Source of the DNA: a virus
Length of the DNA: 37,641 nucleotides
Strand: one strand, 5' to 3'
Virus record (IMG/VR): IMGVR_UViG_3300010371_000072
Coordinates: 1 to 37,641 of that record
The first letter of the stretch is position 1. Each line of letters opens with the position of its first letter. The position numbers and the translations under genes were made by a program. Positions 1 to 37,641 of this stretch are shown one piece after another. The notes below the pieces were generated by a model. That model saw only the letters and a list, made by a program, of their open reading frames with translations. It ran no database searches and was not told where the DNA came from.

Positions 1-63
1 CTAAAAAGCCGCTGAACGCTCACTGAAAAGTGCAGAAATATGAAAGGGCATAGGCCATCGCTG

Positions 64-108
64 TTTCTTGTCCCCGCGGTGGCTGGCGTTCAACGGTACT
101 TTTATATC
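64..108 (+). promoter_or_regulatory. late promoter element, copy 1
   Basis: The box TTTCTTGTCCCCGC (64-77) is followed after exactly 19 bp by TACTTTTA (97-104), a near match to the Bacteroidota -7 element TAnnTTTG. Four bp later comes the GTG start at 109. The same box, spacing and start position recur at 24015 and 30203, and without the adjacent start at 27616. The box lies slightly upstream of where a -33 element would sit, so an activator site is possible. Promoter function is inferred from the repetition. Confidence 0.6.
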
Positions 109-426
109 GTGAATGAACCTACTTACATCGGCATAAAGGATATGGTGGCTTACATGAACAGTGGCAAACCATTCAGCATGCTGTATGTAACATGGGATCA
201 TACGAAAGGGGCTGGTGGATCTGTGAAGGAAGTGCAGCTGGCATATAAGCATTACAGCAATACAACAGGCAACACAGCAAAGGCAAAGGAAGAAGGCATC
301 AAAAGAAATCCAAATCATTATCACAACAGCACGATGAATATAAAGATACCAGGGCAGGCAGGTGTTGATGTTCGCAAAGTTCATGTGCAATTAATCCGTC
401 GCTTCAATGGCGCAATCGTTAAATAA
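109..426 (+). CDS. small hypothetical protein at head of portal/tail operon
   Basis: This encodes 105 residues, and I do not recognise the family. The GTG at 109 is chosen because it sits 4 bp after the -7 box, exactly as in the gene at 30248. An ATG at 142, preceded by AAAGGA, is the alternative. The reading frame stays open upstream to an ATG at 40, but that would run through the promoter. The protein is basic, with a Gly-Gly stretch and no membrane segment. It ends directly before the portal ATG at 427, so the two are translationally linked and it probably belongs to head or packaging functions. Confidence 0.6.
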   Translation: MNEPTYIGIKDMVAYMNSGKPFSMLYVTWDHTKGAGGSVKEVQLAYKHYSNTTGNTAKAKEEGIKRNPNHYHNSTMNIKIPGQAGVDVRKVHVQLIRRFNGAIVK

Positions 427-1785
427 ATGGATATAATCTTTTCAGAAGGTAAAGCAGTATCATCAACAGCCATGTATCAAATGGCAACGCCTGATCCTGT
501 GGATCGTGCAGGCATTGTTCCTTCCAACAAAGTATATGTAGCTAGTGAGACAAGCGATCAGCCCTGGGTTAACTGGGGGTATGATAACCGCAAACCGGAA
601 AAGCTTGTGGAGAAGATTGGCAAAAGTGGCGTGCTAAGTGCAGCCATTGGCGCCAAGGCCCGCATTGCTATTGGTAAAGGCATTTGCCCGGTGATCATTA
701 CCGGCCGCAACAGTAAGACAGGCGAAGAGGAAATGGAATGGATCTATGATGCTGAGATAGAAGATTGGCTGGAATTGAATAACGACTACTTTAATTCACT
801 TCGTTCCATTCGTGACTGCATTGGATATGGATGGACACACGCGCGGATCACAATGGGCAACGGTCATCAAAACATTGCGGCATACAAAACTGATGATGTG
901 GTTAAATGCCGCTTGGGTGTAATGAATCCGGCATCGGGAGAAATAGAGCAAACATTTTATTCCCCGGTTTGGCGCAATGTGAACGGCAAAGGTGACACCA
1001 TTAATTATAAGGCAATTCAAATGCTTCGTGAAAATGGTGAGTTGTTAGATCTTCAGGCAAGGGTAAAAGGTGGCAGTAAAGTAACAGAATTCAGCATTAT
1101 CAGCCGGGGCGATCTGGATGGAAGATCTTACTATCCAAACCCGATCTGGCATAGTGTAATCGATTGGGTGGAATTGGTTATAAAAGTTCCTGAAATGAAA
1201 ATGGCGATGTTCAACAATCAAATGAGCATTAAGTACATGATCACTATCAGCACCAGGTATTTTGAAAAGGCCGACATCAAATGGAACTCATACACTGCCG
1301 CGGAAAAACAGGCAAAGTTTGCTGATAAAGTTACTGAGATCAACAAGCATTTGACAGGCAACGATAAAGCTTATAAATCAATCGCCGTTTCTTCTTACAT
1401 GGATCCAACAGGCAAAGAAATAAAAGATATTTCGATTGAGGTTTTGGATGACAAAGTAAAAGACGGAAAGCTTTTGCCCGAATCATCAGCCGGTGATAAG
1501 CAGATACTTTTTTCTTTAATGATGAACCCAACGATCATGGGAGCCAACACATTTGGCGGTGGTGACGGTGGCGCCGGATCCGGAAGCGATATTCGCGAAG
1601 CTTACCTGGTGCAGATCATGCTGATGGAAGCTGAGCGCCGTATGAATTCAAAAGTTTTCAACCTGATAAAAAGATTTAATGGCTGGCAGGATAAATACAA
1701 AGGCAAAAACCTTCAATTCCGTTATCCAAATTTAATTCTTACAACCCTTGACACCGGCGGCAGCACGGCGCCAGTAAACCCATAA
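427..1785 (+). CDS. portal protein
   Basis: This 452-residue protein is the best candidate for the dodecameric portal at the capsid vertex, through which DNA is packaged and to which the tail attaches. Its length fits small portal families. The middle (about residues 230-330) has the mixed helix and strand pattern of a clip/stem region. The C-terminal part holds a flexible Gly/Ser-rich loop followed by a helix with REAYLVQ (about 375-400), the arrangement seen in portal crown/wing regions of Bacteroidota prophages. It is followed after 2 bp by a two-domain connector-like gene. No other gene in the window is a better portal. The assignment rests on pattern and context, not on a catalytic motif. 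Confidence 0.7.
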   Translation: MDIIFSEGKAVSSTAMYQMATPDPVDRAGIVPSNKVYVASETSDQPWVNWGYDNRKPEKLVEKIGKSGVLSAAIGAKARIAIGKGICPVIITGRNSKTGEEEMEWIYDAEIEDWLELNNDYFNSLRSIRDCIGYGWTHARITMGNGHQNIAAYKTDDVVKCRLGVMNPASGEIEQTFYSPVWRNVNGKGDTINYKAIQMLRENGELLDLQARVKGGSKVTEFSIISRGDLDGRSYYPNPIWHSVIDWVELVIKVPEMKMAMFNNQMSIKYMITISTRYFEKADIKWNSYTAAEKQAKFADKVTEINKHLTGNDKAYKSIAVSSYMDPTGKEIKDISIEVLDDKVKDGKLLPESSAGDKQILFSLMMNPTIMGANTFGGGDGGAGSGSDIREAYLVQIMLMEAERRMNSKVFNLIKRFNGWQDKYKGKNLQFRYPNLILTTLDTGGSTAPVNP

Positions 1786-1787
1786 AT

Positions 1788-2759
1788 ATGCCTCTTTTTA
1801 AAACCATACAGGAAATTGCGCAATACATAACGATCAGCAGCGCTTCAACAGCATCGCCAATGCCCAAAAGCCGTGGCGCTGAAGAAGATTACATCAAACC
1901 TGTTTTGGGTGATGCTCTTTTTGCATCGCTTCAAACGCAGGTTACAACCCCGCCGATCACTGATATAGATCTGTTGGATAAAGTTCGCGCGGCCCTGGCA
2001 TATTTGATCTATTATAAAGAATTGCCGCTCATGCATACGATCATCACTGAATCAGGTTTGCGTAACGTGACAAGTGATAAGATCCAAGGCGCTTACCGCT
2101 ATCAGTATGAAGCGACACGGCAATATTTGGAAAATGAAGGTTTATCAGCGTTGGAAAAGCTTTATGAATACCTGATGGCTAATGTTGAAACCTATACAAC
2201 ATGGCAATCATCTGATGCATTTACCAGGCTCAATAAAAACCTGATCAAAACCGGCAAAGATTTTTCTTCTTACTATTATTTGTTTCAGCCAAACCGTACA
2301 TTTTTTGCCTTACAACCGGTGATGCAGGAAGTAGAAGATTTTTATATCAAATCCATTATCGGAGATACTTTCTTCTCTTTCTTAAAAGATACCACTTCAC
2401 TTTCACCAGAAGAAAAAAACGTGGTGGATATGCTTAAAAAGGCCGTTGCTAACCTAACCATTCACAAAGCGATCACGAAGCTGGCGGTAAAAGTCAGGCC
2501 TGAAGGATTTACCGTGCAGCTTGCTTCTACTGACAGAAATCCCGCCTCTGAAAATAATGCCGGTGCTGATCAGTTGGAACAGTTGCACCAGGAAACATAT
2601 CGCGATGGCAACGCGTATTTATCGAAAGCGCAACAATACCTGAACAACCTGGCAAGTGCAGAGGTTTTCCATGATTATTATGTTTCATCTTTTTACCAGG
2701 ATCCATTAACCACAATTACAGATCCTAACGATTGCATTCGTGGCATCTATGCTTTTTAA
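1788..2759 (+). CDS. DUF6712-like head-tail connector candidate
   Basis: The 323-residue, mainly helical protein appears to be an internal duplication. A block beginning 'YIKPVLGDALFASL' (about residue 36) and one beginning 'YIKSIIGDTFFSFL' (about residue 187) are alike, and each is followed by a long helix (LLDKVRAALAYL and VVDMLKKAVANL). This resembles the Bacteroidota phage family DUF6712, recalled from memory, and is reminiscent of gp6-type adaptors, often single-domain and helical. Its place right after the portal supports a connector role. The start is the ATG 2 bp after the portal stop. Confidence 0.5.
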   Translation: MPLFKTIQEIAQYITISSASTASPMPKSRGAEEDYIKPVLGDALFASLQTQVTTPPITDIDLLDKVRAALAYLIYYKELPLMHTIITESGLRNVTSDKIQGAYRYQYEATRQYLENEGLSALEKLYEYLMANVETYTTWQSSDAFTRLNKNLIKTGKDFSSYYYLFQPNRTFFALQPVMQEVEDFYIKSIIGDTFFSFLKDTTSLSPEEKNVVDMLKKAVANLTIHKAITKLAVKVRPEGFTVQLASTDRNPASENNAGADQLEQLHQETYRDGNAYLSKAQQYLNNLASAEVFHDYYVSSFYQDPLTTITDPNDCIRGIYAF

Positions 2760-2760
2760 C

Positions 2761-3540
2761 ATGAAAGAAATTATTTACGATATCAACAAATCTTTTCTTC
2801 TTACAGAATCAGCGGAAGAATTAACCGGCAAACAGTTTATTCAGCTTGCCGGTTTGTTGCACCAGGAATACACGACGCAATTGCAGGCTGATCTTGCAGC
2901 CATGCGCATTCTTTCAGGGATGTCGAAGTTTAAATTTTATTTTCTTCCAGCTGATGTTAAGATCCGAACGCTGGAACGTGCATTGGAAACGATGGAATGG
3001 GTTTTTGACAAGATCAGCATCACCAAAAATTTACTTCCTGTTTACAAAAAATATTATGGCCCATCTGAAGAATTGAACAATATGACTTTGGCAGAATTTC
3101 ATTTTGCTGAGCAATATTACTCTCAGCTAAAGGGTGAAAATTATGACGCACTTCCCTATCTCATCGCGACGATCTATCGACAGTCAAAGCCGGGGTACAA
3201 TAAAAGCCTGGATACAGATGGGGACGTGCGTCAAAAGTTTAATTCGAACGTGGTGGAATATCACGCGAAGAAAATAAGCAAATGGCCAAAAGCCGTGCAA
3301 TATGCGATTCTCATTTTTTACGACAGCTGCCGCGATAAAATTGCAAAAGACAACAAGGAAATTTTTTCAGGATCAGGCGAAGGTGATGGATTGGGAATGT
3401 ATTCTGTAATGCGTGGATTGGCAGGCCCAAAGTTTGGCGAAATTGAAAAAGTGGAAGAAATGCTGTTGCACAATGCTTTACTGGAATTGAACCTGATACG
3501 CGAAGAGGAAAAGGAATTGGAAAGGATGTATAAAAAATAA
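2761..3540 (+). CDS. hypothetical structural-operon protein
   Basis: This 259-residue, mostly helical and charged protein belongs to no family I recognise. The start is taken as the ATG at 2761, one base after the connector stop. An in-frame GTG at 2740 would overlap the upstream gene by 20 bp. The C-terminal 30 residues form a Glu/Lys-rich amphipathic helix ending ERMYKK. Its position between connector and tail genes suggests head-tail joining or tail assembly. Confidence 0.6.
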   Translation: MKEIIYDINKSFLLTESAEELTGKQFIQLAGLLHQEYTTQLQADLAAMRILSGMSKFKFYFLPADVKIRTLERALETMEWVFDKISITKNLLPVYKKYYGPSEELNNMTLAEFHFAEQYYSQLKGENYDALPYLIATIYRQSKPGYNKSLDTDGDVRQKFNSNVVEYHAKKISKWPKAVQYAILIFYDSCRDKIAKDNKEIFSGSGEGDGLGMYSVMRGLAGPKFGEIEKVEEMLLHNALLELNLIREEEKELERMYKK

Positions 3541-3550
3541 AACTGTTTAT

Positions 3551-4066
3551 ATGGGCACCTTCAAAGCGAAAGAAGATTATCTAAAACAATTGTGCATCGA
3601 TCATCCGGATGTTGCACACGGCGCTGTTGTTAATGGCATCACGCGCAACAGTTTTTTCCGGATAAATAGTGATGAAGAAATGATTGCTGCAACGCTTACC
3701 AACATTTCATATCCTGCCGTTGGCTATCTTTCTTTGAAAGGCAGATTGAAAGATACTGACAGCGCTATGATTGACATTCGCCATTCATTTTCCAACGCCT
3801 GGCTTTTCATCCAGCATGTTTCAATGATCACCGTCACAGATGGATTCACAGATGCAATCCAGGAATGTTACGATCAAACATTTGCCATCGTGGAAGATTT
3901 TATCAAAATGATGAAAGATGATTTTGAAGCAAATGGCAGTTGCGGCGCTTTCCAAAATTTTGATTTGAATAAAATCAGTTACGAAATGGCCGGGCCTGTC
4001 AATGAAAATGAATATGGCTGGTATTTATATTTTGATGATGAACAAAAAGCAACCAGGATAATATGA
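3551..4066 (+). CDS. hypothetical tail-module protein
   Basis: This encodes 171 residues of mixed alpha/beta pattern with no signal peptide or membrane segment, and I do not recognise the family. The size and the position between connector-like genes and the large tail proteins would suit a tail terminator or neck protein, but no motif shows this. Its stop overlaps the next start as ATGA (4063), so expression is translationally coupled to the Ig-domain tail protein. Confidence 0.6.
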   Translation: MGTFKAKEDYLKQLCIDHPDVAHGAVVNGITRNSFFRINSDEEMIAATLTNISYPAVGYLSLKGRLKDTDSAMIDIRHSFSNAWLFIQHVSMITVTDGFTDAIQECYDQTFAIVEDFIKMMKDDFEANGSCGAFQNFDLNKISYEMAGPVNENEYGWYLYFDDEQKATRII

Positions 4067-5967
4067 AGATAAGTCAGCGGCCATATAAATTCTCTTTCTC
4101 CAAAAATCCGATTCAATATACTTTTTCGGAGATCAGCAATTATGCTGATGCCGGTTGTTACCTGTTGATACAGATCTATAAAAGAGATATCGGCGGCGCC
4201 AATGAAGTATTGCTTTTTACAGAGCAAATAAAACCGTTATCAGCAACCGTTATTTATGACATGGCATCCATCGCGGAATCTTCACTGGAATATGCCATGC
4301 CCGATTTTGCAGGATCTGTTTTGCAGGCCGGTAACAATATCAAAGAATTCTATGTAAAGTTTGCCACCATCACGGATGCAGCGCCAACACCAACTTATAC
4401 CAGCGATACAGCCGGGTTTATTTATGGCATCAAAGGCGGCATTCCACAACCGCAATGGGATTGGAACAATTATTTCGTGAATTATGTGGCAGCTAATAAG
4501 CCGTTTCTTACCTGGCAACCAAATAACCGTTTCATTGGCCTGAACGATTCTTTTTTCATTTCATTTTTAAATTTCCTGGCATCCGTTCCTTTATCGCTGA
4601 TCGTTGATGTGGAATATATCGATGGCACCACTGACCAGGTTGTTACTGATTTTACGGACAGCACCAAAGTTTTATATCACATACAGGCCGGGCCGGATCA
4701 ACTTGGTTTGAACGCGCTGCACGCTGATAAAAGATTGTATAAATATTCTTTATCCATCGTTGCCACTTCTAACCATGCCACCATTTTTGTCAATCCTTAC
4801 ACGTATTATGTTGATTATCGCAAATTTTACAACACCAAATATTTGCATTATTACAATTCGCTTGGCGGCGTGGAAATGGTGCGCATCAATGGAATGATTG
4901 AAACTACCGCTGATGTTACTTTTACTGAATCAGAAAAATTTGGCGGCAATGTGATCATCGGTTCGCCAAACCTTGAAGAATACACCCAAACAGCGAAAAG
5001 CAAAGTGGATTCTTTCAAAGGCGATTCAGGATTCATTTATACCAAAGCTGAACAGGATGTTTTCCAGGAAATTTTATTAACCCGTTTTGCATGGGAAAGA
5101 ATTATCGGAAAGAACTGGCGGATTTATGTTACAAATAAGTCAACATCGCTGCGTAAAACTTCAGATAAAACGTGGGCAATTCCATTGGAATGGCGCTATT
5201 CATTCAGCAACAGCGTTTATGCACCTGTGATCGATTTGGGCGCTGGCGGTGATGGCACTAATTATTGTATCAAACCAACCATTTCCGGTTCGCCTTCGCT
5301 TCCTGATGGTATTGCTGGTGTGGCTTATTCTTATTCTTTCACCTTGTCTGGCGATACACCGATAACACTGGCAGCCATAACAAAACCTGCATGGATGACC
5401 ATTGCAATTTCAGGCAGCACGGTAAGTTTCACCGGCACACCGGCAGAAGGCGATGTGGGAAGCGGCATTGCTGTATCGGTTCAATTTAATAATTGCGCCG
5501 CCGATTCTACAACCTTTGCAGATACTTTAAATGTCGCTTGTGTGGCCTTTGCAGGATCTACATCATTCCCGATTGCCCACGATGGCATTCCGTACACTTT
5601 CAGCATCTATCTCAGCGGCATTGCACCGTTTACGCTTTCCAGCTTTGTGGGGCCATCATGGATGACCGCCACTGTTGTGGATGATCATATTGATTTCAGC
5701 GGCACACCAGATACCGTGGATGCATCTATCCCGATTTCATTTACCATCAGCAGTTGCACCAGTCTTAATTATTCAGGCACGATGAGCGTTGAAAGTTCAT
5801 GCGATGAATATTACAACAACACCGGTGGCCCGTTGGATATCACATATACACCTTGCGGCACTGATACACCGGTGAGCATCACTCTTACAGATGGACAATC
5901 TGTTTGCGGTACCACATTCAGCGGCAGCGGCTTTGCATTCCTTACTCACCTGGGCAATTGTTTTTAA
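4063..5967 (+). CDS. tail protein with two Ig-like (He_PIG-type) domains
   Basis: This 634-residue virion protein has an N-terminal region (about 1-395) rich in aromatic beta strands, as in phage tail-tip proteins. It is followed by two tandem Ig-like repeats at about 402-488 and 495-572. Each repeat has the order G-P/L-G-x-Y-x-F-S-x-x-L-S-G, then 'WMT', then 'FSGTP/FTGTP', which is typical of He_PIG/putative-Ig folds. A Cys-containing C-terminal segment of about 60 residues ends the chain. Such Ig domains often decorate tails and bind carbohydrate weakly. The start overlaps the upstream stop by ATGA. Its order next to the hub-like protein suggests a distal tail or baseplate component. Confidence 0.65.
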   Translation: MKISQRPYKFSFSKNPIQYTFSEISNYADAGCYLLIQIYKRDIGGANEVLLFTEQIKPLSATVIYDMASIAESSLEYAMPDFAGSVLQAGNNIKEFYVKFATITDAAPTPTYTSDTAGFIYGIKGGIPQPQWDWNNYFVNYVAANKPFLTWQPNNRFIGLNDSFFISFLNFLASVPLSLIVDVEYIDGTTDQVVTDFTDSTKVLYHIQAGPDQLGLNALHADKRLYKYSLSIVATSNHATIFVNPYTYYVDYRKFYNTKYLHYYNSLGGVEMVRINGMIETTADVTFTESEKFGGNVIIGSPNLEEYTQTAKSKVDSFKGDSGFIYTKAEQDVFQEILLTRFAWERIIGKNWRIYVTNKSTSLRKTSDKTWAIPLEWRYSFSNSVYAPVIDLGAGGDGTNYCIKPTISGSPSLPDGIAGVAYSYSFTLSGDTPITLAAITKPAWMTIAISGSTVSFTGTPAEGDVGSGIAVSVQFNNCAADSTTFADTLNVACVAFAGSTSFPIAHDGIPYTFSIYLSGIAPFTLSSFVGPSWMTATVVDDHIDFSGTPDTVDASIPISFTISSCTSLNYSGTMSVESSCDEYYNNTGGPLDITYTPCGTDTPVSITLTDGQSVCGTTFSGSGFAFLTHLGNCF

Positions 5968-5979
5968 AAGAAAATCAGC

Positions 5980-7755
5980 ATGTTAGCGATTAAAGTAAAT
6001 AATGAGTTTATTGATCTTCCTGCTGATGTATCGCTGGAACTGGAAAGAAATAATCCTTTCCTTTCTGATGATGCTATACAGGGAGAATACAGCCTGGGAT
6101 TAACGATTTCCTATACAGAAAAAAATTACCGCCTTCTGCAGTTCACCGGCAATTTTTATAAACCCACACAGAAATATATTGTTGATGCAGAGATCTATGA
6201 TGCCGGCATGTTTCGTTATGCCGGGCAACTGGTGATCACGCAGCATTCGTCAAACATGAACAATATTGAGCAAACCGTTTGGACGGGTTTCTTCACCATT
6301 GGCAGCGCTGCATTTTTGCAAAGAATACAGGATGTTTTGTTGGAAGATGTGGATTATGGCGGTGATCGCTCTTTTACCTGGAATGGCGCCGATCCTAATT
6401 CCGGCGCCGGCACATTCTGGCAGCATATTCACGAAGCGCGTGTGCCAAATGCTTTCCCTTATACTTTTTATCCTATTTACAACGACAGCTTTGCATCGGA
6501 TTACCGCACCAGGTGGATGAATAAATTAAATCCGCAAAACAACTTTGAAGCGCCCATTGGCGATATGTCTGCTTACATGGAACTTGGCAACGCCATTTCG
6601 CTTTGCCCGGCCATTTATCTTTCGTATCTATTGCAACAGATATTTGCAAATTTTGGATGGAAGCTGGCTGGTGAAATTTTGGATGATACCGGATTTAAAA
6701 AAGTAACAATTCCGTCTTTTAACTCGATCCATTGGACGGATTACAACCGGCGCGGCCCGGATCAGCGCCTGGAATATTCGCAATCTTCGCCCATTGTTTT
6801 TGACCTTGCTGATCATGTACCGCCAGATCTTTCCATTGGTTCTTTTTTGGTTTCCATCAAAAACAGGATGGGCTGGTGGTTTGATTTTGACAGCAACACA
6901 AAAACTGCTTACCTGCATAGCTATAAATCCAATATTGCAGCACCTGTAAAAGACTGGACAAAATATGTGCAATCTGCTTATACGGCAGATTATTCAGATC
7001 CGGATAAAGTTTATTCGCTCATAAATAATATTGATCCTGCCGATGATTACCCGGTTACATTGAACATAGATGAATCGCTGATCACGCGCATCGCCAGCCG
7101 CGCGTCGTTGCCAGCCGCCAGCATTGATTATGATGGACAGTATTATTTTATCTTCAATGAAAACAGTTATTATCTCTGTGAAATTGATGAAAGCACTTCT
7201 GATTATGCCTGGCATTTTGCAGCTAATAATATTGGCGATTATACACCGGCCAATGCTGATACAACGATTGAATCTGACATCAGCACCATGCCAGGCAGTT
7301 TGATTGCCGCATCATCAGGCGCAAACATTTTAGTGCCTCAATGCCAGGTTGCAGGCAACTATTGGCATTCAACCCTTGGTGATCAATCGTGGGGTGTGCG
7401 CTTCCTGTTTTATCATGGCATGTTTACGGATACCGATGGAAATAATTATCCGTATGCCAGCGCTGTCAACGAAACCATTTCCGGCAGGGCCACCGGTGAT
7501 TGGAGCCTTCCATACCGACACGAATTTGGCGCTGTGAATGATGGCACCTATGATTATTGGTGGAAAGAATGGCTGAAATTATTATCTATCCAGGATACGC
7601 GAACATTCACACTGGCATTGCCCGTTGCTGAATTACGAAATTTTTCTTTCAGTGACAGGATATTCATTAACAATGTTTTTTTCACGGTTGCATCAGCAAA
7701 AGAAACATTGCCTTACAAAGATTTGATTGAAATGAAAATGAAAAGGATCTATTAG
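5980..7755 (+). CDS. tail hub / baseplate-like protein
   Basis: The 591-residue protein begins 'MLAIKVNNEFIDLP', a short beta start seen in hub-like tail proteins of Bacteroidota phages. It continues with many beta strands and aromatic residues and ends with a compact strand region. It shows no peptidase or lysozyme motif. Its position after the Ig-domain tail protein and before the terminase genes fits a tail-tip (Tal/gp27-like) role in host contact and DNA ejection. The exact role is inferred from size, composition and order only. Confidence 0.55.
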   Translation: MLAIKVNNEFIDLPADVSLELERNNPFLSDDAIQGEYSLGLTISYTEKNYRLLQFTGNFYKPTQKYIVDAEIYDAGMFRYAGQLVITQHSSNMNNIEQTVWTGFFTIGSAAFLQRIQDVLLEDVDYGGDRSFTWNGADPNSGAGTFWQHIHEARVPNAFPYTFYPIYNDSFASDYRTRWMNKLNPQNNFEAPIGDMSAYMELGNAISLCPAIYLSYLLQQIFANFGWKLAGEILDDTGFKKVTIPSFNSIHWTDYNRRGPDQRLEYSQSSPIVFDLADHVPPDLSIGSFLVSIKNRMGWWFDFDSNTKTAYLHSYKSNIAAPVKDWTKYVQSAYTADYSDPDKVYSLINNIDPADDYPVTLNIDESLITRIASRASLPAASIDYDGQYYFIFNENSYYLCEIDESTSDYAWHFAANNIGDYTPANADTTIESDISTMPGSLIAASSGANILVPQCQVAGNYWHSTLGDQSWGVRFLFYHGMFTDTDGNNYPYASAVNETISGRATGDWSLPYRHEFGAVNDGTYDYWWKEWLKLLSIQDTRTFTLALPVAELRNFSFSDRIFINNVFFTVASAKETLPYKDLIEMKMKRIY

Positions 7756-7758
7756 GAT

Positions 7759-8397
7759 ATGAATTATGAATTAGTAAAAAACTGGCTTGCCGGAAAGCGA
7801 AATTATACAGTTGGGTGTATCCTTTACAACCGCTATGGCACGGATGAGGAATTGAAAAAGTTATTTGAAAAAGGAAAAACAGATTATACCGAAAAGAAGC
7901 TGGTTGAATGTTTGAAAGCAATTGCAGAGCCATCCGCGAAGCTGCAGCGGCCTGAACGAACCACGATGAACCATGAAGTATTTCCGCCATCTTCCAACAA
8001 AGTAATTCACTCCCTTCGCGGACAATGGATGCCGCTTTTCACGGAAATGAATTACAAGCGGCATGAACTGGATAAGTTTTTATTTCAAAAAACAGATGCA
8101 GCAATGAGGCGCCGCGCAAAGCTGGCAATGGAAATATTATCACTGGAAAAGCAATGCATGAGGATCTGGCAACAGCGCGATCATTATATCGAATTTGGCC
8201 ACCTTCCTTCACAGCAAAAAACAGAACCGGTTGTGGATCCAATGAAAATAGTAGAACGGTATAAAAATGTGCAAGGCTATATCAGAAGGTATAAAATGTA
8301 TTTACGCAAAGATCCTAACGATGCCAAAAACCAGGCACTATTAAAACAGTATGAAGATGAATTTGAACTTTTAAAAAAGCAATGTGCAACAAAATAA
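7759..8397 (+). CDS. hypothetical helical protein upstream of terminase
   Basis: The 212 residues are strongly helical and basic. The first half contains 'NWLAGKRNYTVGCILYNRYG', and the second half is coiled-coil-like (about 95-210, Lys/Arg/Glu rich) with two long helices. I do not recognise the family. It starts 3 bp after the hub-like gene and overlaps the next small ORF. The basic helical character and closeness to terminase genes would allow DNA binding or a packaging accessory role, but this is inference. Confidence 0.6.
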   Translation: MNYELVKNWLAGKRNYTVGCILYNRYGTDEELKKLFEKGKTDYTEKKLVECLKAIAEPSAKLQRPERTTMNHEVFPPSSNKVIHSLRGQWMPLFTEMNYKRHELDKFLFQKTDAAMRRRAKLAMEILSLEKQCMRIWQQRDHYIEFGHLPSQQKTEPVVDPMKIVERYKNVQGYIRRYKMYLRKDPNDAKNQALLKQYEDEFELLKKQCATK

Positions 8398-8561
8398 AAT
8401 ATACCAAACGCGAAGCACAAACGGCGCTCAATTTTCTTTTCAAAAAAAGGAATTTTAAAAACCGTCGCGAAAAGAGAATTTACCATTGCCCTGAATGCAA
8501 TATGTGGCACCTAACCAGCAAAGATTTATATGAGGAAGATCCAAAACAAGAGCCGCGATAA
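8382..8561 (+). CDS. small zinc-ribbon-like protein
   Basis: This 59-residue ORF lies in another frame, overlapping the end of the upstream gene by 16 bp and the small terminase start by 32 bp. It is very basic (FKKRNFKNRREKR) and carries HCPECNMWHLTS, a CxxC knuckle with a following His, as in half zinc ribbons of phage-encoded small proteins. Overlap at both ends is typical of a packed phage operon. The function is unknown, and nucleic-acid binding is likely from composition. Confidence 0.55.
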   Translation: MCNKIKYTKREAQTALNFLFKKRNFKNRREKRIYHCPECNMWHLTSKDLYEEDPKQEPR

Positions 8562-9138
8562 TTTTGATATCATCCGTGAATATGTTTCCGGCGAAAATCC
8601 TGATATTGAATTAAACGATGTGCAGCAAAAACAACTTCGCCGATGGAATTTTTACATCAACCTGAAATTGCAGGGCGAATTAAGCACCCGTGACATCGTT
8701 AAAAAAATGATGGATCAGTTTGATGTGGAACGTTCTACATGCTTTAATGATATGGGCATGGCAGAAGCCTTGTTTGGATATTCTGCGTCGCTCAATAAAC
8801 GGTTCAGGATTGGCGCCAGGATTGATTTTTTGGAAGAGAAAATAAATGAATTGTGGAATACTGACATCTATAAATTTAAAGAAGGAGAGGGAAAAGGCGA
8901 TGCAATTCAATTACACCTGGAAGATATCCAGGCAAGGCATGAGCTTGCTGCAAAATTGGAAAACACACTCCAAAAATATTACGATATCTATCCTGAAATG
9001 AAACAACAGAAATCGCCGCGGATCATCAATTACAATTTTACCAAAAACGAATATAACATTAATGAATTGCCGGAAGAGGAAGAAGCAGTTGAGATCTTAA
9101 AAAACCAAATAAAAGATTATGAGCCAAACGAAGAATAA
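8530..9138 (+). CDS. terminase small subunit candidate
   Basis: This 202-residue protein directly precedes the large terminase. The N-terminal part (about 25-90) is a helical DNA-binding-like region with 'LSTRDIVKKMMDQFDVERSTCFNDM', which looks like a helix-turn-helix, and 'ALFGYSASLNKRFRI'. The middle is a long helix suited to ring oligomerisation, and the tail is acidic (ELPEEEEAVEIL). Layout, length and gene order match small terminases, which recognise the packaging site and regulate the large subunit. Sequence alone does not prove it. Confidence 0.65.
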   Translation: MRKIQNKSRDNFDIIREYVSGENPDIELNDVQQKQLRRWNFYINLKLQGELSTRDIVKKMMDQFDVERSTCFNDMGMAEALFGYSASLNKRFRIGARIDFLEEKINELWNTDIYKFKEGEGKGDAIQLHLEDIQARHELAAKLENTLQKYYDIYPEMKQQKSPRIINYNFTKNEYNINELPEEEEAVEILKNQIKDYEPNEE

Positions 9139-9271
9139 TGAATGTTATTTCGTACCTGATAACAAAACAGCATCAGCAACAATTTGTGTTAATTGTGGCA
9201 AAGAAAAAATGTTACATACAATTGGTGAAGGAATTAAAATAAATAAGATAATTATTATCAGTGGAAACTAA
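9119..9271 (+). CDS. 50-residue CxxC protein between terminase genes
   Basis: The ORF starts with an ATG inside the end of the small terminase gene (20-bp overlap) and stops 11 bp inside the large terminase gene. It has one CVNCGKE knuckle and a further Cys near the N-terminus, so metal binding is possible. The overlaps on both sides bridge the two terminase genes and could couple their translation. It may be a true small protein or only a translational bridge. Confidence 0.4.
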   Translation: MSQTKNNECYFVPDNKTASATICVNCGKEKMLHTIGEGIKINKIIIISGN

Positions 9272-10805
9272 AGAAGTTGAACTAAATAAACCCCAGGCCG
9301 ATATTCACCTGGTGAACGCCAACAAAACGTATTGCCTTTGGGGCCGTGCAACCGGAAAAAGTAATGGTGGCATTGGCCCGCGCATCGTTCATTTATTCAA
9401 TCAAATGCCGGGCGCTCAAATTGGATTTACTGCACCAAGTTATAAAATGGCATTCGGGCAAATATTGTCAAACGTTTTGGGCTTCCTGCAGAATGAAATG
9501 AATCTTTTTGAAAATGAAAATTATGTCATTGGCAAAAAGCCGCCTGATGAATGGCCGCAATCGATCATTCCCATCTTTGACCATAAATATGTATTGAGTT
9601 TTGACAACGGTTGCGCCATGCCGATCCTTAGCCTGGAAGCAGAAGGAACCGGTAATGGATTTAACCTTCAGGCGAATGTGGGTGATGAAGCAAAATTTTT
9701 CAACGAAAAAAAATTAAAAGCAGAAGTGATCCGCGCGATTCGTGGTGGCAAAAAACAATTTGGCCACCTTCCTGAATTTGAATCACAATGGTATTTTACA
9801 GATAAATATGAAGGCAATATCGAATGGCTTTTAGCGAAGCGTGAAAAGATGGATATGAACCTGGTAAATGCCGTGATCAGGTTGCAACTGGAAGTGAACG
9901 AAATGAAAGCTGCACCAATGACGGATTCATTACAACGCAAAATAAATCAGTACGAAATCCTTTTAACCAAAACCCGCAAAAAATTGATCTTCGTTAGCGA
10001 AGCGAGTGCAGAAGAAAACCGCGAAATTTTAGGCGATGAATTTTTTGAAAATCAAAAAGAAGATAGCACTGAAATTGAATATGATGTGGCCATTGGCAAC
10101 AAAGATCCTGATCGCATTGAAAATTCTTTTTATCCTCAATTATCTGATCAGAATCTTTATGCAGAAAATATTGATGTAGATCCATCGCGGCCGCTGATCA
10201 TTGCGCTGGATTACCAATGGAGAATTTCACCAATAGTGGCAGGGCAAATCGCACAACTTCCCGGTGCCAAAAGACTTTCCTTAAACTTCGTGTACAGCTG
10301 CCACACTTTGCATCCGGAAGGAATAGCAGAAGCGATTGACAAATTTTGCCATCATTTTCGCAATCATCCTACAAAGCTGGTTTATTATCTTTTTGACAAA
10401 ACAGCCACCGGTAAAAATCCGACGGTGCAGCCATTTTATGAAACCGTTATTGAATGTTTGCGCAAAAATGGCTGGGATGTTGTTGCTGAACACATGGGAG
10501 AGCCACCGCGCCATGATGACAAATTTAAAAGCATCAACCGCCAGTTGAAAGGTGAAGAAAATACGCTTCCGATCCGCATCAATAAATTACGCAATCCGGA
10601 TATGCTGAACTCTATCCGGATGACAGCGGCCCGGAAATACAATGGCAAAACGGCAAAGAATAAAGATGATGAAAAAAACCTGAGCAAACCCGCTGTAAAA
10701 TCCACGCATTATTCAGATGTATTTGATCAGGTACTTTATGGCGTGCTGGATCTTAACCTGGTGCCGCACAATACGAATAGTGGATTTGGGATGATTATTT
10801 CTTAA
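9261..10805 (+). CDS. terL: terminase large subunit (ATPase-nuclease)
   Basis: This 514-residue DNA-packaging motor has an N-terminal ATPase with a deviant Walker A, WGRATGKS (about 27-34), an adenine-binding-like region before it, and a Walker B followed by the catalytic acid in NVGDEAKFF (about 137-145). The C-terminal RNase H-like nuclease has its first acidic strand at IIALDYQW (about 312-319) and a late acidic residue in HYSDVFDQVLYG. The start is a GTG, since no in-frame ATG lies near the N-terminus. It overlaps the preceding small ORF by 11 bp. The unusual Arg at the start of Walker A is normal for terminases. Confidence 0.92.
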   Translation: METKEVELNKPQADIHLVNANKTYCLWGRATGKSNGGIGPRIVHLFNQMPGAQIGFTAPSYKMAFGQILSNVLGFLQNEMNLFENENYVIGKKPPDEWPQSIIPIFDHKYVLSFDNGCAMPILSLEAEGTGNGFNLQANVGDEAKFFNEKKLKAEVIRAIRGGKKQFGHLPEFESQWYFTDKYEGNIEWLLAKREKMDMNLVNAVIRLQLEVNEMKAAPMTDSLQRKINQYEILLTKTRKKLIFVSEASAEENREILGDEFFENQKEDSTEIEYDVAIGNKDPDRIENSFYPQLSDQNLYAENIDVDPSRPLIIALDYQWRISPIVAGQIAQLPGAKRLSLNFVYSCHTLHPEGIAEAIDKFCHHFRNHPTKLVYYLFDKTATGKNPTVQPFYETVIECLRKNGWDVVAEHMGEPPRHDDKFKSINRQLKGEENTLPIRINKLRNPDMLNSIRMTAARKYNGKTAKNKDDEKNLSKPAVKSTHYSDVFDQVLYGVLDLNLVPHNTNSGFGMIIS

Positions 10806-10821
10806 AAAAGATGGCTGGTCC

Positions 10822-10921
10822 TTGCGATCAACAGCACGAGTGCCGTGAAGATACTTTCAATCTTTTGCCAGCCACCAGTAAGGTGGTTGACACTCGTAAT
10901 AATAAAAACTGTTGATCGCGA
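10822..10921. ncRNA. multi-branched structured element after terminase
   Basis: This 100-bp intergenic stretch between convergent genes can fold into a cloverleaf-like shape. GCGATCAACAG (10824-10834) pairs perfectly with 10909-10919. ACGAGTG (10836-10842) pairs with CACTCGT (10891-10897). Inside lie two hairpins, AAGAT/ATCTT (10848-10864) and CCACC/GGTGG (10872-10886). An unpaired A-rich strand (10898-10908) sits between the two outer stems. There is no run of U, so it is not a standard terminator, and no tRNA consensus loop is visible. It could be a processed RNA, a bidirectional terminator of unusual type, or a DNA structure site. Confidence 0.45.
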
Positions 10922-10945
10922 AACGAAGATAAGTTATAAATTTTT

Positions 10946-11470
10946 TTACCAGTCTGATCCTTTGGAAGCCATTTTAATTTTCAGTTTATCTATCAGATCT
11001 TTCATGCCGTCCGATACTTGCTGCATGGCCTGTTCATACTGCTTTCCAACCATGTTTCTTTTGATGCGTTTGGCATCTTCCAGGGCGAATAAATGATCAT
11101 CACCATAATACACCAGGTCGTACTGAAAATTGCTGAAATCATATTTATACCGGCCGTCTTTACATTGGATATTTAGTTTGAAAGAAACATATTGCGTTCC
11201 GCTTGTTAATCCTTTTAAATAGATCTGAATGGCACCGGTGCCCGCAACGGTCTTACTGATATCATCATTTAGTTGCGTCACATCTTTGCCTGATTTAAAG
11301 GCATCCACGATAAACAGCTTTGCATTAGAATATAATTTTTCAGCACTGGCGGAATCCACATTCACCACCTCAGTATATTCATAATTGCCATCTGCGTTTT
11401 TCGGTATGGCATCTTTCTGGGCAAAGCAAAACATGGGCAGCATTAGGGCCACCAAAATAATTTTTTTCAT
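10946..11470 (-). CDS. secreted DUF4468-like protein (moron candidate)
   Basis: This encodes 174 residues with a clear Sec signal peptide (MKKIILVALMLPMFCFAQ). The mature part has 'YTEVVNVDSASAEKLYSNAKLFIVDAF', which resembles the DUF4468 domain (a TBP-like fold common in Bacteroidota secreted proteins). The C-terminal helix is Lys/Asp rich. It lies on the minus strand downstream of the repressor candidate and against the direction of almost all other genes. This is the usual place for genes expressed from a prophage, so a lysogenic-conversion role in the host periplasm is plausible. The function is unknown. Confidence 0.65.
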   Translation of the reverse strand: MKKIILVALMLPMFCFAQKDAIPKNADGNYEYTEVVNVDSASAEKLYSNAKLFIVDAFKSGKDVTQLNDDISKTVAGTGAIQIYLKGLTSGTQYVSFKLNIQCKDGRYKYDFSNFQYDLVYYGDDHLFALEDAKRIKRNMVGKQYEQAMQQVSDGMKDLIDKLKIKMASKGSDW

Positions 11471-11648
11471 AATTTTTTATTTTAAGCGATGTTATCCAGT
11501 ATCATTGAAAAAGAATCAAATAATAAAGGCAATAGCAATATTACCTTCACAGCTTTCATATGGATATTTTTCTTCTTTAACTTACATACCGCTGCCGTAC
11601 CAATTTTAATGCATTCGCATTTGCATTCAAATTCATTATTTAGCCACC

Positions 11649-12062
11649 CTACGCTGAGCGGCGACGGCCTTCTTTTTTTGACGGTAATTGCGCTTTCAGG
11701 GCATCCCGCTCCTGTTCTAATTCCTTTACTTTTTTCATTAGCTCAATTTCTCGCTCGAGCAGTTCAATTATTTTCATTTGTGAATTCATCATAGGCGTTT
11801 CAGGTTCGGCCGCCATTCCTTCCGTTGACGGCTCTTTTTGGTGAAAATCGTTAGTTGGGTTTCTTTCAAAACGATACAGATCCAGATTATGATCTTTTAA
11901 AAGATGTTTGAATTCGACAGAAAGTTTTCCACCGTTCTTTTCCGCTTTCCGGATATGGTAATTGATATCCTGCCGCGTCTTACCTATTCTTTTGGCAAAT
12001 GCAGTTTTGGTGCGGCTTTCGGCTTTGATCAGTAGTTCAAGTAATTCAATTTCTGTCTCCAT
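11649..12062 (-). CDS. HTH + coiled-coil repressor candidate
   Basis: The 137-residue protein has an N-terminal helix-turn-helix (about residues 14-38, 'TAFAKRIGKTRQDINYHIRKAEK') and a C-terminal leucine-zipper-like coiled coil (about 92-125) with a basic tail. It should dimerise and bind palindromic DNA. It is divergent from the early operon at 12225, the classic position of a lysogeny repressor. The ATG at 12062 is preferred. An in-frame GTG at 12083 would add seven residues and lies inside the 20-bp palindrome at 12080. The 178 bp between its end and the secreted-protein gene hold no feature I can support. Confidence 0.65.
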   Translation of the reverse strand: METEIELLELLIKAESRTKTAFAKRIGKTRQDINYHIRKAEKNGGKLSVEFKHLLKDHNLDLYRFERNPTNDFHQKEPSTEGMAAEPETPMMNSQMKIIELLEREIELMKKVKELEQERDALKAQLPSKKEGRRRSA

Positions 12063-12079
12063 TGTTTTCTGTTTTGGGG

Positions 12080-12099
12080 CCACATTTTTAAAAATGTGG
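12080..12099. promoter_or_regulatory. 20-bp perfect palindrome, operator candidate
   Basis: CCACATTTTTAAAAATGTGG is a perfect palindrome 18 bp upstream of the repressor ATG on the minus strand. A further half-site, AATGTGG, follows at 12105-12111. Position and symmetry suit autoregulation of the repressor gene by a dimeric HTH protein. It is different in sequence from the TTTCCG/CGGAAA operators, so it may be read by a different regulator such as the protein at 12225. Confidence 0.5.
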
Positions 12100-12130
12100 A
12101 AAAGAATGTGGAAAACCTTTTTCCATTTTG

Positions 12131-12162
12131 TTTTCCGTTTCGGAAAACAAACTTTACATTTG
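12131..12162 (+). promoter_or_regulatory. early promoter with operator palindrome O1
   Basis: TTTTCCGTTTCGGAAAA (12131-12147) is a perfect 7-bp inverted repeat with a 3-bp spacer. Eight bp downstream is TACATTTG (12155-12162), an exact match to the Bacteroidota -7 consensus TAnnTTTG. The palindrome fills the gap between the -33 and -7 regions, where a bound repressor would block RNA polymerase. The same pair of elements occurs at 14380-14412 before the serine recombinase. Confidence 0.65.
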
Positions 12163-12224
12163 TCTTAGAATTTTATAAACGTGCAATAAAATTTTAAAGA
12201 CAAACAATAAACTTACAATAAATT

Positions 12225-12464
12225 ATGAATATGGCAAAAAAAATAAAAGATTTAACACAATCTGAACTGTTTGCACGTGAACTTCTTGCCATCGCTGCTG
12301 ACGTTACGGAAAAAGACCGGAAAGAATACATGGCCAAATCCAGGAAAGGAGCCACCACCGTTTCCAACTATCTGAACGGTAAAGTTTACAACGCTGATAC
12401 CGCTGCTGAGATGTTGGTATTCTTTCGCGAAAAAATTGCAGAACGCAACAAATTATTAAGCTAA
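12225..12464 (+). CDS. small HTH protein, Cro-like candidate
   Basis: This 79-residue basic protein is the first gene of the rightward early operon, divergent from the repressor. 'GATTVSNYLNGKVYNADTAAEMLVFFRE' (about 41-68) reads as a helix-turn-helix with a recognition helix around TTVSNYL. Size and place match Cro-type regulators. A second ATG two codons in (12231) could also be used. It is controlled by the promoter/operator at 12131-12162, with a leader of about 60 nt. Confidence 0.55.
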   Translation: MNMAKKIKDLTQSELFARELLAIAADVTEKDRKEYMAKSRKGATTVSNYLNGKVYNADTAAEMLVFFREKIAERNKLLS

Positions 12465-12475
12465 AAATAATACTG

Positions 12476-12859
12476 ATGCTTACAATCGATTTTTCAACCA
12501 ACGCAAACGGCAAATTATTCTGTGATGTTTTCAGCGACATCAGGCTTTATAACGATTCATTTGAACCATGCACAGAATGCGAAATCATTTTGCGCGGCCA
12601 GTTGATGGGAATCGCGAAGATTGAATCAGCTAATAAGTTTCATTTTTATGCACTAAATAATGGTGCCTCCATAATTAATTGCGGGAAACCTGCTCCATAC
12701 CAAAAGAAGCTTTTAACCAATTTTTATAATAGGGGTTTACCAATAAATCCAGATACCATTTTTCAAAATATTGTTTTCCGATGGATAGAAAGAAACGGCA
12801 GTGTGCAAAACGTGCTGATAAAAGAATGGTGGGAAAATCAAACTTGTAAAGTTGTATGA
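12476..12859 (+). CDS. hypothetical early protein
   Basis: This 127-residue alpha/beta protein has a beta-rich N-terminal half ('ILRGQLMGIAKIES'), four Cys residues and a C-terminal 'IVFRWIERNGSVQNVLIKEWW'. Proteins with a similar LRG..MG.AKI strand pattern are common unnamed genes in Bacteroidota phages. I cannot assign a function. It follows the Cro-like gene by 11 bp and overlaps the next small ORF as ATGA, so it is part of the early operon. Confidence 0.6.
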   Translation: MLTIDFSTNANGKLFCDVFSDIRLYNDSFEPCTECEIILRGQLMGIAKIESANKFHFYALNNGASIINCGKPAPYQKKLLTNFYNRGLPINPDTIFQNIVFRWIERNGSVQNVLIKEWWENQTCKVV

Positions 12860-12975
12860 ATAAAATTTTAACCATCACCGGAAAAATTATTTATGTCATC
12901 TGCCTGGTGCCGGTGCTGGTAATAGTGGAAGTGATAGCAGCATTTTATATGATGATCTATAAAGCAAAAATTTGA
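12856..12975 (+). CDS. 39-residue single-span membrane protein
   Basis: The start overlaps the upstream stop as ATGA. A single hydrophobic helix (about 8-33, IIYVICLVPVLVIVEVIAAF) is flanked by Lys residues at both ends. Small early membrane proteins in temperate phages can serve in superinfection exclusion, but nothing specific is seen here. Confidence 0.5.
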   Translation: MNKILTITGKIIYVICLVPVLVIVEVIAAFYMMIYKAKI

Positions 12976-13026
12976 AAAACCAAATACAAACCGTCATTAT
13001 GAAGAAAGTGAAACAAAGGAATAACC

Positions 13027-13278
13027 ATGCAAGATCCAGGAGAAGAATTAAACTTTTGAAGCTGAAGAATTTTTGCAAAAGAGTAATGTAAAATCGCGCC
13101 GCGAAAATTGCAAAATTAAAAAAAGCCAAAAGGTAAAACGCTGGTTGGTCAAGCTGCTAAACAAATTCCTTATGTATCAAGATTTCAAAGGAGTTTTTAC
13201 ATGCAGAAAGGGACTAAGAACCAGCGCCAGAAAAGAAAGATATGGAAGCAAGCGCCTCATATGAGACAGCGCGCTTAA
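13027..13278 (+). pseudogene. small basic protein gene broken by two homopolymer frameshifts
   Basis: From the ATG at 13027 (AAAGGA seven bases upstream) the frame reads MQDPGEELNF and stops at 13059. Removing one T from the run at 13054-13057 continues it as EAEEFLQKSNVKSRREN. Adding one A to the run at 13118-13124 then continues as KPKGKTLVGQAAKQIPYVSRF and on to MRQRA at 13278, giving about 83 natural-looking basic residues. It is either a real pseudogene or two sequencing indels. TTT TGA A at 13054 would also suit +1 frameshifting. The last 25 codons could start alone at 13201 after AAAGGAG. Confidence 0.4.
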
Positions 13279-13376
13279 CGATTGTTCTCAGGGATTATAG
13301 GATAAAGCAAAACAACCGGCGTGTATTTCAATACGGCGCCGAATTTTTAAAGCAATTGAAAATTTTAAATAAATAA
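13242..13376 (+). CDS. 44-residue hypothetical protein
   Basis: The start ATG follows AAAGAAAG closely and overlaps the end of the preceding frame by 37 bp. The sequence MEASASYETARLTIVLRDYR and on to EFLKQLKILNK looks like a compact helical basic protein. The next gene begins 3 bp after its stop. No family is recognised. Confidence 0.45.
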   Translation: MEASASYETARLTIVLRDYRIKQNNRRVFQYGAEFLKQLKILNK

Positions 13377-13379
13377 ACG

Positions 13380-13523
13380 ATGTGCCTGATACCGGTAATA
13401 CCAATGGTGAAAATATTAACGCAGTACGCGGTGGCAAACGGCATCAAACTCGATTGCAACAACTGGGAAAGCATCAAAGCAACTTTTGAAAAATATAAAA
13501 TGGATTGTGCTAAAAAAAATTGA
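13380..13523 (+). CDS. 47-residue hypothetical protein
   Basis: The ORF starts 3 bp after the previous stop. It has a hydrophobic N-terminal half (MCLIPVIPMVKILTQYAVA) followed by a charged helix with WESIKATFEKYK. It is too short to assign. Tight packing with both neighbours supports it as a real early gene. Confidence 0.45.
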   Translation: MCLIPVIPMVKILTQYAVANGIKLDCNNWESIKATFEKYKMDCAKKN

Positions 13524-13525
13524 TC

Positions 13526-14026
13526 ATGATAACATTCATTTACATCTTTTGGCTGGTATGCCTGGTAGTAAGCATCTCCGCAATTGTTTATCTCTGTAAA
13601 TCGCAGACAGGTAAAAGCCGTTTCCTGGCATTGTTATTTTTCATACCGGTGGCGGGTTTTTCACAGCAGGTAGGCTTTCACTTTGATTATGCTGATCGGT
13701 ATCACCTGGGTGCGGGCATCGAAGGTGGCGTGTTCAAATGCGATTCTTATTTTGGAGCCAACACACAGATCTATTTCAGCCGCCAAAGAAACTACGTGGT
13801 AACAATGGATGCAAAATATGGGTATCGCATTGGCGATGTCATTCCCTTCGTATGTGCCGGATATTACACATCAGGCGGCGAAGCTGTGAAAGCAGGCGAA
13901 GGCATCAGCGGCATAGAACTTGGCGGCGGCATCAGTTACCAATTTCGCGACAGTCCTTTAAAAATATCATTACAGCTTACCAACGTTTCTAATAATATTT
14001 CTTTCGCGCTGGTGAGGGATTTGTGA
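13526..14026 (+). CDS. membrane/outer-membrane beta-barrel-like protein
   Basis: This 166-residue protein has an N-terminal transmembrane helix (about 2-25) and a second hydrophobic stretch (about 33-46) ending AGFSQQ, which looks like a signal-peptidase site. The rest is alternating beta strands rich in Gly and aromatic residues (VGFHFDYADRYHLGAGIEGG, a C-terminal strand ending FALVRDL), as in small outer-membrane barrels. The ATG at 13526 is preferred to a TTG at 13520. An early-expressed envelope protein could alter phage receptors or exclude superinfection, which is inference. It could also be a captured host gene with a fused helix. Confidence 0.5.
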   Translation: MITFIYIFWLVCLVVSISAIVYLCKSQTGKSRFLALLFFIPVAGFSQQVGFHFDYADRYHLGAGIEGGVFKCDSYFGANTQIYFSRQRNYVVTMDAKYGYRIGDVIPFVCAGYYTSGGEAVKAGEGISGIELGGGISYQFRDSPLKISLQLTNVSNNISFALVRDL

Positions 14027-14057
14027 AAAATAATTTTTTAAAATAAACTTTTAAATC

Positions 14058-14330
14058 ATGCAATATTTTAGTTACCTGGGTTACACATTAACGCTTAAAA
14101 ATAATTTAGAAAAAGCAATTGTTGAATTCCTGAAAGAGAATGACAGGAAAGTAATTAACGAATCAAATCTTTCTGGATTTAAAAAGTATATCGTTGATGG
14201 AATAGAATTATTGAATCAAAAGTTCAACAAATGTAAACCGCGACGTGTTTCCTGGTGGGAGCCAAAGAAAGGCGATTGTGCTTTATCAGGAGTGGAATTT
14301 ACCAACTTCATTCTTTACAAATCAAAATAA
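14058..14330 (+). CDS. hypothetical protein
   Basis: This 90-residue basic protein has a helical N-terminal half (LEKAIVEFLKENDRKVI) and a C-terminal 'RRVSWWEPKKGDCALSGVEF', where the two Trp and the GDC motif stand out. I recognise no family. It is the last gene of the early string before the operator-controlled recombinase promoter. Confidence 0.55.
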   Translation: MQYFSYLGYTLTLKNNLEKAIVEFLKENDRKVINESNLSGFKKYIVDGIELLNQKFNKCKPRRVSWWEPKKGDCALSGVEFTNFILYKSK

Positions 14331-14379
14331 AAATTTGTCAGCGCCCATTATAAATATTTCTGCACAAGATGCAAAGATT

Positions 14380-14412
14380 CTTTCCGAAGCGGAAAGAAAT
14401 GCTTTACATTTA
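14380..14412 (+). promoter_or_regulatory. recombinase promoter with operator palindrome O2
   Basis: CTTTCCGAAGCGGAAAG (14380-14396) has the same half-sites and 3-bp spacer as O1 at 12131. TACATTTA (14405-14412) follows 8 bp later as a -7 element. The predicted transcript would start near 14418, about 30 nt before the recombinase ATG at 14450. This places the integrase under the same repressor as the early operon. Confidence 0.6.
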
Positions 14413-14449
14413 TTGTCCCAAATTTTTGTCAAAACAATAATTGCCACAC

Positions 14450-16027
14450 ATGAAAAAAGCGATCGGTTACATCAGGATCAGCACCAAAGATCAAAGCAAC
14501 TTCTCTCTTTCAGGTCAGGAGAAATACATTCGTGAATATGCCAGCCAGCACAGCATTGAGATAAGCTCACTGTTTACTGACGAAGGAAAATCAGCGAAAA
14601 ATTTTGATCGCCCGGACTGGAAATTGCTGGAAAAATTTATCGAAAAACATCACCGTGATATCGATTATCTTATCGTAGCAAAGTATGATCGTTTTTCCAG
14701 GAACGCCGCTCAGGGACTTTCCAAAATAGAACTGCTGGAAAGAAAATTTAAGATCATCATTGTATCAGTATTTGAGCAAATGTTTATTGATTACGATTCG
14801 CCTTTTTTCTTCAAACAACGTGCAGACATGCTGATCAGCGCTGAATTTGAATGGCACGTTATCCGCGATCGCACAAGGTTTGGCAACCACAATGCACGCA
14901 GCCAGGGAAGATATTTGGGAGTGGCGCCATTCGGTTATAAAAATGCGCGTGACGAACAAAACAAACCCATCCTGGTAATGGATGAAGCAAAGGCCAACAT
15001 CATTAAAAATATTTATGCAGGATTTCTCCGCGGCACCTCATTCACAGAATTGAGCAAAGCGGCAAGAAGCGAAGGTTTAACCAATTCCGGCAGATCCGCC
15101 ATACAACGCATACTTACTAACCCTGTTTATGGCGGATTAATCTTCGTGGCAGCCTACAAAAAAGAAGCCGCCAAATATGTGAAATCCATTCACCAGGGAA
15201 TTGTTGCTGAGCACACATGGTGGCAGGTGCAGCAACTGATGAATAAAGGCAAAGTGCGCACGATAATAAATGATGAAGTGCCGATGCGCTCTGTGTTACA
15301 TTGCCATTGCGGCCATCCATTAACGGCCGGAAACAGCAAAGGGAAAACAAAATACTATTGGTATTATAAATGCAACAAACACCCTGAAACAAGCTACAGC
15401 GCCGTAACGTTACACAATCAGTTTGATGAACTTTTATCGAATCTTTCTTTATCAAAAGTTCACATTGATTTCCTTCGTGAAGATGCGCGGAAAGAAATGG
15501 AATTGCAGCTTCAAAACCGCGACGCAGAATTGAAGGAATTGAAAAAAGAATTGCACACGAACACCACTAACATGCTTTCACTGGAAGAAAAATTTATCAC
15601 CGGCATTATCCAGTCGGACACATATAACAGATGGCACAGTAAGTATTCTGCGACTGAATCGCATCTGCGCTATCGCATCGAAAGCCTCACCGGCGACAAC
15701 CAGTTAGCCTGGAAGCTTTTCGATAAGGAATTACCTAAGCTTTCTGACATGCGCTTACTTTATTCATGGGCCACTGTCCCCCAAAAACAAACATTCATTC
15801 GGATGGTGTTCAACTCACAATTGCGCTATGAAGAAGGTGTCTATCGAACACCCTATTTGCTACCGTTCTTTTCGCTGAACACCGCGTCATTAAAGGAAAA
15901 AAGGCTGCTCGAAGTGGAGCAGCCAGAGGAAGAATTTGGAAAAATTGTTGGAAGTACCCCCACCGGTACTTCAATTGAACTCTCCACACAATTTCTTTCT
16001 CTTATTGCGCAGATAAAGGCTGCGTAA
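14450..16027 (+). CDS. large serine recombinase (phage integrase)
   Basis: The 525-residue site-specific recombinase should join attP to attB and, with a directionality factor, excise the prophage. The catalytic domain has YIRISTKDQ with the nucleophile Ser11 and Arg9, and AKYDRFSRN with Arg81/Arg84. A recombinase domain follows (about 165-260, 'GFLRGTSFTELSKAA', 'ILTNPVYGG'). Next come a zinc-ribbon remnant (CHCGHPL and a later YYKC, about 285-310) and a coiled coil (about 345-385). ATG 14450 is chosen over a TTG at 14441 because MKKAIGYIR is the normal start. The last 40 codons overlap a tRNA-like attP candidate and a reverse-strand terminator. The promoter carries operator O2. Confidence 0.92.
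   Translation: MKKAIGYIRISTKDQSNFSLSGQEKYIREYASQHSIEISSLFTDEGKSAKNFDRPDWKLLEKFIEKHHRDIDYLIVAKYDRFSRNAAQGLSKIELLERKFKIIIVSVFEQMFIDYDSPFFFKQRADMLISAEFEWHVIRDRTRFGNHNARSQGRYLGVAPFGYKNARDEQNKPILVMDEAKANIIKNIYAGFLRGTSFTELSKAARSEGLTNSGRSAIQRILTNPVYGGLIFVAAYKKEAAKYVKSIHQGIVAEHTWWQVQQLMNKGKVRTIINDEVPMRSVLHCHCGHPLTAGNSKGKTKYYWYYKCNKHPETSYSAVTLHNQFDELLSNLSLSKVHIDFLREDARKEMELQLQNRDAELKELKKELHTNTTNMLSLEEKFITGIIQSDTYNRWHSKYSATESHLRYRIESLTGDNQLAWKLFDKELPKLSDMRLLYSWATVPQKQTFIRMVFNSQLRYEEGVYRTPYLLPFFSLNTASLKEKRLLEVEQPEEEFGKIVGSTPTGTSIELSTQFLSLIAQIKAA
15897..15924 (-). terminator. intrinsic terminator on minus strand inside recombinase 3' end
   Basis: Read on the minus strand, GGCTGCTC-CACTTC-GAGCAGCC forms a perfect 8-bp stem followed by TTTTTT. 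It lies 26 bp beyond the tRNA-3'-end-like core at 15951-15972 in the same reading direction. After integration into a tRNA gene it would act as the terminator of the rebuilt tRNA. Confidence 0.6.
15951..15972. other. attP core candidate (tRNA 3'-end mimic)
   Basis: GAAGTACC-CCCACC-GGTACTTC is a perfect 8-bp inverted repeat, a shape expected for serine-recombinase sites. GTACCCCCACCGG read in reverse resembles the acceptor/T-stem end of a Bacteroidota tRNA. In the recombinase it is translated as GSTPTGTS, much like the GTPTGT peptides that occur where recombinase genes run through tRNA ends (established from memory). The rest of a tRNA is absent, as expected for attP. Confidence 0.5.
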
Positions 16028-16065
16028 ATCCACTTATATTTTTTATTATCAAAAACCCAAAACCA

Positions 16066-16272
16066 ATGCAAACGACAAATCTCGTAGGGCAAACCGTGCG
16101 CTTTTCCTATCGAAACAACAAGGAAGGTGGTTACGACACCAAAACCGTTTTCCTCATCAAAGAATGGTGGGACGCTAACCGCCGGTACTATCGCGCCAGG
16201 GACATGGATAGTATGGAACTTTTTGATGTGATTGCTGATAAATACGACGAGTATTTTCTTACCAACCGCTGA
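16066..16272 (+). CDS. hypothetical protein, replication operon
   Basis: This 68-residue protein is rich in aromatic and charged residues (VRFSYRNN, FLIKEWWDANRRYYRARD) and acidic at the C-terminus (DKYDEYF). The strand pattern would fit a small SH3-like barrel, but no family is recognised. It sits between the recombinase and the primase-helicase. Confidence 0.55.
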   Translation: MQTTNLVGQTVRFSYRNNKEGGYDTKTVFLIKEWWDANRRYYRARDMDSMELFDVIADKYDEYFLTNR

Positions 16273-16341
16273 CTGATCAGGCCGGAGCATCATCGCGAAG
16301 CCATTCAAAATAAATCTCAAATCGATTATAAAAAATAAATC

Positions 16342-18858
16342 GTGGCAGAAGAAAAAACCAATCAATCATTTTTCCACAAGCGTTTGGATCCGTTGGGCGT
16401 GACGGATGAAAATAACTCAATTTCCCTTTGGCAAAACGATATCAATAATAAGGATTCGCACGAAGAAATATTGGTGCCCGTGCCCATCTTTCGCGAAGTG
16501 CCTGAAGGAATAGAAATTGCACTTTACACGTTGGATCGCCTGCAGATCACTTATTCAAAGGAAGGCACCAAAGCGAAAAAGAAATTTTCTATTATTCGCC
16601 TGGAAAAACCTGTTACCCGCCCCGATGGATCAGTGATGAAATATAAGTTGCCAAAGGGCGCCGGTACGCATCCATTTTTCCCGCCTGCTTTGGTTGACAG
16701 GTACGACAAAAAAGAAAAGTTCAACATTCTTTACCTGGTGGAAGGATATTTCAAAGCCTGGTATGCAAGCTTGAACGGTGCAAACATTGTTGGCCTTAGC
16801 AGCATCACGCACATGAAGAATCTGGAAACCGGCAAGTTGCATGATGATATTTTAAAATTGATGTTGGCGTGTGATGTAAAAAAAGTAGTGTGGCTAACTG
16901 ATGGCGATGCGATTGATATTACTCAGAAGGAATTAACTGATGGTTTGGATCTTTCCAAACGGCCAAAACAATTCTTTGGAACGGTTTCCACGTTCAAAAC
17001 TTTGCTGGATGATTATGAGCATCTGGAAAAATGGTTTTTTCACATTGATACAGATAATATTCTTTCCACGCACGCTGGAACACTGCGTGATCATGTAAAA
17101 GGCATTGATGATCTGCTGATGACGCTGGATAATGAGAAAAGCGAAATCATGATGGATTTGCACACGATGCAGTCCGGAAGCTATTTTCAAAAGTTCAATA
17201 TTACGTATTCCACCAGCAAGGCATACACCCATTTTCATTTGCGCGATGTGAAAGATTTTTATTTATTCCACGCGGAACGCCGGCCCGAATTGAAAGGCAA
17301 AGAATTCATTTATAATGGAACAAGGTATCAATACAATGAAGAAACCGGCGATTGCGATGTGAAGATCCCTGGCGCGGCAAAACTATATTTCCGTTGTGGC
17401 GATGATTATTTCAAATTCGTTCAAATGCCTAACCAGTACAAGCAGCTGGAACGCACTTTTCATTCTCGCAAAAAAGGAACGATCACGGATGATCACGGCG
17501 CCAAGTTCACGAAGTTCATTCCGAAATATGAAGCTTTTTGCAACGTTCCTGATCACTTCAATTTTGAACAGGTAATTCATAACTGCTTTAACGTTTATTC
17601 GCCTTTGGATTTCATGCCTGATGAAGAAAAATGTACGGAAGATGATTGCCCTACGATTATGAATTTCATCCGGCATTTGTTTGGAGAAAAGATGGTTTTT
17701 TATCATGATTCAGAAACAAAAGAAAAGCTGGAATACCGCACCATGGATTTGGCGCTGGATTACCTGCAGCTTCTTTACCAACAGCCGCAACAGAAGCTGC
17801 CGATCGTTTGCCTGGTGAGCCGTGAAAATAATACCGGTAAATCCACATTTGCAAACTTTTTACGCATGATGCTTGGCGCGAATACTGCAATAGTTGGCAA
17901 CGCAGATCTGCAATCTGATTTTAATGCACATTGGGCAACAAAAAGTGTGGTAGTGTGCGATGAAACGAAGATTGATAAGCAGCAAGTGGTTGAAAAAATA
18001 AAAAACCTTTCCACGGCCCGCAAAATATTTATGAATGCGAAAGGACGCGGCCAGGTTGAACTGGATTGCTTTATCAAATTTGTTTTGATTACCAATAATG
18101 AAGATTCTTTCATTCATGCCACTGATGATGATATCAGATATTGGGTAATAAAAGTGCCGGTTTTAACGCAGGAAAATCCAACCATTTTAGATCAGATAAA
18201 AGAAGAAATGAGCAGTTTTCTTTCTTTACTGCAAAACAGGAAATTGGCCACGAAGCTTGAAAACAGGATGTGGTTTCATCCTAAACTTTTGAAAACTGAT
18301 GCACTCAATAAAGTGATCGCATATAGCCAGCCACAAGTGGAAAAAGAAATGCGGCATTATCTGAAAGAATTGTTCCTGGATACCGGTGTGAATGAAATAT
18401 GGATGACAACCGATGAAGTGCATAAGGAAATATTTAAAAATAGTACCCGATATGAGCGCTATTATTTGCAACGAATTATTAAAGACAACCTGAAGTGTGA
18501 CACCTATCATTTATTTGAAGTTGATGGCATCCCGAAAAAGTATAAAACGGAAGAAGAAGCCATTGCCGCTTGTGAAGTAAAATATCCGGATGCAACAGGT
18601 TACCTGGCACTTGCAAAAATTAAAAAGTTCCATACGGTGGCGCGATATACTTACCCACGCATGGAAAAAGTAATTACCGATGGCAAGGAAGAAACCAAGC
18701 GCATAGAAGTTACCGGCCACGGACGTCCGTTTATTTTCCACCGGAAAGATTTTGTAAAAGATGAAGATAATGTGGTGGTAACGCCTGAAGATCTGCTGAT
18801 CAATTCAATGAGCATGAACGGCGCTGAAACTGTAAAAGCTGATGATCAACCTTTTTAA
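16342..18858 (+). CDS. primase-helicase (TOPRIM + SF3 D5-like helicase)
   Basis: This 838-residue replication protein has an N-terminal TOPRIM-like region with the Glu motif YLVEGYFKAW (about 131-140) and the acidic strand VVWLTDGDA (about 176-184). The C-terminal superfamily-3 helicase has Walker A SRENNTGKST (about 493-502), Walker B VVVCDETKID (about 535-544) and a sensor FVLITNNED (about 577-585). A D5-type winged helix probably follows. It should unwind and perhaps prime phage DNA as a hexamer. The start is a GTG with no nearby ATG. No separate DNA polymerase is seen, so host polymerase is probably recruited. Confidence 0.85.
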   Translation: MAEEKTNQSFFHKRLDPLGVTDENNSISLWQNDINNKDSHEEILVPVPIFREVPEGIEIALYTLDRLQITYSKEGTKAKKKFSIIRLEKPVTRPDGSVMKYKLPKGAGTHPFFPPALVDRYDKKEKFNILYLVEGYFKAWYASLNGANIVGLSSITHMKNLETGKLHDDILKLMLACDVKKVVWLTDGDAIDITQKELTDGLDLSKRPKQFFGTVSTFKTLLDDYEHLEKWFFHIDTDNILSTHAGTLRDHVKGIDDLLMTLDNEKSEIMMDLHTMQSGSYFQKFNITYSTSKAYTHFHLRDVKDFYLFHAERRPELKGKEFIYNGTRYQYNEETGDCDVKIPGAAKLYFRCGDDYFKFVQMPNQYKQLERTFHSRKKGTITDDHGAKFTKFIPKYEAFCNVPDHFNFEQVIHNCFNVYSPLDFMPDEEKCTEDDCPTIMNFIRHLFGEKMVFYHDSETKEKLEYRTMDLALDYLQLLYQQPQQKLPIVCLVSRENNTGKSTFANFLRMMLGANTAIVGNADLQSDFNAHWATKSVVVCDETKIDKQQVVEKIKNLSTARKIFMNAKGRGQVELDCFIKFVLITNNEDSFIHATDDDIRYWVIKVPVLTQENPTILDQIKEEMSSFLSLLQNRKLATKLENRMWFHPKLLKTDALNKVIAYSQPQVEKEMRHYLKELFLDTGVNEIWMTTDEVHKEIFKNSTRYERYYLQRIIKDNLKCDTYHLFEVDGIPKKYKTEEEAIAACEVKYPDATGYLALAKIKKFHTVARYTYPRMEKVITDGKEETKRIEVTGHGRPFIFHRKDFVKDEDNVVVTPEDLLINSMSMNGAETVKADDQPF

Positions 18859-18861
18859 ATT

Positions 18862-19284
18862 ATGGAAGTAAAGAAAAACATTACAAAAGGTGTTTGTGCA
18901 ACAAAATTTTGCAAAAACAAAACCTATGGACGGAAACACTGTTCCACCTGCCGTTGCAAGAAAACACGGCAAGCTGATCCGGTAAAGTATGCATATCAAA
19001 GCCTTCGTAATAATGCAAAAAGAAGAAACATTTTATTCACGATCACATTGGAACAATTTCGCGAATGGTGTTCCAAAGTTATTTACATCGGCTTCAGTGG
19101 AAGAAGATCCACCAGCTTCACCATAGACCGCCGCCACAATGATATCGGTTATCACATTGATAATATTGAAGTGATGGAAAAAGGTGAAAATGTAAAGAAG
19201 TTTTTTTATTACGACTATCGCACCAGGCAAACATCTTTTATGGTGCATAAAGAACAGCAATCAACTGAACCAGATTATTTCTAA
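18862..19284 (+). CDS. HNH-like endonuclease with N-terminal zinc motif
   Basis: The 140-residue protein opens with a Cys-rich region (CATKFC and CSTC, about 12-32) that can bind zinc. It continues with 'LRNNAKRRNILFTITLEQFREWC' and ends with TIDRRHNDIGYHIDNIEVM (about 90-108), the 'DR..N..GY...N...V' signature of phage HNH (His-Me finger) proteins. It may nick DNA or be a homing-type relative. The usual catalytic His pair is not fully certain from sequence. It starts 3 bp after the primase-helicase. Confidence 0.7.
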   Translation: MEVKKNITKGVCATKFCKNKTYGRKHCSTCRCKKTRQADPVKYAYQSLRNNAKRRNILFTITLEQFREWCSKVIYIGFSGRRSTSFTIDRRHNDIGYHIDNIEVMEKGENVKKFFYYDYRTRQTSFMVHKEQQSTEPDYF

Positions 19285-19300
19285 TTAAACCAAAAAACAA

Positions 19301-19498
19301 ATGCCACAAAAAGAAATCACATTCAAAAAGCGCCGCGCTGAAATCAATATTGATGAATTGGCAACTATCATGGTAATGCTGAGAAAGTACAGCAAATATT
19401 GGGAAGAGCATTACGGCTATTCTAACCGGGTGAATAAAAAGAACTGGGAAGCAAAGGCCGATGCCTGGATAAAGAACAATGTAAATAATCAATTATGA
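19301..19498 (+). CDS. small hypothetical protein
   Basis: This is a 65-residue basic, helical protein (EINIDELATIMVMLRKYSKYW). It overlaps the following gene by 4 bp (ATGA), so the two are coupled. No family is recognised. Confidence 0.55.
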   Translation: MPQKEITFKKRRAEINIDELATIMVMLRKYSKYWEEHYGYSNRVNKKNWEAKADAWIKNNVNNQL

Positions 19499-19767
19499 TA
19501 TACACACCCGAAACATTGAAAAAAGTATGGGATGCTGTAAAAAATCGCAGCAAGTTAAAAGATGTAATGGCTCAATTTGGCTGGTCAAAGGAAGAAGCGA
19601 TTGAAGCTTACCACCAGGCGTGCAAATTATTTGGCCGCGGCCCACGACCGGTGAAAATACCAAAAGTGCAATCGATGGAATTTCGGAAGATGCCAAAGAA
19701 GTGGAAACGTGCGCCGGCGCAATATTCGAATGGTGGATACCTGGATACTTTAAATAAATACAGGTAA
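19495..19767 (+). CDS. small HTH-like protein, last gene before the cassette array
   Basis: This 90-residue basic protein has 'NRSKLKDVMAQFGWSKEEAIEAYHQACKLFG' (about 17-47), which reads as a helix-turn-helix. The C-terminal half is Lys/Pro rich (RPVKIPKV, MPKKWKRAP), suggesting DNA binding. Its stop codon TAA is part of the first AAC core of the cassette array at 19765-19768, so the array begins at its very end. Confidence 0.6.
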   Translation: MIYTPETLKKVWDAVKNRSKLKDVMAQFGWSKEEAIEAYHQACKLFGRGPRPVKIPKVQSMEFRKMPKKWKRAPAQYSNGGYLDTLNKYR

Positions 19768-19960
19768 CGTCAAAGCATTGGCGATGCTTTGGCATTCAAA
19801 ACCCTTTCGCCGGAACAAAAGCAAAATTAAAAATCTAAAATTGATATTATGAACAAAAGCAAAATCGAAGCTGGTCAGCCGGAACAGGTGACAGTAAACG
19901 AACAAAAAGCCGATATTATTCCTTCAGCCCAAGTATCCGCCAATGCACTTGTTGTCGGCT
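19762..19960 (+). repeat. attC-like recombination site 0 (array entry)
   Basis: The arms are GCATTGGCG (19775-19783) and CGCCAATGC (19938-19946), a perfect 9-bp stem. Pairing continues inwards with a single-base bulge, and an outer TAAC/GTT pair sits at 19765/19951. The central loop carries an A-rich stretch and the ATG at 19849 of the next ORF. Arm order, unpaired spacers and AAC...GTT ends match the architecture of integron attC sites, but the length (about 199 bp) is greater than usual. Confidence 0.7.
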
Positions 19961-20271
19961 GTACGGTTAGAGAAAATAATGCAAGCATAAAAAAATATCT
20001 TGAATCACTTTCAAAACTTATACCTATTGAATGGGATAGGTTTACTGAAGATGAAGATGGGGATTTCAATATTTACGGATGGATAAAAAGAAAAGATGGA
20101 CAAAGGGATTTTGTTTTATTAAACCTTTTTTTAGAATATGGGAATATCCGTTCTTATAAATCAGGGTTTGCGACATCCTCAGCTAAATATAGCAAGACGA
20201 TTTATATGTGTCTTTACGGCACTACTAAAGGTCATAATAGTTGCCGCAAAATTGAAAGTCTGGTAGTATAG
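19849..20271 (+). CDS. cassette A: leader-fused hypothetical protein
   Basis: This 140-residue ORF starts inside attC-like site 0. Residues 1-34 are encoded by the site and are low-complexity and hydrophilic (MNKSKIEAGQPEQ, NEQKADIIPSAQV). The cassette proper begins at Val35, the GTT of the site. The remaining 106 residues (IPIEWDRFTEDEDGDFNIYGW, FVLLNLFLEYG) form an alpha/beta protein of unknown function with no Met of its own near its start. The stop TAG touches the inverse core GCCGATAAC of the next site. Start GTTGTCGGC and end GCCGATAAC are inverted repeats with one mismatch. Confidence 0.6.
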   Translation: MNKSKIEAGQPEQVTVNEQKADIIPSAQVSANALVVGCTVRENNASIKKYLESLSKLIPIEWDRFTEDEDGDFNIYGWIKRKDGQRDFVLLNLFLEYGNIRSYKSGFATSSAKYSKTIYMCLYGTTKGHNSCRKIESLVV

Positions 20272-20473
20272 CCGATAACGGCCACGTATTTGCGATGGGC
20301 TGGAAATAAACGAACAGTCAGCCCAAAACGTCAGCTAAATTAAAAAACTAAAAATCAAAAATATGAACAAAAGTAACATCAACGAACTTTCAGCCGAAAC
20401 CGAAGCTGATAGTAATTCAAAAGCTAAAAATCAGCAGGTCAGCCAGCCTAACGCAAATACGAATGTTGGCAGC
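20271..20473 (+). repeat. attC-like recombination site A
   Basis: CGTATTTGCG (20285-20294) pairs perfectly with CGCAAATACG (20452-20461). After one mismatch the stem continues to GGCTGG/CCAGCC (20298-20303 / 20443-20448), about 19 bp in all. The outer cores are AAC (20277-20279) and GTT (20465-20467), separated from the stem by unequal unpaired spacers of 5 and 3 bases, as in integron attC sites. The loop holds AAATTAAAAAACTAAAAATC and the start ATG at 20363. Confidence 0.75.
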
Positions 20474-20737
20474 AGTCAATCTTTCAACAAGTCCGAAGCT
20501 GGGAAATATTACGAAAAGTCGAAGCACCAGGACGACTGGGGTGTTGATGTTGTATATCCTTATTCTGTTGAAAATATAATTGAATTATCTAAATACGAAG
20601 GCATTTTGCTCGGATTAAAAATATGTAAAGAAATGTTTGCACAAGGTCAGATAAGCCATGACAATATTTACGAAAACGAAATCTATTATCGTGAACTTTT
20701 ACAAAATAAAATGGATGAACTAATGTTGGACACCTGA
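20363..20737 (+). CDS. cassette B: leader-fused hypothetical protein
   Basis: This is a 124-residue ORF. Residues 1-34 come from site A and begin MNKSNINELSAETEAD, similar to cassette A's start MNKSKIEAGQ and equally hydrophilic. Val35 is again the GTT of the site, so the ATG-to-GTT distance (102 nt) is identical in A and B. The cassette part is an acidic helical protein (GVDVVYPYSVENIIELSKYE, LLGLKICKEMFAQG) of unknown function. Its ends GTTGGCAGC (20465) and GCTGCCAAC (20740) are perfect 9-bp inverted repeats. Confidence 0.6.
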   Translation: MNKSNINELSAETEADSNSKAKNQQVSQPNANTNVGSSQSFNKSEAGKYYEKSKHQDDWGVDVVYPYSVENIIELSKYEGILLGLKICKEMFAQGQISHDNIYENEIYYRELLQNKMDELMLDT

Positions 20738-20739
20738 TT

Positions 20740-20935
20740 GCTGCCAACGGTCAGGGCTTGGCGATGGGCTGGAATAGAAATCGTTCAGCCGAAACAAAAG
20801 TAAAATTGAAAAACTAAAGATGATGAAAATAGAAAATGTTGATAAATGTTCGTCTGCTGGAACAACTGCTGATAGTGAACTACAGCCGATTGACTTCCGT
20901 CAGCCAGCCTATTGCCAAACCCCATGTTATGCGCC
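20740..20935 (+). repeat. attC-like recombination site B
   Basis: TTGGCGATGGGCTGG (20758-20772) pairs with CCAGCCTATTGCCAA (20904-20918) over 15 bp, with only two G-T wobbles. The outer cores are AAC (20746-20748) and GTT (20926-20928). The loop carries an A-rich leader and the tandem ATGATG at 20820. The 5' arm sequence GCGATGGGCTGGAA is shared with site A, while the cassettes between are unrelated. Confidence 0.75.
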
Positions 20936-21497
20936 GTCTATCGTGTTTCTCGACATTGATGGGGTGTTCAATTGTCAACTTTTTTATAGCAGCAAACAGT
21001 TTCAGAACTACAGAGAAGCAAAGAAACAGTTGCGTAAAGATGTAAAAGCAAAACGAATTGAAAGGCTCGAATATTATGCAAGTCAGATTTGTAAAGAACG
21101 AGTTCAATGGTTTAATAAATTATGTGAAGAAGTAAATGCTGTTGTTGTTATTTCTTCAACTTGGCGGCAAAATAAAACTGTTGGGGAACTTCAAGAAATA
21201 ATGGATTACTGCGGCGGTAATTTTAAAATTATTGATAAGACACCATACACGGGTTATGAGCGTGGAACAGAAATATCAAAATGGTTGCATGATAATATTA
21301 AACCTGAAATACACGGTTGCCACTATTATGATTTTCATCGTTACGTGATTATTGACGATGATAGTGATATGCTGTTAAATCAAAGGTTTAATTTTTTTCA
21401 GACAGACAATTATTCTGGTCTTACACCGAATACTTGCTATAAAATAAAAAGATTTTTAACTGGCCGCACTTTCGGACTGTCTGCCGATGGCGCATAA
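20820..21497 (+). CDS. cassette C: HAD-superfamily phosphatase-like protein with attC-encoded leader
   Basis: This is a 225-residue protein. Residues 1-36 are encoded by site B. The HAD domain starts almost at once with SIVFLDIDGVFN (Asp45 nucleophile, Asp47), then motif II in VVVISSTWRQ, RGTEISKWL, and the acidic motif YVIIDDDSDM. It resembles the HAD family found in RNA-repair 'Swiss army knife' proteins. A normal HAD protein would start two or three residues before SIVFLDID, so the native Met is missing and the leader replaces it. The GTT of the site is one base out of the frame phase used in A and B. The ends GTTATGCGCC and GGCGCATAAC are perfect 10-bp inverted repeats. Confidence 0.7.
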   Translation: MMKIENVDKCSSAGTTADSELQPIDFRQPAYCQTPCYAPSIVFLDIDGVFNCQLFYSSKQFQNYREAKKQLRKDVKAKRIERLEYYASQICKERVQWFNKLCEEVNAVVVISSTWRQNKTVGELQEIMDYCGGNFKIIDKTPYTGYERGTEISKWLHDNIKPEIHGCHYYDFHRYVIIDDDSDMLLNQRFNFFQTDNYSGLTPNTCYKIKRFLTGRTFGLSADGA

Positions 21498-21530
21498 CTC
21501 ATATATGTACCCCCCGCTCATAATTACTTA
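21489..21530 (+). repeat. half attC-like site at the array end
   Basis: GGCGCATAAC (21489-21498) overlaps the stop codon of cassette C and is the exact inverse of that cassette's first ten bases. It is followed by TCATATATGTACCCCCCGCTC. No matching 3' arm or GTT core is visible within the next 250 bp, so the last site appears truncated or differently built. The 89 bp up to the tyrosine recombinase hold nothing else I can assign. Confidence 0.45.
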
Positions 21531-21586
21531 ACTTTTAAATACTTACAAATGGACACTGTACAAGCTGAAAAATTATTCGTAAACGA

Positions 21587-22378
21587 ATGCAATCAAAGAA
21601 CTGGAGCCAAAGCACTATTGATAATTATGCTTCGCAGGTGCGTTGTTTTTTGAGAGAATTTAAATCGCGTGACCGGGCGCGCAATATTACCGCTGATGAA
21701 ATTGAAAAATATCTTTTGCAAAAAGTTCAGATCAACACGCGCAAACATGCCAGATGCGGTATCCAGGCTTTTTATAAACTGGCCATAAACCAGCCAATGA
21801 AACTGGCGCACATTCCCTGGCCTAAAAAGGAAAGAAAATTACCACAACCTATTGATGCCAGTGACGTGCAAAAGTTGCTGAAGGTTTGCACCAATTTGAA
21901 ACATAAAACCATCATTGCGTTGTTATATGGCTGTGGGCTGCGTGTGAGCGAAGTAATTAATATGAAGATAAAAGATATTGACAGCACTAAAAATATCATC
22001 AATATCATTGCCGGTAAAGGCAAAAAAGACAGGCAGGTGATGCTGGCGCCGGAATTGCTTTCGCTGCTTAGAAAATATTACCAGGCTTACCGGCCCAAAG
22101 AATATTTATTTAACGGACAGTTTGATCTGCAGTACAGCGACCGAAGCATTAATGAGTTTTTGAAAAAATATGCGAAGCTGGCCGGGATAAGGCAGAATCT
22201 TCATGCTCATTTATTGCGTCATTGCTTCGCCACTCATTCATTAGAGCAGGGCACGGATATCAGCCTGATTCAAAAACTGCTGGGCCATAACAGCATTAAA
22301 ACGACAATGATTTACACGCATGTGAGCACCAACATCATTGCCAATACTCATTCACCATTGTCAAGTCTTGCATTGTAA
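21587..22378 (+). CDS. XerD/IntI-like tyrosine recombinase
   Basis: This 263-residue site-specific recombinase has an N-terminal SAM-like core-binding domain (1-75) and a complete catalytic set: Arg119 (GCGLRVSE), Lys in GKGKKDR (144-147), His208 and Arg211 (HLLRH), His234 (LLGHN) and Tyr243 (TTMIYTHV). The end HSPLSSL resembles the SPL(D) end of integron integrases and Xer relatives. It lacks the roughly 20-residue insertion before HLLRH that marks IntI, so it is not a canonical integron integrase. It lies directly after the cassette array in the same direction. The phage also has a serine integrase, so this enzyme is free for another job such as moving the cassettes. Confidence 0.85.
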   Translation: MQSKNWSQSTIDNYASQVRCFLREFKSRDRARNITADEIEKYLLQKVQINTRKHARCGIQAFYKLAINQPMKLAHIPWPKKERKLPQPIDASDVQKLLKVCTNLKHKTIIALLYGCGLRVSEVINMKIKDIDSTKNIINIIAGKGKKDRQVMLAPELLSLLRKYYQAYRPKEYLFNGQFDLQYSDRSINEFLKKYAKLAGIRQNLHAHLLRHCFATHSLEQGTDISLIQKLLGHNSIKTTMIYTHVSTNIIANTHSPLSSLAL

Positions 22379-22499
22379 AAATGAACCCCTTATACTTAAA
22401 ATATTCCCACCAACAGCCCATGCAGTTTCATTTATGCGATTCTAAGCGCCTTCATTTTTGCGTTACATCAGCCACCAGCTTCATTTTGAAGAAAGCGCC

Positions 22500-22524
22500 G
22501 CTACTGCGTGGGAGTGGCAGTAGC
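22500..22524. other. hairpin beside the GTWAC cluster
   Basis: GCTACTGC (22500-22507) and GCAGTAGC (22517-22524) form a perfect 8-bp stem with a 9-base loop. There is no T run after it, so it is not a clear terminator. It lies between the tyrosine recombinase and the phased repeats and may belong to an origin. Confidence 0.4.
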
Positions 22525-22622
22525 AGTTGTTCAATCGGAAATTTTGCTTTTTCAGCCGTTGAAATTCGCAGAAAAGATAATATGAAGAGTGAAAAAGTAT
22601 TTTTTGAATCCTGTTTTTCAGC

Positions 22623-22820
22623 GTTACAAGCGTTACATTTTAATTTCAAATTCAATAAAAATCAATACAGTAAAGGATTTAACGTTGTAACGATACACAC
22701 AAAAACACAGGATTTTGTTACAAAGCGTAACAGAATCCGTAACGCAGCGTTACAACGTTGTTACAAATCGCTTGTAACAAGGATGGTAAAGGATTTGAGC
22801 CACTTTGTAACGTTTGTAAC
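22623..22820. repeat. helically phased GTWAC boxes (origin/partition candidate)
   Basis: Eleven copies of GTTAC or GTAAC occur in 198 bp, where under one is expected by chance. Starts are at 22623, 22632, 22687, 22717, 22727, 22739, 22749, 22760, 22774, 22807 and 22816, with another at 22461. Most extend to TGTTACAA or TGTAACG. Six successive starts are 10, 12, 10, 11 and 14 bp apart, placing them on one face of the helix. A very A-rich tract (22833-22858) follows. Iterons of a replication origin or a partition/regulator site are the likely meanings. The 480 bp from 22379 to 22858 contain no gene I trust. Confidence 0.6.
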
Positions 22821-22858
22821 AGGAAAAGTTTGTTGAATAAAAAAATAAAAAAATAAAA

Positions 22859-23203
22859 ATGGAAACATCTGTTATCAACCAGGAAGTAAAAGAACTTCCA
22901 CTGAAAAATCTGAACAATTGCCTGGCATGTGATGCATTTAACTACATCACCTTTGCGCCGGATCGTTCCATTACTGATAAAGATCTTCAAAAGGTTTATT
23001 ATGTAAAAAATGGTGATGAAGCTTTTTATTGCCAGATAGTGGATCTGTATCGGTGCGATTTTTCGCGAATGCCTACCATTGCTACTATCTCAGCCACCGG
23101 CATGGAAGCACACGAATGGGCGCTGTGGTGGCTGGAACAATACCCGGAAACAACGGCAGAAACGAAAATGGTTGTTTATCAGTATAAAAAAATAAAGGTT
23201 TAA
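22859..23203 (+). CDS. hypothetical protein
   Basis: This 114-residue acidic protein has two Cys near the N-terminus (NNCLACDAF) and a C-terminal 'MEAHEWALWWLEQYPE'. The family is not recognised. It lies 3 bp before the next small gene and directly after the A-rich end of the GTWAC region. Confidence 0.55.
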   Translation: METSVINQEVKELPLKNLNNCLACDAFNYITFAPDRSITDKDLQKVYYVKNGDEAFYCQIVDLYRCDFSRMPTIATISATGMEAHEWALWWLEQYPETTAETKMVVYQYKKIKV

Positions 23204-23205
23204 TT

Positions 23206-23415
23206 ATGGAAAAATTTAAAATAAAAATTGAATATCTGCCAAAATATTCTCCCGAAAATGCAACTTACAATGTACAGGAATGGAACATTGATAATTTACA
23301 GGATGCAAGGAAGTTGATTATTGATCAGAGAGAAATTCATGTGAAAAAATCTAAATGGTTTAAATTATTTAGAGATAATGAATTAATATTCGATTCGCAT
23401 CTTATTAAGAGATAA
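23206..23415 (+). CDS. small hypothetical protein
   Basis: This encodes 69 residues with a beta strand at each end and a central helix (LQDARKLIIDQRE). It is charged and without a membrane segment. It follows the preceding stop by 2 bp. No function can be assigned. Confidence 0.5.
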   Translation: MEKFKIKIEYLPKYSPENATYNVQEWNIDNLQDARKLIIDQREIHVKKSKWFKLFRDNELIFDSHLIKR

Positions 23416-23472
23416 AAAATAATTTTCATTTCCCCTTTTTTTTCATTAGATTAGGCGAACCGTCTTAATTAA

Positions 23473-24003
23473 TTGCATTATATCAAACTACCAATACCTG
23501 TTAAGACCTATGTACGCAAATACATAGAAAAAGAATATCCGGGCTCCATAAAGCTTGGCTTTAAAAACACCCTTGGATATTACCTTTATGTAGTGCTGGA
23601 AAAACAATCTTCCCACTGGCACCGGAAGCACGAAACTCTTTTACAAAAACGATATTCACTGCTCACTGATCATTTTATTGTGCAGCTTCCTGCAAACTCA
23701 GATACTTTTTACAAAACCGGTTTTTCTCTTCCCATTTCAAAAGCCATCCTGATCAATGATTATTTTGAAGATCAGATCATTAAGGAAATAAATTTCCGGG
23801 CCAACACTTACTGTAAAGTTGGTTTTAGCAGAAACCAGGCGATTGAAGATTTCTGCGAAGAGTACAATATTATCATCGATGTTGACATTACGCATGGCGC
23901 TCTGAAAAAAGCTGAATACCGTTACAGAAAATATAAGGCGCAATTGTCCCCGCGCGAATCACAGATGCCAACCATGCTTTTTAAAGAAAAAGCAACACGC
24001 TGA
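23473..24003 (+). CDS. hypothetical regulator-like protein before the late region
   Basis: This 176-residue basic protein has a C-terminal part (about 118-155, 'CKVGFSRNQAIEDFCEEYNI' followed by ALKKAEYRYRK) that reads like a helix-turn-helix or helical DNA-binding end. The N-terminal half (YIKLPIPVKTYVRKYIEKEY, LYVVLEKQ) is alpha/beta. The apparent start is a TTG with no ATG nearby. It is the last gene before the second late promoter element and is a candidate for the activator of the CTTGTCCCC promoters. That role is inferred from position and basic character only. Confidence 0.5.
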   Translation: MHYIKLPIPVKTYVRKYIEKEYPGSIKLGFKNTLGYYLYVVLEKQSSHWHRKHETLLQKRYSLLTDHFIVQLPANSDTFYKTGFSLPISKAILINDYFEDQIIKEINFRANTYCKVGFSRNQAIEDFCEEYNIIIDVDITHGALKKAEYRYRKYKAQLSPRESQMPTMLFKEKATR

Positions 24004-24014
24004 AGCCTGTGTTA

Positions 24015-24059
24015 TTTCTTGTCCCCGATTGCCGCTGATGCCGCTGGTAAATTAGCAGC
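24015..24059 (+). promoter_or_regulatory. late promoter element, copy 2
   Basis: TTTCTTGTCCCCGA (24015-24028), 19 bp, then TAAATTAG (24048-24055) and 4 bp to the ATG at 24060. Box, spacing and start-codon distance equal those at 64 and 30203. A leaderless transcript is predicted. Confidence 0.6.
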
Positions 24060-24644
24060 ATGAATCAAACTTCTTATAATGGAGTTTCCAATTTTATAAA
24101 GGGCCTGCCGGTGATCGGTGGCTTTTGCAAATTTTGGTTTATTCCTATTGAAGAAGTGGATCAGATGCCCGTTATTAATCCAGCCACCCAGGTATTGAAA
24201 ACTGAAATAGTATTAAAAGCCGGAAAAGCCTGGCGCGGCCCGGTGCCTGTTCCGGATGCACAATTAGGATTTACCGAAAGTGCAAAAACAGGTAATTCCG
24301 GCCCTTACTATCAAATAAAAGTTGGATGCAGCTATCCGGGCGATATTCCGGCAGCCCGTGAGAACATTGAAAACATGGCTTACAGTCAATATATGATCGT
24401 TGGCAAGCTTCGCACAACAGGTTTTTTTGTAGTGATAGGCAATCCGGAAGCGGGTGCAGACTTCAGCGGGAATTTTGACAGTGGCAATACCAACGGGAAT
24501 GGCGCGCTGAATACCATTTCATTTGATATTGAACAGGTAAATAAAGCATTGGTGCTGCCTTCGTTCAATGGAAGTGAAAGTGGATATGTCAATTTCAGCG
24601 GGCAAACAATTTCAAACGAAAATGATTACTGGGAACTGGAATAA
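24060..24644 (+). CDS. virion-associated hypothetical protein
   Basis: This 194-residue, beta-rich, Gly/Asn-rich protein (AGADFSGNFDSGNTNGNG) has no signal peptide or membrane segment. It is the first gene after a late promoter element and directly precedes the fibre gene, so a tail-tip or fibre-base role is likely. The ATG is placed 4 bp after the -7 box. Confidence 0.6.
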   Translation: MNQTSYNGVSNFIKGLPVIGGFCKFWFIPIEEVDQMPVINPATQVLKTEIVLKAGKAWRGPVPVPDAQLGFTESAKTGNSGPYYQIKVGCSYPGDIPAARENIENMAYSQYMIVGKLRTTGFFVVIGNPEAGADFSGNFDSGNTNGNGALNTISFDIEQVNKALVLPSFNGSESGYVNFSGQTISNENDYWELE

Positions 24645-24650
24645 ATAATT

Positions 24651-26453
24651 ATGTCAGAAAAAGTATCAAAATTTAATAATGCAGCGCCGTTGGATGGAAC
24701 AGAATATGTTCCTGTAATACAATATGGAGCGAACAGAAAAACGACTGTTCAGAAAATAGTTGACCTGGCAGCGACCACTGGCGGCGCCACCATTGATGAT
24801 ACCACGCCTTCGCTGACAAAGGTTTATTCTTCCCAAAAAACAGAAGATTTATTATCAAACAAAGTTGATGTAGTTGCAGGAAAACAACTTTCAACAGAAG
24901 ATTACACAACAGCGGAAAAAACGAAGCTGTCAGGCATCGCAGCAGGTGCCCAGGTGAATGATCCTAATACCACCCTGCAAGGCAATACTTTTAATGGCAT
25001 CAGCCAACTGGTGAAACTGGACGGTGCAGGTAAGCTACCGGCAGTTGATGGAAGCCAGTTGACGAATTTACCGGCTGCATCCATATCAGGCACCGCTAAC
25101 CGAATTTCTGTTGTTGCCGGTGTGATTGATATTGCTGCCGCTTACATTGGGCAAAATACAATTACCACACTGGGAACAATTGGAACAGGCGTTTGGCAAG
25201 GAACAGCAATTGCATCCGGATATGGTGGAACTGGCTTTACAGCTTATGCGAAAGGAGATTTGATTTATGCAAGTGCTGTAAATACCTTGGCAAAATTAGC
25301 AGCGAGTGCAGATGGAAATGTTTTGACGCTGGCAGGCGGTGTTCCTACATGGGCAGCAGCAGCAGGTGGATTGCCATCTCAAGCTGGTAATGCCGGGAAA
25401 CTCTTAACGACAGATGGAACAACTGCAAGCTGGGGAACTGCTATACCAGGTATATGGAGTGTAAATGGTACTTCGTTATACTACAACGCAGGTAATGTAG
25501 GAATAAATAATTCTGCTCCTGCATATCCGTTAGAAATCACAAATAGTGCACTTGGAACTGGAATCGCAAACGGTTTAGTTCTTTCAAGTTACGCTACATT
25601 AGGTTCAAGTTATTCTAATCCACCAGCCATATCTTTTAAGTCACAGTATTATCAAAGCGGAACACTTCCATCAGAGTTCAGAATTTCAGCAAGAAACAGG
25701 GCGCTTAATTTTGACATGAATAACAATAACGCAGCCTTCACCAGTTGTCTGTCAATAACAAACGACGGATTTGGCGGTGTGCTTGCCGCGCGCAGTCTAA
25801 GTTTGACCTTGGGAATAGCCTTCGCAAATGGTTCAATAGGAACAAGCGGTAATGGAGCAATAACGAATAATACTAATATGGTTCTTCAGGTTGCTCCAAG
25901 TACTTTTACTTCAACCGCCTATACTAATACTGGCACTATCAGTTCAACCACGGGTTCAGGTGCCTCTAATTATGTATATACCAGCTTTTTATCTTCACCG
26001 ACATTTAATAATAGTCTTGGACTTGGTACAGTCACAGCGCGCGGGTTTTACTACAATCCAACCAATACAAATTTAACAGGAATAAGAAGTATAGGGTTCC
26101 ACGCGGAAACAGGAGACAACCTGTTTGGCACAACATCAGGAAGCGTTGGAATTGGAGCAACAACCACAATAGATGCAAGTGCAATTTTGCAAGTAACATC
26201 AACATCTAAGGGTGTTTTGTTTCCAAGCATGTCAACTACACAAGTTGCAGCAATTGCAACACCGGCGGAAGGATTGCAGGCTTACGACAATACTTTACAT
26301 GGACTAAAAATTTACAACGGAACCGTTTGGAACAATATCGTTCATTCCGCCATCGCAAACGGGAAAGTAACTACCGGTGCACCATTTACAAATGATGGTT
26401 ATATCATCGTAACAATCGGCGGAACCAATTATAAATTAATGACAACAACTTAA
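24651..26453 (+). CDS. tail fibre / receptor-binding protein
   Basis: The 600-residue protein carries fibre hallmarks. A helical-to-beta segment, 'STEDYTTAEKTKLSGIAAGA' (about 80-100), is the classic phage tail-fibre repeat. It is followed by 'GGTGFTAYAKGDLIYASAVN' (about 192-210), long Gly/Ser/Thr/Asn-rich beta stretches, and a C-terminal 'GLQAYDNTLHGLKIYNGTVW' found in many Bacteroidota fibre and spike ends. It should form trimers and contact the host surface. No intramolecular chaperone motif is clear. The low-complexity middle (about 380-470) is likely to vary between relatives. Confidence 0.8.
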   Translation: MSEKVSKFNNAAPLDGTEYVPVIQYGANRKTTVQKIVDLAATTGGATIDDTTPSLTKVYSSQKTEDLLSNKVDVVAGKQLSTEDYTTAEKTKLSGIAAGAQVNDPNTTLQGNTFNGISQLVKLDGAGKLPAVDGSQLTNLPAASISGTANRISVVAGVIDIAAAYIGQNTITTLGTIGTGVWQGTAIASGYGGTGFTAYAKGDLIYASAVNTLAKLAASADGNVLTLAGGVPTWAAAAGGLPSQAGNAGKLLTTDGTTASWGTAIPGIWSVNGTSLYYNAGNVGINNSAPAYPLEITNSALGTGIANGLVLSSYATLGSSYSNPPAISFKSQYYQSGTLPSEFRISARNRALNFDMNNNNAAFTSCLSITNDGFGGVLAARSLSLTLGIAFANGSIGTSGNGAITNNTNMVLQVAPSTFTSTAYTNTGTISSTTGSGASNYVYTSFLSSPTFNNSLGLGTVTARGFYYNPTNTNLTGIRSIGFHAETGDNLFGTTSGSVGIGATTTIDASAILQVTSTSKGVLFPSMSTTQVAAIATPAEGLQAYDNTLHGLKIYNGTVWNNIVHSAIANGKVTTGAPFTNDGYIIVTIGGTNYKLMTTT

Positions 26454-26455
26454 TC

Positions 26456-26941
26456 ATGCCATACATCCAACTTTCTACCAACGACATTGTAATCGACATT
26501 CCTGATGTGAACATCGGGCAAACAGTAATAAAGCGCACTGCCACATTGTTTGATATGGATTACAACACCCACAACAAGCAGGTTGTGTTACGCTGGCTCA
26601 TAAAACACTTTGCCAAAAATGCTGACGGCACTAAAGGAGATTATCTGCCTTTCATAACCGATTGGGCAAAAGAATCCATCGCTGATAATACTACCATGTG
26701 CGACGTTACCAATGGCCAGCCAATTTATAAAACGCATGATACCGGTGAAGTGGAAAAAGATGCAAATGGCAATCCGATATTAGACGCCAACGGAAACCAG
26801 GTGCCGATAATGGATTATGATCCCGCTATCAATTATTCAGGCCAGTATGATGTGTTCTTTAACATGGCTCAGGCGCAACCGGTGTTGGTCAATCCAATGA
26901 TCATTCAATTCGGGCAACTCGTACAATCATGGGATAAATAA
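26456..26941 (+). CDS. fibre-associated hypothetical protein
   Basis: This 161-residue protein has a short internal repeat (DANGNPILDANGNQVP, about 100-115). It follows the fibre gene by 2 bp and is likely a fibre accessory or assembly factor. I do not recognise the family. Confidence 0.55.
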   Translation: MPYIQLSTNDIVIDIPDVNIGQTVIKRTATLFDMDYNTHNKQVVLRWLIKHFAKNADGTKGDYLPFITDWAKESIADNTTMCDVTNGQPIYKTHDTGEVEKDANGNPILDANGNQVPIMDYDPAINYSGQYDVFFNMAQAQPVLVNPMIIQFGQLVQSWDK

Positions 26942-26964
26942 ATTCTTAAACCAAAATAAAAAAA

Positions 26965-27252
26965 ATGACAAAAATTGATCTAAACGTGCAGCTGATAGAT
27001 ACAACAGGCAACACAGTAAAAGACAGAACACTCGCGCAAACATTGAGCGAAATAATTGCCACTCAAACAGAAGGTAAAACGCTCAAATTATATGGATGGC
27101 ACAAAACTTTACAGGTAGGCGATCCGCTGATATTGGATGATGCCGATAAAAAGGATTTGGAAAAACTGATTGACGAACACAAAACCATGTTCGTCTTTGT
27201 AAAAGGTCAACTGTTGGAAGTGATCAGCAACGCAAAAGAGGAAGTAAAATGA
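26965..27252 (+). CDS. hypothetical protein
   Basis: This 95-residue alpha/beta acidic protein contains 'TLAQTLSEIIATQTEGKTLKL'. Its end overlaps the next start as ATGA. The position after fibre genes and a length near 100 residues could suit an assembly chaperone, without direct evidence. Confidence 0.55.
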   Translation: MTKIDLNVQLIDTTGNTVKDRTLAQTLSEIIATQTEGKTLKLYGWHKTLQVGDPLILDDADKKDLEKLIDEHKTMFVFVKGQLLEVISNAKEEVK

Positions 27253-27614
27253 AATACATCGCAGCATTATTAGGAGCCATTTTACTTGCCGTCATCTTCC
27301 TGCCGGTAGGGTTCCTTTATGCCATGTTTTTCCGGGGCCGCACCAATTTTCTTTACAAAACATCCATCGGTATTGATCAGCTTGGCAACGTGGTTTGCGG
27401 CAAACTTTTCAACCTGATTTTGACAAAAAAAACTGGTTATCCATTCGGCAATGAAGATGAAGTGATCAGCAGCGTTATCGGAAAGAACCTGGCAACCGGC
27501 ACACTCACTTTCGCTGGGCGGTTACTTGCTTTTTTGCTGGATGAAATCCAAAAAGGGCATGTTGAAAAATCGATTGAAAATTTCAGTGAAGCAACAAATA
27601 AAACGGTTTCTTAA
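27249..27614 (+). CDS. membrane-anchored hypothetical protein
   Basis: This 121-residue protein has one strong N-terminal transmembrane helix (about 4-28, IAALLGAILLAVIFLPVGFL) and a soluble helical tail with 'GRLLAFLLDEIQKGHVEKSIENF'. It is coupled to the previous gene by an ATGA overlap and begins a run of membrane proteins that leads to the endolysin. Confidence 0.6.
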   Translation: MKYIAALLGAILLAVIFLPVGFLYAMFFRGRTNFLYKTSIGIDQLGNVVCGKLFNLILTKKTGYPFGNEDEVISSVIGKNLATGTLTFAGRLLAFLLDEIQKGHVEKSIENFSEATNKTVS

Positions 27615-27615
27615 T

Positions 27616-27653
27616 CTTGTCCCCTCCCTGCTGAAAAAGATTATACAGATTTG
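27616..27653 (+). promoter_or_regulatory. late promoter element, copy 3
   Basis: CTTGTCCCC (27616-27624), then 21 bp and CAGATTTG (27646-27653), matching the -7 box TAnnTTTG except at the first base. Spacing equals the other three copies. Unlike them, the next start codon (27686) is 32 bp downstream, so this mRNA would have a short leader. Confidence 0.5.
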
Positions 27654-27685
27654 GATTCACTTTAAGTAAATAAAATACGACTAAA

Positions 27686-27877
27686 ATGAAAACCTCAAAC
27701 ATTATCAAATTAATTGCAACAGTATTGTTGCTTGGTTTGGCTTTTTTCCTGTTTGGATTTGAACCGCCAATAAATCCAACCTGGTTTCAGGATCACCATA
27801 CTTTATTCGCTGGAATTTCTGCCGCATTGGGCGTAATACTGGCCGCAACCACGTTCAAACCCGGTAGGAAAGTTTAA
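27686..27877 (+). CDS. small two-span membrane protein
   Basis: This encodes 63 residues with hydrophobic segments at about 6-24 (IIKLIATVLLLGLAFFLFG) and about 38-55 (TLFAGISAALGVILAAT), then a basic end. Size and topology match a holin or a small lysis regulator. It is the first gene after promoter copy 3. Confidence 0.6.
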   Translation: MKTSNIIKLIATVLLLGLAFFLFGFEPPINPTWFQDHHTLFAGISAALGVILAATTFKPGRKV

Positions 27878-27899
27878 AAACAAAACCATTTTTTCGCCC

Positions 27900-28298
27900 A
27901 TGCTAACTGCCTCATTAACTGCTTTATTTTACCTGTACAATATTGTTTTTAATACTGTATTTGTTTTTTATACCAAATACCAGTTTGAAGATGAAAAAGC
28001 AGGATGGGAGCGCTCAAAAGGTAAATGGCACAAATACGGGATGGCCATGCGCGTGATGGCTTATGCCGGGCCGTTTGTGGGTGTTTTTTCATTACCTCAT
28101 ACGAATTGGAAAGATTGGTTGTTGTGTGGCGTGCTGATCATGCCGCTTTGGGATATAATGATCAACGTGGAAGCATTGGGAATGGCGCCTCTTTACAACG
28201 GCGCCACATCAACTTTGGATAAGAAATTTAAAGGAATCAAATGGATCATGTATGCGTTGCTATTGATAGGCGCCATCATCATCAAATTTACCTACTAA
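27900..28298 (+). CDS. multi-span membrane protein
   Basis: This 132-residue protein has about four hydrophobic segments (4-25, 50-65, 75-88, 114-130) and a conserved-looking 'WERSKGKWHKYGMAMRVMAY' between spans 1 and 2. It has no recognised family. It lies in the membrane-protein block before the lysis genes. Confidence 0.6.
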   Translation: MLTASLTALFYLYNIVFNTVFVFYTKYQFEDEKAGWERSKGKWHKYGMAMRVMAYAGPFVGVFSLPHTNWKDWLLCGVLIMPLWDIMINVEALGMAPLYNGATSTLDKKFKGIKWIMYALLLIGAIIIKFTY

Positions 28299-28312
28299 CC
28301 TTGAAAACTACA

Positions 28313-28489
28313 ATGACTGAAAATTCGAGTCCTTTTTACCTGTTTACCAGCTTTTGTTCTACCGTATTTGCGCTGGTAACTTTCCATGATGTGCAGGTGA
28401 TGCTGACAATTATTGCAACAATGGTTTCTATTGTCAGCGGCTCAATGGCAGGTTATTATTATTACAAAAAGGCCCGTGGCATGAAATGA
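28313..28489 (+). CDS. small two-span membrane protein, holin candidate
   Basis: This encodes 58 residues from the ATG at 28313 (an open frame extends upstream but overlaps the previous gene). Hydrophobic segments at about 8-23 and 28-48 are followed by a basic tail (YYYYKKARGMK), a holin-like layout. The end overlaps the next tiny ORF by ATGA. Confidence 0.55.
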   Translation: MTENSSPFYLFTSFCSTVFALVTFHDVQVMLTIIATMVSIVSGSMAGYYYYKKARGMK

Positions 28490-28587
28490 AATATTATTTA
28501 AAACACCTGATGTGGCTGGCGATTGCAGCAATAGTGCTGTACTTTTTCTGTTGGCTGCACACGGCAGGAATAATATTAAATGATTAA
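28486..28587 (+). CDS. 33-residue single-span membrane peptide
   Basis: The ATG lies inside the previous stop (ATGA overlap) and the next gene begins 3 bp after its stop. One helix (LMWLAIAAIVLYFFCWLHTA) follows a short basic end. It could be a holin modulator or antiholin. Confidence 0.5.
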   Translation: MKYYLKHLMWLAIAAIVLYFFCWLHTAGIILND

Positions 28588-28590
28588 AAA

Positions 28591-29094
28591 ATGAATACCC
28601 AATTCAAATATTACAGCGTACTGATCTTCCTGATCATCCTGGGCGTTTTTCTGGGCCTGTTGATGCTAACAAGTTCCTGCAACGTTTCCAAAGCAAAAAA
28701 AACATTGTCTGTTGATAGTACGCACGTAAATAAAGTGGATTCAGGATCTGTAAAAAAATCAACCGCAACCGATAAAACCACCGCCGATTGGGAAAGGCAG
28801 GTGTTAATTTTTAAAGATACCACCATCAATCATTATTCTACTTCGCAATCGCCTGTTGATTACAACCGGCTGGCCGCTGTGATCAATGAAAAAGGAAATT
28901 ACCAGCGCGACAGGCAAAGCACCGGATATGATTCATCCTGGAAACAACAAATTGATTCTTTGAAAACGGTAATAAAAGAAAGCCAGAAAGATAAGACTGA
29001 GAAAAGTTTTTCATTCTGGCAGATCATAGGAATTGCGGCGGGAATATCACTTGTGTTTTTCATTATTGGAAAATTTAAAATATCACTGAAATGA
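28591..29094 (+). CDS. unimolecular spanin candidate
   Basis: This 167-residue protein has hydrophobic segments at both ends. The N-terminal one ends in LLMLTSSCNVSK, a lipobox-like site of Bacteroidota type (SSC), so the mature protein may be an outer-membrane lipoprotein. The middle is hydrophilic, with a helical 'QIDSLKTVIKESQKDKTE' (about 120-138). The C-terminal helix (FWQIIGIAAGISLVFFIIG, about 141-160) would insert in the inner membrane. This lipoprotein plus C-terminal-span design is that of u-spanins such as T1 gp11, and it sits three genes before the endolysin. Neither end is proven experimentally. Confidence 0.5.
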   Translation: MNTQFKYYSVLIFLIILGVFLGLLMLTSSCNVSKAKKTLSVDSTHVNKVDSGSVKKSTATDKTTADWERQVLIFKDTTINHYSTSQSPVDYNRLAAVINEKGNYQRDRQSTGYDSSWKQQIDSLKTVIKESQKDKTEKSFSFWQIIGIAAGISLVFFIIGKFKISLK

Positions 29095-29318
29095 ACTTTA
29101 AAAACACCGCTCTTTATCAGCGCGTAAAATCAGAAACGCCAAACTGGTTCAAAGTGATCAGGAAGATCAGCATTGCTGCGACAGTGATAGCAGGTGCATT
29201 GCTGGCGGCAAACGGAGTGGCAGGATTTGTATTGCCCGAAATTTTAAACGCGCCTTGTCAATGGATCATGGTGGCAGGCATCACCGGTGGCGCAATAGCA
29301 ACAACAGCAAAAAAATAA
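29091..29318 (+). CDS. small two-span membrane protein, holin candidate
   Basis: This encodes 75 residues with two spans (about 25-46 ISIAATVIAGALLAANGVAG, about 57-71) and basic flanks (KVIRKIS at the front, AKK at the end). It overlaps the spanin candidate by ATGA. Close to the endolysin, it is the better holin candidate of the several in this block. Confidence 0.6.
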   Translation: MNFKNTALYQRVKSETPNWFKVIRKISIAATVIAGALLAANGVAGFVLPEILNAPCQWIMVAGITGGAIATTAKK

Positions 29319-29323
29319 AGCTT

Positions 29324-29458
29324 ATGTATAGTTTCAACTTTGGGCCTAATTGGTTTTGGCGATTGCTTTTTATCCTGGCTGCAATTGGTTTGATCCTGGG
29401 AATTATAAAAGTAATACACGCCATTATCTGGATTTTTCATCATGTTCAAATTAACTGA
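29324..29458 (+). CDS. 44-residue membrane protein
   Basis: Start ATG 29324. The protein has one long hydrophobic helix (about 12-39, RLLFILAAIGLILGIIKVIH and on) and many Trp/Phe residues at the N-terminus. It ends 2 bp before the endolysin start, so the two are probably co-translated. Confidence 0.5.
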   Translation: MYSFNFGPNWFWRLLFILAAIGLILGIIKVIHAIIWIFHHVQIN

Positions 29459-29460
29459 CT

Positions 29461-29937
29461 ATGGCAACCGATATCGTGTCCGAAAACCGCCTTTTACAGC
29501 TTCATCCAAAAGTGAGAGATAAAGCCATTGCCGCTTATCGCGAAGCTGTTAGGATTACACCTGTTGGTGTTCATCCTTTCATCACGCAAACTTTAAGGAC
29601 ATTTAAAGAAAGCGATGATCTGTATGCACAAGGCCGCAGCAAACCAGGAAAGATCGTTACCAATGCACCCGGTGGATCTTCATTCCATAATTATGGCCTT
29701 GCCATTGATTTTGTATTGCAGGTAAATGGATTGCCAAAATGGGAAGTGAATGCAGATTGGATGAAAGTGGTAAAATGTTTCAAAGACCAGGGCTTTGCAT
29801 GGGGCGGCGATTTTAAAAGCATCAAAGACAATCCACATTTTGAAATGACATTTGGATACACCTGGCACCAGCTGCTGGAAAAACATAATTGCAGCGATTA
29901 CATGGCCGGAAAAGACAGCCAATATTTAAGACTTTAA
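29461..29937 (+). CDS. endolysin, M15-type D,D/L-Ala-D-Glu peptidase
   Basis: This 158-residue peptidoglycan peptidase has the M15 zinc site: His76 and Asp83 in SSFHNYGLAIDF, and His126 in PHFEM. It also has the upstream TLRTFKESDDLYAQGR (about 44-59) typical of phage CwlK/T5-type endopeptidases. It has no signal peptide and no cell-wall-binding domain, so export depends on a holin. It cuts peptide cross-links of the host wall at lysis. It lies at the end of the membrane-protein block. Confidence 0.9.
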   Translation: MATDIVSENRLLQLHPKVRDKAIAAYREAVRITPVGVHPFITQTLRTFKESDDLYAQGRSKPGKIVTNAPGGSSFHNYGLAIDFVLQVNGLPKWEVNADWMKVVKCFKDQGFAWGGDFKSIKDNPHFEMTFGYTWHQLLEKHNCSDYMAGKDSQYLRL

Positions 29938-29949
29938 AAAACAACAGCT

Positions 29950-30195
29950 ATGAAAAAAATGTACTTCGCGCTCTTTATGACCGCGTTATTTTCCTGTAAA
30001 GAAAAAAGCAATCAACATCTTCAGTTTGATGACCAGGGAATTATTTTAAACGACAGCATTACCATTGCGCCACATGATGCATATTACCAAAGCCAGGAAA
30101 AGCCAACCCGTGGCACATCGGCAACCGTTGCGATTGCAAATAATAATGACACAGCGAAAGTGTTTATAGTGAAGATTATTGAGGTAGTGCCATAG
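29950..30195 (+). CDS. small lipoprotein, possible o-spanin
   Basis: This 81-residue protein has a signal peptide ending ALFSCKEKSN, a lipobox-like Cys at residue 16. The mature part is hydrophilic, with a beta-rich end (VFIVKIIEVV). A small lipoprotein just after the endolysin suits an outer spanin subunit or an envelope moron. Confidence 0.5.
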   Translation: MKKMYFALFMTALFSCKEKSNQHLQFDDQGIILNDSITIAPHDAYYQSQEKPTRGTSATVAIANNNDTAKVFIVKIIEVVP

Positions 30196-30202
30196 CTTTT
30201 AT

Positions 30203-30247
30203 TTTCTTGTCCCCGCTTGCTTTTTTGCATCACAATAAGTTTGTATC
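30203..30247 (+). promoter_or_regulatory. late promoter element, copy 4
   Basis: TTTCTTGTCCCCGC (30203-30216), 19 bp, TAAGTTTG (30236-30243, an exact TAnnTTTG), then TATC and the GTG at 30248. The last part, TATCGTGAA, is identical to copy 1. It drives the protease/capsid module, probably as a leaderless message. Confidence 0.65.
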
Positions 30248-31441
30248 GTGAAAATAAGCACCGTACTTTCTTTATTGCGTGACAACTGGATGATGACTGA
30301 ATCTTCTATCCAGGCTTATGCTGACCTTGCCAAAGAATATTTGTCAGGCAATGAGATCAGTACCGGTTTCTTTTCAAAACTCGCTCTTCCGAATGTTCCG
30401 GATAATATTGCACTGATCCCGATCAATGGCGCCATGACCAAATCAGATATTTGTGGCGGCATGGGAACGCGCTCCTTAGCAGCTGCAATTAACCAGGCTG
30501 CAGCAAATCCTTCAAAAAACTCTATCATTTTATATTTTGAATCCGTACCAGGTGGCCAGGTGGATGGCACTGAAGTATTGGCCAATGCCGTGAAAGCAGC
30601 AAAGGACATGAAACCGGTATTATCCGCTGTTTCAGGTTTGATGGCCAGCGCGGGTGTTTGGGTAGGATCTCAAAGCACTGAAATATTTGCCACATCAGCA
30701 ACAGATCAGATCGGTTGTATTGGTGTGATGGCAAAATTGAGAAACCCGGCAACAGCCAGCAATGATACCATTGATGTGGTGAGTGATCTTTCGCCAGATA
30801 AAAATGCTGAGTTCAAAGATGTGCAGATCTTAAAAGATATGTATCTGAACCCGGTTGCAGCCATGTTCCAGGATGCTGTAAAGGAAGGCAGAGGCGATAA
30901 GCTGAAAGCTGGTGATAAAGTATTAACCGGCGGAACTTTCATAGCAAGTGAAGCCAAAAAGAATGGATTGATCGATGGCATAATGCCATTTGACAAAATA
31001 GTAAAAAGAGCGAATTATTTAGCAAAAAAACAAAATCAAAATACTATGAGCGCGACAAAACAAAATATTGCGACAGCAGCAGAATTTCCTTTCAAAAATG
31101 TATTAGCCGCTGCAAAGGTGGAAGCCCTGGCACCGGTGGAAGAAGGGTTTGCAATGAGTGAAGAAGCATTGACCACCTTAGATGCACGCATCGTGGAATT
31201 GAATACTGCTGAAGCTTCACTGGCAACAGCCAACACACGCATCACTGAATTGGAAGCAACAGTGGCTGAAAAAGAAACTGCCATCACAGCATTGAATAAA
31301 ACTGTTGCCGATTATACTGGAAAGCCAGCGCCGGTAACTGCTGATCCTGTTGTGAAGAAAGATGCTGAGCCGGATCCGAAAGCGAAATATTTAACCAGTG
31401 TTGATGAGGAAGCTGCGAAGCTTGCTGCCAACTGGGAATAA
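30248..31441 (+). CDS. S49 prohead protease fused to scaffold
   Basis: This 397-residue protein has an N-terminal SppA/S49-type serine peptidase fold (about 50-255). Strands ALIPINGAM and IILYFESVPGG lead to the catalytic Ser motif VSGLMASAGVWVGSQ (about 129-143), followed by 'DQIGCIGVMAK'. This is the lambda gpC type of capsid protease. The C-terminal 130 residues are a coiled coil rich in Ala/Glu (about 305-350) with an acidic tail, as in scaffolds. An in-frame ATG at codon 267 (31046) could give a separate scaffold. The GTG start follows promoter copy 4 by 4 bp. Confidence 0.8.
   Translation: MKISTVLSLLRDNWMMTESSIQAYADLAKEYLSGNEISTGFFSKLALPNVPDNIALIPINGAMTKSDICGGMGTRSLAAAINQAAANPSKNSIILYFESVPGGQVDGTEVLANAVKAAKDMKPVLSAVSGLMASAGVWVGSQSTEIFATSATDQIGCIGVMAKLRNPATASNDTIDVVSDLSPDKNAEFKDVQILKDMYLNPVAAMFQDAVKEGRGDKLKAGDKVLTGGTFIASEAKKNGLIDGIMPFDKIVKRANYLAKKQNQNTMSATKQNIATAAEFPFKNVLAAAKVEALAPVEEGFAMSEEALTTLDARIVELNTAEASLATANTRITELEATVAEKETAITALNKTVADYTGKPAPVTADPVVKKDAEPDPKAKYLTSVDEEAAKLAANWE
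31046..31441 (+). CDS. nested scaffold protein candidate
   Basis: An in-frame ATG (MSATKQNIAT) sits after the A-rich stretch CAAAAAAACAAAATC at the border of the protease and coiled-coil parts. Translation from here would give a 131-residue coiled-coil scaffold, as lambda Nu3 is made within gene C. Only the position and context support this. Confidence 0.35.
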   Translation: MSATKQNIATAAEFPFKNVLAAAKVEALAPVEEGFAMSEEALTTLDARIVELNTAEASLATANTRITELEATVAEKETAITALNKTVADYTGKPAPVTADPVVKKDAEPDPKAKYLTSVDEEAAKLAANWE

Positions 31442-31500
31442 AATAAAATTTTTTAATAAAAATCAACCCATTAAAAACTCTTTAAAACTATAAAAACACC

Positions 31501-32403
31501 ATGGCCGAAACACCAGATTTATCAGCGATATCCACCTCATTTAATGAGTTTGGCGGAAAGATTTTCCGTAAGAATATCAATCAAATGAATTTCTCTAACC
31601 AGGGAATTCTTGTTTATAAAAACGTAAAAGCACCGATGGTATTGCCAAGGGTATCCGCATCCACTGGCGTTCGCCCATATTCGGCTGCTGACAACACCAA
31701 CCAACCGGTTGCTGTTACTGACCGTACTTTGACTGTATATCAGTCAAAGTGGGATTATGATATTGATCCTGAAAAATTCAGAAACACTTATTTGGCCCGC
31801 TTCAAACCAGGCACTGCCGCGTTTGCTGACTGGATCAACCAGGTTGTTGCAGAAGAATACCTGGCATCAATCAGTAATTCTGCCGCTTACCTTGGCTCTT
31901 ACAATGCATCAGGAACCACACCTGCCGCAATTGCTACAGGCTGGGGAACAATCATTGCCGCTGAAATTACAGCCACAAACCTTACACCGGTAACAACCAC
32001 AGCAATCACCACTGCGGCGCTTGCAGGATCTGAAATTGCAAAAGTAGTTGCAGTCGTGCCGGTATGGATGCGCGAAAAAGGTTACAGGATCCTTTGTTCT
32101 TTTGGAACATTTGATTTGTATGCTGCTTATTATGCCAGCACATTCCAGTACCAATTCCAGCCTGATGCAACAGGAAGATACCGCATCAACAACCAGAATG
32201 CATTTTTGCAGCCTGTTAGCTGGATGGGAACATCACAAAGAGTGATTGCAACCATCGATGATAACCTGGCAATGGGAACTGATGGCGATAATGTGCAGGT
32301 AGCTGCTTCTGTTCGCAGAAACATCATTGAAGTTCGCGCCATGATGCCTGTTGGCTTCCAGATCGCAGATTTGGATGCATTGGTGGTGAATTCAAACGCT
32401 TAA
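31501..32403 (+). CDS. major capsid protein (HK97-fold)
   Basis: This 300-residue protein lies directly after the protease/scaffold. It has an N-terminal arm (1-45), an E-loop-like stretch rich in Asn/Thr (about 60-80), a spine-helix-like part (ADWINQVVAEEYLASI, about 108-124) and an A-domain/P-domain end with 'VRRNIIEVRAMMPVGFQIAD'. Length fits small HK97-like capsids of Bacteroidota phages. It is followed by a strong terminator, so high expression as a separate message is likely. Confidence 0.8.
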   Translation: MAETPDLSAISTSFNEFGGKIFRKNINQMNFSNQGILVYKNVKAPMVLPRVSASTGVRPYSAADNTNQPVAVTDRTLTVYQSKWDYDIDPEKFRNTYLARFKPGTAAFADWINQVVAEEYLASISNSAAYLGSYNASGTTPAAIATGWGTIIAAEITATNLTPVTTTAITTAALAGSEIAKVVAVVPVWMREKGYRILCSFGTFDLYAAYYASTFQYQFQPDATGRYRINNQNAFLQPVSWMGTSQRVIATIDDNLAMGTDGDNVQVAASVRRNIIEVRAMMPVGFQIADLDALVVNSNA

Positions 32404-32432
32404 TTTTTTTATCAGCAATAATTACAAAACAC

Positions 32433-32464
32433 GGATGGCCGTCCGCAAAAACGGCCATCCTTTT
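32433..32464 (+). terminator. intrinsic terminator after capsid gene
   Basis: GGATGGCCGT and ACGGCCATCC form a perfect 10-bp stem with an 8-base loop, followed by TTTT. It lies 30 bp after the major capsid stop. Confidence 0.8.
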
Positions 32465-32481
32465 AAAAACAAAATTTTTAT

Positions 32482-32841
32482 ATGGGTATTTTCAGTAAAA
32501 CTGAACCTGAACAGCAAATAGATTCTTTAAAGAAAGAAGTAAAGCAGCAACAGGAAGTGATCAACGAATTGAACGAAGTGAATGCCACCCTTCAGGATAA
32601 GATTGAAGAATTGGAAATGCAGATAGAAAATGGCAATAAAAGTTTGCCCACTGAAAAAAAACCGGTTTTACCAGGAAAGACTTTTAAAGTAAATGGCGAA
32701 GAGCATGTATTCATCGTGCCGCAATTTACCAACCCGCTGGATGGCAATTTGAAGATCAGTGCAGAGGAAGCTTTAACCGATCCTGAATTGCTGAAATACA
32801 TCGTGGAACACGATTGCGGACTGACAAAGAAATTATCTTAA
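32482..32841 (+). CDS. coiled-coil hypothetical structural protein
   Basis: This 119-residue protein has an N-terminal coiled coil (about 8-52, QIDSLKKEVKQQQEVINELN and on) and a small C-terminal alpha/beta part with 'FKVNGEEHVFIVPQF'. It is placed between capsid and tail tube. It could be a head-decoration or head-tail assembly protein. No family is recognised. Confidence 0.6.
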   Translation: MGIFSKTEPEQQIDSLKKEVKQQQEVINELNEVNATLQDKIEELEMQIENGNKSLPTEKKPVLPGKTFKVNGEEHVFIVPQFTNPLDGNLKISAEEALTDPELLKYIVEHDCGLTKKLS

Positions 32842-32864
32842 AAATTAAAAAATAAAAAAACAGC

Positions 32865-33419
32865 ATGGCAAGTTTAAACCTTTATAAAAAGTTTGATAAA
32901 ACCACACAGGAAGCAACCAGTGGCGGTTATAAGAACGTTGTGTTTTGGGCACCAACGGATACTTTCACAGCAATACAGGTTCCAACACCAACACCGGCAG
33001 CTTTGGGCGATAAATTTAAAATCACCACGGCGCACACGTTTCCTACTGATGAAGGATTTATCAGCTGGCTTTGTAAGCAGGATAGCGTAACAATTAAAGG
33101 TGTTACCATTGGCGATCCGGGAAGCAACGAAATGGAATATACTTCTACTTTTATATTGCTTGGCGATGGTGCCGCAACCCAGGAAGAAGTTACAGAGCAA
33201 TTAAACAGCAATAACCTTTGGTTGTTGAAAGATAGTGCCTGCCTGGCCGGAAATCCTTATGTACAGCTTGGTAATGAATGCGTACCTGCAAAAGTATCTA
33301 TCGAATTTGACGGCAAAACAACTGCCGCCGGTTTGAAAGAATACACAATTACCGTTGTTTCCAAGGCCAAGGCATTCTACAGTGGAACTATCACTGAAAA
33401 GCCTGTACCGGCTCCATAA
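32865..33419 (+). CDS. major tail tube protein candidate
   Basis: This 184-residue protein is almost all beta strand, with 'SVTIKGVTIGDPGSNEMEYTS' and 'VSIEFDGKTTAAGLKEYTIT', a pattern typical of tail tube subunits. It has the size of siphophage tube proteins and lies upstream of the tape measure. No other gene in the module fits better. Confidence 0.65.
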   Translation: MASLNLYKKFDKTTQEATSGGYKNVVFWAPTDTFTAIQVPTPTPAALGDKFKITTAHTFPTDEGFISWLCKQDSVTIKGVTIGDPGSNEMEYTSTFILLGDGAATQEEVTEQLNSNNLWLLKDSACLAGNPYVQLGNECVPAKVSIEFDGKTTAAGLKEYTITVVSKAKAFYSGTITEKPVPAP

Positions 33420-33455
33420 TCTGAATCAATTTTTTTAATCAAAAAATAAAACAGT

Positions 33456-33659
33456 ATGGCTTTTTTTAAAAATCCGGATGTTGAAAAAAAATATCAGAAT
33501 ACCAACGGCGATGCAGATCCAATCATCACCGTTGCTATCCAATACCGCGGCAAGCTGAGTGGCGTGCCGATGAATATTGCTGATAAACTTTTCGCTGATG
33601 GCGCGCACATTGCACCAAAGAGTGCAAAGCCCGCGGATCCTGTACAAAAGGATAAATAA
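33456..33659 (+). CDS. small hypothetical tail-module protein
   Basis: This 67-residue protein is charged at both ends (FFKNPDVEKKYQN, KPADPVQKDK) with a central 'LSGVPMNIADKLFADGAHI'. Between tail tube and tape measure one expects tail assembly chaperones, but no frameshift partner is visible. An intrinsic terminator follows. Confidence 0.5.
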   Translation: MAFFKNPDVEKKYQNTNGDADPIITVAIQYRGKLSGVPMNIADKLFADGAHIAPKSAKPADPVQKDK

Positions 33660-33680
33660 TCCAGTATCATTTACTAACTG

Positions 33681-33718
33681 AAAAGCCTCGCCGCCGTGAA
33701 AAGCAGCGGGGCTTTTTT
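33681..33718 (+). terminator. intrinsic terminator before the tape measure genes
   Basis: AAAAGCCTCGC (33681-33691) pairs with GCGGGGCTTTT (33706-33716) over 11 bp with one G-T pair, and a run of T follows. It separates the tail tube genes from the tape measure genes. Confidence 0.75.
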
Positions 33719-33732
33719 AATCAAAGAACAGA

Positions 33733-34098
33733 ATGGAAGAGTACGACAACGATAAGATAATGGAATGGGGAAAAAAGAACCTGGCAGCGATTAAAACTAC
33801 TATTGATGCGCTGGGCATAAAGCATTCGCCAAAATCACCCAATCCAAAAGCGCTAAAAAATAATATCACTTTAAAATTTAAAAAAGACAGGGACGGGATC
33901 ATTAACCGGATAAGTTACGGGATGCCACGATCCGGCGTATTTGAGCACAAGGGAGTGAGCCGCGGGCACCCGATCAGCAACCCGCGTACTGCAAAAAAAT
34001 GGTTTGATACTCCAACCGATAAGAACCTTCCTGATCTGCAGGAAATAGTTGCTGAAAGTGGTGTAACCTATGTTATTAACAATCTGAAAATTAAATAA
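33733..34098 (+). CDS. head-tail joining / tail completion-like protein
   Basis: This 121-residue basic protein contains 'LGIKHSPKSPNPKALKNNIT', 'FEHKGVSRGH' and a helical end (DLQEIVAESG). Small basic proteins with such loops are often neck or tail completion proteins (HK97 gp10-like). It is followed by the tape measure after 5 bp. The assignment is weak and rests on gene order. Confidence 0.45.
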   Translation: MEEYDNDKIMEWGKKNLAAIKTTIDALGIKHSPKSPNPKALKNNITLKFKKDRDGIINRISYGMPRSGVFEHKGVSRGHPISNPRTAKKWFDTPTDKNLPDLQEIVAESGVTYVINNLKIK

Positions 34099-34103
34099 AT
34101 CCA

Positions 34104-37100
34104 ATGTCCGATTTAGCAAGAAAAACCGCGAGTATTTATATTGATAACGAACCTGCAAAACAGGCGCTGATCAATTTGCAAACCCAGGCTGATAAACTAA
34201 CTGACAAGATCACTAAGGGAACAGCGGCCGGTAAAAATATGAATACCGAATTGGCAAAGCTGGATAAAGTAAAAACACAAATTGCCGGTGTTCAAAGCCA
34301 GATCGACCAGGGATTGCGGCCGTCATTCAATCAATTGGCATCTGCCGCCAGCAAGGCCAATGCTGAGTTGAAGAAGATGAGCCAGGATGATCCGGGATAT
34401 GCAAAGAAAGCTGAACAGGTGAGAGCCTTGAAGGGAGAGTTGGGCAATCTTTCCGGACAAATAAATACCGTGAAAGAAAGCAGTGAATCTTTTGCCGGAA
34501 GCTTTGGAAAAATATTTTCCCGGGTAACGGAATATCTTTCTGCTTATGCGATTTTGGAAGGGCTAAAAGAAATTTTTAAAAGTTCCATTGAGGAAGCGGA
34601 TCAGGCAGAATTAGCAACTGTAAACTTGAAAAACGCTTTGGATAATGTTGGCAGAAGCGATTTGTTTGACAAGTTTACGGCCAGCGCTGAAAAGTTTTCT
34701 AAAAGTTTTAAAGCGATAAAGGATGAAGATATTAAGGCTGTATTTACCAAGCTGATTGATTACGGAAAGCTGACAGAATCCCAAATTAATACGCTTCTTC
34801 CAATTATTGTAAATTATGCCGCAAAGCAGAAAATATCGCTTGCTGATGCTTCTGATGCGATAACCAAAGCGCTTGAAGGAAATGCGAAATCTTTAAAAAC
34901 GTATGGCATCAATATTACGGCCGCTAAAACAGTAACGGAAAGATTTGGAGTTATTGTAGATGACCTGGGCCCAAAAATTAAAGGCGCTGAAGTAGCATTT
35001 GAAAGTACCGGCGCCGGCGGCATGGCAATTTTCAAAGAAAATCTGGATAAGCTAAAAGCAAAAATCGGGGAATTTCTTTATTCACTCGTGTCTGTTAAGA
35101 CATCGGCTGATGAAGTGTTTGATACAGCAAAAGAAAAAACTGAAAACTATAAAAACAGTTTACAGCCATTGCTGGATAGGTATGATGTTTTGAAATCAAA
35201 AACATCGTTGAATAAAGATGAACAAACTGAATTGCAAGGGATCATTCAAAAGATTGTTGAAATACTTCCATCAGCCGCAACAGAACTGGATAAATATGGC
35301 CGAGCACTGGATATTAATAAACAAAAAGTAACTGATTTTCTGGATGAAAATAAAAAGTTCCTTGCTGAAAAAGAATTCAAAGCTGTTGATGAAATCACAA
35401 GCCGAACATTAGTAACACTACAACAAATTAACAAGCAAAGGGATGAATTAAATAGGGGAGTTATTTTAAGGACTAACGCCGGCGGCGGGCTTCCTTTCGA
35501 AAGTAAAGCTTCGCTGGAAGAAACGCAGCAACAAGTTTCTGTGTTAAGAACCATGCAGGAAAAGCTGATCAATGATGCATCTACTTTAACCGATAAATAC
35601 GGAAAAAAATTACCAGCCGCGGTGCAAGCCGCGGTCGATGCGATTAAAGGAGAATTTGCGGCCATCGCTTCAGTAAAGCCGAACACGCCTGAAACAATAA
35701 TTGGGAATGGCGATCCGAATGCAGATGCTGAAGCAGCAAAGAAAGCAGAAGAAGCAAGAAAGAAAGCCGAGCAGGAATTTAAAGCGTCTCTTGCACGCGC
35801 TGATGCATTTCGTAAACAGGCACTGGATGAAATTGCGAAAGCCAACCAGGATGAAATTCAGCTTCTTAAAGATAAATACAAAAGCGAAGCCGATGATCAA
35901 ACAAAATCTCTTGCTGAAAGATTTGCGGCCCTGAAGTCCTATAATGATGCCGGTTTAAAGTTAATTGAGGTAACGAAGGCCGGGCAACAAAATGCATTGG
36001 ATAATGAAATTGCTACCGATAAGAAGAATGCCAAATCAAAGCAGGAACTGGATGCTATTGAACAATTGAGAATTGCAAAGCAGGCAGACATTGACAAGCA
36101 ATATGCATTATCTGTTTCAAATTTTAAAATTGAAGTTGCTCAAAAATATACTCAGGTTGCTCAGCAGGAATTTAAGAAGCAAACAGATCTGATTGATAAG
36201 AATTATAAGCATCAGGTTGAAGTGTATGAGCAGCTTCAAAAAGACAAGGCCAATAATATTTCCATCGATACTGACAATAAATTGTTGGCCCTGGATAAAG
36301 CTTTCCAGGATGGTAAAATAAAGAATCTGAAAGATTATCAGAAGCAATATGATGACATAGTACAGGCGGGGCATCAGAAGGAATTGCAGCAACAATTGCA
36401 AACGCTGGAAACTCTTCAGGCATTGTTGAAGTTTTATGGGTTTAAGAACACGAATATTGATAAGCAGATTGCAGATAAGAAAGTTGAAATCAATAAAAGT
36501 GCAATTGATCAAACGGCGAAGGATGATCAGGCCGCGCTGCAAAAGAAATTGGAATTTGCTCAATTTGTTATTGGCGCGGCGCAACAGGTAGCCAGCATTA
36601 TCACTTCCATCAATGACGCGAAAAATGCACAGGATGAAGCTGAGTTGGCAGACAACCAAAAGCGTTTGGATGCTAATACCAAAAAGCTGGATAAGGAGTT
36701 GGCAAAAAATCTCATTAGCCAGAAAGAGTATGATCGACAGCTGAAAGCTTTGCAGGATAAGAAAGCGAAGGAAGATGAAGCAATAAAGAAGAAAGAATTT
36801 GAAAGGAATAAGCAGGCGCAAATTATCCAGGCGATCATGTCAGGGGCCCAGGCGATTGTTTCTACATTAGCAGCACGGCCAGGCTTTACAGACATTATCA
36901 GTTTGGGTGCATTCCGGGCGATTAATATTGCGTTGGCAGTTGCAACAACAGCGGCCCAGGTTGCAACAATCTCTTCACAGAAATATGCAAAGGGTGGTTT
37001 GTTTGACGGGCCTTCCCATTCGGAAGGTGGGATGCCGATTGTAAATCCACACACCGGTAAAAAAGTTGCAGAAGTGGAAGGCGGTGAACCTATATTGAGT

Positions 37101-37505
37101 AAAAAGACTTATGCCAATAACCGGGAATTAGTTGATCAGTTGTTACAATCCAGCATGTATGGCAACGGAGCCCGGATAACTCCATACTGGCAGCAAAGAG
37201 CATATAAACCAATAAACTATTCAGGTATTACCAGAAGCATGGATCGTGTGAATTATTTTGCTAAAGGCGGTATTTTGCCAACCGTTTCAGCGGATTCATC
37301 TGATAATGCAGTTAAGGATGCGCTCATTCAATTAAAATCCAGCGTTGACACAAATACGGCAGTTGTAGTTGCTTTAATTCCTGCAATCAATGCAATGAAT
37401 GAACGAGCCAGCCAACCGGTGAAGGCGTACACACTTCTCAGCGATTCGAATGCAACGCAGGCATTTTATGACAGAATAAAAAAGGAAACAACGATTACCA
37501 GGTAA
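34104..37505 (+). CDS. tail tape measure protein
   Basis: This 1133-residue, mostly helical protein sets tail length. It has long coiled-coil stretches (about 15-130, 535-700, 750-905). A hydrophobic region with small residues (about 905-955, IIQAIMSGAQAIVST to AINIALAVATTAAQVA) may enter the host membrane. The end has the typical Gly-rich tape-measure motif KYAKGGLFDGPSHSEGG with GEPILSKKTY (about 957-1005). At roughly 0.15 nm per residue the tail would be near 170 nm. It is followed by a terminator. Confidence 0.9.
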   Translation: MSDLARKTASIYIDNEPAKQALINLQTQADKLTDKITKGTAAGKNMNTELAKLDKVKTQIAGVQSQIDQGLRPSFNQLASAASKANAELKKMSQDDPGYAKKAEQVRALKGELGNLSGQINTVKESSESFAGSFGKIFSRVTEYLSAYAILEGLKEIFKSSIEEADQAELATVNLKNALDNVGRSDLFDKFTASAEKFSKSFKAIKDEDIKAVFTKLIDYGKLTESQINTLLPIIVNYAAKQKISLADASDAITKALEGNAKSLKTYGINITAAKTVTERFGVIVDDLGPKIKGAEVAFESTGAGGMAIFKENLDKLKAKIGEFLYSLVSVKTSADEVFDTAKEKTENYKNSLQPLLDRYDVLKSKTSLNKDEQTELQGIIQKIVEILPSAATELDKYGRALDINKQKVTDFLDENKKFLAEKEFKAVDEITSRTLVTLQQINKQRDELNRGVILRTNAGGGLPFESKASLEETQQQVSVLRTMQEKLINDASTLTDKYGKKLPAAVQAAVDAIKGEFAAIASVKPNTPETIIGNGDPNADAEAAKKAEEARKKAEQEFKASLARADAFRKQALDEIAKANQDEIQLLKDKYKSEADDQTKSLAERFAALKSYNDAGLKLIEVTKAGQQNALDNEIATDKKNAKSKQELDAIEQLRIAKQADIDKQYALSVSNFKIEVAQKYTQVAQQEFKKQTDLIDKNYKHQVEVYEQLQKDKANNISIDTDNKLLALDKAFQDGKIKNLKDYQKQYDDIVQAGHQKELQQQLQTLETLQALLKFYGFKNTNIDKQIADKKVEINKSAIDQTAKDDQAALQKKLEFAQFVIGAAQQVASIITSINDAKNAQDEAELADNQKRLDANTKKLDKELAKNLISQKEYDRQLKALQDKKAKEDEAIKKKEFERNKQAQIIQAIMSGAQAIVSTLAARPGFTDIISLGAFRAINIALAVATTAAQVATISSQKYAKGGLFDGPSHSEGGMPIVNPHTGKKVAEVEGGEPILSKKTYANNRELVDQLLQSSMYGNGARITPYWQQRAYKPINYSGITRSMDRVNYFAKGGILPTVSADSSDNAVKDALIQLKSSVDTNTAVVVALIPAINAMNERASQPVKAYTLLSDSNATQAFYDRIKKETTITR

Positions 37506-37518
37506 TAAATTTTCTTTG

Positions 37519-37545
37519 AAAGCCGTGAAATCTCACGGCTTTTTC
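37519..37545 (+). terminator. intrinsic terminator after tape measure
   Basis: AAAGCCGTGA and TCACGGCTTT form a 10-bp stem with a 4-base loop, followed by further T. It ends the structural transcript. The last 96 bp of the window hold no further feature. Confidence 0.8.
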
Positions 37546-37641
37546 ATTTTTTCCAGTCCATCCGGCAAAATTTGAAAGTCCTGTTACTTCTATCTTCTGG
37601 CAAAACTGAAATAAAAAATTATCCAATTTTCGAGCGAGATC

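Follow-up and report, generated by a model that had tools for sequence, protein, structure and literature searches.

In the late promoters of phage Mu, activator C is encoded immediately ahead of the late operons under its control, the activator site is beside or overlaps the -35 region, and the host sigma is retained. The middle promoters of T4, served by MotA/AsiA, carry a short asymmetric box near -30 in place of the -35 contact and keep a host-like -10 element, while P2 uses Ogr/delta as late activators with TGT-N12-ACA sites near -55, Ogr being a zinc finger. For Bacteroidota, a phylum without Shine-Dalgarno initiation, late-gene control in phages is nearly undocumented in the literature we searched, and these phages form a major part of gut, mouth and marine viromes. 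The primary-sigma promoters of Bacteroidota have a -33 TTTG and a -7 TAnnTTTG element, the former about 19-21 bp upstream of the latter and the latter 4-5 nt before the start, and leaderless starts are reported at 3.7-5.5% in hosts (PMC6847099, PMC7366714, PMC9723704); A-11, T-8, T-7 and G-5 are described as conserved (PMC6847099).

The window analysed here (the whole 37,641-nucleotide stretch of a virus record) contains four sites that, by sequence, resemble these host promoters in a -7-like element and in the 4-5 nt to the predicted start, so that host polymerase is presumably used, but they lack the -33 element and have TGTCCTTTY at -40 to -32 instead. We consider it likely that they are activator-dependent late promoters, at which the protein encoded at 23473 binds the box and recruits polymerase with the host primary sigma; binding, activation, start sites and the identity of the activator are all inferred, without expression, transcription or binding data. 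Such an arrangement is like that of Mu activator C in having the activator gene ahead of late operons, the site at or near the -35 region and the host sigma retained, but the box here is single and non-palindromic. It is like T4 MotA/AsiA in that the -35 contact gives way to a short asymmetric box with a host-like element downstream, but the box lies at -40 rather than near -30, and no sequence relation was found. With P2 it shares a late activator and TGT-containing sites, but the P2 sites differ in layout and position, and no match to the Ogr zinc finger was found here.

Four boxes at the heads of gene blocks

An exact search of the whole window found four copies of CTTGTCCCC, all on the + strand (67-75, 24018-24026, 27616-27624 and 30206-30214), and none on the - strand. 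The sequence-only reading had reported the same four copies, but its positions 64, 24015 and 30203 are each 3 bases low. Its spacing is exact: at every site 21 bp separate the box from a -7-like element, although strict TAnnTTTG is met only at site D and the other three are near matches.

67..75, + strand: box of site A, CTTGTCCCC, which by prediction spans -42 to -34, 9 of 9 bases kept in the relative G001
97..104, + strand: site A -7 element TACTTTTA, 4 nt ahead of GTG 109, 8 of 8 bases kept in G001
109..426, + strand: first gene of the portal/tail module, its GTG at the predicted +1 (leaderless)
24018..24026, + strand: site B box CTTGTCCCC
24048..24055, + strand: site B -7 element TAAATTAG, 4 nt ahead of ATG 24060 (predicted leaderless)
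24060..24644, + strand: first of the late genes, of unknown function, with 88% identity to its G001 counterpart
27616..27624, + strand: site C box CTTGTCCCC, CTTGTCCTC in G001
27646..27653, + strand: -7 element of site C, CAGATTTG, with +1 predicted at 27658, a 28-nt leader and then ATG 27686
29461..29937, + strand: endolysin, with site C at the head of its module (phrog_2649, E=7.8e-35)
30206..30214, + strand: site D box CTTGTCCCC
30236..30243, + strand: site D -7 element TAAGTTTG, 4 nt ahead of GTG 30248 (predicted leaderless)
30248..31441, + strand: head maturation protease, whose gene opens the capsid module (phrog_53, E=3.8e-37; Peptidase_S49)

All four boxes stand at the heads of gene blocks (portal/tail, first late gene, endolysin, capsid), as had been proposed, and in Leef_1 and MZ447863 a homolog of the first portal/tail gene stands ahead of the portal gene. 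At A, B and D the predicted +1 coincides with the start codon, which implies leaderless late mRNAs at three of the four sites if the inferred starts are right; site C does not fit this rule. In Leef_1, too, three start codons (1848, 2515 and 34630) are where late transcription is predicted to begin.

The four exact copies compare with a mean of 0.035 and a maximum of 1 in 200 shuffles, a figure to be read with the caveat that the word was chosen post hoc. With one mismatch there are 5 copies against 4.78 expected, which is nothing unusual, and 22 GC-rich 9-mers occur at least four times in the window. Copy number alone is therefore little proof and was rejected as evidence by itself; the box is established as real by its position at gene-block heads and its conservation in G001.

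Conservation in a related phage

In G001 the box is present at all four orthologous places, with 35 of 36 bases identical; just upstream of the boxes the two phages agree at 54 of 160 bases, and over the spacer at 46 of 84. Absence of the motif upstream of orthologous modules had been named as a result that would refute the promoters; the comparison with G001 instead favours them. Terminase alignment scans retrieved only G001. An exact IMG/VR scan for CTTGTCCCC with the -7 element gave no phage of the same dialect besides G001 among the matches listed, and neither did a scan for the stricter leaderless form (82 stretches). We read the exact-scan stretches as chance, because spacings of 20, 21 and 22 were all common (at least 27, 51 and 41 times, respectively) and no start codon was in place among the matches listed.

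A proposed wider promoter grammar

A motif search in related Bacteroidota phages, suggested earlier as a check, supports the promoter reading. Judged from sequence, CTTGTCCCC represents a single dialect; the wider grammar reads TGTCC[T/C], 23 bp and a TAnnTTTG-like element, and it is seen before the late modules of distant prophages, Polaribacter Leef_1, Bacteroides BT-TP2 and Porphyromonas phages, together with homologs of the 23473 protein. As a refinement made without binding data, we take the functional core to be TGTCC rather than CTTGTCCCC. Many related Bacteroidota viruses appear to share a promoter code for switching on late genes.

In 20 loci outside the definition of the rule, TAnnTTTG stood at offset 28 from 10 of 155 TGTCC, with at most 1 at any other offset; the antisense control in these loci gave 0 at offset 28, and host control loci gave 0 of 1169. 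An unbiased word search in three sets returned TGTCC at 28 as the top word (18 versus 0.13 expected), and the distance from box to -7 element is fixed without slack. That a short word was merely repeated by chance could be held from the many window 9-mers occurring four times and the ordinary one-mismatch count, but orthologous conservation, fixed spacing and both controls speak against it, the out-of-sample result refutes it, and we leave it practically no chance.

Among 11 sequences gathered through the 23473 family, the window and G001 included, a start codon lies exactly 40 nt after 27 of 149 + strand TGTCC (other offsets: mean 1.38, maximum 6), and no antisense TGTCCYY in them has a start codon at 40 nt. 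This fixed distance is what a box acting in RNA or translation, not as promoter DNA, would predict; at site C and the 20 new loci, however, the start codon lies at varying distances while the -7 element remains 23 bp away, which makes such a role very improbable.

The strict -7 test failed in four named Porphyromonas/Bacteroides phages (1 of 160); a relaxed -7 gave 13 of 40 there, the relaxation having been picked after viewing them. FCL-2 and B124-14, which lack the 23473 family, have no strict site, while MT836146, an 18.9 kb fragment, has two strict sites and no 23473 homolog within the fragment. Unbiased 6-mer scans of single phages found the box in the window, Leef_1 and G407, but were too noisy and missed it in G001, MZ447863, G180, G614, L331 and L332.

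Across 82 aligned sites, the host-promoter bases A-11, T-8, T-7 and G-5 are conserved. These sites were picked partly by the -7 element or by a start codon at +1/+2, so the logo there is biased upward, as is the leaderless count (46 of 82); predicted leaderless sites occur in several phages, compared with the 3.7-5.5% reported for the hosts. No -33 TTTG element shows in the alignment, where positions -31 to -13 outside the box hold at most 0.30 bit. No site was found in 8 of 39 sequences (L360, L361, L363, L364, L366, L367, L369 and L372; six below 7 kb), and G132 (contig ends after the gene) and G592a (near duplicate) were left out of the set.

The candidate activator

The gene already suggested for the factor remains the best candidate, by co-occurrence of its family with the boxes.

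23473..24003, + strand: candidate activator of the late genes, 176 aa with a TTG start codon, without a Pfam, NCBIfam or PHROG family

Members of this family adjoin the first late genes on the upstream side in Leef_1, G407, G614, BT-TP2 and the P. gingivalis phages, usually directly before the first late promoter; the Leef_1 member is gp39 and the BT-TP2 member gp8. Distant members were reached only by the profile, since tblastn of the protein against phage and plasmid collections gave no match; Mea-Yong924-1 has a weak homolog (E=6e-9) that lies away from the late block. It is possible, but in our judgement unlikely, that the promoters are real and a different conserved phage protein binds the box: the link is co-occurrence only and not exclusive, as structural genes likewise co-occur with boxes, and several genes a short way upstream of site B (22381, 22859 and 23206) are also shared with G001. 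On the other hand, the 23473 profile alone pulled out distant prophages that carry boxes, and the gene's usual place directly ahead of the first late promoter also favours it.

For the protein and its family, no Mor match was found in Pfam (12 + 7 members) or PHROGs, and no Ogr zinc-finger match in either. A single-sequence fold was useless (pLDDT 36); a fold from five sequences reached pLDDT 76.8 and pTM 0.70. Foldseek gave no clear relative for it (none of 96 matches reached E<=0.001), and all VIA rows are weak (best Z 3.9). By title, 16 of 49 VIA rows are DNA-binding or HTH proteins, mostly on residues 95-162, which is only suggestive. One weak row is 9l0x_H (Z 3.1, 77 residues), from what we take to be a structure tied to the Mu late-promoter system with activator C; without a Mor/C match by sequence in Pfam or PHROG, the family has only this weak structural similarity to them.

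The sequence-only reading had left room for a sigma-like factor. Such a protein would read the entire promoter with the box as its -35-type element, and the rigid spacing does resemble two-element promoters; a SigD4 sigma-factor chain, 3vep_D, is also among the weak VIA rows (Z 3.3, 51 residues). However, no sigma family of the sigma-70 type appeared in the Pfam, NCBIfam and PHROG scans, and the bases typical of host primary-sigma promoters are retained at the -7 element, because of which an activator fits better. We regard a sigma-like factor as quite unlikely, and late promoters with a phage-encoded activator as the best reading.

Proposed mechanism

For activation by the 23473 protein, we suppose that it would be made ahead of late expression and bind the box, with its TGTCC core at -40 to -36 and an extension to about -32, thereby substituting for the absent -33 contact. 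The protein would recruit the host's RNA polymerase, carrying the primary sigma factor of Bacteroidota, to a -7 element often too weak alone. Transcription would start 4-5 nt past that element, on the start codon itself at A, B and D and, at C, 28 nt ahead of the start codon.

The code of TGTCC, 23 bp and a -7 element is simple and testable. It flags late operons, points to the probable switch gene where a genome lacks annotation, and could supply inducible promoters for Bacteroides tools. Besides, the sites offer a case of predicted leaderless late mRNAs in a phylum without Shine-Dalgarno initiation.

More tentatively, and with slightly less than even confidence, we suggest that an undescribed activator family runs the late genes across temperate Bacteroidota phages of soil, sea, mouth and gut through a TGTCC box replacing the -33 contact, with leaderless structural operons in several lineages (some with GUG), and that a second box, itself inside the gene for the activator, modulates the first late promoter.

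23945..23951, + strand: second TGTCCCC, within the 3' end of the 23473 gene, 75 bp ahead of TGTCC at site B

In 8 of 10 genomes the first late box has a TGTCC in the 200 bp that precede it.

Late boxes in the window and in a relative

We found the exact late box CTTGTCCCC at four positions in the window (37,641 bases), on the + strand only, and each copy is followed by a -7-like element.

Late-box sites in the window (box position, strand, -7-like element 21 bp past the box, downstream feature)
Site A: 67, + strand, TACTTTTA, 106-codon gene ahead of a portal-like protein
Site B: 24018, + strand, TAAATTAG, conserved late gene of unknown function
Site C: 27616, + strand, CAGATTTG, gene block that includes an endolysin
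Site D: 30206, + strand, TAAGTTTG, head maturation protease

The constant 21-bp gap described in the sequence-only reading is present at 4/4 sites; of its box positions, 27616 was right, while 64, 24015 and 30203 were each 3 bases too low. Its view that the boxes head structural or lysis blocks agrees with the endolysin block (C), the protease (D) and the portal-adjacent gene (A), homologs of which also precede the portal in Polaribacter phage Leef_1 and in MZ447863. The 3' end of gene 23473, which encodes the candidate late activator, lies 14 bp upstream of box B.

The four exact copies compare with a mean of 0.035 in shuffled sequence, a post hoc statistic, and 22 GC-rich 9-mers reach four or more copies in the window, with comparable multiplicities in shuffles. 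As judged from sequence comparison, the decisive evidence for the box is conservation. G001 (IMGVR_UViG_3300025921_000691), a relative's contig colinear with the window except for contig ends and gene content, carries the box at 4/4 orthologous positions and none on the opposite strand, so the promoter family escaped the refutation that absence ahead of orthologous modules would have brought. Identity between the two is 35/36 in the box and 27/32 in the -7 elements, versus 46/84 in the spacers and a near-random 54/160 in the 40 bp upstream, and the spacing is 21 bp in all eight sites without variation.

Spread of the predicted promoter grammar

The protein encoded at 23473 has no family match in Pfam, NCBIfam or PHROG. 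A two-sequence profile matched 0 of 4 genomes. Among 395 genomes sampled from the phylum it matched 1, and among 394 from the family of that one match it matched 10. Several of these distant homologs (about 25-30% identity) are followed directly by a related box, TGTCCTTTC, again with 23 bp between TGTCC and the -7-like element. In 11 sequences including the window and G001, 27 of 149 coding-strand TGTCC copies have a start codon at an offset of exactly 40 nt (other offsets: mean 1.38, maximum 6); in ten of them alone the count is 27/143, and none of the other 1024 possible 5-mers does better than TGTCC there. The letters after TGTCC tend to be lineage-specific (CC in the window and G001, TTTC, TTTTTT, TATT), and this variation of the box tail by phage suggests that activator and box co-evolve.

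In 8 of 10 genomes the 200 bp ahead of the first late box contain an additional TGTCC (distance 40 to 117 bp), often as TGTCCCC inside the 3'-terminal part of the candidate activator gene and in differing reading frames. No -7 element stands at 23 bp in the copies inspected; the additional TGTCC is unexplained and could provide the activator with a further site or have a feedback role.

Out-of-sample test and controls

A 15-sequence profile matched 20 of 295 genomes from the order of a Maribellus genome, and 20 loci from 15 of these received the rule (TGTCC, 23 bp, TAnnTTTG) without change. Counted from the T of TGTCC, TAnnTTTG stands at 28 nt for 10 of 155 copies, and at any other offset at most once; none of 256 antisense copies in these loci fits, nor does any of 1169 TGTCC in a host control (80 Bacteroidota-type loci, both strands, 2.03 Mb). 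When words upstream of 292 TAnnTTTG in three phage sets were searched blind, TGTCC at 28 ranked first (18 vs 0.13 expected).

Of 160 copies in four named Porphyromonas/Bacteroides phages, 1 met the strict rule at offset 28, with 1 elsewhere; their -7 elements are degenerate (e.g. TACTTTCG, TTTCTTTG). With a relaxed -7 element, picked after inspection, 13 of 40 TGTCCYY fit (mean 0.67), and 5 of 40 have a start codon at 40 (vs 0.46); for plain TGTCC the 5 of 160 at 40 are not unusual, as other offsets reach 8. Under the criteria of the alignment survey, 8 of 39 sequences lack any site. The negatives FCL-2 and B124-14, few in number (n=2), have neither homolog nor strict sites.

Named phages

Late boxes in two named phages
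Leef_1: 469, 1808, 2475, 10520, 30638, 34590 (three predicted to be leaderless)
Mea-Yong924-1 (MZ447863), five TGTCCTT boxes: 13088, 17597, 19632, 23769, 28689

Leef_1 gp39 is a homolog of the 23473 protein (E=3.8e-9) directly before gp40 and the head protease. At ~2450-2480 and 34560-34595 its late box comes directly after a terminator-like hairpin and T run belonging to the gene before it, an arrangement that looks like a terminator and a promoter built as a single unit. In the faecal phage MT835542 a homolog (E=6e-9) is accompanied by three boxes whose -7 elements are good, and a Flavobacteriales sequence (1 of 296 genomes matched) has TGTCCTATT boxes. Eighteen Porphyromonas phages also have a member of the family, as does Bacteroides phage BT-TP2, where it is labeled "transcriptional regulator".

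The homolog in Mea-Yong924-1 is weak. The portal, terminase, capsid and late-promoter grammar of this "Microcystis phage" are similar to those of Bacteroidota phages, and its stated host may be wrong. Clustered TGTCCGAA repeats at 11783-11961, with TGTCCG again at ~28442-28595 (reverse-strand coordinates), are distinct from the late box.

Predicted promoter geometry and proposed mechanism

According to PMC6847099, the -7 element of Flavobacterium johnsoniae runs from T-12 through G-5 and transcription starts 4-5 nt downstream. Applying this rule, we infer, as start sites are not mapped, that the window box covers -42 to -34 and that the predicted +1 coincides with the start codon at three sites: GTG 109 (A), ATG 24060 (B) and GTG 30248 (D). 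Predicted leaders at A, B and D of G001 are 1, 0 and 0 nt; site C has 28 nt in the window and 29 in G001. Two studies give 5.5% leaderless mRNAs in F. psychrophilum (PMC9723704) and about 3.7% leaders below 10 nt in B. thetaiotaomicron (PMC7366714). Leaderlessness is a trait of particular lineages and does not belong to the core rule, because most genes of the out-of-sample set have a predicted leader (2 and 8 start codons at 40/41 vs mean 2).

Taken together, a -7 element that remains host-like, the lack of a -33 element, rigid spacing and conservation of an asymmetric box (-40 to -32) point to an activator acting from the -35 region; binding, activation and start sites are inferred. Such an activator would contact the primary sigma factor or polymerase, in which it would resemble T4 MotA and Mu C, activators that do so from the -35 region.

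The AlphaFold2 model of the 23473 protein with five sequences (pLDDT 76.8, pTM 0.70) consists of a strand, helices, a second strand and three helices (88-115, 120-130, 141-158). Foldseek gave no significant match for it. Many of the VIA matches, all with low scores, are to DNA-binding proteins of the helix-turn-helix type (residues 95-162), including a SigD4 chain (Z 3.3) and Mu C (9l0x_H; Z 3.1, rmsd 4.3, 77 residues, range 27-161); such weak matches of a predicted fold are compatible with DNA binding and nothing beyond.

The element is not reported in the available parts of the open-licence literature on Bacteroidota phage late promoters or leaderless late genes, though subscription work may exist, nor in those on P. 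gingivalis phage late genes and promoters. The word "promoter" is absent from the accessible text of the Leef paper (PMC8776804).

Other features of the window

A terminator-like hairpin lies at the window end (37505-37641), just past the tape-measure gene, and the window start (1-66) is just ahead of site A. The record may be near-complete yet broken between these points, because G001 has about 1.2 kb there. The window has both a large serine recombinase (14441-16027) and a tyrosine recombinase (21587-22378), the latter without counterpart in G001, where a HAD_SAK_2 domain protein (RNA-repair-type HAD; 20820-21497) is also unmatched. Besides, palindromes TTTTCCGTTTCGGAAAA (12131-12147) and CTTTCCGAAGCGGAAAG (14380-14396), directly 5' of -7 elements TACATTTG and TACATTTA of early genes 12225 and 14441, are likely repressor operators on early promoters.

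Follow-up and report, generated by a model that had tools for sequence, protein, structure and literature searches.

The window analysed here is the whole of a virus record of 37,641 bases. It carries a head maturation protease gene (30248-31441) and a tape-measure match (34104-37505) and is therefore a phage genome, whose host is likely to belong to the Bacteroidota, as inferred from relatives. Within it lie three copies of a repeat (19769-19950, 20280-20464 and 20749-20925), each with an AAC on its left and a GTT on its right, together with three open reading frames (ORFs) that begin inside the repeats and a neighbouring gene for a tyrosine recombinase.

The cassette array

The three repeats are attC-like sites, 177-185 nt long in the window when measured between the AAC and GTT cores, and all elements of the array lie on the + strand. 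Site 0 (19766..19950, AAC core at 19766-19768) has 9-bp arms (GCATTGGCG/CGCCAATGC), is the weakest of the three and belongs to mobile unit 1. It is followed by the body of cassette 1 (19951..20279; ends GTTGTCGGC..GCCGATAAC; stem score 12.8), whose ORF (19849..20271; 140 aa, unknown) starts inside site 0, 102 nt 5′ of the GTT. The arms of site A (20280..20464), CGTATTTGCG-A-TGGGCTGG, include one extrahelical A and are set off by spacers of 5 and 3 nt; they pair 20285-20303 with 20443-20461, a 19-nt match at 89%. The cassette 2 body (20465..20748; ends GTTGGCAGC..GCTGCCAAC; stem score 13.0) is read by an ORF (20363..20737; 124 aa, unknown) that starts inside site A, again 102 nt 5′ of the GTT. 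Site B (20749..20925) precedes the cassette 3 body (20926..21498; ends GTTATGCGCC..GGCGCATAAC; stem score 12.0), and the ORF of this cassette (20820..21497; 225 aa) starts within site B, encodes a HAD domain of the Swiss-Army-Knife RNA repair type (PF18143, E 1.2e-21) and ends in a TAA stop codon that overlaps the AAC core. The private ends of cassette 2 (GTTGGCAGCAGTCA/TGATTGCTGCCAAC) and cassette 3 (GTTATGCGCCGTC/GATGGCGCATAAC) are complementary over 13-14 nt, with no more than a single non-Watson-Crick position.

Arrays were scored with a detector that chains alternating cassettes, running from GTT to AAC with ends that pair, and sites, composed of AAC, spacer, arm ... arm, spacer and GTT; the chain score was adopted in place of an unchained cassette detector, whose output held many chance pairs. 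The best chain in the window scores 44.6, against a median of 10.6 and a maximum of 18.4 in 200 copies of the full 37,641-nt window randomised by a first-order Markov model. The same detector recovered a long cassette chain from a positive control, the canonical integron of Vibrio sp. HDW18, in which cassette ends pair over 9-13 nt and sites measure 112-115 nt. A candidate cassette of 1170 nt preceding site 0 (18599-19768) was dismissed as an 8-bp match within the primase gene. An Rfam search gave no match, and an exact-motif scan of viral contigs with TTGGCGATGGGCTGGAA gave seven matches, all of them chance occurrences in GC-rich coding DNA; one of these contigs (L061) carries an array elsewhere along its length.

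A reading of the window made from sequence alone had proposed a cassette array of three unrelated ORFs parted by attC-like sites. This proposal held, with coordinates close to those re-measured here, as did its claim that each cassette has private inverted repeats at its ends, cassette 1 pairing only at 8/9 positions with one G.T. The arms claimed for site 0 (9 bp) and site B (15 bp) were confirmed, and so were the AAC/GTT cores with unequal unpaired spacers, while the single mismatch claimed for site A was not, two being present. That matching ends are an integron hallmark also held: the Vibrio control shows them within its own cassettes, and such ends are therefore how integrons look.

The recombinase and the attI-like site

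The tyrosine recombinase gene (21587-22378, + strand) starts 89 nt beyond the final AAC of the array and encodes a Xer/IntI-like protein of 263 aa (PF00589, 1.5e-42). The locus is not a CALIN (an array without an adjacent integrase), as this gene adjoins the array. Nor is the tyrosine recombinase the sole integrase of the phage. A large serine integrase is encoded on the + strand at 14441..16027 (PF00239, 1.3e-23; PF07508; phrog_95 integrase), outside the array, and is likely to be the phage’s own integration enzyme; given this separate enzyme, the tyrosine recombinase is probably not the lysogeny integrase and would be free to serve the array.

By profile, the recombinase reaches 215.5 bits with NCBIfam recomb_XerA_Arch (cut-off 220) and 186 bits with the integron integrase model TIGR02249 (cut-off 265), the latter match being split in two pieces. 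On cellular relatives TIGR02249 likewise stays below cut-off and aligns only at 2-179 and 240-315. The IntI-specific insert (~45 aa) is missing from the window enzyme and 26 relatives (27/27 aligned non-IntI members) and present in all three IntI controls, namely a Vibrio IntI (L183), IntI2 (L185) and IntI1 (L184). In a tree of 110 rows the phage array enzymes fall nearly all in one clade (support 98), a chromosomal clade has support 95, the three IntI group apart at 99, and the enzyme of phage Leef_1 sits on a long branch near the phage clade. The tree was built by a quick method with SH-aLRT support only and samples three IntI, and it is on this basis that the recombinase is placed outside the IntI clade. 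The catalytic residues R, K, H, R, H and Y are conserved, and the AlphaFold model has a mean pLDDT of 89; its top Foldseek match is IntI4 (2a3v), the best PDB matches being IntI4 and XerA with nearly equal E values. The upstream start of the nearest relative (L002), equivalent to position 21549, is out of frame in the window by 1 nt, so that the first residues are missing relative to that enzyme and the window copy may be impaired, unless the shift is a read error.

Between array and recombinase gene lies a putative attI-like site (21496..21512, + strand), an AAC core followed by TCATATATGTACC. A TATAT-rich motif of variable sequence follows the last AAC beside the recombinase in most phage and many chromosomal relatives, and in nearly all loci the order on the folding strand is array, attI-like motif, recombinase. 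Two plasmids (L181 and L188) have a breakpoint at the AAC beside the recombinase.

Folding and strand polarity

The window units were folded with their cassette ends joined, as in a circle. Unit 2 (dG -31.6, z -2.9) and unit 3 (dG -32.7, z -2.3) form a 14-15 bp stem that contains the AAC/GTT core, beyond which come the unpaired spacer and the L arms; unit 2 also has one extrahelical A. Unit 1, which contains site 0, is hardly more stable than shuffled sequence (dG -25.7, z -1.0). The integrated form pairs more weakly than the circle form. The features of an attC, that is inverted R and L boxes, a hairpin and unpaired spacers, are present, weakly so at site 0.

The two strands of a site are not equivalent. 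Among 44 phage sites the arms contain 77 G.T pairs on the folding strand vs 9 A.C, and the arms of cellular sites contain 239 vs 12. Choosing the folding strand by score inflates this contrast; the direction of the chosen strand relative to the recombinase is nearly constant. Of 183 Bacteroidota and phage cassettes, almost all share the core GTTR, a purine following GTT in all but one, whereas only 6/183 read GTTRRRY.

Gene orientation

Phage cassette genes run with the folding strand in 47 cases and against it in 8 (41:6 without duplicate contigs), whereas those of cells run with it in 14 and against it in 119. The canonical relation, in which attC lies 3′ of the cassette gene, therefore holds in cells and is reversed in phages, where the site lies 5′ of the gene. 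All three cassette frames of the window start with an ATG 102-106 nt 5′ of the GTT, within the site, and read through; among phage cassettes with a frame entering the cassette start, 19/27 have an in-frame ATG in the site. Because a unit carries site and gene together, the reading frame would be kept on transfer. It is inferred that phages select cassettes that can be expressed by a rightward operon without a dedicated promoter.

Related phages and their cargo

A scan of viral contigs with the window recombinase gave 59 loci. In the nearest relative, L002 (recombinase 75% identical), six cassettes immediately precede the recombinase gene, none of them like those of the window. Arrays occupy the equivalent place in L004, L007, L009/L010, L012, L014, L015, L016-L018, L020, L021, L022, L024 and L026, and an array adjoins the recombinase in the cultured Polaribacter phage Leef_1; L005 has a single cassette (GTTATCTTTCAGTTG .. 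CAATTGAAGATAAC), overlooked by the detector through a 1-nt slip. At the arrayless loci of the phage clade (L003, L006, L008, L011, L013, L019 and L023) the contig ends less than 300 nt from the recombinase. Counting duplicates once and including the window, 16 distinct phages carry the recombinase with an adjacent array, and their cassettes differ. The more distant recombinases (L030-L060) include three with chains of 20-26 (L030, L038 and L041), which are either false positives or other arrays and set the noise level.

In L002 and almost every other locus, the flanking sequence available (up to 8 kb) showed no detectable counterpart of any window gene other than the recombinase; weak matches to further window genes occur only in L011, L015, L016 and Leef_1. 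It follows that unrelated phage backbones carry the module. A contig of a relative of the window backbone (L205; serine integrase 59%) contains neither an array nor such a recombinase.

The HAD gene of cassette 3 recurs. A relative 73% identical, on phage contig L194, is also a cassette (starting GTTATGTGCC), its frame likewise beginning within the site, and the cassettes that follow it differ from those of the window; another (L195, 76%) lies within a cassette chain, its frame starting inside its cassette. Homology among these and the window begins at the cassette start and not in the leader. Further HAD relatives, mostly on large phage contigs (L196-L203), are genes without an array, the detector having been run on L196, L197 and L201. 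A search for relatives of window cassettes 1 and 2 found none, and their own mobility therefore lacks direct demonstration.

About 20 phage cassette proteins were surveyed for cargo, and about half are unknown. The remainder include DNA methylases (L002, L004, L007 and L194), a prokaryotic viperin (L022, E 4.6e-90), a relative of RNA ligase 1 (L004), an SspD-like protein (L007), a weakly matched ASCH domain (Leef_1) and the HAD RNA-repair protein of the window, L194 and L195. This cargo resembles an arms-race toolkit, its functions being inferred from protein families.

Bacteroidota chromosomes and plasmids

When bacterial genomes were scanned, 80 loci emerged, almost all of them in Bacteroidota. 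At more than 30 chromosomal or plasmid loci an array of up to 12 cassettes lies by the recombinase, as in Flavobacterium sedimenticola (L090) and at L131, L127, L142 and L115. The recombinase is present (E <= 1e-55) in 71/100 genomes drawn from the family of L090, and a cassette chain of at least 12 was seen at 16/30 inspected loci of that family, an inspection limited to 1.5 kb of flank and with a lenient chain threshold of 12. None of 14 array-bearing genomes tested has a canonical IntI above the family cut-off. In the IntegronFinder 2 survey of 22,301 chromosomes (PMC9024848), the only Bacteroidetes records are In0 elements and a single complete integron, that of Salinibacter ruber.

Unit boundaries can be read from plasmids that carry erm(F). 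In a Flagellimonas plasmid (L181) this gene lies in a cassette adjoining the recombinase. The block AAC-site-GTT..erm(F)..AAC is common to five replicons, namely L181 and plasmids of Myroides (L189), Parabacteroides (L190), Sphingobacterium (L191, with an inserted IS) and Riemerella (L192), and the neighbours on both sides differ each time. To the left are found a dihydrofolate reductase cassette, ere(D), plasmid genes, tet(X2) and an uncharacterised cassette; to the right the recombinase, blaOXA-347, plasmid genes, floR and a serine hydrolase cassette. The Arenibacter plasmid pSMS7 (L188), with the same recombinase, matches the erm(F) query only from the AAC rightwards. From these breakpoints it follows that the unit consists of a site and the cassette body 3′ of it on the folding strand, cut at AAC. 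By comparison, then, cassette exchange with breakpoints at the core is established for the family, and not for window cassettes 1 and 2, and the platform is likely to move resistance genes such as erm(F). A search of the open-access literature, which left out preprints and most subscription papers, found no description of the recombinase family as integron enzymes, nor of erm(F) as one of its cassettes.

Proposed mechanism

The locus is very likely an integron-type cassette platform in a temperate phage, served by a Xer-like recombinase, with activity inferred by comparison and without bench data. The sites, their private ends, the association with a recombinase, the differing cassettes of other phages and the exact boundaries of the plasmid unit are direct evidence for it. 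The sequence-only reading had reached an integron-like interpretation, and this held with two corrections, as the enzyme has no IntI domain and phage genes are inverted relative to the site when compared with cellular arrays. Its observation of a departure from GTTRRRY was borne out, the conserved core being GTTR. Two outcomes could have overturned that reading and neither did so: in related phages, sites of the same type surround quite different genes, and the predicted attC hairpin does form, most stably with the ends of the circle. The recombinase at 21587-22378, the attI-like motif and the separate serine integrase had been missed.

In the proposed scheme the recombinase would recognise a folded single-stranded hairpin made of a site and both private cassette ends, the strand used being inferred, and strand exchange would take place at the AAC/GTT core. 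The mobile unit would comprise a site and, 3′ of it on the + strand, the body of one cassette, with the cut at AAC. Excision as a circle, an intermediate that is likewise inferred, would join the private ends into a perfect hairpin. New units would enter beside the recombinase gene at the attI-like junction of AAC with TCATATATG; this place of insertion, and current activity in the window phage, are inferences as well. In phages the site is located 5′ of the gene and shares its strand; in the window it provides the start codon and a short leader, so that a phage operon reading through would express the captured gene. The cargo would be a swappable set of genes, many of an arms-race kind (DNA methylases, RNA repair and viperin). 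Against this scheme it must be said that no excision or circle has been observed and that the breakpoint evidence comes from plasmid relatives and not from the window phage.

Alternative explanations

The alternative that survives best, though it is unlikely, is that the array is genuine and integron-like but is now a fossil in the window phage. The 1-nt shift that costs the recombinase its first residues and the degenerate state of site 0 speak for it. Against it, the rest of the ORF is uninterrupted, keeps every catalytic residue and has a confidently modelled fold (the pLDDT of 89 given above), and good folds are predicted for sites A and B.

Capture by the phage of a canonical host integron (IntI plus attC) is very unlikely. 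The logic of the sites is the same, the detector result is as in Vibrio, integrons are known from phages (PMC9892861), and IntI4 is the top structural match. However, the insert is absent from every non-IntI member aligned, the TIGR02249 match is split and below cut-off, the three IntI stand apart in the tree, and the core is GTTR and not GTTRRRY. A recombinase without the IntI-specific domain does not make a canonical integron; the claim of integron-like function does not depend on membership of the IntI family, which fails.

Duplicated regulatory leaders (a start codon and a hairpin) before unrelated genes, with an integrase adjacent by chance, would account for three of three ORFs beginning in repeats with similar leader peptides (MNKSxI) in a phage operon that reads through, but are made extremely unlikely by private ends that agree within and differ between cassettes, by arrays of other genes beside this recombinase in 16 phages and at over 30 loci on chromosomes or plasmids, by the boundaries of the erm(F) unit, and by the phage having a serine integrase of its own.

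Broader interpretation and significance

Beyond the integron-type platform favoured here, a bolder reading has, when its parts are taken jointly, a slight edge over its negation. It holds that Bacteroidota and their phages harbour a second, separate integron lineage, whose Xer-like recombinase either predates the extra domain of IntI or evolved independently; that this lineage is present in most Flavobacteriaceae and nearly absent from published surveys; that it is swapped among unrelated phages, with genes reversed to suit their operons; and that it is a capture route for erm(F) and probably for tet(X), ere(D), blaOXA-347 and floR.

Both the definitions of integrons and the software that detects them rely on the extra domain of IntI, and if the system is real the census misses much of a phylum; published integron surveys scarcely record the platform, common as it is in Bacteroidota. 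If true, the reading would provide phages with a general route for swapping counter-defence genes one by one, and would account for the assembly of erm(F) and its neighbours in Bacteroidota plasmids. Natural enzymes appear to do the job without the IntI domain, which makes the purpose of that domain directly testable.

Comparison with known systems

Like the canonical integrons (Vibrio chromosomal, class 1 and class 2), the system described here has a tyrosine recombinase by a cassette array, an AAC/GTT core, private matching ends for each cassette, a putative attI-like site by the integrase gene and, in most members, an R-spacer-L hairpin of ~112-120 nt. It differs from them in that the recombinase lacks the IntI-specific domain, the positions after the GTTR core are free, end pairing reaches 9-16 nt, spacers are unequal (5 and 1-3 nt), strand polarity comes mostly from G.T pairs, and phage cassette genes point towards attI, often starting inside the site.

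Integrons and CALINs in phages were described by Qi et al. 2023 (PMC9892861), including a CALIN in the flavobacterial Polaribacter phage P12002L; in that study the IntI of complete and In0 elements is of Vibrio, Shewanella or class 1 type and derives from host or plasmid. The platform of the window, unlike those cases, is a module of a phage lineage, with a recombinase clade of its own and a place in unrelated backbones. Archaeal integrons (PMC9668308) offer a parallel, as integrons outside the classical bacterial groups that were recognised late; archaeal IntIs are stated there to have the IntI-specific domain, unlike the recombinase family of the window. The XerA/XerC/XerD/XerH recombinases are closest by profile (recomb_XerA_Arch) and likewise lack the insert. 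These enzymes act on one short dif-type site, whereas the partner of the window enzyme is an array of variable hairpin sites.

Array recombinases and their cassettes

The recombinase open reading frame of the window, as used here, begins at an internal ATG. Within 21549-21587 there is an ATG equivalent to the start of the recombinase of phage contig L002, but it lies one base out of frame. The recombinases of chromosomal arrays (L077, L098, L115, L116, L127 and L131) are about 370 amino acids long and carry an N-terminal extension of about 100 amino acids that the phage enzymes lack. Two more distant recombinases (L038 and L041) are accompanied by weak array-like chains, with chain scores of 21 and 26.

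One cassette of a phage array (L022:6132-6956) is a prokaryotic viperin gene. In many cases the phage contig ends just upstream of the recombinase (L003, L006, L008, L011, L013, L019 and L023), a pattern that assembly failure at variable arrays would be expected to give. It is likely that arrays are under-sampled. Three further phage contigs (L061, L194 and L195) contain cassette chains with no such recombinase on the contig, and resemble CALINs, that is, cassette arrays without an adjoining integrase. The chromosomal array of L131 holds two short cassettes of 167-168 nt with identical ends (GTTACTTGCAGGCC), possibly a duplication produced by the cassette system itself.

Association with resistance genes

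Cassette ends of the window's type enclose erm(F), ere(D), tet(X2), blaOXA-347 and a dihydrofolate-reductase-like gene on Bacteroidota plasmids (L181:6715-7884; L189, L191 and L192), and floR comes immediately after an attC-like site. Outside Bacteroidota, a Klebsiella plasmid encodes a shortened relative of the window's recombinase (L187:2142-2753; 40% identity) that adjoins blaVEB-3, both being close to qacEdelta1/sul1. A single attC-like site of the window's type lies between tet(X5) and estT on an Acinetobacter indicus plasmid (L193:3001-3137), which suggests that these two genes may have left Bacteroidota together with an array fragment.
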